NCBI GenBank assembly: GCA_903845115.1
Contig: CAIMWE010000192.1
Coordinates: 1 to 47,260, forward strand
Direction of reading: 5' to 3'
Origin: an uncultured Acidobacteriota bacterium
GTDB lineage: Bacteria; Acidobacteriota; Thermoanaerobaculia; UBA5066
DNA length: 47,260 nucleotides
Under the pieces are notes generated by a model. It made no database searches, had not been told where the DNA came from, and was given only the letters and a program-made list of their open reading frames with translations. Below are positions 1 through 47,260 of this stretch, piece by piece (position 1 is the stretch's first letter; each line of letters opens with the position of its first letter). The position numbers and the translations under genes are program-made.

Positions 1-14
1 CCGGGACGGCCCCG

Positions 15-479
15 TCACTTCCCGGGCGGATCGCCGGCGCGTCCGCCCCTGGCGACGATCCAGAGGGACCTCGCGACGCGGATCCAGTGCTCCAGGGTGC
101 TCCAGAGAAGCCGGGCCGCTTCCCGCGGGCTCGAGATCGCGAGCGCCGCGATCCGGCGGTTCTTTCCGACGTTGTCGCGGAGCTGCCGCCGCTGGTCCGC
201 CGACCATCGCCGGAACGACCAGACCTCCACGGGAATCTCCGCGCCGGCCACCCCGCGGGCGGCGGTCAGTCTCTTGTGGCCGTCGGCCAGGACCCAGCGT
301 CCGGCCAGCCGGACGACCGCCACGGGCGGGAACCGCTCGCCCTTCAGCATCGCGTCGCGGTACTCGGCCACCCGTCCGGGAGCGTGCGTCAGCGGGAGGA
401 GATCGACGATCGAGGAGACCGGCACGGTCCGGACCGGTCCAACGGACCGCGACGGGTCGAACGGCTCAGGGACGCTCAC
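15..479 (-). CDS. ParB/Srx-fold nuclease-like domain protein
   Basis: A 154-residue protein of the ParB N-terminal-domain fold. Residues 17-88 carry the family pattern: a beta strand with VPVSSI, a Leu-Pro-Leu-Thr turn, FPPVAVV near 50-56, and the conserved DGHKRLTAAR segment at 66-75, followed by IPVEVW. This segment forms the nucleotide/phosphate pocket in ParB and sulfiredoxin relatives. There is no helix-turn-helix or parA neighbour, so a chromosome-partition role is unlikely; stand-alone members have no settled function. The GTG start lies inside the 3' end of the upstream ABC transporter gene (14-base overlap), which implies translational coupling. The C-terminal 60 residues are basic and not recognised. 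The fold is fairly sure, the function unknown. Confidence 0.7.
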   Translation of the reverse strand: MSVPEPFDPSRSVGPVRTVPVSSIVDLLPLTHAPGRVAEYRDAMLKGERFPPVAVVRLAGRWVLADGHKRLTAARGVAGAEIPVEVWSFRRWSADQRRQLRDNVGKNRRIAALAISSPREAARLLWSTLEHWIRVARSLWIVARGGRAGDPPGK

Positions 480-2229
480 GTTCCTGGGAAGTTAACACCG
501 CCGCCGACTCGACCTGTCCGGCGAAGAGGCTCGCGAAGGGTGGGCAGCTCTCGAGAAGCTCCGCGGCCGTCCCGTCCCCCACGACCCGGCCGCCGTCCAG
601 GACGACGATCCGTCCGAAGCGGCTCACCGTGGCCAGCCGGTGCGCGAAGACGAGCACCGTCCGCCTCGAGAGCCACCCGGCGAGCTGACCCAGGACCCGC
701 TCCTCGGTCTCGCCGTCCAGCGCGCCGGTCGCCTCGTCCAGGACGAGGATCGCCGGGTCGCGCACGACCGCGCGGGCGAGAGCCACGCGCTGCCGCTGGC
801 CTCCCGACAGGTCGCGCCCCCCCTCCGCGAGGGGCTCCTCCAGGCCCATCGGCAGCGACGCCGCGAGGGAGTCGAGCCCGGCCAGCCGCACGGCCTCCTC
901 GACCGCCGCGCGCGGAGCGTCCCAGGACCCGTACCGGACGTTGTCGACGAAGGGCCCCGAGAAGATGAACGGGTCCTGCTCGACGACGCAGATCGCTCTC
1001 CGCAGATCGGCGAGCCGGATCTCCTTCAGGTCGAGGCCGTCCACCAGGATCCGCCCCTCGCCAGCCTCGAGGTGGTGAGCAAGAAGACCGGCCAGGGTGC
1101 TCTTGCCGCCGCCGCTCGTCGACACGAGCGCGAGGGTCTGGCCCGCCGGGACGAACAGGTCGAACCCCTCCAGGAGCGGCGTGTCGCCGCGGTGGCGGAA
1201 CCGGACCGCCTCGAACCGCAGCTCCCCTCTCGGCGTTGCCGGGAACGAGACCCCGCCGGTGCGCTCGTCGGGGAGGAGGTCGATCAGCTCGAAGACGCGG
1301 GCGGCCGCGGCCAGGGAGCGCTGGAGCATGCCGTGCACGTCGGCCAGCCTCCGGAGGGGCTCGACGGTCTGGGCGGCATAGAGGCAGAAGGCGAGAAGCC
1401 CCTGGGTGGACAGCTCCCCGAGGCGGGCCGCGCGGGTCCCCCAGGCGATGCCCGCCAGGAGGGCGAGCCCGGTCGCGACGAAGACGGTGACGAGGAGGAA
1501 CGCCGACCAGCGCTCCGTCTGCAGCGCGCGGAGACGGTACCGGTCGTTCTGGCGGGCGAACCGCTCCGCCTCGAACCGCTCCGCCTGGTAGCCCTTGATC
1601 GTCGTCAGCCCTCGCAGCTGCTCCTCCAGCAGGGCCGACAGCTGCCCGGCTTCCCGCTGGGAAACGGCCCCGTGGGCGCGGATCGTCCTGCCGAGCCGCG
1701 CGAGGAGGAGGCCGACGGTGGGAACCAGGAGGCACGCCGCCAGCGCGAGGCGCCAGTTGATCGTGAACATGAGGGCGAGGGCCCCGATCGCCACGAGGCC
1801 GTCGCCGACGATCCGCTTGAGGAACGTCTCGACGAACCCGCCGATCGCCCACGTGTCCGAGAGCGCCCGCGCCAGAATGTCCCCGCTCGCGTGCTCCCGG
1901 ACCGTGGAGACCCTGACGGAGAGGAGCCGCCTCACGGCCGCCTGCCGCAGGCGGAACAGGAGCGTCTCCTTCACCGTCGCCAGGGAGAGCCGGGAGACGT
2001 AGAGCGTGGCGCCCAGGATCCCGGTGATCGCCCCGGCCGCGAAGAGGAGGGAGCGGGTCCCCGCCTCGTTCGATCCCGCGCCCTCCATCCAGAGCTTGAC
2101 GAGCCACGTCAGGCCGAGCTGGGCCGCCCCGGTGGCCAGGAGACAGGCCGAGGCGAGGGCGAGCGGGAGGGGAGTCGCGAGAGCTTCCCGCAGCAAGCGC
2201 GAAAACGGTGAACCGCGGGGCACGTCCAT
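466..2229 (-). CDS. ABC exporter, fused permease and ATPase (MsbA-like)
   Basis: A 587-residue half-transporter of the ABC exporter family. A transmembrane domain spans about 20-310 with several hydrophobic helices, and a nucleotide-binding domain spans 338-570. Walker A is at 370-378 (STSGGGKST, with Ser where the first Gly is usual), the Q-loop near 418, the signature LSGGQ at 474-478, and Walker B ILVLDEA at 494-500. Members of this family flip lipid A core, other lipids or peptides across the inner membrane as homodimers. The divergent neighbour is the Kdo transferase waaA, and msbA-waaA neighbourhoods are common, so lipid A export is a reasonable inference but is not proven by sequence. 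The ATG start is preceded by AAGGAT. Confidence 0.85.
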   Translation of the reverse strand: MDVPRGSPFSRLLREALATPLPLALASACLLATGAAQLGLTWLVKLWMEGAGSNEAGTRSLLFAAGAITGILGATLYVSRLSLATVKETLLFRLRQAAVRRLLSVRVSTVREHASGDILARALSDTWAIGGFVETFLKRIVGDGLVAIGALALMFTINWRLALAACLLVPTVGLLLARLGRTIRAHGAVSQREAGQLSALLEEQLRGLTTIKGYQAERFEAERFARQNDRYRLRALQTERWSAFLLVTVFVATGLALLAGIAWGTRAARLGELSTQGLLAFCLYAAQTVEPLRRLADVHGMLQRSLAAAARVFELIDLLPDERTGGVSFPATPRGELRFEAVRFRHRGDTPLLEGFDLFVPAGQTLALVSTSGGGKSTLAGLLAHHLEAGEGRILVDGLDLKEIRLADLRRAICVVEQDPFIFSGPFVDNVRYGSWDAPRAAVEEAVRLAGLDSLAASLPMGLEEPLAEGGRDLSGGQRQRVALARAVVRDPAILVLDEATGALDGETEERVLGQLAGWLSRRTVLVFAHRLATVSRFGRIVVLDGGRVVGDGTAAELLESCPPFASLFAGQVESAAVLTSQERERP

Positions 2230-2234
2230 CTATC

Positions 2235-2268
2235 CTTGACGGGCATCATGACGGATTCCGGCGTCAAG
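2235..2268. promoter_or_regulatory. Divergent intergenic region with inverted repeat
   Basis: The 53 bases between the divergent ABC exporter and waaA starts contain a perfect 7-base inverted repeat, CTTGACG at 2235-2241 and CGTCAAG at 2262-2268. Each arm includes a TTGAC that resembles a -35 box facing outward. No convincing -10 element is visible, so overlapping divergent promoters or an operator are both possible. Confidence 0.3.
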
Positions 2269-2282
2269 CGGACAGAGAGACC

Positions 2283-3677
2283 GTGCCCAAGCTACTGACC
2301 GGCCTCTACGCTCTCCTCGCCGAGATCGCCGTCTGGAGCGTCCTCTTCCCTCTGGAGCTCCTCCACATCGCGATCGGCCGCGCTCCGGCCGGCGTCCTGG
2401 AGGAAAGGCTGGGGCGGGCGACGGGAGGGCGGGACCGGGCCCGGCCCCCCATCCTGGTCCACGCCGTCTCCGCGGGCGAGATGGCGGCCGCCGGTCCCCT
2501 GGTCGCCCGCCTCGGCGCCGGACCGGAGGGGGCGGAGGTCGTCCTCACGACCGGGAACGCCGCGGGCCGCCGGGCCGCCGGGCTCATTCGCCGGCAGGAC
2601 GGGTCCAGCGTGCCGGTCTCGTACCTCCCCTGGGACCGCCCGCGCGCGGTCGACCGGTGGCTGGGAACGCTGGCGCCGGCCGCCGTCGTGATCGTCGAGA
2701 CCGAGATCTGGCCCGGCCTCTTCCTCGCTTGCCGGCGCCGCGGGATCCCCCTCGTCGTCGTCAACGGGCGCATCTACCCCCGGGACGTCGCGCGCTACAG
2801 GATCGCGAAGGGGTTCTTCCGGAGCGTCCTGGCCTGCCCGGCGGCGATCGGCGTCCAGAGCGCCGCCGAGAGGGACCGATTCCTCGCGATCGGGGCCCCC
2901 GCCGACCGCGTCGTCATCGGCGGCGACCTGAAGCGGGACGCGCCGGCGGCGAGCATTCGATCCGCGGCCTGCGTCCCGTCCGGGCGCCCGCTCGTCGTGG
3001 CCGGCAGCACCCACCCCGGCGAGGAGCGCCTCCTCCTCGCGGCTCTCGCCGGGCTGCGCCGCGACTTTCCCCACGCCGGCCTCGTCGTGGCTCCCCGGCA
3101 TCCTCGCAGGACCGGCGCCGTCGCCCGGCTCGCGGCCTCCGCGGGCTTCCGGGTCGCCCTCCACTCGGAAGGCCCCGGCCCGACCGCCCGCGCGGACGTC
3201 GTCGTCGTCGACGAGATCGGGCCGCTCGCGGCGCTCTACGCCGCGGCGGACGTCGCTCTCATCGGGGGGAGCTTCGTCCCCATGGGGGGGCACAACCCGC
3301 TCGAGGCCGCCGCCCACTCCCGCGCCATCGTGATCGGCCCGTCGACCGGGCACGTGGACGGCGCGGTCGAGCTGCTGGAGGCCGCGGGAGGGATCGTGCG
3401 AGTCCGGTCGGCGGACGCAGTGTCGCTGGAAGCGGCGCTCAGCGGCCTGCTCGCCGATACCCCGCGCCGCGAGGCGATGGGCGCGGCGGCCCGGGCTGCC
3501 CTGGACGCGGCGCGCGGACCGTCCGAGGTCTACGCCGGGCTGGTCCGGACCGCTCTCGGCGAAAGAGGGGCGAACTTGCGGGGCGTGCCCGGGGCGGGCG
3601 CCGGGCTCACCAGCGTCCCGATATCAGGCCCTGCAGGACCTGCTCGTCGGCCGCCCGGAACCTCGAGGCCGGGATGA
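2283..3677 (+). CDS. waaA: 3-deoxy-D-manno-octulosonic acid (Kdo) transferase
   Basis: A GT-B glycosyltransferase that adds Kdo from CMP-Kdo to lipid A precursor at the inner membrane, an early step of lipopolysaccharide synthesis. From the GTG at 2283 it has 464 residues. An N-terminal membrane anchor is followed by the family motifs VHAVSAGE, the VETEIWPG segment, VVNGRI, AGSTHPGEE, VAPRHPRR, and GGSFVPMGGHNPLEAA with the nucleotide-sugar glutamate. The frame is open back to 2208, but the family N-terminus (KLLTGLYALL) begins at 2283. The last 35 residues match nothing I know in WaaA and overlap the convergent GT-C gene by 71 bases. Presence of this gene shows an outer membrane with Kdo-lipid A. 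Confidence 0.92.
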   Translation: MPKLLTGLYALLAEIAVWSVLFPLELLHIAIGRAPAGVLEERLGRATGGRDRARPPILVHAVSAGEMAAAGPLVARLGAGPEGAEVVLTTGNAAGRRAAGLIRRQDGSSVPVSYLPWDRPRAVDRWLGTLAPAAVVIVETEIWPGLFLACRRRGIPLVVVNGRIYPRDVARYRIAKGFFRSVLACPAAIGVQSAAERDRFLAIGAPADRVVIGGDLKRDAPAASIRSAACVPSGRPLVVAGSTHPGEERLLLAALAGLRRDFPHAGLVVAPRHPRRTGAVARLAASAGFRVALHSEGPGPTARADVVVVDEIGPLAALYAAADVALIGGSFVPMGGHNPLEAAAHSRAIVIGPSTGHVDGAVELLEAAGGIVRVRSADAVSLEAALSGLLADTPRREAMGAAARAALDAARGPSEVYAGLVRTALGERGANLRGVPGAGAGLTSVPISGPAGPARRPPGTSRPG

Positions 3678-5076
3678 CGGACGGGAGGAGGGTCACCGCC
3701 GAGAGCGCGAGCGCGGCCGCGCAGACGACGGCTTTCCGCCTCGCCCCGATCTCCGCCGAGAGCAGGAAGGCCACGAGGAGACCCGCTCCCAGCGCCAGCG
3801 GCGCCGCGATCCCCAGCCGGTACCGCGAGGTCAATGCCGGCAGGACGCTCGACGCGAACGGGACCAGCAGAGCGGCCAGGACGGCGAGCGTCTCCGGCGG
3901 CGAGAAGAGGCGCTGCCGCGCGGCCAGGAAAAGGCCGACGAGGCCGGGGCCCAGCAGGCACCCGTAGAGCGGAAGGAAGCGGAGGGGAAAGAGCCTTCGC
4001 TGGAAGAGGTAGAAGCTGGCGTTGTCGGGCACCTCGAAACCGTGGAAGAAGGTCGCCACCTTCCTGCCGAAGAGGAGGAAGAGGCCGGCGGGACGCTCAC
4101 GGTGGCTCTCAACCGACAGGACGGCCGCCTTCCAGGTCGACCCCTTCGCCGCCTCGAGGATCGCTCCCATCAGGGGCGAGGGAACGACCGACCCGTCCGA
4201 ACCGGACGAGACGTATCCCGCAAACCCCACCACCTGGCGCGTGTCGTAGGCGAAGGGAGAGGCTCCCACCGCGAGGTTCCTTCCGACCAGGAGGAGCAGC
4301 GGGATCGAAAGCGCGAGGGCCCCGACCATAAGCCGCCCCCTCCGCGAGCCGCCCTTCCCCCCGTCGCTCCCTCCGGCGCCGCCGTCCGCCTGGCGAACGG
4401 CGGCCCACAGCGACGCGAGCGCGAGCGGGAGGGCCGTCTGCTTGAAGAGGACCGCGGCGGCGCCCACGAGACCGGTCGCGGCGGCGCCCGCTGCCGACCG
4501 CGCCGGACGAAGGAAGGGCGCCGCGAGAAGGAGGATCGAGAGAGAGAGCAGGGGTCCGTCGCGCTGCACGAACCCGTCGTGGAAGAGGGCCGGGGCGTAG
4601 AGCCCGGCGGCCAGGCCCGAGACCGCTCCGGCCGCCAGCGCGGCACGGCCCGACCCCCGCCGCGCCGCCACGTTCCTCGACGCCGCGGCGAGGGCGGCGG
4701 CGGCCGCCGCCGCCAGGAGGGACTGGCCGAGACGCACCGGGAAGACCGGCGCCCGGAACGTTAGCCGCGCCGCGGCCACGAGATACGGGTAGAGCACCCC
4801 CTGGTAGTACGCGTTCCGCGGGTACCAGGAGTTCCACTGCTCGGGCGTGCCGAAGCGCCGCTGCCACTCCGCATAGTGGCGGAAGGGCGGCGAGTCGAGC
4901 CAGTTCCCCGCCGCGAGCCTCTCCGACCAGACGAGCGTTCCGTGCTCGTCGGTTTCGGTCCACGAGGGCCAGCGCGACAGGGCGTCCCGCTCGAGGGAGG
5001 CGAGGTAGACGAGGCGGACGCCGAGGACGACGGCGAAGACCGCGAGCGGGAGCCAGCGGGAGAGCCTCTCGCTCAA
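3607..5076 (-). CDS. GT-C family membrane glycosyltransferase-like protein (paralog 1)
   Basis: A 489-residue polytopic protein resembling ArnT/PMT-type (GT39/GT83) glycosyltransferases, which move a sugar from a polyprenyl phosphate donor on the outer face of the inner membrane. One N-terminal helix is followed by a large loop with an acidic TETDEHG motif near 41-47, where GT-C enzymes place catalytic acids, then roughly ten hydrophobic segments. A motif near 320-350 (ATFFHGFEVPDNASF) recurs in the paralog ending at 6319. Its start is TTG at 5076, and TTGA makes a 4-base overlap with the stop of the upstream metallopeptidase gene, which supports the odd start. The acceptor is unknown. Confidence 0.7.
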   Translation of the reverse strand: MSERLSRWLPLAVFAVVLGVRLVYLASLERDALSRWPSWTETDEHGTLVWSERLAAGNWLDSPPFRHYAEWQRRFGTPEQWNSWYPRNAYYQGVLYPYLVAAARLTFRAPVFPVRLGQSLLAAAAAAALAAASRNVAARRGSGRAALAAGAVSGLAAGLYAPALFHDGFVQRDGPLLSLSILLLAAPFLRPARSAAGAAATGLVGAAAVLFKQTALPLALASLWAAVRQADGGAGGSDGGKGGSRRGRLMVGALALSIPLLLLVGRNLAVGASPFAYDTRQVVGFAGYVSSGSDGSVVPSPLMGAILEAAKGSTWKAAVLSVESHRERPAGLFLLFGRKVATFFHGFEVPDNASFYLFQRRLFPLRFLPLYGCLLGPGLVGLFLAARQRLFSPPETLAVLAALLVPFASSVLPALTSRYRLGIAAPLALGAGLLVAFLLSAEIGARRKAVVCAAALALSAVTLLPSVIPASRFRAADEQVLQGLISGRW

Positions 5077-5447
5077 TAGGGCATCTCCTCGTCCTCGAGG
5101 CCGAAGTAGTGCCCCAGCTCGTGCCGCACGGTGTCCGCGATCTCGCGGACCGCCTCCCGGTTCGTCCTGCAGCAGCGGAGGATCGGCCCGCGGAAGACGA
5201 CGATCTCCGGCGGGAGCGAGGGGAGCTCGTCCAGGAAGTGCTCCGTCCTCATCGGCCCGCGGTAGATCCCGAACAGCTCCTCGTCGTCCGGCGTCCGTGT
5301 CTCGTCGTAGTCCTCGTCCGTCGGCTCCTCCTCGACGGAGACCGCGACGTTCTCGAGCATCCCGCGAAACGGCTCCGGGAGCGTCTCGAGCGCCTCCGCG
5401 ACGAGCCGCTCGAACTCCCTGGGCGGGATCCGGGGGGGGCGGGCCAT
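5073..5447 (-). CDS. Metallopeptidase-like protein with HExxH zinc motif (PF06262-type)
   Basis: A 124-residue member of the small minimal-zincin family. The motif HELGHYFGLED near 110-120 supplies two zinc-binding histidines, the catalytic glutamate and a third acidic ligand. The preceding stretch EIVVFRGPILR and the many acidic residues at 40-65 are typical of the family. The physiological substrate of these proteins is not established. It sits 7 bases after tatD and overlaps the next gene by 4 bases, so it is translated within a four-gene minus-strand unit. The length is normal and the motif intact. Confidence 0.85.
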   Translation of the reverse strand: MARPPRIPPREFERLVAEALETLPEPFRGMLENVAVSVEEEPTDEDYDETRTPDDEELFGIYRGPMRTEHFLDELPSLPPEIVVFRGPILRCCRTNREAVREIADTVRHELGHYFGLEDEEMPY

Positions 5448-5454
5448 CGCCGCG

Positions 5455-6273
5455 TCACTCCACGCGGAAGAGACGGCGGAAGTTCGCCGTCGTCGTCTTC
5501 GCCACGTCGGAGACCGGGACTCCCTTCACCTCGGCCAGCCTCGTGGCCGTCCTGACGACGTAGGCCGGCTCGTTCGGCTTGCCCCGGAGCGGCGCGGGGG
5601 CCAGGAAAGGGGCGTCCGTCTCGATCATCATCGAATCGAGCGGGAGCGCGGCCGCCGCCTCACGGACGTTGTCGGCCGCGCGGAACGTGATCATCCCCGA
5701 GAAGCTGACGAGGTAGCCGAGCGCGATCGCCCGGTGCCCCGTCGCGGCGCCGGCGCAGAACGAGTGGAAGACTCCCCTCAGCGCGGACGGGCCGCCGGGG
5801 AGCTCTTCCTCGAGGATCGGGAGGAGGTCGTCCTCCGACTCGCGGTTGTGGAGGAGGACCGGCAGCGACCGCTCGCGGGCGAACCGGAGCTGGGAGGCCA
5901 CCACCCGGCGCTGGACGTCCCTCGGCGAGTGGTCGTAGAAGTAGTCGAGGCCGATCTCCCCCACCGCCACCACCTTCGGCGACCGGGCGAGCTCCTCCAT
6001 CCACTTCAGGTCGCGGTCCTCGTCAAACGTGGACGCCTCGTGCGGGTGCACCCCGACGGCGGCGAAGACGGAGGGGTTCGCCTCGGCGATCTCGACCGCC
6101 CGGACGGAATCCTCCCGGGTCGTCCCGGGGCACAGGATGCGGGTCACGCCCGCCTCCTGCGCCCTCGCGATCGAGAGCCTCAGCTCGGCCGGCGTCGGGG
6201 GGCGAGACGGCCCCCGGGCCGCCCCGCCCTCGAAGACCATCGTCAGGTGCCCGTGGGAATCGGCGAACTCCAT
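5455..6273 (-). CDS. TatD-family metal-dependent hydrolase
   Basis: A 272-residue amidohydrolase-fold enzyme of the TatD/YcfH family, associated with 3'-5' DNase and D-aminoacyl-tRNA-related activities. The first metal-binding motif DSHGHL is at 5-10, the family glutamate is in VGEIGLDYFYD, LLHNRE and FHSFCAGA supply further histidines, and the last conserved acid is in IETDAPFLAP. All are intact and the length is typical. In many genomes this gene follows metG, but here metG is about 28 kb away. It lies between the second GT-C gene (45 bases) and the metallopeptidase gene (7 bases), so it is co-transcribed with them. Confidence 0.9.
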   Translation of the reverse strand: MEFADSHGHLTMVFEGGAARGPSRPPTPAELRLSIARAQEAGVTRILCPGTTREDSVRAVEIAEANPSVFAAVGVHPHEASTFDEDRDLKWMEELARSPKVVAVGEIGLDYFYDHSPRDVQRRVVASQLRFARERSLPVLLHNRESEDDLLPILEEELPGGPSALRGVFHSFCAGAATGHRAIALGYLVSFSGMITFRAADNVREAAAALPLDSMMIETDAPFLAPAPLRGKPNEPAYVVRTATRLAEVKGVPVSDVAKTTTANFRRLFRVE

Positions 6274-6318
6274 GCTTCTTCGAGGATAGACCGGTCCTGC
6301 GGCGCCCGCCTCCGCCGG

Positions 6319-8019
6319 TCAGCGCGGCAGCCGGAAGCGCTTCCCCGGCGGCGCCACCGAGCCGGCCTCGACCTGGGCGTGCGCACGCTCCCCGGCGAGC
6401 CAGGCCTGCACCGCGAGGATCCCGACCGGCCGGAGGGGGTCATCGGTCCCTTCCCGGAGGTACCGCCCGATCTCGATCGCCCCGGCCTCCCCCGAGCCGC
6501 GCGCCTCGGCCAGCGTGGCCGCCACGAGGGCGTCGGAGTAGGTCGCCCGTGGCGTCGGGACGACCGGCGGAAGGAGGGGGACGAGGGAGACGAGGACGGC
6601 CAGCGCGACGGCCGGGGCAGCCCTCCGGAGTCCGGCCCGGTCGGCCCCGAGGGTCAGCAGGGCGGCGAGCCCCAGCCCCAGGCCGATGGCCAGCGGCCCT
6701 GCCACCGCCGCCCGGTACCGGGAGGTCGTCGAGACCAGGAGACAGGAAGCGAACGGGAAGAGGAACCCGCCCCAGACGAGGGCGGCCTCGCCGGCCGACA
6801 GGAGGCGGTTTGCCGAGGCCGACCCCAGGCCGACCAGACCGGGCCCGAGCAGGCAGGCGAAGACCGGCAGGAAGGCGAGGACCGGGAGCCGGTCGCGGAA
6901 GAAAGAGAAATTCGCGTTGTCGGCGATCTCGTAGCGGTGGAAGAAGGTCGCGGCCTTGCGGAGCTCGAGGCCGGCGAGACCGGCGAGGTCGCCCCTCCAG
7001 CTCTCGGCCACCTGCCGGACGACGCTCCCGGTCGACCCGCCGGCCCTGGAGAGGATGGTGCCGAGGAGAGGCGACGGGGTGTTCGTCCCGTTCGCTCCCC
7101 GGGCGCACGACCAGGCGAGGCAGACCTGTCCGCGCGTGTCGAAGGCGAACGTCGGGGCACCGACCGCGACGTTGCGGGCGAAGAGGCAACCCAGCGGCAG
7201 GAGGAGCGCCGCGACGCCCGTCGCCGCGAGGAGGGTCCGCCGCCCCTTCTCCCCTTTCGCGGCAACCACCGCGACCGCGAGGAGAGCCAGCGGCAGGCCC
7301 GTCTGCTTCAGGAGCGCGGTGGCGCCCCCCAGGAGGCCGAGAAGGACCAGCGACCTGGGACGAGGCGCTTCGGCCATCAGCGCCAGCGCGACGAGCAGTG
7401 CCGACAGGTGGGCAAAGGGCCCGTCCCGCAGCAGGAAGCCATCGTGGAAGACCAGCGGCGAGAAGAGACCGTAGGAGAGCCCGGCCGCGAGCGGGCCAAC
7501 CGCGACGCCCCAGCCGGAAAAACCCCGAACACGGGATCTCGCGCGGACGAGGACGGCGCGAACCGCCGCCGCGACGACCCCCGCGGTGACGGACGCGAGG
7601 AGGAGCTGGAGCAGGCGGACCGGGACCACGGGGAAGCCGGCGGCCCTGCGGACGGCCGCCAGGAAGTAGGTGTAGAGAACCCCCTGGAAGTAGACGTTCC
7701 GCTGGTACCAGCCGTCCCACGCCTCCTGCGTCCCGTAGGCGCCCTGCCACGACGCCCAGCCCCGGTACGCGGGCGCGTCGAGCCAGCTGCCACCGGCGAT
7801 CCGTGCCGACCACTCCAGGTTCGAGTACTCGTCGGTCTCCGTCCACCGGTGCCAGTCGGAGAGGGCGCTCCCTTCCAGAGCCGCCCAGTAGACGCTCCGG
7901 ACGGCCAGGACGGCGAGGACGACCACGATCGGGACGATCCGGGCGAACCGCCCCGCCCGGCCGCCGCCGGCGTCCGCAGGGGCGATCGCGGGACTCTCTA
8001 CCGGCCGCGCTTCGGTCAC
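6319..8019 (-). CDS. GT-C family membrane glycosyltransferase-like protein (paralog 2)
   Basis: A 566-residue polytopic protein closely related to the one at 3607-5076. The shared N-terminal layout includes a TETDEYSN acidic loop motif, a Trp-rich segment (WLDAPAYRGWASWQ), YQRNVYFQGVLY, and an ATFFHRYEIADNANF block. It has about ten hydrophobic helices and a longer C-terminal soluble tail (from about 480) that paralog 1 lacks. By analogy with GT39/GT83 enzymes it would transfer a lipid-linked sugar in the periplasm. The start is GTG at 8019, only 22 bases after the phoU stop with no terminator between, so it probably lies in the phosphate operon transcript. Acceptor and donor are unknown. Confidence 0.7.
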   Translation of the reverse strand: MTEARPVESPAIAPADAGGGRAGRFARIVPIVVVLAVLAVRSVYWAALEGSALSDWHRWTETDEYSNLEWSARIAGGSWLDAPAYRGWASWQGAYGTQEAWDGWYQRNVYFQGVLYTYFLAAVRRAAGFPVVPVRLLQLLLASVTAGVVAAAVRAVLVRARSRVRGFSGWGVAVGPLAAGLSYGLFSPLVFHDGFLLRDGPFAHLSALLVALALMAEAPRPRSLVLLGLLGGATALLKQTGLPLALLAVAVVAAKGEKGRRTLLAATGVAALLLPLGCLFARNVAVGAPTFAFDTRGQVCLAWSCARGANGTNTPSPLLGTILSRAGGSTGSVVRQVAESWRGDLAGLAGLELRKAATFFHRYEIADNANFSFFRDRLPVLAFLPVFACLLGPGLVGLGSASANRLLSAGEAALVWGGFLFPFASCLLVSTTSRYRAAVAGPLAIGLGLGLAALLTLGADRAGLRRAAPAVALAVLVSLVPLLPPVVPTPRATYSDALVAATLAEARGSGEAGAIEIGRYLREGTDDPLRPVGILAVQAWLAGERAHAQVEAGSVAPPGKRFRLPR

Positions 8020-8041
8020 GTCGGCCGAGAATACGCCCCCG

Positions 8042-8722
8042 CTACTGGACCCTTTCCGCGTGCTTGGGTCCGAGGGCGTGCTTGATCACCCGCCCCTGGA
8101 CGAAGTAGATCGTCCCCTCGCAGATGTTCGTGGCCAGGTCGCCCACCCTCTCGAGGTTCTTCGACACCGACATGATCTCGATGCAGTAGGAGATCAGGGA
8201 CGGGTTCTCGGCCATGTAGGTCAGGAGCTCGCGGATCAGCCCCTTGTTCTTCTCGTCGAGGATGTCGTCCCGCCGGCAGACCTCGAGCGCCAGGGCCGTG
8301 TCCCGGCGGACGAAGGCGTCCAGCGAGTCCTTCAGCATCCCCCGCGCCACGTCGGCCATCATCGGGATGTCGACCCACGGCTTGAACGGCCGCTTCGTCG
8401 ACATCCGCTCGGCGCACTCGGCGATGTTGACCGCGTGGTCCGCGATCCGCTCGAGGTCCGAGTTGATCCGGAGGGCCGCCACGATCAGGCGGAGGTCGAC
8501 CGCCACCGGCTGCTGGGTCGCGAGGAGGAGGATCCCGTCCTCCTCGTTCTTCACCTCCCGCTGGTCGATGGCGGCGTCGCCCGCGATCACCTGGCGGGCC
8601 TTCTCCGCGTCGGCGTCGACGACCGCCTCGATCGCCAGGCGAATCTGCCGCTCCACGTCGGCCCCCATCGCCACGAGCTGACGCCGGAAGCTCTCCAGCT
8701 GGTCCCCGAAATGCTGCGTCAT
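8042..8722 (-). CDS. phoU: Phosphate signalling complex protein PhoU
   Basis: A 226-residue all-helical protein with two PhoU three-helix repeats, near 10-100 and 115-210. Each has the metal-binding acidic pattern, for example INSDLERIADHAVNIAE in the first and SKNLERVGDLATNICE in the second. PhoU is the negative link between the Pst transporter and the PhoR kinase: with phosphate plentiful it holds PhoR in the phosphatase mode. It is the last pst gene here, and its ATG overlaps the phoR stop as ATGA. All family features are intact. Confidence 0.97.
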   Translation of the reverse strand: MTQHFGDQLESFRRQLVAMGADVERQIRLAIEAVVDADAEKARQVIAGDAAIDQREVKNEEDGILLLATQQPVAVDLRLIVAALRINSDLERIADHAVNIAECAERMSTKRPFKPWVDIPMMADVARGMLKDSLDAFVRRDTALALEVCRRDDILDEKNKGLIRELLTYMAENPSLISYCIEIMSVSKNLERVGDLATNICEGTIYFVQGRVIKHALGPKHAERVQ

Positions 8723-10530
8723 GAAACCTCCTGGGCCGCTGAAGGGCCTGCTGCGGTCGCCTCCGGCAGGGTGACCGTGAACGTGCTCCCCTTCCCCGGC
8801 TCCGACTCGACGCGGATCGCGCCGTCGTGGAGGACGAGAAGGTGCTTGACGATGGCGAGACCGAGCCCGGTGCCCGGCGTCGTCTTGGACCGGGAGGGGT
8901 CGACCCGGAAGAAGCGCTGGAAGATCTTCTCGTGGTCGGAGAGGGCGATCCCGAGGCCCCGGTCGACGACGTGGACGAGGACGTTTCCGCTCCCGTCCCG
9001 CTCGGCCCGGACGTCGACCCGGGACGAGATGGGCGAGTACTTGATCGCGTTGTCCACCAGGTTCCGGAAGATCTGCGAGAGGCGCCGCGAGTCGCCTCGG
9101 ACCGCCAGGCCCCGGGGGACGTCGAGCGCCACCTCGACGTTCCGGGCCTTCGCCGCGGATTCGAGCCCGCGGTTCACGTCCCCGAGGATCGGCGCGAGGG
9201 CCTCCGGCCCCATCCGGAGCGTCACCGTCCCCGACTCGATCTGGGAGAGGTCGGTCAGGTCCGACACGAGCGCCTCCATCTCGGACGCCTGCCGCTGGAG
9301 GATCTCGAGGAACCGTGAGAGCTCGCGGGGGATCTCTCCCGACCCGGCGAGCGTCTCGGCCGCCGCCCGGATGCTGGCGATCGGCGTCCGGAGCTCGTGC
9401 GAGACGTCCGCCACGAACCGCCGCCGCAGCTCGTCGGTCCGCTCCCGCTCCGTCACGTCGCGGACGACGCCGACGGCCGCCGGCTCCCCGGGACGGTCAC
9501 CGTGGGGCACCGGGCGCACGGCCAGCTCGAGGACCCGCTCCGCCCCCGACCGCCCGACCCTCAACACGCAATTCCCCGGTGGCTCCGTCTGCGTCCGGGA
9601 GGTGCCCGCCGTGAAGAGCGACAGTGCTGCCGAGTCGCGCACGAGATCGACGAGGGCGCCCTGCCGGGCGACGCTCGGGACCCCGAAGAGCCGGAGGGCC
9701 GCGGTGTTCGCGTCGAGGACGGCGAGGGACCGGTCGACGACGATCAGCCCCGCCGGCACCTCGTCGAACACCGTCCGGGCGAGTACCCGGGCCGTCTCGC
9801 TCCCTTCCCTCTGGGCCTTCACGAGGTCGGCGAAGCGGCTCAGGGCCACGAAGATGTCTCGCCCTTCCTCGGTGTCGCTGGGAAAGGCGTCCGGCCGGCG
9901 CCCCTCCGCGGCTCCCGCGATCCCCTCCCGGATCCGGTCCAGCTCGACGGCGTGCCGGCGGCGGCCCAGGAACACGACGAGGGCGAGGACGAGACCGGCC
10001 GCCAGGGAGACGCGGGTGAGCACCGACCGGAAGGGGGCCTCGTCGGCGTCGAGCTTCGACTCGGGGACCGCGATCCGGATGTAGCCACTTGGATTGTTCG
10101 CCGGCCCCACCCGCCGGGCGACGTAGAGGAGGGGCTCCACGACAGACGTGGACCTCCTCTCCGCGAAGCCGGTCCGGGCCGTCCGCGCGGCCAGGATCTC
10201 GGGCCGGGCGAGGTGGTTCTCGAGCGTCGGGAGCTTCACGGCGTCGACCTGGCTGTCGGAGAGGACGGTCCCGTTCGCGTCGACCAGCGTCACCCTCGCC
10301 CCGGACTGCTTCGCGGCGAGGAGGACCCGCTCGTGCGCCCGCGGCCCGAGGGGGAAGTCGTTCCCGAAATCCGCCTCGAATCGCTCCAGCGTCGCCGCCA
10401 GGTCCACCCGGGTCCGCTCGCGCACCGCCTCGTCCAGCACCCTTCCGAGGAGCACGGCGGCGAGGGTGCCGAGAACGACGCCCAGCAGGAGCGGCCCCGC
10501 CAGGCGGCGAAACGTCCGCTTCGCGTTCAC
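8719..10530 (-). CDS. phoR: Phosphate regulon sensor histidine kinase PhoR
   Basis: A membrane histidine kinase of 603 residues. TM1 is at 11-32, a periplasmic loop at 33-170, TM2 at 172-190, a linker, a PAS domain around 248-360, the HisKA box with the phospho-accepting His378 (SHELRTP), and an HATPase domain with N-box (NLVDNAIKY), VDRGLGI and GTGLGLAI. It phosphorylates PhoB when phosphate is low. The frame is open upstream to 10650, but GTG at 10530 overlaps the phoB stop as GTGA and gives the right N-terminus. The roughly 140-residue periplasmic loop is longer than in E. coli PhoR, which has almost none, and is more like the Gram-positive layout. Confidence 0.95.
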   Translation of the reverse strand: MNAKRTFRRLAGPLLLGVVLGTLAAVLLGRVLDEAVRERTRVDLAATLERFEADFGNDFPLGPRAHERVLLAAKQSGARVTLVDANGTVLSDSQVDAVKLPTLENHLARPEILAARTARTGFAERRSTSVVEPLLYVARRVGPANNPSGYIRIAVPESKLDADEAPFRSVLTRVSLAAGLVLALVVFLGRRRHAVELDRIREGIAGAAEGRRPDAFPSDTEEGRDIFVALSRFADLVKAQREGSETARVLARTVFDEVPAGLIVVDRSLAVLDANTAALRLFGVPSVARQGALVDLVRDSAALSLFTAGTSRTQTEPPGNCVLRVGRSGAERVLELAVRPVPHGDRPGEPAAVGVVRDVTERERTDELRRRFVADVSHELRTPIASIRAAAETLAGSGEIPRELSRFLEILQRQASEMEALVSDLTDLSQIESGTVTLRMGPEALAPILGDVNRGLESAAKARNVEVALDVPRGLAVRGDSRRLSQIFRNLVDNAIKYSPISSRVDVRAERDGSGNVLVHVVDRGLGIALSDHEKIFQRFFRVDPSRSKTTPGTGLGLAIVKHLLVLHDGAIRVESEPGKGSTFTVTLPEATAAGPSAAQEVS

Positions 10531-11252
10531 CGGGCGAACCTGTATCCGACGCCGACCACGGTCTCCACCAGGTCCTCGCCGGCCTTCCTCCGGAGCGACC
10601 GGACGTGGACGTCGACCGTCCTCGTCTCGACGTCGGCCGCGTAGTCCCACAGGCGCGACAGGATCGTCTCCCGCGTCACGACACGTCCCGCGCCCTGGAT
10701 CAGCAGCCAGAGCAGGTCGAACTCCTTCTTCGTCAGCTTGACCGGCTTCCCGTCGCGGTCCACGGTGTGCCGGGCCCTGTCGACCCGGATCCGGGCGTCC
10801 TCGTAGACGTCCTCCTCCTCGCCGGCCCCGGTGCGGCGCAGCTGGGCCGCCACCCGCGCGAGCAGCTCCTTCATCGAGAACGGCTTCGTGACGTAGTCGT
10901 CGGCTCCCAGGTCGAACCCCAGGAGCTTGTCCCGCTCCTCGGCCCGCGCCGTCAGCATCAGCACCGCGACCTTCGCCGTGGAGGGGTTCCGGCGCAGCTC
11001 CCGGCAGATGGTCAGGCCGTCGACGTCGGGGAGGTTGAGGTCCAGGAGGACGAGATCCGGGGGCCTGGCCGTCAGCGCGTCGAGGGCGACCAGGCCGCCC
11101 GCGAAGCGGACGACGTCGTACCGTCCCAGCCGCTCCAGGTTGTAGACGAGGGTGTAGGCGAGGTCCTCGTCGTCCTCGACGACCGCCACGCGGGCCTTCG
11201 GAGAAGAAGCCGCCCTCGCGGGAACCGGCGCGTCGCTCGGGGCCGGCATCAT
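10527..11252 (-). CDS. phoB: Phosphate regulon response regulator PhoB (OmpR family)
   Basis: A 241-residue OmpR-type regulator. The receiver domain at 20-140 has the acidic pair EDD near 26-28, phospho-acceptor Asp71 (LLDLNLPD), and Lys in YVTKPFS. A winged-helix DNA-binding domain occupies 150-241 ([33 protein letters not shown]). It activates phosphate-starvation genes by binding tandem 11-base repeats, and the TTCAC-like repeats annotated in this window are its proposed targets. Frame continues up to 11636, but the ATG at 11252 overlaps the pstB stop as ATGA and places the receiver correctly. About 18 residues precede the receiver core. Confidence 0.96.
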
Positions 11253-12115
11253 CCGAACCTCCCGGTGATGTACTCCTCCGTCGTCTTCTCTTTCGGCCTG
11301 GTGAAGATCGCCTCGGTCTTGTCGAACTCGATCAGCTTCCCCAGCATGAAGAACCCGGTCTCGTCCGAGACGCGCGCCGCCTGCTGCATGTTGTGGGTCA
11401 CGATCACGATGGTATAGCGGTCCTTCAGATTGAAGATCAGCTCCTCCACCTTGCCGGTCGCGATCGGGTCGAGCGCGGAGCAGGGCTCGTCCATCAGGAC
11501 GATCTCCGGCTCCACCGCGATCGCCCGCGCGATGCAGAGCCGCTGCATCTGCCCTCCCGACAGCCCAAGCGCCGAATCCTCGAGCCGGTCCTTCGCCTCG
11601 TCCCAGAGGGCGGCTCCCCGGAGGGACCGCTCGCACGCCTCCATCAGGACCGCCCTGTTCTTGATCCCCTGGATGCGGAGGCCGTAGACGACGTTCTCGA
11701 AGATCGACTTCGGGAACGGGTTCGACTTCTGGAAGACCATTCCGAACCGCCTCCGGATCTCGGTGACGTCGACTCCCTGGTCGAGAATCGAGATGCCGTG
11801 GACGTCGATCGACCCGTCGATCCGGACCCCGTCGACCAGGTCGTTCATCCGGTTCAGGCAGCGGAGCAGGGTCGACTTGCCGCAGCCGGACGGCCCGATG
11901 AACGCCGTCACCGTGTTGGGCCGGATCTTCAGGTTGATGTCGAAGAGCGCCTGCTTCTGACCGTAGAAGAGGTTCAGGCTCTCGATCCGGATCACCGGCT
12001 CGGCCGCCTTCGCCGGCGCCGCCCCGCCGGACCGGCCCGGCCCGAGCGAGAAAGCCTGCGGAGGCGCCTGCGGAGGCGCGAGGGTGGGTTCGGGCATGGC
12101 GGTGTTCTCCAGCAT
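11249..12115 (-). CDS. pstB: Phosphate ABC transporter ATP-binding protein PstB
   Basis: ATPase subunit of the Pst high-affinity phosphate importer, 288 residues from the ATG at 12115. Walker A is GPSGCGKST, the Q-loop FQKSNPFP, the signature LSGGQ, Walker B IVLMDEP, and the switch histidine is in VTHNM. An N-terminal tail of about 45 Ala/Pro-rich residues precedes the ABC core; a second in-frame ATG at 12097 would shorten it by 6. The start overlaps the pstA stop by one base (TGATG), and the stop overlaps phoB (ATGA), so expression is tightly coupled. Confidence 0.96.
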
Positions 12116-13752
12116 CAGAACGTCGAAGTCTGCAATTTCTTCCGGAGGTGGTTGCGGATCAGGATGGCCGTCAGGTTCAGGGCCACGACGACGCCCAGCA
12201 ACAATGCGGTCGTCGCATAGACCATCGGGAGCGCCGCCTCGACGTTCGGGCTCTGGAACCCCACGTCGTAGATGTGGAACCCGAGGTGCATGATCTTGCG
12301 GTCGAGGTGGAGAAACGGGGCGACGCCGTCGAGAGGCAGGGTCGGGGCGAGCTTCACGACTCCCACGATCATCAGCGGGGCCACCTCGCCGGTGCCGCGC
12401 GCCATCGCGAGGATCAGTCCGGTGAGGATTCCGGGAGCCGCCGCGGGGAGGACGACCCGCCAGGTGGTTTGCCACTTCGTCGCGCCGAGAGCCAGGGAGG
12501 CCTCGCGCATCCCCCGCGGCACCGCCGCCAGCGCCTCCTCGGAAGCGACGACCACGACAGGCACCGTCAGGAGCGCAAGGGTGAGGGCGCACCAGAGGAT
12601 GCCGCCCGTCCCGAACGTCGGGGTCGGCAACGCGGTGCTGAAGAGCAGCTGGTCGATGCGCCCGCCGATCCCGTAGACGAAGAACCCGAGGCCGAAGATC
12701 CCGAAGACGATGGAAGGGACGCCCGCCAGGTTGTTGACGGCGATCCGGACGAGGCCGACGAGCTTTCCCTGCGCCGCGTACTCCCGGAGGTAGAGGGCGG
12801 TCACGACGCCGAAGGGGACGGCCACCATGCTCATCAGGATGACCATGAGAACGGTCCCGAAGATGGCGGGGAAGATCCCACCCTCCGTGTTCGACTCCCT
12901 GGGGTCGCCCGACACGAATTCCCAGAGCCTGGAGAGGTAGACGCCGAGCTTGCCGGGCACCGAGAGGACGTTCGGCGCGACGATCCGGACGACGTCCGCC
13001 ACCGGGAACTCCTTCTCCTTCCCCGCGGCGTCCGTCACGACGACCCGGTGGGCCAGGAGGGTCGCCCTCTCCGTCTCCAGCCGGCCCCGAAGCTCCTCGT
13101 ACCTCGCCTTCAGGCCTGCGGACCGCCTTGCGCTCTCGGCCCGGAAGGCGTCGGCCGACGGCCCGCTCTCCTTCTCTCGGTTCCTGAGCTCCAGCCGCTC
13201 CTTCTCGAGCCGGGAGTTGATCCGTCCGACGTCCCGCTTCTCCGTCTCTCCGAGGCGCACGAAAGCGGGGCGGACACGGGCCTGAATCTCCCGCAAAGCC
13301 GCGACGGCGCCTGCCGGCCCGGGAGCGACCACCTTGCCGTCCTGGCGAATCTCCTTCAGGAAGCCGTGGAAGTTCCCGTATTCCTGCCGTTCGAGAAGGA
13401 GGGCGTCCGGGGGGACGTCCCTGGAGACGATCGCGGACTCGTCGATCCAGCGGTAGTCGAGCCCGTTCAGGTCGCGGTTCCCGATCTTGGCCCGGATCCG
13501 GTCCCCGGCGTCCTTCGACGAGCCTTCCTTCCCCGAGGCCTTCTCGCGCCCGAGGATCTCGCCGAGGACGGCCTTGCCGTCGACCGTCCGGATCCGGACG
13601 AGTTCCCTGGGCCAGAAGATGTCCAGTCCCTTGGCCCCGACCAGGACGATGAGGCCGCCGATCATCAGGAGGCAGATCCCGAGGCCGGAGCCGGCGAGCC
13701 AGATCATCGGCTCGCCCTTGAGGAAGAGGAACCGGTACAGCTTGCCTGCCAT
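12115..13752 (-). CDS. pstA: Phosphate ABC transporter permease PstA, long form
   Basis: Membrane permease of the phosphate importer, 545 residues, about 250 longer than E. coli PstA. A first helix at about 16-45 is followed by a long extracytoplasmic segment that includes a probable coiled coil (charged stretch with [19 protein letters not shown] and [16 protein letters not shown]). The usual six-helix permease domain with the EAA-type loop ([23 protein letters not shown]) lies in the last 270 residues. Long PstA proteins are known in Pseudomonas and related bacteria, so this is a recognised variant. The start overlaps the pstC stop by one base (TGATG). Confidence 0.93.
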
Positions 13753-15956
13753 CAGATCACCGAGTACCTCTTGCGGAAGCGCTGGCGGAGGACCTCCGCG
13801 AGCGTGTTGACGACGAAGGTCATCAGGAAGAGGAGGAGGGCGCCCAGGAAGAGGACCCGGTAGAGCGTCCCGCCCTCCGGGGCCTCCGAGATCTCGACCG
13901 CGATGTTGGCCGCGAGGGTCCGCATCCCGTTGAAGGGCGACCAATCCATGATGGGGGTGTTCCCGGTCGCCATCAGGACGATCATCGTCTCGCCCACCGC
14001 ACGGCCGAAGCCGACCATGATCGCCGAGAAGATCCCGGCCGACGCGGTCGGGAGGACGACCCGGACCGCCGTCTGCCAGAGCGACGCCCCCAGAGCGAGC
14101 GACGCGGCCTTCAGGTGCTCGGGGACGCTCGAGAGCGCATCCTCGGCGATGGTGAAGATGATCGGGATCACCGCGAACCCCATGGCGAAGGAGATCACGA
14201 CCGAGTTCCGCGTGTCGTACCGGAGCCCGGCGTGCAGGAAGAGCCACTGCTTGAGGTCCCCGGCGAAGAGGAAACGGTCGGCCAGCGGTCCCAGCGCCGA
14301 GCAGGCCCAGACCGCCGCCATGGAGAGAAGGGCGATCAGGACGATCTCCGAGCCCGCCCGCATCCGTTTCCGGAGGTCGAACGGGACGAGCTGGAAGAGG
14401 AAGACGCCAGCCAGGACGAAGAGCGGGACCATCGGGACCGAGAGCAGGGTGGCCGTCGTCGCCTTCTCGATGAAGGGCGAGAGCCATAGGCCCGCGATGA
14501 ACCCGATCACGACCGACGGAAGGCCGGCCATCAGCTCGACGGTCGGCTTCACCACCGCGCGGATCGACCGGTGCGCGAACATCGAGGTGTAGAAGGCGGC
14601 CGCGATCGCGATCGGCACGGCGAAGATCAGGGCGTACAGGGTCCCTTTCAAGGTCCCGAAGATCAGGGGAACGACCGAGTACTTCGGCTCGAAGTCGTCG
14701 GTCGCCCCGGAGGACTGCCAGACGTAAGCGGGCCGGTCGTACCCCTCGTACGTGACCTTCCCGAACAGTGCCGAGAGGGCCGCGTCGGGGTGGGGGGCGT
14801 CGACCCGGAAGGTGGCGAGCCCCGTCGGTCCCAGCGCCACGAACCCATCGCCTTTGGGGGCGATCGCCAGGAACTTCACCCCGGGGGAGGCCGACGCCTT
14901 CGCGATCAGCCTCTCCGTCGTCGAGTACTGGACGAGGAGCCCTCCTCCGGCGTCGGCCGAGACGAAGCTCTTCCCCCGAGGCGAGGGAGCGAGCGCCGTC
15001 ACCGGGTGTTGGTGCGGCGTGAAAAAGTGGACCGTCTTCAGCGAGCGCGACTCCGAGTCGGCCGCCTGCCTCACGCGCTGCAGGCCGGCGACCCGGCCCC
15101 GGGCGTCGCCCGCGAGGAGGGTCTGTCCTCCCAGAAGGTACCCCAGTGCGGTGATGGGAATGGGCTCGCCGATCACCGTCGCCGCCGGTGCCACCGAAGG
15201 CTCCTTGGGGTCCTCGAGCGAGAAGAGGAGAACCCGGCCCCCGGCGGTCCCGACGGCGAGGAACTCCCCCTTGTCGTCCATCGCCAGGGCCGTCACGCTC
15301 TCACCGGCGAGGGAGCTGGAGAGATCCTTCGTCCCGGTTCCCTCCTCCTCCGAGCTCCAGCCGTAGAGCAGGGTCAAGGGTCCGGGGGACGAGGCCGCAA
15401 TCGCCAGGCCCGACTCCCGGACGGCTCCCACGACCCGGACCGCCGGGCGCTTCGCAGGATCGACCGGGATCTTCGGCCCGCTCGACACGGCGAGCTCGAC
15501 CGTCCTCGCGCCCCCGTCGAAGGAGGTCTTCCAGCGGCTGGAGGCGAAGACCAGGCTGCCGTCGTCGAGGCCGGCTACGTAGTCGCCGCGGAGGGATCGG
15601 AACGCCGCGGTGATGGTCTTCCCCTCGGCGCCCGGGAAGGGGACCTCCTGCCGGACCCGGCCGGACTTCAGGTCGATGACCCGGACGACTCCGCCCGAGA
15701 GAAGCAGGTCCCCCGCCTCGCGGTACTCGTTCTCCCCCGCGGCGAGAGCGCCCGAGACCTCCGCGGCCGCGCGGTTCTCCTCGAGGTCCGCCCGGCCCGG
15801 CTTCCAGAGGGGAAGCGTCTCCGAGAAGATCAGGACGAACATCAGGATCAGCGTCCCGATCATCATCAGCCCGCCGGCCGTGATGGCCTTGGTCATCATC
15901 CGGTCGAAGGCGAGGGTCTTTCCCTTCGGTTTTTCTGCCATCGTCAGTTTCGTCAC
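13752..15956 (-). CDS. pstC: Phosphate ABC transporter permease PstC, long form with propeller-like insert
   Basis: The second permease of the phosphate importer, 734 residues. After one helix at about 27-50 comes a roughly 360-residue extracytoplasmic region rich in WD-like beta repeats ([32 protein letters not shown]), then the permease domain from about 420 with an EAA loop ([23 protein letters not shown]). This matches the long PstC proteins of pseudomonads. The start is uncertain: GTG at 15956 has AGAAGG only one base upstream, whereas ATG at 15941 has it 16 bases upstream; the difference is five residues. It is separated from pstS by 122 bases holding a strong hairpin. Confidence 0.93.
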
Positions 15957-16027
15957 GCCTTCTCGTGGTCGCTTCGTGGGCTCTTCGGCGGGTCGCGGCG
16001 ATCGACCGTCCTCGAGGAAAGGAGCGC

Positions 16028-16068
16028 CCCCGGGGGCATCGGGGTCCGCTGATCCCGATGCCCCGGGG
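16028..16068 (-). terminator. Stem-loop between pstS and pstC (attenuator or mRNA stabiliser)
   Basis: The arms CCCCGGGGGCATCGGG (16028-16043) and CCCGATGCCCCGGGG (16054-16068) pair over about 15 bases with one bulged G. In the pstS direction the stem is followed by GCGCTCCTTTCC, without a real T-run. Such hairpins after the binding-protein gene usually protect that mRNA or reduce read-through, so that PstS is made in excess over the membrane subunits. Confidence 0.6.
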
Positions 16069-16078
16069 AAACGACAGG

Positions 16079-17044
16079 CTACTTGAGCTTGGCGAGCTCC
16101 TCGCCTGAGACCTTCGCGGCGAGCGGGTAGAAGCCGTCTTTCACCACGATCTCCTGCCCCTCCTTCGAGAGGACGAAGGTCAGAAACTCGCGGACGAGCG
16201 GGTCGAGGGGCTTGCTGGGGTTCTTGTTGACATAGACATTGAGGAACCTCGCGAGGGGATATTTGCGGCTCAGGACGTTCTCGTACGACTCCCCGAAGTA
16301 CTCCCCGCCTTCCTTCTCGGCGATCTTCACGGTCTTGACACCCGAAGTGGTATAGCCGACACCGGAGTAGCCGATCGCATACTTGTCCTCTGCGACGCCC
16401 TGCACCACCGACGACGAGCCCGGCTGTTCCTTCACGCTGTTCTTGTAGTCACCGTTCGAGAGAGCGTGCTCCTTGAAGAACCCGTACGTCCCGGACGCCG
16501 AGTTACGGCCAAAGATCGAGATCGGCTTGTTCGCCCACCCGCCCGTCAACCCCAGGTCGCCCCAGGTCTTGGCGTCCTTTCCCCCCCGCTTCCGGGTCGA
16601 GGAGAAGACCGAGTCGACCTGCTGGAAAGTCAGCTTCTCTATCGGGTTGTCCTTGTTGACATAGACGGCCAGCCCGTCCAAGGCGACCCGGATCTTCGTC
16701 GGCTTGTAGCCGAACTTGGCCTCGAACTTGTCGATCTCGGCCCCTTTCATGTCGCGCGACATCGGCCCGAGCTGCGAGGTCCCTTCGATCAGGGCCGGCG
16801 GGGCCGTCGTGGAGCCCTTCCCCTCGACCTGGAGGTTCACGTTCGGGTACTGCTTCTTGAACCCCTCGGCCCAGTAGGTCATGAGGTTGTTCAGGGTGTC
16901 CGACCCGATCGAGTTGAGGTTCCCGGAGACCCCTGACGCCCTCTTGTAAGCGGGGAGCGCCGGGTCCACCTTGATCGTCTCCGCGATCAGCGTCCCGGAG
17001 ATCAGGGCCGCCGCGACGAGGAGCGGTGCCGATGTCTTCTTCAT
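16079..17044 (-). CDS. pstS: Phosphate-binding periplasmic protein PstS
   Basis: Periplasmic substrate-binding protein of the Pst importer, 321 residues. The signal peptide (MKKTSAPLLVAAALISGTLIA) is followed by family motifs: GSDTLNNLM, the phosphate-contact stretch GKGSTTAPPAL, SRDM, and GRNSASGTYGFF with its Arg/Ser ligands. The frame is open upstream to 17149, but the ATG at 17044 has an ideal ribosome site (AAGGAGG six bases upstream) and starts the signal peptide. The EGTSQLGPMSRDM region and overall length fit the SphX/PstS-like branch. It heads the pst operon and has a three-repeat Pho-box-like site at 17112-17138. Confidence 0.96.
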   Translation of the reverse strand: MKKTSAPLLVAAALISGTLIAETIKVDPALPAYKRASGVSGNLNSIGSDTLNNLMTYWAEGFKKQYPNVNLQVEGKGSTTAPPALIEGTSQLGPMSRDMKGAEIDKFEAKFGYKPTKIRVALDGLAVYVNKDNPIEKLTFQQVDSVFSSTRKRGGKDAKTWGDLGLTGGWANKPISIFGRNSASGTYGFFKEHALSNGDYKNSVKEQPGSSSVVQGVAEDKYAIGYSGVGYTTSGVKTVKIAEKEGGEYFGESYENVLSRKYPLARFLNVYVNKNPSKPLDPLVREFLTFVLSKEGQEIVVKDGFYPLAAKVSGEELAKLK

Positions 17045-17111
17045 TTCATTCCTCCTTCGTGAAGGTTCTTCTCGAACCGGGCGGAGTCTCCCCGCGCGGC
17101 CGGGGGATCGT

Positions 17112-17138
17112 GTGAAATCGATGTTAATTCCGCGTGAA
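17112..17138 (-). promoter_or_regulatory. Pho-box-like triple repeat upstream of pstS
   Basis: Read on the minus strand, TTCAC, TTAAC and TTCAC occur with exact 11-base spacing (plus-strand GTGAA at 17112, GTTAA at 17123, GTGAA at 17134). It lies 68-94 bases before the pstS ATG. The 11-base tandem layout is that of PhoB sites, and pst operons are the classic PhoB target, so this copy anchors the motif used elsewhere in the window. Confidence 0.7.
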
Positions 17139-17178
17139 GTGGACGGCATGCCGCTCCAATACTGAGCTCGCGGTCGCT

Positions 17179-17216
17179 CTTACACCAACTTCACGTCCGT
17201 TTCCCGCTGCCTTCAC
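17179..17216 (+). promoter_or_regulatory. Pho-box-like four-repeat array toward the porin
   Basis: Plus-strand repeats CTTAC (17179), TTCAC (17190), TTCCC (17201) and TTCAC (17212) are spaced exactly 11 bases apart. They face the porin gene and sit back-to-back with the pstS site. The porin ATG is 108 bases after the array, further than in the other copies, so the transcript would have a long leader. Confidence 0.6.
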
Positions 17217-17323
17217 CCGCTGCGGCGAGAGTCCGCCCCGGCCGGACGGTGTGCGCCCGGCGGGCCCGAGGAAGGGGCCGGAACGAAGGATCAACTCGCC
17301 TGAATCTGAGGAGGAATCGAAGC

Positions 17324-18667
17324 ATGACCACTTTCCGCAACCGGATCGCCATGGCGGCCCTCGCCCTCGCGTGGCTCGCCCCAGCCGGGGCGATCATCCT
17401 GACGGGGCCGGCCCAGGCCCAGGTCTCCTCTCTCTTCTACAAGGAGGTGGAGAAGGACGGCCGGGTCTACGTCTTCAACACGGCTGGCCGGTTCAAGTCC
17501 TGGCAGGCCTCCGGGGACATCGGCACCGCCGTGACGATGATCGGCCAGGGCCCCGCCGGGGAGACGGTCGTCGCCGAGAACGAGACGGCGATGGACCTCT
17601 ACAACTTCAAGCACGACCGCCCCGCCTACGAGCGCCCGGCGCCCAAGCCGGCCGCCGCGCCGGCCGCTCCGGCGACGCTCCGGATCGGCGATAGCGGCGA
17701 GCTGAAGTTCGGCCTCCTCCTCCAGGGCTGGTACGTCACGGACAGCTCGCCGGCCGCCACGGGCACGAGCTGGCTGGGGAACACCACCGGCTACAACACC
17801 TTCCGCCTCCGCCGCGCCGAGATCAAGCTGAACGGCAAGATCACGCCGGACTGGGGCTTCGAGGTGATGTTCGACCCGGCGAAGTCCCAGAACGTCACCG
17901 GCAGCGCCGACACCGACAGCAAGATCCTCCAGGACCTCGCGGTCACCTACCTCGGCCTCAAGGGCCACGAGTTTTCCCTCGGGCAGAAGAAGATCGCCCT
18001 GACCGAGGAGGGCGTCCGCTCCTCCTCCGAGCTCGACTTCGCCGAGCGCGCCCAGGTGACGCGCACCTTCTCCGACCGCCGCGAGACCGGCTTCTTCTAC
18101 AAGGGCGAGTACGGCGACATGGTCGGCGCCATGGTTTCGATCACGAACGGCACCGTAGCCAACTCCAACAGCAACACGAACGACAACGTCTTCGGCGCCG
18201 CCCGGGTCGACGTCAAGCCGATCCAGGGCCTCCTCGTCGGCGGTTCGGGCGGCACCGGACCGGTCAGCGGCGGCCTCAACCACCTGGCCCGCAATCGCTG
18301 GGGCCTACACGTCAAATACGACGGCAACGACGACCTTCCGATCGGGTTCCGCGCCGAGTACATGAGTGCCACCGACGAGCAGCTCGGCAAGGCCGACCTC
18401 AAGCGCGACGGCTTCTACGTGACCGCCCTCTACACGGCTGCGAAGCAGTTCCAGTTCGGAGTCCGCTACGACGAGCTCAACAACAACAAGGACGTCGACG
18501 GCAACAAGACCAAGATGTTCACGGCCGGCTTCCACTACCTGATCAAGGGCAAGAACATCAACCTGAAGCTCGACTACTTCAACATCAAGCAGGAAGGCCG
18601 CGTGATCAACGGCGTCCTGGACGAGAAGTACCAGCAGTTCGTCCTCGCGGCCCAGGTGGCCTTCTGA
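17324..18667 (+). CDS. Phosphate-selective porin O/P family protein
   Basis: A 447-residue outer-membrane barrel of the OprP/OprO type. The signal peptide (MTTFRNRIAMAALALAWLA through PAQAQ) is followed by a Pro/Ala-rich linker near 106-120, then alternating strands such as FGLLLQGWYVTD and FRLRRAEIKLNGKI, the latter typical of the family, and a terminal aromatic strand ending FVLAAQVAF. It probably lets phosphate across the outer membrane. The ATG at 17324 has GAGGAGG nine bases upstream; the frame is open earlier but has no signal peptide there. Residues 28-105 form an extra N-terminal periplasmic segment. It is divergent from pstS and preceded by four Pho-like repeats. Confidence 0.88.
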   Translation: MTTFRNRIAMAALALAWLAPAGAIILTGPAQAQVSSLFYKEVEKDGRVYVFNTAGRFKSWQASGDIGTAVTMIGQGPAGETVVAENETAMDLYNFKHDRPAYERPAPKPAAAPAAPATLRIGDSGELKFGLLLQGWYVTDSSPAATGTSWLGNTTGYNTFRLRRAEIKLNGKITPDWGFEVMFDPAKSQNVTGSADTDSKILQDLAVTYLGLKGHEFSLGQKKIALTEEGVRSSSELDFAERAQVTRTFSDRRETGFFYKGEYGDMVGAMVSITNGTVANSNSNTNDNVFGAARVDVKPIQGLLVGGSGGTGPVSGGLNHLARNRWGLHVKYDGNDDLPIGFRAEYMSATDEQLGKADLKRDGFYVTALYTAAKQFQFGVRYDELNNNKDVDGNKTKMFTAGFHYLIKGKNINLKLDYFNIKQEGRVINGVLDEKYQQFVLAAQVAF

Positions 18668-18710
18668 CCCGCTCCTGACCAGCTCCTGACCCAACTCCTT
18701 CCGAATCCTT

Positions 18711-18740
18711 GGGCTCCCGCCTGGCGGGGGCCCGATTTTT
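18711..18740 (+). terminator. Rho-independent terminator after the porin gene
   Basis: A 10-base-pair stem (GGGCTCCCGC with GCGGGGGCCC, one G-U pair), a three-base loop, and a run of five T at 18736-18740 lie 44 bases after the porin stop. It separates the porin transcript from the next gene. Confidence 0.85.
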
Positions 18741-18812
18741 CTTCTCTCTCTGCCGTGAGTAGCGCCCCGCGGCTCTGGAGGCGCGGGTAACATATTCGGA
18801 AGGAGCCCGTCG

Positions 18813-19124
18813 ATGCTCGTCGTCTTCGTCTCCACGCTGGCGTTCCTGGCCCTCGGGGGGGCCCTCCACCGCCACGCCGGCATCCCGATCGCGGTTGTTT
18901 CCGGCGTCCAGCTGGCGCTCGCCGCCGGCCTCTGGAGGGCCAGCCTCCGGCTCCACGACGCCCTGATGAGGCGGCGGGCCGTCCTGGAAGCCGCCCAGGG
19001 GGTCCCCAGGTCCGACTCCGCCGAGACGGAGTCCCGGCTGAGGTGGGTCACCCAGCTGACGAACCTCGCGTTCGGGATTGCCCTGGCGGCCGTCATCCCG
19101 CTGCTGGAAGCCATCCAGCCGTGA
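18813..19124 (+). CDS. Small two-helix membrane protein of unknown function
   Basis: A 103-residue protein with hydrophobic segments at about 2-38 (one long or two short helices) and 77-98, and a charged middle (RLHDALMRRRAVLEAAQ) that probably faces the cytoplasm. I do not recognise the family. The ATG follows AAGGAG at good spacing, and its stop overlaps the GTG start of the glycosidase gene as GTGA, so the two are co-translated. Unlike most genes nearby it has no TTCAC-type repeat in the 70 bases between the porin terminator and its start. Confidence 0.65.
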   Translation: MLVVFVSTLAFLALGGALHRHAGIPIAVVSGVQLALAAGLWRASLRLHDALMRRRAVLEAAQGVPRSDSAETESRLRWVTQLTNLAFGIALAAVIPLLEAIQP

Positions 19125-20434
19125 CGGGAACGGCCTCGAAGGTGCCGTTCCCGCTCTCCGACCGCCCGCGCCTCTGGGGCGTCGCCGTCTCCCACTACCA
19201 GGTCGAGGGGGACGACCCGTGCGACTGGACCGACTGGGAGGCCGCGGGCCGGACGAACGGCGGCGCGTGCGGGCGGGCGGCCGACTCCTGGAGCCGGTAC
19301 GAGGAGGACGCCGGCCTCGCGGGGGCGCTCGGCGCCAATGCCTTCCGGTTCTCCGTCTCCTGGAGCCGGGTCGAGCCCCGCCGGGGCGAGTTCGACGACG
19401 AGGCGCTCGAGCGGTACCGGCGGCTCGTGGACCACCTGGCGGCGACCGGGATGGAGCCGGTCGTCACCCTCTTCCACTACACCCACCCCCGCTGGTTCCA
19501 CTCCGGGACCCCCTGGACCTCCCCCGCCTCCGTCGAGGTCTTCTCGCGGTTCGCCGAGCGGACCGCCCGGGCGCTGGGGCCGGCGGCGCGCGTCTACACC
19601 ATCCTGAACGAGCCGCTCGTCTTCGTCCTGGGTGGCTTCCTCGACGGACAGATCCCCCCCGGAATAGCGGACGGCCGGTCGGCCGCGTCCGCCCTCGACC
19701 ACCTCCTCGCGGCCCACGCCGAGGCGGCCGCACGGGTCCGCGACGTGACGCCGCACGCCGCCATCGGCGTCGCCCACAACATGATGGAGTTCGTCCCGGA
19801 GCGCCGGTGGAACCCCCTCGACCGGCTCCTCGCGAATCGCGCGGACCGCCTCTACAACGCCGGGCTGCTGGAGGCCTTCCGGACCGGCCGGTGGAACTTC
19901 ACGATTCCGCCATTCACCCGCTTCTCCGGGCGGAGGGACGACCTGCCGGGCTCCCTCGATTTCCTCGGCGTCAATTGCTACTCGCGCCTCCACCTCCGGA
20001 GCCCGGGCCGGACCCGCGTCGTGGGCGACTTCCGGTACGTCGACCGGTCCGGACGGGGGCTGACCGACAACGGGTGGGAGATCGTCCCGGAGGCTTTCGA
20101 GAGGCTCCTCCGGCGCGCTTCTTCCCTCGGGCTCCCCCTCCTCGTCACGGAGAACGGCCTGGCCGACGCCGCGGACTCCCGCCGGAGCCGGTTCCTCGAG
20201 GAGCACGCCGCCTCACTGGAGCGGGTCGCCGCGGACGTCCCCGTCGCGGGATACCTCCACTGGTCGCTCCTGGACAACTTCGAGTGGCTGGACGGATACG
20301 GGCCGAAGTTCGGCCTCTACTCCTTCGATCCCGTCACGTTCGAGCGCCGGGAGAGGCCCTCGGCCCAGACCTTCCGGCGCCTCGGCCGGCGGTTCCTGGA
20401 AGGCCCTCCAGCGCCACAATTTACCCGCCTCTAA
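19121..20434 (+). CDS. Glycoside hydrolase family 1 beta-glycosidase
   Basis: A 437-residue (beta/alpha)8 retaining glycosidase. The acid/base glutamate is in TILNEP and the nucleophile in LVTENG, and family segments GVAVSHYQVEG, FRFSVSWSRVEP, LDFLGVNCY and HWSLLDNFEW are present. GH1 enzymes cleave beta-linked glucose, galactose or related sugars from oligosaccharides or glycolipids; the substrate cannot be read from sequence. No signal peptide is visible, so it is probably cytoplasmic. The GTG start overlaps the small membrane-protein gene by four bases. The last codons overlap the Pho-like repeats of the next unit. Confidence 0.9.
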   Translation: MTGTASKVPFPLSDRPRLWGVAVSHYQVEGDDPCDWTDWEAAGRTNGGACGRAADSWSRYEEDAGLAGALGANAFRFSVSWSRVEPRRGEFDDEALERYRRLVDHLAATGMEPVVTLFHYTHPRWFHSGTPWTSPASVEVFSRFAERTARALGPAARVYTILNEPLVFVLGGFLDGQIPPGIADGRSAASALDHLLAAHAEAAARVRDVTPHAAIGVAHNMMEFVPERRWNPLDRLLANRADRLYNAGLLEAFRTGRWNFTIPPFTRFSGRRDDLPGSLDFLGVNCYSRLHLRSPGRTRVVGDFRYVDRSGRGLTDNGWEIVPEAFERLLRRASSLGLPLLVTENGLADAADSRRSRFLEEHAASLERVAADVPVAGYLHWSLLDNFEWLDGYGPKFGLYSFDPVTFERRERPSAQTFRRLGRRFLEGPPAPQFTRL

Positions 20435-20446
20435 CGCCTTCTCCAC
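20420..20446 (+). promoter_or_regulatory. Pho-box-like triple repeat upstream of the PHP-GT21 pair
   Basis: TTTAC (20420), CTAAC (20431) and TCCAC (20442) have exact 11-base spacing and lie 45-77 bases before the PHP gene start. The first two copies straddle the stop codon of the preceding glycosidase gene. Individually weaker than the pstS copy, but in the same position and orientation. Confidence 0.5.
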
Positions 20447-20496
20447 CTCCTCCACACCCGCGAAGCCGATCGTCAGGTCCCGAGAAAGGGATGACG

Positions 20497-21267
20497 ATGC
20501 TTCTAGCGGACTTCCACATCCACACGACCTGGTCCGACGGGACGCTGTCCGTGCGCGAGGTGGTGGACCTGTTCGGGCGGTCGGGACACGACGTCATCGC
20601 GATCACGGACCACGTGGTCAACACCGACAGCCTCATCGGCAGGATCGGCCACCGCCTGAACCTGAGCGTCACTCGCGACACGTGGGACGCCTACCGGGCC
20701 GAGGTCGACCGCGAGGCGAGGTACGCCCGCGACCGGTACGGGATGGTCGTCCTGGCAGGCTGCGAGCTGACGAGGAACTCCTTCACCGGCGACAGGTCCG
20801 CCCACGCTCTCGCGCTCGGGCTCGACTCCTTCGTCTCCGCGGACGGCGGGGTGGAGGAGATGCTGACCCGGGCGCGGGAAGCCAGGGCCATCACCGTGGC
20901 CTGCCACCCGAACGAGCAGTCCGGTTGGTTCGAGAACACCACCTACATCTGGAAGCGCCGCCGAGAGGTGGGCAGCCTGATCGACCTCTGGGAGGTCGCC
21001 TGCCGGTGGGACCTCTTCCCGCCGGTGTCGAAGGCCCGGGTCGCCTACCTCGGCAACAGCGACTTCCACTCCCCGAAGCACCTCTACGCGTGGAAGTCCC
21101 TCGTCGACTGCGAGAAGAGCGAGGCGGCGGTCCTCTCCGCGCTCCGGAAGGGGATCGGGTTCGGAGTGACCCGCCTGGTCTCGCCCGTGCCCGTGGAATC
21201 CGTCCGGGACCCCGAGCCCGCCCCCTGCGGCTGCCTGCCCGACTTTGCCGACGCCCAGCCCGCCTGA
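20497..21267 (+). CDS. PHP-domain metal-dependent phosphoesterase
   Basis: A 256-residue PHP (polymerase and histidinol phosphatase) domain protein. Metal-binding motifs run in order: DFHIHTTWSDG at 4-14, ITDHV near 38, the ELTRNS region, ACHPNEQ, and the closing SDFHSPKH. Such proteins hydrolyse phosphomonoesters or cyclic/diester substrates with a trinuclear metal site; this member's substrate is unknown. I chose ATG 20497 because AAAGGG lies six bases upstream; ATG 20491 would add two residues but abuts that site. It is followed after 12 bases by a GT21 glycosyltransferase and preceded by a Pho-like triple repeat, which suggests phosphate scavenging or phospholipid head-group removal. Confidence 0.85.
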   Translation: MLLADFHIHTTWSDGTLSVREVVDLFGRSGHDVIAITDHVVNTDSLIGRIGHRLNLSVTRDTWDAYRAEVDREARYARDRYGMVVLAGCELTRNSFTGDRSAHALALGLDSFVSADGGVEEMLTRAREARAITVACHPNEQSGWFENTTYIWKRRREVGSLIDLWEVACRWDLFPPVSKARVAYLGNSDFHSPKHLYAWKSLVDCEKSEAAVLSALRKGIGFGVTRLVSPVPVESVRDPEPAPCGCLPDFADAQPA

Positions 21268-21279
21268 AGAGGAGGAGCC

Positions 21280-22503
21280 ATGACGGTCATCACGATCCTC
21301 GCCTCGCTCGCCGCGGTCGCCCTGCTCCTGACCACCGCCCAGGTCGTCCTCGTCTGGAGGGTCCGCCGCCGCCCTTTCGCACTCCGCCCGCCGGCGGCGG
21401 GCGATTCCCGGCCGGACGGTTCTTCGGGTCGCCCCACCCCCCGGTTCGTCTCGGTCCTCAAGCCGCTCTCGGGGCCTGAGGACGGCCTGGAGGAGAACCT
21501 CGAGTCGTTCGCGCGCCTCGAGGGGGTCCGCTACGAGGTCATCCTGTCGGTCGAGCGGCGCGACGATCCCGCCGCCGAGGTCGCCCGCCGGGTCATCGCG
21601 CGCCACCCCGACGCGCCTTTCCACCTCGTCGTCGGAGAAGGGTCCCGCGCCCGGATCCGGAACGGGAAGGTGGACCGGCTCCTGGTGGCCTCGCGGTACG
21701 CGAACGGGGACATCTTCGTCGTCTCTGACGCGAACGTCCGGGTGGAGCCGCAGGACCTCGCGACGACGGTCGCCCTCTTCGACGACCCGAAGGTCGGCTG
21801 CGTCTCCAACCTCTTCGTGGGCGAAGGGGCCCGCTCCCTCGGCTCCGTCATCGAGAGCCTCCACCTCCTCACCTTCGTCGTCCCCGGCACGGCGATCGCC
21901 GAGGCCGGCAGAATCCCCTGCGTCGTCGGGAAGTCGATGGCCATGCCTCGCCACGTCCTCGAGTCGATCGGCGGCTTCGGCGCCTTTCTTGACGTCCTGG
22001 CCGAGGACCAGGCCATCGGGCTCGCCGTCAAGGAAGCGGGGTTCCAGGTGGTCCTCTCCCCGGTCGTCGTCCGGAACGTCGTCGTGACCCGGTCGCTCCG
22101 GCGAGCGCTCGACCGGCAGGTGCGCTGGGGAAAGATCCGCTTTGCCTTCTCGGCCGCCACGTACTCTACCGAGATCCTCCTCAATCCCCTGGCGCTCGCC
22201 CTCGCCGCCCTCGCCGCCGGGGCGCTCCTCGCCCCCGAGCTCGTCCCGGCGCTCGCCGCGTTCGCCGCCGTCACGTCGTTCGTCCGCATCCTCCAGGCCG
22301 GACTCCTCGCGCGGCTGACGGGCGCCCGGCTGCGAACTCGCCACCTCACCCTGATGCCGGTCAAGGACCTCCTCCAGCTCGCGACCCAGGTCGTGCCCTA
22401 TTTCTCCTGCCACGTCTCATGGCACGGCCACCTCACCCGGATCGGCCCCGGAACCGTTCTCCTCCCGGCCGGCTGGCACGTCCCGCAGCTCTCCGCGAGC
22501 TGA
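21280..22503 (+). CDS. GT21 (ceramide glucosyltransferase-like) glycosyltransferase
   Basis: A 407-residue membrane glycosyltransferase. An N-terminal helix (2-28) is followed by LKPLSGPEDGLEENL near 60-74, then the GT21 signature: D1 in VERRDD (91-96), D2 in VSDANV (Asp150), D3 in AEDQAIG (Asp243), and the (Q/R)xxRW motif at 279-283. Hydrophobic helices follow at about 292-345. The family transfers sugar from UDP-sugar to ceramide, diacylglycerol or hopanoid-type lipids at the inner membrane. Agrobacterium uses a relative (Agt) to make phosphorus-free glycolipids under phosphate starvation. Here it follows a PHP phosphoesterase under a Pho-like site, so the same role is a fair inference. GAGGAGG precedes the ATG. 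Confidence 0.88.
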   Translation: MTVITILASLAAVALLLTTAQVVLVWRVRRRPFALRPPAAGDSRPDGSSGRPTPRFVSVLKPLSGPEDGLEENLESFARLEGVRYEVILSVERRDDPAAEVARRVIARHPDAPFHLVVGEGSRARIRNGKVDRLLVASRYANGDIFVVSDANVRVEPQDLATTVALFDDPKVGCVSNLFVGEGARSLGSVIESLHLLTFVVPGTAIAEAGRIPCVVGKSMAMPRHVLESIGGFGAFLDVLAEDQAIGLAVKEAGFQVVLSPVVVRNVVVTRSLRRALDRQVRWGKIRFAFSAATYSTEILLNPLALALAALAAGALLAPELVPALAAFAAVTSFVRILQAGLLARLTGARLRTRHLTLMPVKDLLQLATQVVPYFSCHVSWHGHLTRIGPGTVLLPAGWHVPQLSAS

Positions 22504-22542
22504 CGGAAACGGTGCGGCCGGAATCGGCCTGCTCCCCCATTT

Positions 22543-22569
22543 CTTACCTCCTGTTCACTCCCGCTTCAG
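22543..22569 (+). promoter_or_regulatory. Pho-box-like triple repeat upstream of the alkaline phosphatase
   Basis: CTTAC (22543), TTCAC (22554) and TTCAG (22565) with exact 11-base spacing, 66-92 bases before the alkaline phosphatase ATG. Alkaline phosphatase genes are a textbook PhoB target, which makes this a second anchor for the motif. Confidence 0.65.
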
Positions 22570-22634
22570 AACAAGGAGGTCCGCTCTTCACACCCCCGAG
22601 ACAGAGTCCCATCCACATCGAAAGGAGGCTCCTG

Positions 22635-24689
22635 ATGAACACCACGAAGCTCGTCCGTCTTCTCGTCGCCGCTTTCTCGGCGGCCCTCGTGATCTGGGCC
22701 AACCCGCTCCGGGCCGACGGGATCGCGGTCCGCGTAACGCCCCCGGACGCGGCCCAGTTCCTGAGGTTCCAGCTCTTCGACCTGAGGGTCGAGGCCACGG
22801 CGGCCGCCGGAAGCACCGTCTCGTCCCTGACGGTGACGCTCGACGGAGTCGACATCACGTCGAGGGGGCGCCTCCTGCCGGGCGCCACGGCGAACGTCTT
22901 GAACTGGATGTACTACGACACGGCCCTCGGCATCCCCGGGGCTCGCGTCCTGGCCGCCTCCGCGGTCGGCGTCTCCGGCTCCGCGGCGATCACCGGGTCC
23001 GGCAGCAGCTCCCTCACCATCCGCGACTGGGACGTCTCCCAGATCCGGCAGCAAAATGCTCTGGCGCCCCTCGACGCGGCCCTGGAATTTGCCGCCCGGG
23101 CGATTTCGGAAGACGCCCCCGAGCGGGTCTCGGCGGCCGGACCCGGGATGGACCAGCTCCACCTCGGCGCCAACCACCCCGCCTTCCACGTGCTGGCGGC
23201 GCCCCGAGCGGGCACGTCGCTCCCGAAGGCGAAGAACGTGATCCTCTTCATCGGCGACGGCATGGGAATCACCCACCGGACGGCCGGGCGGGTCCTCTCC
23301 AAGGGCTACACGGCCGGCAAGGCGCGCGGGACGCTCGCGATGGACCGGCTTCCGTTCAACGGAATGCTGATGACCTCGTCGCTCAACTCCCTGATCACCG
23401 ACTCGGCCCCGTCGGCCCACTCCTACTCCACGGGCAACAAGGGGAACAACGGCACGGAGGGGGTCTTCCCCGACAACGACACCGATCCGGGGAACAACCC
23501 GAGGATCGAGCACCTGTCCGAGTTGATCAACCGGACTTTCGGCAAGGTGACCGGAATCGTCTCCGACGCGTTCGCCACCGACGCCACGCTCGCCGCCTTC
23601 CTCGCCCACACGGCCGACCGGAACAACGGGACGCTGATCGCCTCCCAGTACTTCGACAACCGTGCCTCCACCGGCCTCAAGGTCCTGATGGGCGGCGGCT
23701 CGTACGACTTCATCCCGAAGTCCCAGACCGGCTCGCACCGGACCGACGAGCGTGACGTGCTCGCGGCCTTCAAGAACGACGGGTGGGTCTTCGCCGACAC
23801 GGCGACCGCGCTCGCCAAGTACACCCCCGCCCCGAACGACCGCCTCCTCGGTCTCTACAACCTGGACAACATGAACGTCGCCTACGACAAGCTCAAGCTC
23901 GGCGACCCGACCGTCCTCGGCACCTTCACCGACCAGCCCTTCCTCAAGGACATGGCGAAGAAGGCGATCGACGTCCTGAAGCAGTACCCGAACGGGTTCT
24001 TCCTGATGGTCGAGGGAGCCCACATCGACAAGCAGTCGCACCGGATGGATTCGGAGCGGGCAATCTACGACGTCATCCAGTTCGACCAGGCCATCCAGGT
24101 GGCGCTCGACTTCGCCTTGAACACGAACGGCGACGGGGATCCGAGCAACGACACCCTCATCCTGGTCACGGCCGACCACGAGTGCGGCGGCCTGGCTCTC
24201 CCCGCCGTCGCCCGCCCGGAGAAGGCGGGAACGCGGGACTACGTCAAGACGTACCAGTACTCGGCGCCCGGGAACGACAGCAAGGTCCTGAACTTCACGG
24301 ACTACACCGATTCGAAGGGGACCGGCTACCCGGAGAACCCGGCCGCCGCCCACAAGCTGATCATGAACTGGGGCGCCAACTCGGACCGCTACGAGGACTG
24401 GCAGCCGAACCCCAAGCCGAAGGACCCCGGCGTCCTGGTGAACGGGGTGGTCGTGGCCAACCCGGCCGACCCCGCGAAGGCCAACGGCGTCCTGATCACG
24501 GGGGTCATCGAGAACGGAGTGGCGGGCGGCGACGCCCAGACCCAGGCCGTCCACACGATGTCCGACATCCCGATCTCGGCGTTCGGGCCAGGAGCGTCGC
24601 AGTTCTCGCGGGTCCTGGACAACACCCAGGTCTTCTTCTCGATCGTGAACTCCATGCTGGGGACCTACCCGGTCCCGACCCAGTTCTAG
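22635..24689 (+). CDS. phoA: Alkaline phosphatase (PhoA family)
   Basis: A secreted metal-dependent phosphomonoesterase of 684 residues that frees phosphate from organic esters. The signal peptide covers about 1-27. Residues 28-135 form an extra beta-rich domain not found in E. coli PhoA. The catalytic core from about 198 has the zinc/magnesium acid in FIGDGMG (Asp208), nucleophile Ser257 in DSAPS, E460/D465/H469 in VEGAHIDKQSH, D514/H515 in TADHECGG, and the last zinc histidine in AVHTMSD. All metal ligands I can place are present. AGGAGG precedes the ATG at 22635; the frame is open earlier without a signal peptide. A Pho-like triple repeat lies upstream and a strong terminator follows. Confidence 0.95.
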   Translation: MNTTKLVRLLVAAFSAALVIWANPLRADGIAVRVTPPDAAQFLRFQLFDLRVEATAAAGSTVSSLTVTLDGVDITSRGRLLPGATANVLNWMYYDTALGIPGARVLAASAVGVSGSAAITGSGSSSLTIRDWDVSQIRQQNALAPLDAALEFAARAISEDAPERVSAAGPGMDQLHLGANHPAFHVLAAPRAGTSLPKAKNVILFIGDGMGITHRTAGRVLSKGYTAGKARGTLAMDRLPFNGMLMTSSLNSLITDSAPSAHSYSTGNKGNNGTEGVFPDNDTDPGNNPRIEHLSELINRTFGKVTGIVSDAFATDATLAAFLAHTADRNNGTLIASQYFDNRASTGLKVLMGGGSYDFIPKSQTGSHRTDERDVLAAFKNDGWVFADTATALAKYTPAPNDRLLGLYNLDNMNVAYDKLKLGDPTVLGTFTDQPFLKDMAKKAIDVLKQYPNGFFLMVEGAHIDKQSHRMDSERAIYDVIQFDQAIQVALDFALNTNGDGDPSNDTLILVTADHECGGLALPAVARPEKAGTRDYVKTYQYSAPGNDSKVLNFTDYTDSKGTGYPENPAAAHKLIMNWGANSDRYEDWQPNPKPKDPGVLVNGVVVANPADPAKANGVLITGVIENGVAGGDAQTQAVHTMSDIPISAFGPGASQFSRVLDNTQVFFSIVNSMLGTYPVPTQF

Positions 24690-24715
24690 CCCTCTCTCCC
24701 CCGGCCCTCTTTCCC

Positions 24716-24755
24716 GGGTGGGCCGTCCCGGCGACGGCCCACCCCCTTTTCCTTT
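24716..24755 (+). terminator. Strong stem-loop with T-rich tail after the alkaline phosphatase
   Basis: A perfect 12-base-pair stem (GGGTGGGCCGTC with GACGGCCCACCC), a five-base loop, then CCTTTTCCTTTC. It lies 26 bases after the phosphatase stop and 22 bases before the next start codon, so it can end the transcript or limit read-through into the downstream secreted-protein gene. Confidence 0.75.
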
Positions 24756-24777
24756 CTTCCCGTCAGGAGGTCACTTC

Positions 24778-25236
24778 ATGATTTGCAGCCCGATCGTCCT
24801 CGCGGCTTCCCTGCTTCTCTTCCCGGCCGCGTCCGGGGGCCCGTCTCCCTCGACGCCGACCGTCGACTGGACCGGCTTCTTCTCGACCGTCTCGGTGAGC
24901 GGCGCCGAGTACTCTCCCGCTCTCAAGGCCCTGGAAGGGAAGCGTGTTCGCCTTCGCGGACACGCCGTCCTCGAACCGGTCCCCCCCGGGGGACTCTTCC
25001 TGACCCGCGTTCCCTCCGAGCGGCTCCACCCGGACGACGAGGAGACCCTTCCCTGGGACAGCGTGGCCGTCGCGTGGAGGCCCGGGATCGTCCTGCCGCC
25101 GATCCCCTCCCGCCCGACAGTGGAAGGGACGCTCCGGCTCGGCAACCGCCGGGTCGGTCAAGAGAACGTCATCCTGACCCTGGAGGACGCCGTTCCCGTG
25201 GTTGGCCCGCCCCCGGCCGCACTCCCCTCGCGGTGA
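24778..25236 (+). CDS. Secreted protein of unknown function
   Basis: A 152-residue protein with an N-terminal signal peptide (about 1-20, no lipobox Cys). The mature part is beta-rich, with LKALEGKRVRLRGHAVLEPVPPGGLFLTRVP, a Trp-containing SVAVAWRPGI segment and VEGTLRLGN. The wording resembles small periplasmic beta-barrel (OB-like, DUF3299-type) proteins that 'store' a cofactor or ligand, but I cannot assign a function. AGGAGG lies seven bases before the ATG. It follows the alkaline phosphatase across a strong hairpin and has no Pho-like repeat of its own, so it is probably expressed by partial read-through. Confidence 0.6.
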   Translation: MICSPIVLAASLLLFPAASGGPSPSTPTVDWTGFFSTVSVSGAEYSPALKALEGKRVRLRGHAVLEPVPPGGLFLTRVPSERLHPDDEETLPWDSVAVAWRPGIVLPPIPSRPTVEGTLRLGNRRVGQENVILTLEDAVPVVGPPPAALPSR

Positions 25237-25237
25237 A

Positions 25238-25264
25238 TTTACCGATGGATCACCGCCTTTTCAC
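25238..25264 (+). promoter_or_regulatory. Pho-box-like triple repeat upstream of the hydrolase-GH3 pair
   Basis: TTTAC (25238), ATCAC (25249) and TTCAC (25260) with exact 11-base spacing, 56-82 bases before the alpha/beta-hydrolase ATG, in the 83-base gap after the secreted-protein gene. Confidence 0.6.
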
Positions 25265-25319
25265 GCGGCCTCCCAGGCGACTTTCGGCGGCGGAGCGAAC
25301 TTCCCGCGAAGGAGGCCGC

Positions 25320-26069
25320 ATGGTGACCGTCGTGTTTCTTCACGGGCTGTTCGGTCGGGCCGCCGACTTCGCCCGGGTGAGGTTTCTCCTGCCCGAACGG
25401 TTCCCCTCGCTGGCGCCGGAGCTGCCGATCGCTTCGGGCTCCGGCTCGCTCGACTCGATCGACCAGCTGGTGGACTTCGTCGAAGGGGAGCTGGACGCAT
25501 CCGGTTCGGGACCCTTCGTCCTGGTGGGGAACTCCCTGGGAGGCCACGTGGCGATTCGCACGGCTCTCGCTGCCCCCGAACGGATCGCCGGCCTGGTCCT
25601 GGCCGGTTCCTCCGGGCTCTTCGAACGCGGGCTCGAGAGCGGCGTCCCCCGCCGTCCCGAGCGTTCATGGGTGGCCGCGAAGGTCTCGGAGGTGTTCCAC
25701 GATCCCGTCCACGCGACCGACGCCCTGGTGGACGAGACCCGGGCCATCCTGCTGGACCGCCGGCGCTACCTCTCCCTCGTCCGGCTCGCCCGGAGCGCCA
25801 AGCAGGAGAACCTGGCGTCCGTCTTGCCGGGCCTCTCTGCTCCGACGCTTCTCCTCTGGGGGGCCGAGGACCGGATCACGCCCCCCGAGACGGCCCGCGA
25901 TTTCGAGAGGCTCCTGCCCCGCACCCGACTCCTCTTCCAGCCCTCCTGCGGTCACGCGCCGATGATCGAGAACGCGAGGAAATTCGCGTTTCACCTCTCC
26001 GCGTTCCTGCGGGACCTCTCCCCCGAGACGGTCGACCTTCCCCTGGAGTCCGGCGAAGAGGCCGCGTGA
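25320..26069 (+). CDS. Alpha/beta-hydrolase fold esterase or lipase
   Basis: A 249-residue alpha/beta hydrolase. The oxyanion-side motif FLHGLFG is at 6-12, the nucleophile elbow GNSLGG near 68-73, the acid in WGAEDRITP and the histidine in CGHAP: a complete Ser-Asp-His triad. It looks cytoplasmic (no signal peptide). These enzymes cleave esters, lipids or thioesters; the substrate is not readable. AAGGAGG precedes the ATG at 25320, although the frame is open far upstream. Its stop overlaps the GH3 gene start as GTGA, so hydrolase and ligase are made together, and a Pho-like triple repeat precedes it. A lipid-turnover role in phosphate starvation is an inference. Confidence 0.85.
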   Translation: MVTVVFLHGLFGRAADFARVRFLLPERFPSLAPELPIASGSGSLDSIDQLVDFVEGELDASGSGPFVLVGNSLGGHVAIRTALAAPERIAGLVLAGSSGLFERGLESGVPRRPERSWVAAKVSEVFHDPVHATDALVDETRAILLDRRRYLSLVRLARSAKQENLASVLPGLSAPTLLLWGAEDRITPPETARDFERLLPRTRLLFQPSCGHAPMIENARKFAFHLSAFLRDLSPETVDLPLESGEEAA

Positions 26070-27616
26070 CGGGCCAGCTCCTGACGGCCGCCTTCGGCGC
26101 GTGGGCCCGCGGCCGCGTCGGGAAGGTCGAGCGCCTGGGCCGCGATCCGGTCGAGGTTCAGCGCAAGACGCTCTCCCGGCTGCTACAGGCCGCTGCGGAG
26201 ACGTCGTTCGGTAAGGAGCACGCGTTTCGCCGGATCACGCGGCACTCCGGCTTCGCCTCCGCTGTCCCGGTCCGGCGGTACGCCCAGTTCGTCCCCTGGA
26301 TCGATCGCCAGCTCTCCGGGGAGGCCGACGTCTGCTGGCCGGGCCGTCCCCGCTACTTCGCCAAGACCTCGGGGACGACCGCGGGCGACAAGTCGATCCC
26401 GGTTACCGAGGAGATGGTGGGGCAGAACCGTCGGGCCGGGCGCGACATCCTCGCGTTCCACCTCCGGAACACTCCCGGCTCGGGCATCCTCGGGGGGCGT
26501 CAGCTCTTCCTGGGAGGGTCGACGCTTCTCGAGCCGCTCCCGACCGGCGCCTTTCGCGGGGACCTGTCCGGGGTGATGGCCCGCGAGATGCCGTTCTATC
26601 TCCGTCCCGGCATCCTCCCCTCCCCCGGCGTCGTCGCGATCGCCGGGTGGGAGAAGAAGCTCGAGGCGATCGCGAAGGAGAGCCTCTCGCAGGACCTCCG
26701 GCTGATCGCCGGGATGCCGTCCTGGTCGCTTCTCCTGTTTGAAGCGTGGAAGAGACTCTCCGGGGGCGCCACCGTCGGTGAGCTCTTCCCGAGGCTCGAG
26801 CTGTTCGTGCACGGCGGAGTCCGCTACGAGCCGTACCAGGCCCCGGCCGAGGCCGCGGTCGGCAGGGGCGTTCGGCGCCTGGAGGTCTACCCCGCGAGCG
26901 AGGCCTTCATCGCCGTGCAGGACGCCGCTCCCGCCGACGGACTCCTCCTCGGCCTCGACTACGGGACGTTCTACGAGTTCATCCCGGCTGCGGAGGCGGG
27001 CTCCGATTCGCCCCGCCGGCTCGGGATCGGCGACGTGTCGCTGGGCGAGACCTACTCGATCGTCCTCTCGAACGTCGCCGGCCTCTGGGCGTACGAGATC
27101 GGCGACCTCGTCCGCTTCGTGTCGATCACGCCCCCTCGCCTGGTCGTGGCCGGACGCACCGGCCACTTCTCGAACTGCTGCGGCGAGAACCTGATCGTCG
27201 AGGAGGTGGAAGCGGGCGCAACGACCGCCGCCGCAGCGTGTCGACTCCCTCTCGGGGAGTTCACCGTCGCCCCGGTCTACCCGGACGCCGTCGACTCCCG
27301 CCCGCGTCTCGAATGGGTCGTGGAGCTTCCCGACGACGAGCCATTCCTGGAGGAACCGCTCCTCATCGCCTTCGACCGGACCCTCCGCGCCCGGAACCAC
27401 GACTACGACACCAAGAGAACCCACGACGCCGGCATGCTGCAGCCGGTCCTGACCGTCGTCCCCAGCGGGACGTTCCACGCCTGGCTCCGCTCCCGGGGAA
27501 AGCTCGGGGGGCAGAACAAGGTGCCGCGGCTGATGAACGACCGCTCGATTGTCGACTCCGTCCTCGGGGCGGTTCGGCCGGGCGGACACCCTCTGACCGA
27601 CGCCCCGGGCCGCTGA
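26066..27616 (+). CDS. GH3-family acyl-adenylating amide synthetase-like protein
   Basis: A 516-residue member of the GH3 family, known in plants for ATP-dependent conjugation of carboxylic acids such as auxin or jasmonate to amino acids. ATP-binding motif 1 is YFAKTSGTTAGDKSIPVT, motif 2 contains EVYPASEAF, motif 3 YEIGDLVRF, followed by VAGRTGHFSN. Bacterial members are common but mostly uncharacterised. The acyl and amine substrates are unknown here. GTG at 26066 overlaps the hydrolase stop by four bases. One reading is that the hydrolase releases an acid and GH3 re-conjugates it to an amine, which could make a phosphorus-free amino lipid. That is speculation. Confidence 0.85.
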   Translation: MTGQLLTAAFGAWARGRVGKVERLGRDPVEVQRKTLSRLLQAAAETSFGKEHAFRRITRHSGFASAVPVRRYAQFVPWIDRQLSGEADVCWPGRPRYFAKTSGTTAGDKSIPVTEEMVGQNRRAGRDILAFHLRNTPGSGILGGRQLFLGGSTLLEPLPTGAFRGDLSGVMAREMPFYLRPGILPSPGVVAIAGWEKKLEAIAKESLSQDLRLIAGMPSWSLLLFEAWKRLSGGATVGELFPRLELFVHGGVRYEPYQAPAEAAVGRGVRRLEVYPASEAFIAVQDAAPADGLLLGLDYGTFYEFIPAAEAGSDSPRRLGIGDVSLGETYSIVLSNVAGLWAYEIGDLVRFVSITPPRLVVAGRTGHFSNCCGENLIVEEVEAGATTAAAACRLPLGEFTVAPVYPDAVDSRPRLEWVVELPDDEPFLEEPLLIAFDRTLRARNHDYDTKRTHDAGMLQPVLTVVPSGTFHAWLRSRGKLGGQNKVPRLMNDRSIVDSVLGAVRPGGHPLTDAPGR

Positions 27617-27731
27617 TCACACCCTTAACGGGCCCCCCTGGGAAACCTCGACAGAGTCCGGGGCGAGAGGAAGCCGCCTAACGTGCCTTTGGCAGTCCCT
27701 TCCCCGGATCTTCGATTCCCCTCGAGCAGCC

Positions 27732-27747
27732 TTCAACCCGAATTCAC
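27732..27747 (+). promoter_or_regulatory. Pho-box-like repeat pair upstream of the small helical protein
   Basis: TTCAA (27732) and TTCAC (27743) 11 bases apart, preceded by weaker CTCGA at 27721; 46-61 bases before the ATG of the 70-residue protein. Two good copies instead of three. Confidence 0.4.
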
Positions 27748-27792
27748 GCTCGGGCGTCACCATTCCTGCCTCTAGAACCGTGGGAGGACGAC

Positions 27793-28005
27793 ATGTCGAA
27801 GCACGCCGCCCAGCAGCACCGCGAAGCCGCCAAGCAACTCGAACAGGCGGCTTTCCACCACCGGGAGGCCGCGATGCACTACGAGGTCGGCGACGGCGAG
27901 ACGGCCGACCAGCACGCGCGCCGTGCCGCCGAGCACATGAACAAGGCCGACGAGCACGTCGTCGAAGCGGCGATGGCTGACGCGGAAGAGGAAGGGAGCG
28001 CGTAA
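27793..28005 (+). CDS. Small His/Ala/Glu-rich helical protein
   Basis: A 70-residue protein made almost entirely of amphipathic helix, with repeated His and Ala (KHAAQQHREAAKQLEQAAFHHREAAMHYE) and an acidic end. It has no signal peptide or membrane segment. Similar short 'HH-EAA' proteins are widespread in proteobacteria, without known function. GGGAGG lies nine bases before the ATG. The nine histidines at regular helical spacing suggest metal or nucleic-acid binding, or a helical bundle. It stands alone under a Pho-like repeat pair and is convergent with the Cys-containing small gene. Confidence 0.75.
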   Translation: MSKHAAQQHREAAKQLEQAAFHHREAAMHYEVGDGETADQHARRAAEHMNKADEHVVEAAMADAEEEGSA

Positions 28006-28032
28006 CCCGAGGTTCCGGGGAGCCGGACGGTT

Positions 28033-28293
28033 CTAGTTTTCGTCATCGATCGCTCGGGCCCGGGTGGCCAGACGGAGCTGGCCGGGATTGCGCCTGGCGA
28101 TCATTCGCCATTTCTGCAGCGCAGCGGCTCCACACGAGGCTTCCAGACCCCCTTCGGAGGCATGGAGCCAGAGGAGCTCTCCCGTGCGATCCCGGTGGGG
28201 GACCGGATTTCCCCCCTCCGCGCACCGCGGGCAGCGCCGCGCTACTTCCTCCTCCAGCTCGCCGGCACCGCTGAGCTCCCTCTGCTCGTTCAT
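28033..28293 (-). CDS. Small CPxC protein of unknown function
   Basis: An 86-residue protein from the ATG at 28293, chosen for its excellent ribosome site (AGGAGG five bases upstream); the frame runs on to 28428 without another supported start. It has CPRC at 21-24, His33, His44 and Cys54, which could make a small zinc site, and a basic C-terminal half (KWRMIARRNPGQLRLATRAR). I do not recognise the family. A Pho-like triple repeat lies upstream on its own strand, back-to-back with the site of the divergent unit starting at 28502, so it looks phosphate regulated. Confidence 0.6.
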   Translation of the reverse strand: MNEQRELSGAGELEEEVARRCPRCAEGGNPVPHRDRTGELLWLHASEGGLEASCGAAALQKWRMIARRNPGQLRLATRARAIDDEN

Positions 28294-28336
28294 ATTTCCC
28301 TCCTCTCCATTCGAGGCGGGATGCTGCTGTGCCTCC

Positions 28337-28363
28337 TTGAAATCCCGGTGAGGCGAACGTAAA
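28337..28363 (-). promoter_or_regulatory. Pho-box-like triple repeat upstream of the CPxC protein
   Basis: On the minus strand TTTAC, CTCAC and TTCAA occur at exact 11-base spacing (plus-strand positions 28359, 28348, 28337), 44-70 bases before the ATG at 28293. Confidence 0.5.
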
Positions 28364-28423
28364 GATCTTCTCCTCCGAGCAAGCGCCGAGACGGCACTCT
28401 CGGGTGCCGCCGGCCCATGACAT

Positions 28424-28450
28424 CTCACAGGGCCTTCACGGGCTCTTCAC
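28424..28450 (+). promoter_or_regulatory. Pho-box-like triple repeat upstream of the SpsF-SMR-CHAD run
   Basis: CTCAC (28424), TTCAC (28435) and TTCAC (28446) with exact 11-base spacing, 52-78 bases before the ATG at 28502. One of the best copies outside pstS. It is divergent from the site serving the CPxC gene, 60 bases away. Confidence 0.65.
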
Positions 28451-28501
28451 CCTTCCTGCGACTCCTTCTCCGACGATGCCGTCCAGGAGAAGCCTGACCC
28501 G

Positions 28502-28639
28502 ATGAGACGGAAGAAAGTCCTTCTGATCAACGGCTCGCTCGACCAGTCGGCGATGATGCATCGCGTCTGCGAGCAGCTCGCCGCGACGCACATCCGCGTC
28601 CATTCCCGGTTCCAAGCTGACGGCTGCCCTCCGGCGTGA
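28502..28639 (+). pseudogene. Short ORF, likely N-terminal remnant of a glycosyltransferase
   Basis: A 45-codon frame whose first 30 residues (MRRKKVLLINGSLDQSAMMH) look like the N-terminal nucleotide-binding strand of GT-B type glycosyltransferases, which should run to 350 or more residues. It then ends at a TGA that overlaps the next gene's GTG as GTGA. AGGAG lies upstream at long spacing. I read it as a gene cut down by deletion whose start region is kept because it carries the promoter and coupling signal. It could instead be a short leader peptide. The assignment to a glycosyltransferase is from memory of the family's N-terminus and is not firm. Confidence 0.4.
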
Positions 28640-29466
28640 CGGTCGTGGACGGCGTCCTGACGGTGATCCAGGCCTGCACCGGGTCCACGCGGCTTCCCGG
28701 GAAGGTCCTGCTCCCGCTGGGAGGGCGGCCGGCCCTGTCCCGCATGCTCGAGCGCATCCGATGCGCCGAGCTTGCTGGCACCGTCGTCGTCGCCACCACG
28801 ACCCTGGCCGAGGACGACGCCATCGAGGTCCTCTCGGCCGAAGAGGGCGTCCCCTGCTTCCGGGGCGACCCGACCGATCTCCTCGACCGGCACATCCAGG
28901 CGGCGAGGAGGTTCGATGCGGTCCACGTCGTCAAGATCCCCTCCGAATGCCCGCTCATCGATCCCGCGATCGTCGACGAGGTGATCGGGAGCTACCTCTA
29001 CCGGCCCGCCTCCTGGGACTACGTGAGCAACCTGCATCCGCCCTCCTGGCCCGAAGGCAACGACGTGGAGGTCATGTCGCGAGAGGCTCTCGAGACCGCA
29101 TGGGCAGAGGCGCGTCGCCCCTTCGAGCGAGAGCACACCACCCCCTTCCTCTGGGACCAGCCGGACCGGTTCCGGATCGGAAACGTCCTCTGGGACGAAG
29201 GACCCGACCTTTCGATGCGCGTGCGGCTGACCCTCGAGTGGCCGGAGGACTACGAGCTGATCCGGACGCTCTTCGAAGCCGCTTACCCTGCCGACCCCCG
29301 CTTCGGCCTGCGCGAGATCCTCCAGCTTCTCCAGATCTGGCCGGACCTGGGCCGGATCAACTCCCACCTGTGCGACCTCAACCGGAACCGTCACCAGCTC
29401 GACAACCTCGTCGAGCCCGTCTTCCGAAGGACGAGCGGCTTCGATACCCGCCCGAATCGCTGGTGA
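28636..29466 (+). CDS. SpsF/NeuA-like nucleotidyl (cytidylyl)transferase
   Basis: A 276-residue nucleotide-sugar transferase of the SpsF family. The nucleotide-binding N-terminus IQACTGSTRLPGKVLLPLGG (family form QARxGSTRLPGK) is followed by VVVATTTLAEDDAI, FRGDPTDLLDRH and the acidic site in IPSECPLIDP. It would activate a sugar or sugar acid as a CMP or CDP derivative for surface glycans or glycolipids. The closing region (LTLEWPEDYELIRTLF) matches the family's C-terminal motif. GTG at 28636 overlaps the preceding short frame by four bases. It lies in the Pho-preceded unit with SMR and CHAD genes; 148 bases separate it from the SMR gene, with no terminator seen. Confidence 0.8.
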   Translation: MTVVDGVLTVIQACTGSTRLPGKVLLPLGGRPALSRMLERIRCAELAGTVVVATTTLAEDDAIEVLSAEEGVPCFRGDPTDLLDRHIQAARRFDAVHVVKIPSECPLIDPAIVDEVIGSYLYRPASWDYVSNLHPPSWPEGNDVEVMSREALETAWAEARRPFEREHTTPFLWDQPDRFRIGNVLWDEGPDLSMRVRLTLEWPEDYELIRTLFEAAYPADPRFGLREILQLLQIWPDLGRINSHLCDLNRNRHQLDNLVEPVFRRTSGFDTRPNRW

Positions 29467-29614
29467 ACACGCTCCTGTTCTCCCCGTCGGGGAGGGTCGC
29501 CGTCGTATCCCGCCAGCAAAGGGGCCGTGCTCTCCTTCACCCGGTGGAGTTCGTCGACGCCGTGCGCCATCCGCGTCCTCCAGCCGACCCGGCTCGCCCG
29601 GAAGGAGAGTAGAA

Positions 29615-29998
29615 ATGCGGCCCTGGATCTTTCTCGTCCTCTCGGCCCTCCTTCAGGTCGGCTGGCTCTTCAGCCTCAGGCAGACCGAGGGCTTCACGCG
29701 TCTCGTCCCCCTCCTCTTCTACGGTTTCTTCGGGCTCACTTCCGCTTACTGCCTCTCCCGCTCCCTCGACGGGATCCCCATGAGCACCGCCTACGCCGTG
29801 TGGACCGGCATCTCCGTCGCCGGAACGGCGATGGTCGACCTGGCCGTCTTCCGGCAGCTGGACCTCTCCCGGCTGCTCTGCATCGCCCTCATCCTCGCGG
29901 GATCGACCGGTCTCAGGATCGCTTCGGAGCCTCACGCCAGGCCGGGCGCCGGGCCGACCTCCCCCCCGGCAACCGACCCCGTCGGAGACGCTCGATGA
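29615..29998 (+). CDS. SMR-family four-helix membrane protein with Gln at the Glu14 position
   Basis: A 127-residue protein with four hydrophobic helices (about 4-22, 30-50, 57-77, 84-104) and a Pro-rich tail; the GFTRLVPLLFY and GIPMSTAYAVWTGI segments are typical of small multidrug resistance proteins. The residue aligned with the essential Glu14 of EmrE is Gln14 (codon CAG). Proton-coupled drug export needs that glutamate, so this protein is unlikely to be an ordinary multidrug or guanidinium exporter. Some SMR relatives move lipid-linked sugars, and its company of a sugar nucleotidyltransferase fits that better. AAGGAG precedes the ATG. Confidence 0.85.
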   Translation: MRPWIFLVLSALLQVGWLFSLRQTEGFTRLVPLLFYGFFGLTSAYCLSRSLDGIPMSTAYAVWTGISVAGTAMVDLAVFRQLDLSRLLCIALILAGSTGLRIASEPHARPGAGPTSPPATDPVGDAR

Positions 29999-30019
29999 GC
30001 CCTCGAGGACCCGGAAGCC

Positions 30020-30907
30020 ATGAAGGCTGACGTCCCGAGTCCCTTCCACGGTCCTCGCCCGGCCGTGCCGGTCCTGGACGAGGCGATCCGTCGCCAGCGG
30101 GACGACCTCAGGCGGATCCTGGCGGCATACGGCCGCAACGCCGGGCCGAACGGGCTTCACGACCTCCGGGTCGCCCTCCGCCGGTCGGCCGCGCTCGGGA
30201 GGCTGCTGGGCGGGCATCCCGGCCCGAAGGACGGCCGAGAGGTCCGAAAGCTGGCCGACCGGCTTCGCCGCTACCTGTCGCCCGCCCGGCAGCGGCAGGT
30301 CTCGCTCGAGCTCGTCCGGATCCTCACCCGGAAGGACGAGGCGCTCCATCGCCTCGTTGCCACCGTCCTCTCGTCGGGAAGGGGCATCTCGAGGCACCCC
30401 GGCGTCGCCGACGTCCAGCGGTCGGGAGGACAAGTCCTGTCCGCCATGGACGAGTGGAGGGAGTCGATCTCTCACGGCGCGCATAACAGGGCCTCGAACC
30501 GGAAGCTCGGACGGTCGGTCGAACGCCGGGTCCGGGAGGGAGCGCGGGAAATCCTCGAGATCGGCATTCCGGGCCGCAAGGCCCTCCACCCGCAACGCAT
30601 CGCCTGCAAGAAGCTACGGTACGAACTGGAGATTCTCCGGGACGTCGTGCCGGGAGTCGAGCGGGTGGTGAAGGCCTCGCGGAGAGCCCAGGAGGTCCTC
30701 GGCGACGCCCACGACTGGGACGGCCTGGTCCAGGACCTCGAGAAGGCGGCCGGGACGTTGCCGCCTCGAGAAAAGAGAGCCATCGCGGACCTGATCTCGA
30801 GGGCGAAGTCGAACCGCCGGCGCACCTCGCTTCGGGCGAAGGACGCGATGGCCGATTTCCTGCCCCTCGTGGAGACCCTCCCCCACCTCGTGAAGCCGGT
30901 CAGCTAG
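30020..30907 (+). CDS. CHAD-domain protein (polyphosphate-binding)
   Basis: A 295-residue CHAD (conserved histidine alpha-helical domain) protein, all helix and very basic. The repeat pattern is GLHDLRVALRRSAALGRLL near 45-63 and HPQRIACKKLRYELEIL near 192-208, each with the conserved His and Arg/Lys that line a positively charged groove. CHAD domains bind polyphosphate chains and associate with polyphosphate granules. There is no attached CYTH domain. Its ATG is 21 bases after the SMR gene with only a weak GAGGA upstream. Location in a Pho-preceded unit supports a phosphate-storage role. Confidence 0.88.
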   Translation: MKADVPSPFHGPRPAVPVLDEAIRRQRDDLRRILAAYGRNAGPNGLHDLRVALRRSAALGRLLGGHPGPKDGREVRKLADRLRRYLSPARQRQVSLELVRILTRKDEALHRLVATVLSSGRGISRHPGVADVQRSGGQVLSAMDEWRESISHGAHNRASNRKLGRSVERRVREGAREILEIGIPGRKALHPQRIACKKLRYELEILRDVVPGVERVVKASRRAQEVLGDAHDWDGLVQDLEKAAGTLPPREKRAIADLISRAKSNRRRTSLRAKDAMADFLPLVETLPHLVKPVS

Positions 30908-31066
30908 GGGCGAGGCTGGCGGCGAGATTCCTCTCCACCCGGCGGGCTGCACCACGGAGCCGTTCCGGATCGAGCGCAGCCTCAACGCGAACGTCGTGGC
31001 CTAGGAGGCCATTCCGGACGGGAACCGAAACAGCGAAGCAAAGGCGCGGGACGAGGCCCGGACCGC

Positions 31067-31639
31067 CTATACCTTTCCTTTCCCCTTGGCCTTCGCCGGC
31101 ACTTTCCCCCGCGAGGCGGAGCGCGTCGCCCGTTTCACGGGGCTGCGCCTGGCTGCCGGCCCGAGGCTCGAGTCGTCGGATCCCTCTTCCGGCCGGCGGA
31201 CGGGCGACCCGATCCGGCTCGCCGCCTCCAGGGCCTGGCGCCGGATGGACCCGCTCGCCGGGGCCTTCGCCGCGTGCCGGATGACGTCGTTCACCGAGAG
31301 CAGCCCGGCCACGCGCCCGTCGGGGTGAAGGACCGGGAGACGACGGACCTGGTTGAGCGACATCGTCTCCAGGGCATCCTCGAGGTCGTCCTCCGGCCCG
31401 CAGAAATGGAGAGTACCGCTGATGACCTCCGCCACGACGATCAGTGACGGAGTCCGATTGCGGGTCGCCGAGGCGATCGCGACGTCGCGGTCCGTGATCA
31501 TCCCGACCACCGTTCCGTCGGGGCTCAGGACCGGGAGAGCGCCGCAGTCCTTCTCGAACAGGGCGCTCGTCACCAGAGCCAGGTCGTCGCTCACCGCACA
31601 GCAGCTCGGCTCTACCGTCATGATGTCCCGAACCTTCAT
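31067..31639 (-). CDS. CBS-domain pair protein with basic tail
   Basis: A 190-residue protein with two CBS domains (about 1-60 and 70-125; motifs MITDRDVAI and GLLSVNDVI near their ends), which bind adenine nucleotides and act as energy-sensing modules. After a linker, the last 45 residues are Lys/Arg/Ala/Ser-rich, ending KVPAKAKGKGKV, which resembles histone-like tails and may bind nucleic acid or polyphosphate. The ATG follows GGAGG at seven bases. It is convergent with CHAD and divergent from the pyruvate-kinase-like gene. I see no Pho-like repeats on its strand. Confidence 0.82.
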   Translation of the reverse strand: MKVRDIMTVEPSCCAVSDDLALVTSALFEKDCGALPVLSPDGTVVGMITDRDVAIASATRNRTPSLIVVAEVISGTLHFCGPEDDLEDALETMSLNQVRRLPVLHPDGRVAGLLSVNDVIRHAAKAPASGSIRRQALEAASRIGSPVRRPEEGSDDSSLGPAARRSPVKRATRSASRGKVPAKAKGKGKV

Positions 31640-31841
31640 CGCCTTACCTCCGTCTTGCCCCTTGGATCTCCGCGAAATGCCGAAGAGCGCCGCCGCTGAT
31701 CCGCTCCGCCCGGGACCGGCACGCCGCGTCCCCGGCGGGAACGCGACCGGATTCTAGACTACTCGCTCCGACCGGCCGCCCGCGGGCCCGCCAGCCTCCG
31801 CCTGGAGTTCACCCGGAGTTCCGGCGCGGGAGCGGACCGTC

Positions 31842-31857
31842 TTCACACTCTCTTCAC
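31842..31857 (+). promoter_or_regulatory. Pho-box-like repeat pair upstream of the pyruvate-kinase-like gene
   Basis: Two perfect TTCAC copies (31842, 31853) 11 bases apart. A further pair, TTCAC (31808) and TTCCG (31819), lies 23 bases upstream, also 11 apart. A possible -10 (GACAAT, 31869-31874) follows, which would put the transcript start next to the GTG at 31883. Confidence 0.55.
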
Positions 31858-31882
31858 ACGAAAAGAGGGACAATTCGGTGAA

Positions 31883-33739
31883 GTGGTTTTTCCCCGAACT
31901 CCCTCAGGACCCAAGGCGGCCCCTGGCCTCAGTTCGATCCAGTCGCTCCGCCAGACGCTCCGGGGGCTGAGGACCGACCTCGTCTCATTTGAGCGGGAGA
32001 ACGACCTTTCCACCCAGGCGATGCCCGCGACGAGGCGGGAGAGCGCCCGGAACCTCTGCCATTACGTCGCGATTCGGCGCACTGACATCCGGCAGGTCCA
32101 GGACCAGCTCGCGGCCATGGGAATCTCCTCCCTGGGACGGGCCGAATCGAACGTCCTATTCGTCCTGGACGCGGTCCTCCGGATCCTCGACCATCTCGCG
32201 GACGGCCGGGGCCGCCCGGTCTCCGGGTCGGTGAGCCGCTTCGCGCAGGGCCGCCGGACCCTGGCCGGGAACACGGATGCGCTCCTCGGGCCCAATCGTC
32301 CCGGGCGGGACGTCCGGATCATGGTCACGATGCCGAGCGAGGCGGCGCACGACTACGCCCTCGTGAGGGACCTCGTCGCGTGCGGCATGGACACGATGCG
32401 GATCAACTGCGCGCACGACGCCCCCAGCGACTGGTCCGCCATGATCCGGAACCTGCGGCGAGCCGAGCGGGAGACGGGGAGGAAGTGCCCGGTCCTGATG
32501 GACCTGGGGGGTCCGAAGCTCCGGACGGGTGCGATCGAGCACGGGATTCCCGTCGCGGACTGGCGTCCCCACCGCGACGTCCTGGGACGGATCGAAGCGC
32601 CCGCCCGGATCTGGCTGACGCCCGACCTCTCGGCGCACCCGGCCCCGCTGCCGGCCGACGCCGCCCTTCCGCTGCCTACGGAATGGCTCGAGACCCTGGC
32701 GGAGAAGGACTCCCTCCAGTTCCGCGACGCCAGGAGAGGCGTCCGGACCCTCCGAGTCGTCGGCCGGCACGGCGAGGGATGGTGGGCAGAAGGAATACGG
32801 GCCGCCTACGTCGTCCCGGGAACGAGGGTCCGGAACGTCCGCACTGGCCAGGAGGCGTCAGTGGGAGCGTTGCCGCCGGCCGAGCAGTGTCTCGTCCTCC
32901 GGCGGGGGGACATCCTGGTCCTGACCCGGGAATCGTTTCCGGGCCGCCCGGCTCGCCACGACGCGGCGGGACGCGTCGTCACCCCGGCCTCGATCCCGTG
33001 CACGCTTCCGGAGGCCTTCTCGGTCGTCGCGCCCGGCGAGAGGATCTGGTTCGACGACGGGAAGATCGGGGGAGTGATCCGCAAGGTCGGAAGGGACCAG
33101 GTCCTCGTCGAGATCACGCAGGCGCGTCCGAAGGGCGGGAACCTCCGGAGCGACAAGGGGATCAACCTGCCCGACAGCGCCCTGTCGCTGCCCGCGCTCA
33201 CGGAGAAGGACCTGGCCGACCTTCCTTTCGTGGCGAAGCACGCGGACATCGTGGGCCTCTCGTTCGTGCGGCGCCCCGAGGACATCGCGGCCCTCTCGGC
33301 CCGGCTCCAGGAGCTGGGCGCCGCCGACAAGGGGGTGGTCCTGAAGATCGAGTCCCGTCAGGCTTTCGAGGCCCTGCCGGACCTCCTGATGGCCGCGCTC
33401 CGGCTCCCCAGGTCCGGCATCATGATCGCCCGGGGGGACCTCCTCGTCGAATGCGGCTACGAGCGGCTCGCGGAGATCCAGGAGGAGATCCTCTGGCTCT
33501 GCGAAGCGGCCCACCTGCCGGTCGTCTGGGCTACCCAGGTCCTCGAGAGCCTCGCCCAGAAGGGGATCCCGTCACGGGCCGAGATCACCGACGCCGCCAT
33601 GGGCGGCCGCGCGGAGTGCGTGATGCTCAACAAGGGGCCCCACATCCTCGAGGCAATCGAGATCCTCGACAGCATCCTGCGCCGGATGCAGTCCCACCAG
33701 GCGAAGAAGACCTCCCGGCTGCGGCGCCTGCACTTCTGA
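31883..33739 (+). CDS. Pyruvate-kinase-like protein with N-terminal helical extension
   Basis: A 618-residue protein. The N-terminal helical part (1-140; SARNLCHYVAIRRTDIRQVQ) is unlike classical pyruvate kinase. The barrel follows with MDTMRINCAH, MDLGGPKLRTG, IWFDDGKIGG, LPALTEKDL, LSFVRRPED, the catalytic-region KIESRQAFE, MIARGDL and TQVLESL motifs. It lacks the C-terminal allosteric domain. An enlarged B-domain region with many basic residues occupies about 205-360. Proteins of this layout are annotated pyruvate kinase in other bacteria, but their activity is uncertain. GTG at 31883 is the first in-frame start and keeps the helical extension; no good ribosome site is visible. Pho-like repeats lie 26-41 bases upstream. 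Confidence 0.75.
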   Translation: MVFPRTPSGPKAAPGLSSIQSLRQTLRGLRTDLVSFERENDLSTQAMPATRRESARNLCHYVAIRRTDIRQVQDQLAAMGISSLGRAESNVLFVLDAVLRILDHLADGRGRPVSGSVSRFAQGRRTLAGNTDALLGPNRPGRDVRIMVTMPSEAAHDYALVRDLVACGMDTMRINCAHDAPSDWSAMIRNLRRAERETGRKCPVLMDLGGPKLRTGAIEHGIPVADWRPHRDVLGRIEAPARIWLTPDLSAHPAPLPADAALPLPTEWLETLAEKDSLQFRDARRGVRTLRVVGRHGEGWWAEGIRAAYVVPGTRVRNVRTGQEASVGALPPAEQCLVLRRGDILVLTRESFPGRPARHDAAGRVVTPASIPCTLPEAFSVVAPGERIWFDDGKIGGVIRKVGRDQVLVEITQARPKGGNLRSDKGINLPDSALSLPALTEKDLADLPFVAKHADIVGLSFVRRPEDIAALSARLQELGAADKGVVLKIESRQAFEALPDLLMAALRLPRSGIMIARGDLLVECGYERLAEIQEEILWLCEAAHLPVVWATQVLESLAQKGIPSRAEITDAAMGGRAECVMLNKGPHILEAIEILDSILRRMQSHQAKKTSRLRRLHF

Positions 33740-33828
33740 CCTGGTCCGGGCCTCGCCCTCGCTGGGTCCTACCCTAACTTCTTACACCGTCGTCGTGCCG
33801 CTCTTGTCGTCTGGGCCGGCCGAGTTCC

Positions 33829-34188
33829 TCAGACCTCGGTCGGCTTCGGATTGGAGGAGAGGGCCGCGATCCCTTCCTCGCGCGTCGCGTGGTACTCGAA
33901 GAGCCTTTCCAGGCCGGACACCCGGAGGACGAGACGGTGCCTCGACTCGAGACCCGCGAAGTGAACCGAGAATCCCTTATGGGAGAGGCGAGTCCGTAGG
34001 GCCACGAGAACCCCCACGAGGTACGAGCTGATGTACTTCACCCCGGACACCTCGAGGAGGGTCGGCCCCGGCGTGTCACGGGCGAACGAGTCGAATTCGT
34101 GCTTGAGGTCCTGGGCGGTCTCGGTGGCCAGCTTCCCTTCGAGCGTCACCACCCTCACCGGCCCGACCGTCTCGATGCTCAATGCCAT
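33829..34188 (-). CDS. STAS-domain protein (anti-sigma factor antagonist-like)
   Basis: A 119-residue single STAS domain: an N-terminal strand VRVVTLEGKLATETA, then LLEVSGVKYISSYLVGVLVAL, where the Ser pair at about 54-55 lies at the position phosphorylated in SpoIIAA/RsbV proteins (family form D-S-S-G-L). The expected Gly after the Ser is Tyr here, so phosphorylation is plausible but not certain. Such proteins act as partner switches or modules of transporters and stress regulation. There is no kinase or sigma factor next to it. AAGGAGAG lies upstream of the ATG. It is convergent with the pyruvate-kinase-like gene. Confidence 0.82.
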   Translation of the reverse strand: MALSIETVGPVRVVTLEGKLATETAQDLKHEFDSFARDTPGPTLLEVSGVKYISSYLVGVLVALRTRLSHKGFSVHFAGLESRHRLVLRVSGLERLFEYHATREEGIAALSSNPKPTEV

Positions 34189-34267
34189 GCCTCGTTACTC
34201 TCCTTCAAGCAGCTTGTACTCTGAAACTCCTGAGCATTCGCTCCGGACCCGACCCCGTACCGGCCTT

Positions 34268-34283
34268 TTTACACGGTCTTCAC
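34268..34283 (+). promoter_or_regulatory. Pho-box-like repeat pair facing a gene-free region
   Basis: TTTAC (34268) and TTCAC (34279) 11 bases apart; the longer units TTTACACGG and CTTCACACG match at seven of nine positions. No protein gene follows on the plus strand. In reverse orientation it is 80-95 bases before the STAS gene start, but all other copies face their gene. Confidence 0.4.
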
Positions 34284-34301
34284 ACGATCCCGGCTCTCCA
34301 G

Positions 34302-34440
34302 GGGCGGAACGGGGTCCCCGCCTCACGAACGAACGGGATACGTTCCGCCCGGAGGGCACGGATGGGGAATCCGTGCGCGCTCCCCGTCTTGACCCGCTCT
34401 TCCGGGCAGACGAAGAAAGCCGCCGGAGACCGGCGGCTTC
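34302..34440 (+). ncRNA. Possible structured small RNA behind a Pho-like site
   Basis: Three perfect stems follow the repeat pair: GGGCGGAACG/CGTTCCGCCC (34302-34311 with 34341-34350), GCACGGAT/ATCCGTGC (34356-34363 with 34369-34376) and AAGCCGCCGG/CCGGCGGCTT (34417-34426 with 34430-34439). The first begins close to where a transcript driven by the Pho-like site would start. There is no T-run after the last stem on this strand, so the end is uncertain and the stems may have other roles. Confidence 0.2.
34417..34439 (-). terminator. Terminator of the radC-metG transcript
   Basis: A perfect 10-base-pair GC-rich stem with a three-base loop; on the minus strand it is followed by TTTCTTCGTCT. It lies 155 bases after the metG stop and 45 bases after the relic frame that ends at 34485. 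Confidence 0.7.
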
Positions 34441-34484
34441 CAGGTGGCGCCTTCGGGAGACGCCGGGGACGAGGGGGCGGTCCG

Positions 34485-34598
34485 TTACCCGATGAGGCCC
34501 CTCCGGACGATGAAGGCGACGCCCGCGAGCGCGAGGAGGCCCGCGAGGGTCAGAAGACCGACCGGCCCGAGAGCGGGGATCCGGAAGGGACCCCTACT
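34485..34598 (-). pseudogene. Orphan IPTL-CTERM-like sorting tail
   Basis: A minus-strand frame of 37 residues that ends TAA at 34485 and overlaps the end of metG in another frame. From residue 7 it reads IPALGPVGLLTLAGLLALAG, then VAFIVRRGLIG: an Ile-Pro motif, a hydrophobic helix and a basic end, the three parts of an IPTL-CTERM (exosortase-type) C-terminal signal. A TGA sits directly upstream and there is no ATG, GTG or TTG, so it cannot be a complete gene. It looks like the last exon-like scrap of a deleted surface protein gene whose terminator now serves metG. Confidence 0.45.
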
Positions 34599-36645
34599 TC
34601 ACCCTCGTCCCGGACGGGACCGCCGGATCGACCTGCAGGAGGGAGGGCTCGCCCGTGCCGGGGAGGGAGGCCGCGAGGATCATCCCGTTGGACTCGATCC
34701 CCATCAGCTTCGCCGGGGCCAGGTTGTAGACGAACGCGAACTTCTTCCCGACGAGCTGGTCCGGTGCGTACGCCGTGGCGATGCCGCCGACGATCGTCCG
34801 GACTTCCTCGCCGAAGCGCACCGTCATCTTCATCAGCTTCTTCGACTTCTCGACCTTCTCGGCCGCCACCACCTCGCCGATCCGGATGTCGACCTTGACG
34901 AAGTCCTCGATCGGGATCTTGGCGCCTGCGGGAGCCAGGGGGGTGGCCTGGGGAGCCGCGGGGACCGGGGGAGCGGGCGGGACCGCCGCGGGCGCGGCCG
35001 GCGAGGCGGACGCCAGGGCCGGTGCGGTTTCGGGGGAAGCGGGAGCGGGCTTCGTCTCTTCGGTCACGGTTCTCTCCTTGGGGGGAGCGGGCTGGAACCA
35101 GCTCTTCGGGTCGGCTCGCGGAAAGAGCGGGGGCGCGGCGTCGAGGGGCGCCTCCAGCGGCAGCCCTCCCCACTCGAGATCGGCGGAACGGAGGGTCGCC
35201 ACCTCCCGGGACGCGCCGATCCTCCGCAGGATCTCGGCCGCGGCGGCAGGGGCGATCGGCGACAGGAGGACGGCGGCGATCCGGATCCCCTCCAGCGCGT
35301 TGAAGTGGACCCGGTGGAGCGAAGGCGTGACCCCCTCGGTCTTGACCTTCTTCCACGGCTCGCGCGTCGCGATGTAGGCGTCCACCGCCGTCACCAGCGC
35401 GCGGATCGCGTCGGCCGCCTCCTGGAAGCGGTAGGAGCGGAACGCCTCCCTCCAGGCGTCGACGGCGGCGGCCGCGGCGGTCTTCACCTCGCTGTCGGTG
35501 CAGCGCTCCGACGGCGTCTTCCCCCCGAACGCGTCGCTCGCCATCCGGACCGCGCGCGAGAGGGTGTTTCCCAGGCCGTTCGCCAGGTCGGCGTTGTAGC
35601 GCGAGAGGAACCCCTCGTCCGAGAAGCTCGCGTCCTGGCCGAACGACATCTCCGAGAGCAGGAACCACCGGAGCGCGTCGACCCCGAACTGGTCGACCAG
35701 CTCGTCCGGGCGGACGACGTTCCCGACCGACTTCGACATCTTCCGCCCGTCCCGCTCCCACCAGCCGTGGCTGATCACCTGGGTCGGGAGCGGCAGGCCC
35801 GCCGACATCAGGAACGCCGGCCAGTAGACGGCGTGGAACCGGAGGATGTCCTTCCCGACCAGGTGGAACGCCTGGGGGTCGCCGGCTCCGCCGGGCCAGC
35901 AGGTGCGGAAGAGGCGGTCGTCGCCCGTGCCGAAGCCGAGGGCGGAGATGTAGTTCGTCAGGGCGTCGAGCCAGACGTAGACGACGTGCCCGGGGTGGGA
36001 CGGGAACGGGATCCCCCACTTCACGCTCGTCCTCGACACGGAGAGCGGCTTCAGCCCCGACGCGACGAAGGAGCGGACCTCGTTCAGCCTCGACGGCGGG
36101 AAGACGAACGAGGGCTGCGAGTCGTACAGGGCGAGCAGGCGGTCCTGGTAACGGTCGAGGCGGAAGAAGAGGTTCTCCTCGCTCTGCCACTCCGGCTTGT
36201 ACCCGTGGGTCGGGCACGCGCCGTCCACCAGGTCCTTCTCCGGGTAGAACGCCTCGCAGCCGACGCAGTACCACCCCTCGTGCGCCCGGGTCTCCAGGTC
36301 GCCGGCCGCGTCGATCCGGCGGATGATCTCCACGACGCCGGGGTGGTGCCGCGCGGCATCGCTCGTCCGGATGAAGTCGTCGTTGGTGATCCCGAACTTC
36401 CGCCACAGCGCCCGGAAGGTCCCGACGTGCCGGTCGCAGACGTCGATCGGGGCGACCCCTTCGGCTCTTGCCACCTTCTCGATCTTCTGCCCGTGCTCGT
36501 CGGTCCCCGTCAGGAAGCGGACCTCGTCCCCCTCGAACCGGTGGAACCGGGCGAGGGCGTCGGTGACGACCGTCGTGTAGAGGTGGCCGATGTGGGGCCG
36601 GTCGTTGACGTAGTAGATCGGGGTGGTGAAGTAGCGGCGCGCCAT
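34594..36645 (-). CDS. metG: Methionyl-tRNA synthetase
   Basis: Class I synthetase that charges tRNA-Met, 683 residues. HIGH is at 18-21 (RPHIGHLY), a zinc-knuckle region follows near 126-148 (CVGCEAF, then a single Cys in GACPTHG, so a reduced metal site), and KMSKS is intact in GRKMSKSVGN. The anticodon-binding helical domain is followed by an Ala/Pro-rich linker of about 50 residues and a C-terminal EMAP-II/Trbp111-type tRNA-binding domain (IPIEDFVKVDIRIGEVV), which also allows dimerisation. The start is 21 bases after the radC stop, so it is second in that operon. No clear ribosome site is visible at the ATG. Confidence 0.97.
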   Translation of the reverse strand: MARRYFTTPIYYVNDRPHIGHLYTTVVTDALARFHRFEGDEVRFLTGTDEHGQKIEKVARAEGVAPIDVCDRHVGTFRALWRKFGITNDDFIRTSDAARHHPGVVEIIRRIDAAGDLETRAHEGWYCVGCEAFYPEKDLVDGACPTHGYKPEWQSEENLFFRLDRYQDRLLALYDSQPSFVFPPSRLNEVRSFVASGLKPLSVSRTSVKWGIPFPSHPGHVVYVWLDALTNYISALGFGTGDDRLFRTCWPGGAGDPQAFHLVGKDILRFHAVYWPAFLMSAGLPLPTQVISHGWWERDGRKMSKSVGNVVRPDELVDQFGVDALRWFLLSEMSFGQDASFSDEGFLSRYNADLANGLGNTLSRAVRMASDAFGGKTPSERCTDSEVKTAAAAAVDAWREAFRSYRFQEAADAIRALVTAVDAYIATREPWKKVKTEGVTPSLHRVHFNALEGIRIAAVLLSPIAPAAAAEILRRIGASREVATLRSADLEWGGLPLEAPLDAAPPLFPRADPKSWFQPAPPKERTVTEETKPAPASPETAPALASASPAAPAAVPPAPPVPAAPQATPLAPAGAKIPIEDFVKVDIRIGEVVAAEKVEKSKKLMKMTVRFGEEVRTIVGGIATAYAPDQLVGKKFAFVYNLAPAKLMGIESNGMILAASLPGTGEPSLLQVDPAVPSGTRVK

Positions 36646-36666
36646 GGGAGGGCGAGGATACCCGAA

Positions 36667-37377
36667 TCAGCCCGCGATCCAGCCCCGCTGCCGGAACGAG
36701 ACCCAGCGGCCCCGCCCCACGACGACGTGGTCGCGGACCTCGATCCCGATCGCGCGCCCCGCCTCCACGAACCGGCTCGTCGTCGCCCGGTCGTCGGCGG
36801 ACGGCTCCGCGTCCCCCGAGGGGTGGTTGTGGTAGAGGACGAGGGCGACCGCGCCGGCGAGGACCGCCTGCCGGAACACCGGACCCGGAGAGACGGCGGC
36901 CGACGTGATGCCGCCGGCGAAGACGCGGGCGTCCTCCAGGAGCCGGTTCCGCGCGTCGAGCAGGAGCGCCCCCATCACCTCGCGCTGCTCCGTCGCGAGG
37001 CTCGCCTGGAGGTACTCCGCGGCCGCCCCGGGGTTGGCGATGAGGCTCTGCTTTCCGATCTCCTCGCGGGCGACGCGGGTCGCGATCTCCGAGGCCGCGG
37101 CGATCCGGGCCGCCTTGGCCGGCCCGACCCCGGCCGTCAGCTTCTCGAGGGCCGGCCCTCCCCTCCGGAAGAGTCCCACCAGCCCGTGCCGGTCGACGAG
37201 GTCCCGGGAGAGCTCGAGGACCGGCTGTCCCGGCCGCCCGGTCCCGAGCAAGACGGCCACCAGCTCCTCGTCGGAGAGCGCGGCCGCCCCCTTCGCCAGG
37301 AGCTTCTCCCGAGGCCGGTCCTTCTCGGCCACGTCGGCGAGCCGGCCGCGGATCGGGCCCGGGCTCGAGCGGCTCAT
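36667..37377 (-). CDS. radC: RadC/JAB-domain DNA repair-type protein
   Basis: A 236-residue RadC-family protein. An N-terminal helix-hairpin-helix-like part (DRPREKLLAKGAAALSDEELVAVLLGTG, then LTAGVGPAKAARIAAA) is followed by the JAMM metalloprotease-like domain with the zinc motif HNHPSGDAEPSADD near 190-203. Despite the name, its role in DNA repair is doubtful; the biochemical function is unsettled. The ATG at 37377 overlaps the stop of a possible 37-residue frame as ATGA. It is followed by metG after 21 bases. Confidence 0.93.
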   Translation of the reverse strand: MSRSSPGPIRGRLADVAEKDRPREKLLAKGAAALSDEELVAVLLGTGRPGQPVLELSRDLVDRHGLVGLFRRGGPALEKLTAGVGPAKAARIAAASEIATRVAREEIGKQSLIANPGAAAEYLQASLATEQREVMGALLLDARNRLLEDARVFAGGITSAAVSPGPVFRQAVLAGAVALVLYHNHPSGDAEPSADDRATTSRFVEAGRAIGIEVRDHVVVGRGRWVSFRQRGWIAG

Positions 37378-37487
37378 CGCTCGAGACCGGGGGCTTCCCG
37401 GACCATCCGTTCGAAGGGCGCGCCGACGGCCACGAGCGCCACCGCCAAGGCCGGCATGACGACGAGGGAGGCCCTCCCGCAGGACAT
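37374..37487 (-). CDS. Possible small hydrophobic peptide upstream of radC
   Basis: A 37-residue frame (starts MSCGRASLVVMPALAVALVAVG) with one hydrophobic stretch and a charged end. Its TGA overlaps the radC ATG as ATGA. No ribosome site is visible before the first ATG; an internal ATG at residue 11 has GGGAGGG at long distance. It may be a leader peptide, a remnant, or chance. Confidence 0.25.
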   Translation of the reverse strand: MSCGRASLVVMPALAVALVAVGAPFERMVREAPGLER

Positions 37488-37650
37488 GAGGAGATCTTCG
37501 CACGCCGGAAGCTCCCCGGGGGACAGTTTGCCGCAGACCGGAACCGGGCGAGAATCGCGCCTTGCCGAACACCCGGACGATTCCCGCTCCGCCCCGACGG
37601 GCCCCGTTCCCGCTCGCCTCTGGGCGCCGGATGGCCTCGAAGGGAGCGGC

Positions 37651-38199
37651 ATGAGCGACCAGCTCGTCGCCCGCGGGCGCTTCCTCGACTTCATCGTCCG
37701 GAAAGGGTGGGAATTCGTCGCCCGCCGCGACGTCAACGGCATCGTCCTGATCGTCCCCGTCACCGACGCCGGGGCGATCGTCCTCGTGGAGCAGCTGCGC
37801 CCTCCGGTCGGGAAGAACGTCGTCGAGCTGCCGGCCGGCCTCTCCGGGGACGACGAGGGGGGGAAGCACGAGACGCTCGAGATGTCGGCCCTCCGGGAGC
37901 TCCTCGAGGAGACCGGGTACGAGGCCGCGACGATGGAGCGGCTCGTGGACGGCCCGCCCAGCCCGGGAGTCACGAGCGAGATCGTCACCTACTTCCTGGC
38001 GCGCGGGCTCGTGAAGCGCCACGCAGGCGGGGGGGTCGGCGGCGAGCGGATCGTCGTCCACGAGGTGCCGCTCCACCGGGCGGAAGAGTGGCTCCTCGCC
38101 CGCTCCCGCGAGGGGGCCCTCGTCGACGCGAAGGTCTGGGCCGGTCTCTACTTCGCCCGGCACCTGGGGCAGGTTCCGGGCAAGACGCTCCTCCCCTAG
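37651..38199 (+). CDS. Nudix hydrolase (ADP-ribose pyrophosphatase-like)
   Basis: A 182-residue Nudix protein. The Nudix box runs from about 72 to 94: Gly, then LEMSALRELLEETGYEA with the REXXEE catalytic core. An N-terminal strand pair (KGWEFVARRDVNGIVLIVP) and the VELPAGL segment resemble the ADP-ribose/NDP-sugar branch. It would hydrolyse a nucleoside diphosphate linked to another group, releasing two phosphorylated products. GGGAG lies six bases before the ATG. It is followed after 61 bases by the AspT-like transporter. Confidence 0.9.
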   Translation: MSDQLVARGRFLDFIVRKGWEFVARRDVNGIVLIVPVTDAGAIVLVEQLRPPVGKNVVELPAGLSGDDEGGKHETLEMSALRELLEETGYEAATMERLVDGPPSPGVTSEIVTYFLARGLVKRHAGGGVGGERIVVHEVPLHRAEEWLLARSREGALVDAKVWAGLYFARHLGQVPGKTLLP

Positions 38200-38260
38200 T
38201 CCGACGCCGCGGCGCTATCATGGGACTCCGCTGTCGCCATTCCGGCGGCGCGACGACCCC

Positions 38261-39931
38261 ATGCACGCGATCATCGACCTCTTCCGCGAAGGCTCCGTCG
38301 CCCACGCGATCCTCGTCCTGAGCCTCGCCGTCAGCGCGGGCCTGGCCCTGGGCCAGATCCGGGTCCTGAAGGTCAGCCTCGGGGTCGGAGGAGTCCTCTT
38401 CACGGGGCTCCTCCTGGGCCACCTCGGCATCACCGTGGACGCCCCGACGATGGACTTCGTCCGCGAGTTCGGGCTGATCCTCTTCGTCTACGCCATCGGG
38501 CTCCAGGTGGGCCCCGGGTTCTTCGCGTCCCTCCGGAAGCGCGGGCTCCCCCTCAACCTCCTGGCCGCCGGCATCGTCCTCGGGGGGACCGGGCTCGCCG
38601 CCCTGATCGCCTGGCTGTCGGGAATCGGGATCCCGACGGCGGTCGGCCTCCTGTCGGGAGCCGTCACGAACACCCCGAGCCTCGGCGCAGCGCAGCAGGC
38701 GCTCAAGGACCTCCCGGCCGCCAGGGCCGACGCGGTCCAGCTCCTGGGGCTGGGCTATGCGCTCGCCTACCCCTTCGGCATCTTCGGCATCCTCTTCACG
38801 TTCCAGGTCGTGCGGCGGCTCTTCTCGATCGACCCGGAGGCCGAGCGAAAGGTCTTCCAGAGATCGGAGCGGCGGGACGTCCCGTCGATCATCACCAAGG
38901 ACTTCGAGGTCGCGAATCCGAACCTCGCGGGCAAGACCGTCGACGAGCTGCTCGAGGTGACGGGCCGGGGCGTGGTCGTCACGCGGGTCTACCGCGCAGG
39001 GGTCCAGCGGGTCGCCCTCCACGACTTCCGCCTCGAGGCGGGCGACGCGCTCCACGCCGTCGGCACCGCCAGCCGTCTCGAGGCCTTCCGGGTCATCGTC
39101 GGCAAGGAGAGCGGCCTGGGCCTCCCGACGATGCCGAGCGACATCGTCTTCCGGCCGGTCGTCGTGACGAAGAAGGAGGTCGTCGGGCGGGAGATCGACG
39201 ACCTGGGCCTGGACGAGGCGTACGGCGTCATCGTCACGCGCGTGATCCGCGCCGGCATCGAGTTCACGCCGGCCAAGGGGCTCCCCCTCTCGTTCGGGGA
39301 TCGCCTGATGGTCGTCGGCGAGGCCACGGCCATCGAACGCGCCGCCAAGGAGCTGGGCGACTCCCGCGAGGACCTGGAGAAGCCGCAGATCGTCCCGATC
39401 TTCGTCGGGATCGCCCTCGGCGTCCTCGTCGGCTCGTGGCCGATCGAGATCCCCGGCGTCCCGGCCCCCGTGAAGCTGGGGCTCGCCGGCGGACCGCTCC
39501 TCGTGGCGATCCTCCTCGCCCGGCTCGGGAAGGTGGGGCCGATCCTCGTCTACATGCCGAACGCCGCGAAGTCCCTGCTCCGGGAGTTCGGCATCGCCCT
39601 CTTCCTGGCCTGCGTCGGGCTGAAGGCGGGGGAGAAGCTGATCCCGGTCCTGATGTCCCGGCAGGGCCTTCTCTGGGTGGGGCTGGGCGCCCTCATCACC
39701 GTCGTGCCGCTCGTCGTCGGCGGCATCGTGGCCCGCGCGGCGATGAAGCTCGACTTCGTCACCATCACCGGCGTCCTCTCCGGGAGCATGACCGATCCCC
39801 CCGCGCTCGCCTACGCGACCCAGCTCTTCGGGAGCGACGCCCCCTCGATCGCCTACGCCACCGTCTACCCGCTGACGATGCTCCTCCGCGTCGTCCTCGC
39901 GCAGCTCTTCGTCCTGGTGGGGCTGGGATAG
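38261..39931 (+). CDS. Putative transporter of the AspT/YidE family with RCK_C domains
   Basis: A 556-residue inner-membrane protein. Five or six helices at 15-190 (with FGLILFVYAIGLQVGPGFF and GLLSGAVTNTPSLGAAQQAL, the family's repeated pore motif) are followed by two cytoplasmic TrkA-C (RCK_C) domains at about 205-365, then a second set of helices with the matching repeat TGVLSGSMTDPPALAYA. This AspT-type inverted-repeat layout belongs to aspartate:alanine exchangers and to YidE/YbjL proteins of unknown substrate. TATCAT at 38215-38220 could be its -10 box. No ribosome site is evident before the ATG. Confidence 0.9.
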   Translation: MHAIIDLFREGSVAHAILVLSLAVSAGLALGQIRVLKVSLGVGGVLFTGLLLGHLGITVDAPTMDFVREFGLILFVYAIGLQVGPGFFASLRKRGLPLNLLAAGIVLGGTGLAALIAWLSGIGIPTAVGLLSGAVTNTPSLGAAQQALKDLPAARADAVQLLGLGYALAYPFGIFGILFTFQVVRRLFSIDPEAERKVFQRSERRDVPSIITKDFEVANPNLAGKTVDELLEVTGRGVVVTRVYRAGVQRVALHDFRLEAGDALHAVGTASRLEAFRVIVGKESGLGLPTMPSDIVFRPVVVTKKEVVGREIDDLGLDEAYGVIVTRVIRAGIEFTPAKGLPLSFGDRLMVVGEATAIERAAKELGDSREDLEKPQIVPIFVGIALGVLVGSWPIEIPGVPAPVKLGLAGGPLLVAILLARLGKVGPILVYMPNAAKSLLREFGIALFLACVGLKAGEKLIPVLMSRQGLLWVGLGALITVVPLVVGGIVARAAMKLDFVTITGVLSGSMTDPPALAYATQLFGSDAPSIAYATVYPLTMLLRVVLAQLFVLVGLG

Positions 39932-39946
39932 GCGAAGGCCCCTCTC

Positions 39947-40402
39947 GTGCCGAGCCACCTCTTCGAGTCCGTCGCGGCGCTCCCGCTCCCGGTCGCCGAG
40001 GTCTTCCCGTTCTTCGCCGACATCGCGAACCTCGACCGGATCACGCCTCCCGAGCTGGCGTTCCGGACGCTCACGCCGGGAGTCGCGATGCGGGCCGGAG
40101 CGCTGGTCGACCACGAGATCCGGCTGTTCGGCGTCCCGATGAAGTGGCGCACGCGGATCGCCCGCTGGGACCCTCCGGTGGAATTCGTCGACGAGCAGGT
40201 GTCGGGCCCCTATGCCGAGTGGGTCCACACACACCGTTTCCGGGACGATGGGCAGAGCGGCACCGTCATGACCGACTCGGTTCGCTACCGCCTCCCGCTC
40301 GCCCCCTTCGGCGAGATCGCCCACCCGCTCGTCCGCTTCCAGATCGGCCGGATCTTCAGGTATCGCGAGAAGATGATCCGGCAGGTCCTCGGCACCGCCT
40401 GA
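39947..40402 (+). CDS. SRPBCC-family (START/cyclase-like) ligand-binding protein
   Basis: A 151-residue helix-grip protein: N-terminal strand HLFESVAALPLPVAEVFPFFADIANLDRITPPEL, then alternating strands (VDHEIRLFGVPMKWRTRIARWDPP, YAEWVHTHRFRDD, GTVMTDSVRYRLP) and a C-terminal helix. This fold binds small hydrophobic ligands; the proteins next to SDR enzymes in other genomes are called cyclase/dehydrase. No specific substrate can be assigned. The GTG start is 15 bases after the transporter gene with GAAGG upstream, so they are co-transcribed. Confidence 0.82.
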   Translation: MPSHLFESVAALPLPVAEVFPFFADIANLDRITPPELAFRTLTPGVAMRAGALVDHEIRLFGVPMKWRTRIARWDPPVEFVDEQVSGPYAEWVHTHRFRDDGQSGTVMTDSVRYRLPLAPFGEIAHPLVRFQIGRIFRYREKMIRQVLGTA

Positions 40403-40410
40403 GCCGTGGC

Positions 40411-40458
40411 ATGACCGCGGTCATACGGGCCGCGGCCGTCCGGTGCTAGTGCTAGCAT
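40411..40458 (+). promoter_or_regulatory. Palindrome and promoter before the YecH-like gene
   Basis: A perfect 14-base palindrome ATGACCGCGGTCAT (40411-40424) is followed by a second dyad (GGCCGCGGCC, 40428-40437) and a tandem TGCTAG-TGCTAG at 40444-40455. TGCTAGCAT resembles an extended -10 (TAGCAT at 40453-40458). The next ATG is only seven bases downstream, so the transcript could be leaderless. The dyad is a candidate operator. Confidence 0.4.
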
Positions 40459-40465
40459 CCGCGCC

Positions 40466-40729
40466 ATGAGCGATTTGGCCGAAGTGAAGGAAGCGATCTA
40501 CGGGCACGAGGTTCTCGGAATCGTCGCCACCCGACCCACCCCCTGGCCCGTCGAGGAGCTTCGCCGAGCGGTGGCGACGGCATTCGGAACGGACGCCGTC
40601 TTCCAGAACTGCCACGGCAGCCGGTTCACCTTCGAAGAGGTCATCGGCTTCCTCTCCTCGAAAGGGAAGCTCTCGTTCCAGGACGGGAAGGTCTCGCTCG
40701 GCGCGGTCCCGGGCTGCGAGAACCATTAG
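40466..40729 (+). CDS. YecH-like putative metal-binding protein
   Basis: An 87-residue protein of the YecH (DUF2492) type: N-terminal YGHEVLGIVAT, the middle AFGTDAVFQNCHGSRFTFEEVIGFLSSKGK, and a final Cys-x-x-His (CENH). The conserved His and Cys residues suggest a metal site, but no function is known for the family. There is no ribosome site before the ATG; a probable -10 element lies so close that translation from a leaderless mRNA is possible. Confidence 0.82.
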   Translation: MSDLAEVKEAIYGHEVLGIVATRPTPWPVEELRRAVATAFGTDAVFQNCHGSRFTFEEVIGFLSSKGKLSFQDGKVSLGAVPGCENH

Positions 40730-40856
40730 CGCGTCGCTCGGCGACCCGTCAGTGTTCTCGCCAGAGTGAGGATCTCGTGACCTCGTTGCCACCGTTCTTT
40801 TCCAGAAAGACCGCTTTCATTTCCCCTCCTTCCCGTGGAAACTCTCGCCTCCGGTC

Positions 40857-41309
40857 ATGAAGTCTTCCCTTCCGACGCTTCCGCCCTCCGACTTCCCTTC
40901 CATGGACCCGTCGGAGATCTGCCCGCCCTGCGGCAGCTGCTGCAAGTACGTCTCGCTCGGCATGGAGTCGCCCGACAACGTCAAGTACGTCGCGATGGCG
41001 CTCTGGTTCCTCTACCACGACGGGATCGGCATCTACCAGGCGCACGACGACGACTGGTACATGATCGTCCCGGGCGAGTGCGAGCACCTCCTCCCGAGCG
41101 GGCTCTGCGGCGTCTACGAGAACCGCCCGTTCGTCTGCCGCGAGTACGACGTGGCCGACTGCGAGGGGACGTCCACCGAGGCGTCCGAGAAGCTGAAGTT
41201 CATGGACGCCGCGTCGTTCCTCTCCTGGCTCCGCAGGTCCCGCCCGGCCCTCTACCAGCGGTGTCTGGAGAAGGGGATCATCCCGGAGAAGTACCGGCAG
41301 AAGGACTGA
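40857..41309 (+). CDS. YkgJ-family cysteine-cluster protein
   Basis: A 150-residue protein with the family's cysteine cluster CPPCGSCC at 22-29, then CEHLLPSGLCGVYENRPFVCREY around 79-102 and a further Cys in DCEG. This arrangement (CxxCxxCC with later cysteines) is thought to bind zinc or iron, or an Fe-S cluster; cellular role unknown. There is no signal peptide. It is monocistronic by position: 127 bases after the YecH-like gene and convergent with the toxin gene. Confidence 0.85.
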   Translation: MKSSLPTLPPSDFPSMDPSEICPPCGSCCKYVSLGMESPDNVKYVAMALWFLYHDGIGIYQAHDDDWYMIVPGECEHLLPSGLCGVYENRPFVCREYDVADCEGTSTEASEKLKFMDAASFLSWLRRSRPALYQRCLEKGIIPEKYRQKD

Positions 41310-41351
41310 GGCTCCCGCGCGGCAGGGAGCTGCCGGGACACCCTTCCAGGT

Positions 41352-41732
41352 TCAGCCGAACCCGAGCCTCTTTGCCACCTCGGCCTGGCGGACGTCCAGC
41401 GTCTCGAAGCGAAGTTCCCGACCGTCCGGCGCGAGCAGCAGGGCACAGGCGAGATGCCAGGCGTCAGCGCCCCTCACGTAGCCGTTCGCCAGGACCCGGT
41501 CGATCTCGGCGGTGAGCGGCCTGTCGGGGCTGACCCATTCGAGGTTCGGCAGGACCTCGAGCGGACTACCCTGAACGCCTTCCCGCCGAAATGCCGCCTT
41601 CAGCTCCGCTTCGAGCAGGTTCGAGGCAAAGACGGCATCGTACTTCGCGAGCCTCCCGGCCAGATTCGCCGCACCCCTCTCGCCGAACGCTATCGCCACC
41701 AAGCACGACGTGTCGACATAGGCCGCCTTCAT
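41352..41732 (-). CDS. PIN-domain ribonuclease toxin (VapC-like)
   Basis: A 126-residue PIN domain. The first catalytic acid is in YVDTSCLVAIAFGE (Asp7), the second in the LLEAELKAAF segment (Glu42), and the third and fourth in RGADAWHLACALL (Asp90) and the FETLDVRQ stretch. This is the usual VapC metal-dependent RNase core, which cleaves specific tRNA or rRNA sites when freed from antitoxin. It lies 17 bases after its antitoxin gene in the normal order. All four acids appear present. Confidence 0.9.
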   Translation of the reverse strand: MKAAYVDTSCLVAIAFGERGAANLAGRLAKYDAVFASNLLEAELKAAFRREGVQGSPLEVLPNLEWVSPDRPLTAEIDRVLANGYVRGADAWHLACALLLAPDGRELRFETLDVRQAEVAKRLGFG

Positions 41733-41749
41733 CGGTGCCTCCGGCCGCC

Positions 41750-42022
41750 TCAGTCCCGATCCGTCAGGAAGCGCTTCAGAGCGCCGGCCTTGCGGGAGAC
41801 CTCACGGAGCGCCTTCGGCCCTGCCAGATGCCGGGACAAGAGACCTTCCCCCCGAAGCCTCGAGAGGCGGCCGGCCAGCCCTTCCTCGAGAGGAGCGATC
41901 GGGTGCATCTCGGCCACGGGAACGCCCCGCAGCGAGATGACGACGACATTGCCCGCCCGAACCTGCCGGAGCACGGCGCTGAATTTCGCCTTCGCCTCGT
42001 ACGTGGAATAGGTCTTCGGCAC
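41750..42022 (-). CDS. Phd/YefM-type antitoxin
   Basis: A 90-residue antitoxin. The N-terminal half (YSTYEAKAKFSAVLRQVRAGNVVVISLRGVPVAEMHPI) is the Phd/YefM DNA-binding fold; the C-terminal half is a flexible Arg/Leu-rich tail expected to wrap the toxin. I start it at GTG 42022 because GGAGG lies eight bases upstream; a TTG at 42040 would add six residues. Paired with the PIN toxin it should repress its own promoter. Confidence 0.87.
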   Translation of the reverse strand: MPKTYSTYEAKAKFSAVLRQVRAGNVVVISLRGVPVAEMHPIAPLEEGLAGRLSRLRGEGLLSRHLAGPKALREVSRKAGALKRFLTDRD

Positions 42023-42215
42023 GATCCTGCCCTCCGGCAAAGCCTATCCGATCAGGTCTGGTCTGACTAGTCTTTTCAGAGCCCCGTCCGGCCGGTGCTT
42101 CCGGCTGTTTCCGGTGGCCGCCGGCACGAGGAGGATCGTCTCGGCGAATCCAGTCATCCCCCGGAATGACCGCCGGTGCTCGTCGCCGACAGGGAGCTGT
42201 CCATCGCGGCCTTCT

Positions 42216-43331
42216 TCAAGCCCGCTTCTCGTTGCCCTTTCCTTCTCGGCGGAGCCGCGCGATCACGGCCTCGCCCGCCCCGCCCGTGGACAGCGCCCCG
42301 CCCAGGTCCGCCGTCGTCTCCCGCGCTCTCACGCAGGCCTCCACCGCGCGCTCGACCGTCCCCGCCGCGGCCGGCTCTCCCAGGTGCCGGAGCAGCATCG
42401 CGGCGGAGAGGATGGAGCCGAGCGGATTCGCGATTCCCTTCCCGGCGAGCGGCGGCGCCGACCCGTGGACCGGCTCGAAGACCGACACGCGGCCGGGGTG
42501 GACGTTGCCGGACGGGGTGACGCCGAGGCCCCCGACGAGCGCCGCCGCGAGGTCGGAGAGAAGGTCGCCGAAGAGGTTGTTGGTCACGACGACGTCGAAC
42601 GACCCGGGGCGCCGGACCATCTCCATCGCGAGCGTGTCGGCGAAGAGATGCGACGCCTCGCAATCGGGAAAGTCCGCCGCCACCTCGAGGAAGACGCGGC
42701 GCCAGAGCTCGCCGCCGAACCGCTGGACGTTGTGCTTGTCGGCCATGAGGACCCTCGGCGCGCGGCCCAGCCGCCGCGGCCTTTCGAGGTCCCTCGCCCG
42801 CTCGAAGGCGTAGCGGCAGATCCGCTCGGTGCCGGTGCGGGTCGTGACGTCCCCCTCGATCGCCACCTCGTCCCGCGTGCCCGCCAGGAACAGGCCTCCC
42901 ATCCCGACGTAGGCCCCTTCCGTGTTCTCGCGCACGATCACGAAGTCGATCTCCGAAGCGGGCACCCCCTTCAGCGGGGAAAGGCGGTCGTCCAGGCACC
43001 TCACCGGCCGCACGTTCGCGAAGAGGTCGAGCCGCGACCGCATCCCGAGGAGGATCTCCTTGGCGTGGCTCATGTCCGGAATCCTCGGATCGCCGAACGC
43101 GCCCACGAGGACGGCGTCGAAGTCCCGCCGGAGGCTGTCGAACGCTCCTTCGGGGAGGGCGCGTCCCGTCGCCAGCGTGTGGTCCGCCGACCAAGGAAAC
43201 GGGGTCAGCCGGCACCGGAGCGCCCCCTCCGCGGCGAGCGCCTCGAGGACGCGAACCGCTTCCCGGGTCGTCTCCACGCCGATCCCGTCGCCGGGGACCA
43301 CGGCGATGCGGTGGACGGGTCCGGAGAGCAC
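42216..43331 (-). CDS. Isocitrate/isopropylmalate dehydrogenase family protein
   Basis: A 371-residue beta-decarboxylating dehydrogenase. The N-terminus VVPGDGIGVETT is followed by FGDPRIPDMSHAKEILLGMRSRLDLFANVRPV with substrate Arg residues, the VRENTEGAY motif, the catalytic Lys in DKHNVQRF, metal-binding acids in VVVTNNLFGDLLSDL, and the NAD-site segment EPVHGSAPPLAGKGIANPLG. The active site is intact. It could be isopropylmalate dehydrogenase, tartrate/malate dehydrogenase or NAD-isocitrate dehydrogenase; no leucine genes are near and the substrate loop (RENTEGAYVGMGG) does not settle it. GTG start, ten bases after the kinase stop, so it shares that operon. Confidence 0.88.
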   Translation of the reverse strand: MLSGPVHRIAVVPGDGIGVETTREAVRVLEALAAEGALRCRLTPFPWSADHTLATGRALPEGAFDSLRRDFDAVLVGAFGDPRIPDMSHAKEILLGMRSRLDLFANVRPVRCLDDRLSPLKGVPASEIDFVIVRENTEGAYVGMGGLFLAGTRDEVAIEGDVTTRTGTERICRYAFERARDLERPRRLGRAPRVLMADKHNVQRFGGELWRRVFLEVAADFPDCEASHLFADTLAMEMVRRPGSFDVVVTNNLFGDLLSDLAAALVGGLGVTPSGNVHPGRVSVFEPVHGSAPPLAGKGIANPLGSILSAAMLLRHLGEPAAAGTVERAVEACVRARETTADLGGALSTGGAGEAVIARLRREGKGNEKRA

Positions 43332-43341
43332 GGCTGCCGGC

Positions 43342-46152
43342 CTAGCCCTCGAGCGAGAGGAGCGCCTCGAGGAGGTGTCCCGCGTCCTCGTAGCGCTCCG
43401 GGCGGAACCGCGCGAGCGCCTTCATCATGATCGCCGACTCGTCCTCGGAGAGGAACGGGGCATACGGGCGCGGGTCGTCGGGATCCCGTTCGAGGCGGGC
43501 CACGAGAACGTCGTCGCCCACGTAGGGCCAGCGCCCCGTCGCGAGCGTGTAGAACGTGGCCCCGAGCGAGTAGACGTCGCTCGCAGGACTGGGGCTCTCT
43601 CCCCGGAGGACCTCGGGCGGCAGGAAGGCGGGCGTCCCGATCAGCTTCGACGTCATCCCCGAGTCCCCCACCGGCCGGGCGAGGCCGAAGTCGAGGATGC
43701 GGAGCGTGTCGCGGCGGTCCAGCATCAGGTTCGCCGGCTTCAGGTCCCGGTGGAGGATTCCCTTCGCGTGCGCCGCCGCCACTCCGCGGGACGCCTGGAC
43801 GAACCAGTCCCTCCAGTGCTCCCGGATGCGCGCCGGGTCGCTCTTCATGAGCTTCTGGAGGTTCGGGCCGTCCAGGTACTCCATCGCGAGGTAGGCGCTC
43901 CCGAACCCGAGGCCGTAGTCGTAGAGCGCCACCACGTTCGGGTGCTCGAGAGTGGCGATCGCCTTCGCCTCGCGGTCGAAGTAGCGCATCGCGACGTCGT
44001 CCCCCCAGAGCGTCGAGGGCAGGATCTTCAGCGCCACGAACCGGTCCAGCTTCCGGTCGAGGGCCTTGTGCACGACTCCCATCCCGCCGCGGCCGAGCTC
44101 CGAGACGATCTCGTACCGCACGCTCGGATCGTCGAGGAGCGCGAGCGCCCCCTGCGCGCCCGGCACCGGAGCCGCGGCGACGGGGGCGGCGGCGGCGGGA
44201 GCCGGCATCGAAGCCTGGAGGGTCTGGAGGGGTCCTGAGCTCGTCAACGCCACCGGCGGCAGCGAGAACGGGGCCTTCGTGTCGAACGGGGTCGGCTGCT
44301 GGGTCTCCCTGGCGCGGACCGCGAGCTCGGCCTGCCGCTCCGCGGCGCCGGCGTAGAACGGGTCGAACGCGGCGATCCGGCCGAGCCGGTCTGCCGCCCC
44401 CGCCAGGTCCCCGTTCGCCTCGAGCGCCCGCGCCAGGGCTTCGTGGCGCGCGACGCTGGCCAGGTCGACCGGAGCCTGGCCGAGGCTCTCCCGGAGGACG
44501 TGGACGGCGTCGGAGGCCTCCCCCTCCCGGAGGTGCGCCTCCGCAAGGTCGAGGAAGAACTCGGGGACGCCCGCGGCGCTTCGCGGAACGGACATCAGGC
44601 TCTCCCACGCGAGATCCCGGTGCCCCGCGAGAAGAGCACACCGCGCGGCGTCCAGCTTCCGACCGCCGCGGACGTAGTGGGGAATCGCTTCCATGAAGGC
44701 GCCCGACTGCTCCATCGTGGCGGCCGCTTCCGCGAACCGGCCGACCGCCTGGAAGAGCGCCGCCGCCTTCTCCAGCTGGCCGACGTCGCGGTAGAGATGA
44801 GCGGCGCGTTCCGCCTGTCCGCACGCCTCCCAGGCGGCCGCCGCGCTCTCGAGGTCGCCGCTCCGCTGGAACAGGGGAGCCGCGCGGTCGAGACGCCCGG
44901 CATCCCGGAATGCGGTGGCGGCCTGACCGACCTGCCCCGCTCTCTCGAACATCGCCGCCGCGCGGTCCGGAAAGCCGGCCTCGAGCCACTCCTCCGCGGC
45001 CTTGCCGGATTCTCCTCGAGCCTCGGCGTCGCGGGCCCGAAGCTCGTGGGCCATTCTCTGGTTCCCGGACGTCGCCGCGGCGGCAGCGGATTGCGCCAGG
45101 TCGCCGGCCCGCTCGAAATCCCGCTGCGCTTCCGCCGGCCGGCCGGCCTGGAGGTAGAAGGGGGCGGCGAGCGCCGGCTCGTTCGCCATCCGGTAGGCCT
45201 CGGCCGCGCCGAGCGAATTCCCCCACGCTGCCGCCGCGTCGCCGGCCCGGCGGAACAGCGAGACCTTCCCGGGACCGGACGTCTGGATGTCAGCCATGCG
45301 GCGGTAGGCCTCTTCCAGCGCCCGCTGGTCCCCGCTCAGCTCGGCCGCCTCGGCCAGCCGGTCCCAGCGGGACGAGGCCCTCGCATCGGCCACGGCGGCC
45401 GCGAGGGTAGAGGAGGCCGCGCCGGGGTTGCCCGCCGTCTGCCACGCCCGGCTCGCCTCGAGCGCGAAGGCCGGCCCGGCCTTCTCGTAGAGGGCGGCCG
45501 CCTCGGCGGCGTTCCCTTCCCGGAGCTCCAGGGCCGCCACCCGGGGGTGCGCTTTCGCCTTGCGAAACGCCTTCTTCGCCCGGCCCACGTCCCCCACCTT
45601 CAGGTAGAGCTCGCCGGCACGGCCGTGGTCTCCCGCCGAGGTCGCCTGCCGGGCCGCCACCAGGTCCGGCTTCTCGAAGGCGGAGGCGCGGATCGAGAGC
45701 AGCGCGAGAAGAACCCCGAGGAGGTCGAGGGCCCAGCGATAGAGCAGCGACCGGGAGAAGAACCCGTACAGGCCAGACTTGACGATCGCCGCCTGCGCGT
45801 CGCTGACGGAGGGCGGGAGCTGGCTCGCCAGGAGCGCGAGGATCTGGTCGAGGTGAGCCACCACGGGCAGGGCCGCCGCCAGGACCAGCATCAGGGCCGA
45901 GGATCTCAGCCAGCCCGCCAGGTCGATGCCGCGGAAGTCGAGGAGGCCGCGGACGATCCGCACCAGCAGGAAGACGAGGACGACCGCCAGGATCTCCCGG
46001 GCGAAGAAGAGCCGGTGTTTCGCCAGGGCCGCCGCCAGCTCCTGCGCCCCCTGCTCGGCGGTCGCCCACTCGGACAGCCTCTGGAGCGCGAACTGCAGAA
46101 CGGTTCCCCCGACCAGCCAGGCCAGGTCGTCCCTCCAGCTCCTGCTCTTCAC
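43342..46152 (-). CDS. Membrane Ser/Thr protein kinase with alpha-solenoid and C-terminal kinase
   Basis: A 936-residue protein. Four membrane helices lie in the first 160 residues (about 9-28, 49-71, 81-111, 136-159), then a TPR-like alpha-solenoid of many Ala-rich helix pairs to about 600, a Pro/Ala linker, and a Hanks-type kinase at 680-936. The kinase has GRGGMGVVHKA, the catalytic Lys in VALKIL, HRDLKPAN, DFGLARP and TPAFLPPEVL, all intact. In most bacterial kinases the order is reversed, with the kinase first. With four helices both termini would be cytoplasmic, so it probably assembles cytoplasmic partners. GTG at 46152 is inside a 12-base inverted repeat. Confidence 0.92.
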   Translation of the reverse strand: MKSRSWRDDLAWLVGGTVLQFALQRLSEWATAEQGAQELAAALAKHRLFFAREILAVVLVFLLVRIVRGLLDFRGIDLAGWLRSSALMLVLAAALPVVAHLDQILALLASQLPPSVSDAQAAIVKSGLYGFFSRSLLYRWALDLLGVLLALLSIRASAFEKPDLVAARQATSAGDHGRAGELYLKVGDVGRAKKAFRKAKAHPRVAALELREGNAAEAAALYEKAGPAFALEASRAWQTAGNPGAASSTLAAAVADARASSRWDRLAEAAELSGDQRALEEAYRRMADIQTSGPGKVSLFRRAGDAAAAWGNSLGAAEAYRMANEPALAAPFYLQAGRPAEAQRDFERAGDLAQSAAAAATSGNQRMAHELRARDAEARGESGKAAEEWLEAGFPDRAAAMFERAGQVGQAATAFRDAGRLDRAAPLFQRSGDLESAAAAWEACGQAERAAHLYRDVGQLEKAAALFQAVGRFAEAAATMEQSGAFMEAIPHYVRGGRKLDAARCALLAGHRDLAWESLMSVPRSAAGVPEFFLDLAEAHLREGEASDAVHVLRESLGQAPVDLASVARHEALARALEANGDLAGAADRLGRIAAFDPFYAGAAERQAELAVRARETQQPTPFDTKAPFSLPPVALTSSGPLQTLQASMPAPAAAAPVAAAPVPGAQGALALLDDPSVRYEIVSELGRGGMGVVHKALDRKLDRFVALKILPSTLWGDDVAMRYFDREAKAIATLEHPNVVALYDYGLGFGSAYLAMEYLDGPNLQKLMKSDPARIREHWRDWFVQASRGVAAAHAKGILHRDLKPANLMLDRRDTLRILDFGLARPVGDSGMTSKLIGTPAFLPPEVLRGESPSPASDVYSLGATFYTLATGRWPYVGDDVLVARLERDPDDPRPYAPFLSEDESAIMMKALARFRPERYEDAGHLLEALLSLEG

Positions 46153-46174
46153 CGACCGATTATCGGTGAAGAGC
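46144..46174. promoter_or_regulatory. 12-base inverted repeat between kinase and barrel genes
   Basis: GCTCTTCACCGA (46144-46155) and TCGGTGAAGAGC (46163-46174) are perfect inverted copies with a seven-base spacer. It covers the kinase GTG and lies 28 bases before the barrel gene's start on the other strand, a position suited to an operator controlling both or to a hairpin in the kinase mRNA leader. Confidence 0.5.
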
Positions 46175-46201
46175 CCCCGTCCGGCCGTAAACTGGAGTTT
46201 C

Positions 46202-46810
46202 GTGCTGACAAAGATCCTCCTGGCCCTCCCGGACCTCCAGGGACTCGTGCGGCTTCTCAGCCTCCTCGGACTGTCCGCTCTCTCGCTCGCGGCGCCCGCC
46301 GCACGCGCCCAGGCATTCTCCGACCCGGGGGCCGGTTTCGGGATCCAGGGAGGGATCTCGAAGGGAACGGATGCCGACGCCGTTCCGATCGGACGGCTGC
46401 ACGCCCGTTACCGCCTCACGGGAATGGTCGGCGTGGAGCTGGCGGCCGGCCACCGCAACGAAGAGGTCCGGCAACAGGGGGCCCCGTTCCTCAGGCTCGC
46501 CGAGACACACCTGACCGGGTCGTTTCTCCTCTTCTTCCTCTTCGACCACCGGGTCCAGCCGTATCTCCTGGGCGGGGGCGGGTATTACTACGTCTCGGAG
46601 CGCGGGCTGGGCGCCAACGCCGATTACCGCGGAATCGAGCACCTCTTCGGCTTCCACGCCGGCGCGGGGGTCGACGTCCGCGTCAGCCGCAGCGTGTCGC
46701 TCTTCCTCGACGGGCGGTACACCTTCCTCGGCATCGCGAGCATCCCTCCCGACTACACCGGGAACGCCGACTTCTCGTCCTTGACCGTCGGAGTGAACCT
46801 GTACTTCTGA
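46202..46810 (+). CDS. Outer-membrane beta-barrel protein (OmpW/OmpA-like)
   Basis: A 202-residue protein from GTG 46202 (TGGAG four bases upstream). A signal peptide (ending AARAQA, about 1-37) is followed by an eight-strand barrel pattern: alternating polar/hydrophobic strands such as GVELAAGHRNEE, VQPYLLGGGGYYYV, FGFHAGAGVDVRV and SVSLFLDGRYTFLG, closing with a terminal aromatic strand SLTVGVNLYF. The family is that of small outer-membrane proteins of unclear role. It is divergent from the kinase gene across the inverted repeat. Confidence 0.85.
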   Translation: MLTKILLALPDLQGLVRLLSLLGLSALSLAAPAARAQAFSDPGAGFGIQGGISKGTDADAVPIGRLHARYRLTGMVGVELAAGHRNEEVRQQGAPFLRLAETHLTGSFLLFFLFDHRVQPYLLGGGGYYYVSERGLGANADYRGIEHLFGFHAGAGVDVRVSRSVSLFLDGRYTFLGIASIPPDYTGNADFSSLTVGVNLYF

Positions 46811-46953
46811 GGCGATCTGCGCCTCATTACTCTGCCGAGGGCAGCCGATTCGGCACCGACACCTTCTCTCCTCGAGGGAGGGGTGGGCGCGGGCCCCGTC
46901 CGCGCCGCAGGGGAACGGTCGAGTTCCCCTGGATAATGTTGGCCGCCCTCGGC

Positions 46954-46988
46954 TGAGGCGCTGATGCGCGAAGCGCTTCAGCGCCTCA
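46954..46988. terminator. Long stem-loop at the end of the threonine-dehydratase gene
   Basis: TGAGGCGCTGA (46954-46964) and TCAGCGCCTCA (46978-46988) pair perfectly over 11 bases, with an inner GCGC/GCGC pairing and a short loop. The right arm contains the stop codon of the minus-strand gene. No T-run is present on either side, so it may be a bidirectional terminator without the usual tail or an mRNA-stabilising stem. Confidence 0.4.
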
Positions 46989-47260
46989 GAAGACCCGCGA
47001 GGTCGGCGGGGTCGACGTTGCCTCCCGAGAGGACGAGGCCGACCTTTTTCCCGGCTACTCCCGGGACCTTTCCGGCCAGCAGCGCGGCGAGCGCGGCGCC
47101 GCCTCCCGGCTCCACCACCACCTTCAGGCGGGAGAGGCAGAGCCTCATCGCTTCGACCAGTTCCGCGTCCGAGACGGTCAGGATCCCCTCCGCCAGGGCC
47201 CGCACGATGGCAAGCGTCCGTTCGGCCGGCCGCGTCGTCTGGAGGCAGTCGGCGATGGTC
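46978..47260 (-). CDS. Threonine/serine dehydratase, C-terminal part (runs off the window)
   Basis: The last 93 codons of a PLP-dependent fold-type II enzyme; the start lies beyond the window. Visible motifs are the TIADCL region (family TIADGL), EGILTVSDAELVEAMRLCLSRLKVVVEPGGGAALAALL and the closing VGLVLSGGNVDPADLAGLL, which forms part of the phosphate/PLP-end of threonine ammonia-lyase and serine racemase relatives. It deaminates L-threonine or L-serine. It ends without the C-terminal ACT regulatory domains of biosynthetic IlvA, so it is of the short catabolic or racemase-like type. Confidence 0.85.
   Translation of the reverse strand, partial: TIADCLQTTRPAERTLAIVRALAEGILTVSDAELVEAMRLCLSRLKVVVEPGGGAALAALLAGKVPGVAGKKVGLVLSGGNVDPADLAGLLRR

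Follow-up and report, generated by a model that had tools for sequence, protein, structure and literature searches.

The locus and the question

Tandem TTCAC-like pentamers at 11-base spacing recur along some 17 kb of the genome of an acidobacterium of the Thermoanaerobaculia type, which raises the question of whether one regulator reads them and, if so, which one. The window analysed here is the whole stretch of 47,260 nucleotides, corresponding to 0.8 % of the genome (5.85 Mb, 305 contigs). Among genomes that carry a name, those with the closest pstS relatives bear the labels Thermoanaerobaculia and Acidobacteriota, which suggests this class and phylum for the window. The repeats are very probably binding sites of PhoB, and are therefore referred to below as predicted or candidate Pho boxes.

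Repeat sites and their motif

An earlier note on this DNA had listed ten such sites. All of them were confirmed in position and strand by direct reading of the sequence. They are given below with their scores from an independent matrix, trained on 17 boxes at pstS, porin, PHP and ppx-phoU promoters of other genomes and on none from the window.

17112..17138, minus strand: candidate pst-phoBRU Pho box, three units (TTCAC/TTAAC/TTCAC), 67 bases before the pstS start; matrix 41.6, the highest score in the window
17179..17216, plus strand: candidate porin O/P Pho box, four units, divergent from the pstS box; matrix 22.3/21.0
20420..20446, plus strand: candidate PHP-GT21 Pho box, three degenerate units, 50 bases before the start; matrix 18.4
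22543..22569, plus strand: candidate phoA Pho box, three units and an in-register TTCAC at 22587, 65 bases before the start; matrix 13.1
25238..25264, plus strand: candidate Pho box of the alpha/beta hydrolase-GH3 pair, three units, 55 bases before the start; matrix 14.2
27732..27747, plus strand: candidate two-unit box before the gene of a 70-aa protein, one unit imperfect; matrix below 10 bits
28337..28363, minus strand: candidate Pho box before an 86-aa hypothetical gene, three units; matrix 14.4
28424..28450, plus strand: candidate Pho box before a 45-aa ORF and a cytidylyltransferase gene, three units; matrix 22.0
31842..31857, plus strand: candidate two-unit Pho box, 25 bases before the pyruvate-kinase-like gene; two-unit matrix 24.7
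34268..34289, plus strand: candidate orphan two-unit Pho box, facing only the 3' end of metG; two-unit matrix 27.0

Nine sites face a gene start and the tenth (34268) faces none that is annotated, as the earlier note had implied. Its distances of mostly 40-95 bases held for most sites, the full range being 25-107 bases: the start codon of the pyruvate-kinase-like gene lies 25 bases away, that of the porin 107, and those of the seven others 43-67. Every gene-facing box is oriented along its gene. Across 28 units the core reads (T 22, C 5)(T 27)(C 20, T 6, A 2)(A 27)(C 25), its third position often being A or T. The base 5' of TTCAC is mostly C or T, and the base 3' of it is A, C or G.

As in Pho boxes, the units are direct repeats at 11-base pitch, and boxes stand before pst, phosphatase and other phosphate genes in the orientation of the gene, the orphan at 34268 being the exception. 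Gene and domain searches bore out that boxes precede pstS and the alkaline phosphatase gene phoA, the two PhoB targets named earlier.

Genes of the stretch

The pstS box fronts an operon in which the Pst transporter is encoded together with PhoB, PhoR and PhoU:

16079..17044, minus strand: pstS (TIGR02136 above cut-off, PF12849)
13752..15956, minus strand: ORF containing pstC (PF00528, permease domain in the C-terminal part)
12115..14487, minus strand: ORF containing pstA (PF00528 at residues 557-753; true start probably internal)
11249..12592, minus strand: ORF containing pstB (PF00005; true start probably internal)
10527..11207, minus strand: phoB, OmpR-family response regulator (TIGR02154 PhoB is the best NCBIfam match, below cut-off, 212 vs 296)
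8719..10650, minus strand: phoR-type histidine kinase (HisKA, HATPase_c, PAS; PnpS/PhoR are the best NCBIfam matches, below cut-off)
8042..8722, minus strand: phoU (TIGR02135 above cut-off)

The pstC ORF is long, with sub-threshold WD40-like matches ahead of the permease domain, and the ORF holding pstA is also long.

On the other side of the opposed pair of boxes, the following genes were assigned:

17324..18667, plus strand: phosphate-selective porin O/P (PF07396)
19121..20434, plus strand: GH1 glycosidase (PF00232), first gene of a conserved GH1-PHP-GT21 order
20497..21267, plus strand: PHP-domain phosphoesterase (PF02811 just above cut-off)
21280..22503, plus strand: GT21 glycosyltransferase, ceramide-glucosyltransferase/HpnI-like (PF13506; PDB ceramide glucosyltransferase chains; HpnI below cut-off)
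22635..24689, plus strand: alkaline phosphatase phoA (PF00245)
25320..26069, plus strand: alpha/beta hydrolase (PF12697)
26066..27616, plus strand: GH3 (acyl-acid amido synthetase-like) protein (PF03321)
30020..30907, plus strand: CHAD-domain protein (PF05235)
31883..33739, plus strand: pyruvate-kinase-like protein (PF00224; PRK14725 above cut-off)

A small membrane protein gene lies between the porin and GH1 genes, and a hypothetical protein gene between phoA and the alpha/beta hydrolase gene. Small genes were found at 27793, 28033 and 28502. The cytidylyltransferase gene is followed by genes for SMR, CHAD, CBS, pyruvate-kinase-like and STAS proteins and by metG. The 45-aa ORF (28502-28639, plus strand), which directly follows a strong box, may be a truncated gene; no relative of it was found among the loci compared. 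Behind the box at 34268, searches for a small RNA or an ORF revealed no Rfam match and no coding-like ORF. After metG, the hand translation of 34488-34583 (minus strand) resembles a membrane-sorting tail (IPALGPVGLLTLAGLLALAGVAFIVRR), with no gene in front.

Conservation in related genomes

The orthologous promoters of pstS, porin and PHP-GT21 showed clear conservation, which the earlier note had made a condition of its reading; at phoA and the hydrolase it was weak, and the one ortholog of the pyruvate-kinase-like gene examined had no box. In relatives of the same family and class, pstS boxes lie 54-72 bases before the start (for instance TTCACGCCGAT TTAACGCCGGC CTCAC), with a box at the same position in G003, G004, G005, G006, G010 and others. 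The opposed pstS and porin boxes both recur in G004 and G005, where the divergent porin is kept, and in G018 a box precedes both porin and pstS.

The PHP box is among the least perfect in the window, yet it is the best tested for conservation. Nine other genomes, seven of them outside matrix training, display it with at least 10 bits in the same orientation, its end lying 41-55 bases from the PHP start. Being related to one another, they do not count as independent trials. Of three further genomes, two were without a box and one had a weak one. The box was never found in opposite orientation among the relatives, which also conserve the GH1-PHP-GT21 gene order. Other families of the order (f2 and f3) carry a box before ppx-phoU.

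For phoA, the G011 ortholog has a score of 4.6 close to the start and a better one, 17.3, roughly 230 bases upstream, and a distant homologue in G039 has an upstream box of 18.7; two other homologues examined had no box upstream. G011 also keeps the phoA-hypothetical-hydrolase order, and its alpha/beta hydrolase ortholog is preceded by a weaker box (9.2). Another box variant, of GTAAC-type 11-base units, was encountered before pstS in Rokubacteria, Methylomirabilota and several Geobacter relatives (L082-L140).

A narrower form of the PhoB-box explanation, rather than an alternative to it, would be that only the conserved boxes function (pstS, porin, PHP-GT21, and probably phoA and hydrolase-GH3) and that those at 27732-34268 are decaying or accidental copies. 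No genes of this downstream part were shown to have box-bearing orthologs, the sole ortholog of the pyruvate-kinase-like gene examined (in G007) having no box before it; one downstream box faces no gene and another a 45-aa ORF. Against this, the scores of the boxes at 28424, 31842 and 34268 match those of conserved boxes, and the two-unit scores of the last two are hard to explain without selection, the 1.4 Mb of background examined holding no two-unit score of 18 or more. Such a reduced regulon is the less likely version.

The regulator

The explanation by PhoB is favoured by two features of the gene content: the boxes of relatives mostly precede known phosphate genes (pstS, porin O/P, PHP-GT21, ppx-phoU), and the strongest box of the window fronts the operon of a PhoB-like regulator, a PhoR-like kinase and PhoU. 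On the other side stand the strong box at 34268, which faces no gene, and the PhoB score. The earlier statement that phoB lies in the window is supported by the PhoB model being the best NCBIfam match and is weakened by a score under the cut-off of that model; the PhoR-type kinase likewise stays under strict equivalog cut-offs.

The sub-threshold PhoB score would also suit another OmpR-family regulator, RegX3- or MtrA-like for example, which would bind the repeats and control envelope or phosphate genes. Members of this family generally use tandem repeats of about 11-base pitch, and a PDB sequence comparison ranked RegX3 first and MtrA second for the PhoB of the window, so the families are close. 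Such a regulator is nevertheless improbable: the strongest box precedes the operon encoding PhoB itself with PhoR and PhoU, and the targets of the boxes across families are phosphate genes. RegX3 is, moreover, itself a phosphate regulator in mycobacteria (PMC4415409).

In the PhoB-DNA crystal structure, R201 bonds specifically with guanine, as reported in PMC3973317. In the recognition helix, the residue aligned to R201 of E. coli PhoB is S here and in the family, and T in the more distant Acidobacteria RBG_13_68_16, and the TTCAC-type unit is without the guanine of the E. coli unit. The match between the R201-to-S change and a guanine-free unit is only suggestive, because Vicinamibacteria keep R and yet use TTAAC. 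For the same reason a general covariation rule between PhoB residue 201 and the first base of the unit was rejected as not clean: Thermoanaerobaculia pair S or T with TTMAC, and Rokubacteria and some Geobacter relatives pair R with GTAAC. The recognition helix of Vicinamibacteria is built differently, yet their TTAAC boxes are very similar, which leaves the pairing of PhoB and unit putative here.

Frequency in the window and in the genome

Within the window, the pattern TTCAC-N6-TTCAC-N6-TTCAC with at most three mismatches was matched eight times, against 0.34 in shuffles. For TTCAC-N6-TTCAC with at most two mismatches the figures were 31 and 13.6, and none of 100 shuffles gave as high a count. 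Spacing controls with the independent matrix, from 7 to 16 bases, uncovered an excess at 11 bases only, spacings of 7-10 and 12-16 giving zero or one window hit.

Over the whole genome, the three-unit TTCAC pattern with at most two mismatches was found five times, four of them in the window. The refined pattern YTHAC x3 with at most one mismatch yielded ten matches, nine of which fell in the window at seven places; as this pattern was adapted to the window, its genome count is partly circular. Another whole-genome scan, with a loose pattern and at most one mismatch, placed eight of nine matches inside the window. The outside matches that were inspected (C17, C82, C280) sat inside a gene or at a gene end and were not promoter-oriented. 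A sequence-only covariance model (R1) tried for the whole-genome scan was discarded as too weak, with two sites found, both in the window, probably because the model ignores the high G+C content.

The independent matrix gave 13 hits of at least 10 bits in the window (overlapping registers of one box being counted separately), all at nine of the ten sites and nowhere else. Outside the window, 1.4 Mb of the same genome also held 13 such hits, from which 0.44 would be expected in the window. At 16 bits or more, seven hits were present in the window and none in this background; the contrast is conservative because some background contigs were picked for holding pattern hits. Weaker boxes elsewhere in the genome are possible, since the matrix covered 1.4 Mb and the patterns favour three good units. 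An equal frequency of the motif elsewhere, which the earlier note had set down as speaking against its reading, was not seen in these scans.

Chance matches between genes in a C+T-rich, high-GC region, as a short, degenerate core and the control-rate count of the loose pattern with two mismatches genome-wide (91 vs 94, that is, noise) could suggest, are an exceedingly improbable origin of the repeats, being excluded at the strong sites by shuffles, reversed-pattern controls, own-genome background, spacing controls and orthologous conservation, and may still account for site 27732, where the R1 match was at noise level only (E 4.6).

Nearly all good three-unit matches of the 5.85-Mb genome fall in this window. 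The strong Pho boxes of E. coli are dispersed over its genome. The clustering of strong boxes in one stretch of the present genome, beside their presumed regulator, is partly conserved: pst and PHP-GT21 lie within about 11-14 kb in G006, as do pst, PHP-GT21 and ppx-phoU in G015, and in G004 PHP-GT21 is on a different contig from pst.

Comparison with known Pho-type sites

Like the Escherichia coli PhoB box, the present boxes are tandem 11-base units before pstS and phoA, accompanied by the PhoB-PhoR-PhoU-Pst gene set. They differ from it by their TTCAC-like unit, in contrast to CTGTCAT, and by the strong boxes lying nearly all in one island. The pattern TGTCA-N6-TGTCA with at most one mismatch was not found in the window.

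Published Pho boxes consist of 11-base direct repeat units bound head to tail by PhoB, and the unit varies by bacterium, from CTGTCAT in E. coli to GTTCACC in Streptomyces (PMC4415409). The PHO box of Streptomyces coelicolor PhoP, the counterpart of PhoB, is close to those described here, with 11-nt direct repeats, a TTCAC core and a variable unit number (PMC4415409). It has G before TTCAC where the acidobacterial unit mostly has C or T; the phylum, here Acidobacteriota, is another, and the position of R201 in E. coli PhoB is occupied by S in the regulator here. The core of the Streptomyces-type heptamer is present in the window, its flanking G and final C not being conserved. In Microlunatus phosphovorus, the PolR site (GTTCACnnnnnGTTCaC) also comprises TTCAC repeats at 11-base pitch before phosphate-transport and polyphosphate genes (PMC6754071); this regulator, from another phylum, has been classed as DevR-like and not with the OmpR family.

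The earlier proposal of a lineage-specific TTCAC-type unit is consequently retained in a modest form. TGTCA pairs are absent, but the unit is only partly new, given that GTTCACC at 11-base pitch is already used by Streptomyces PhoP; the acidobacterial box is close to, and short of, the full Streptomyces heptamer. In the collection of papers searched by full text, none dealt with Pho boxes of Acidobacteriota.

Proposed regulation and its meaning

We infer the following course, in which PhoB as the binder, activation by its binding and phosphate as the signal are read from the genes and their boxes. Under phosphate scarcity, PhoB would be phosphorylated by the PhoR of its own operon, and phospho-PhoB would occupy two to four 11-base units, (T/C)T(C/A/T)AC, in a head-to-tail arrangement. 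From boxes ending 25-107 bases before start codons, bound PhoB would recruit RNA polymerase and so switch on pstSCAB-phoBRU, the divergent outer-membrane porin, the PHP-GT21 pair, phoA and some neighbours. As the box would drive the whole of pstSCAB-phoBRU, phoB included, positive autoregulation is proposed.

In Agrobacterium, phosphate-free glycolipids are made by the processive glycosyltransferase Pgt, and a Pho box is predicted in the promoter of its gene (PMC3972451). Together with the conserved box before PHP-GT21 and the kinship of GT21, this case suggests lipid remodelling, and the GH1-[box]-PHP-GT21 module is, judging from family membership, perhaps devoted to phosphate-sparing glycolipid synthesis. 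A bolder proposal, which is speculative and on balance doubtful in its entirety, would combine three elements. The strong part of the Pho regulon would essentially form one contiguous 17-kb island beside its regulator. GH1-[Pho box]-PHP-GT21 would be an undescribed phosphate-starvation pathway of Acidobacteriota that swaps phospholipids for glycolipids, GT21 making the glycolipid and PHP freeing phosphate or processing a lipid precursor. The R-to-S loss of the PhoB R201-guanine contact would accompany the TTCAC-type unit of the class.

The matrix, tested on held-out promoters, is a usable Pho-box tool for a large, mostly uncultured bacterial group whose phosphate responses are little known, and it lets regulons be proposed from genomes alone. 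The most useful lead is the GH1-PHP-GT21 trio, a candidate for the making of phosphate-free membrane lipids.
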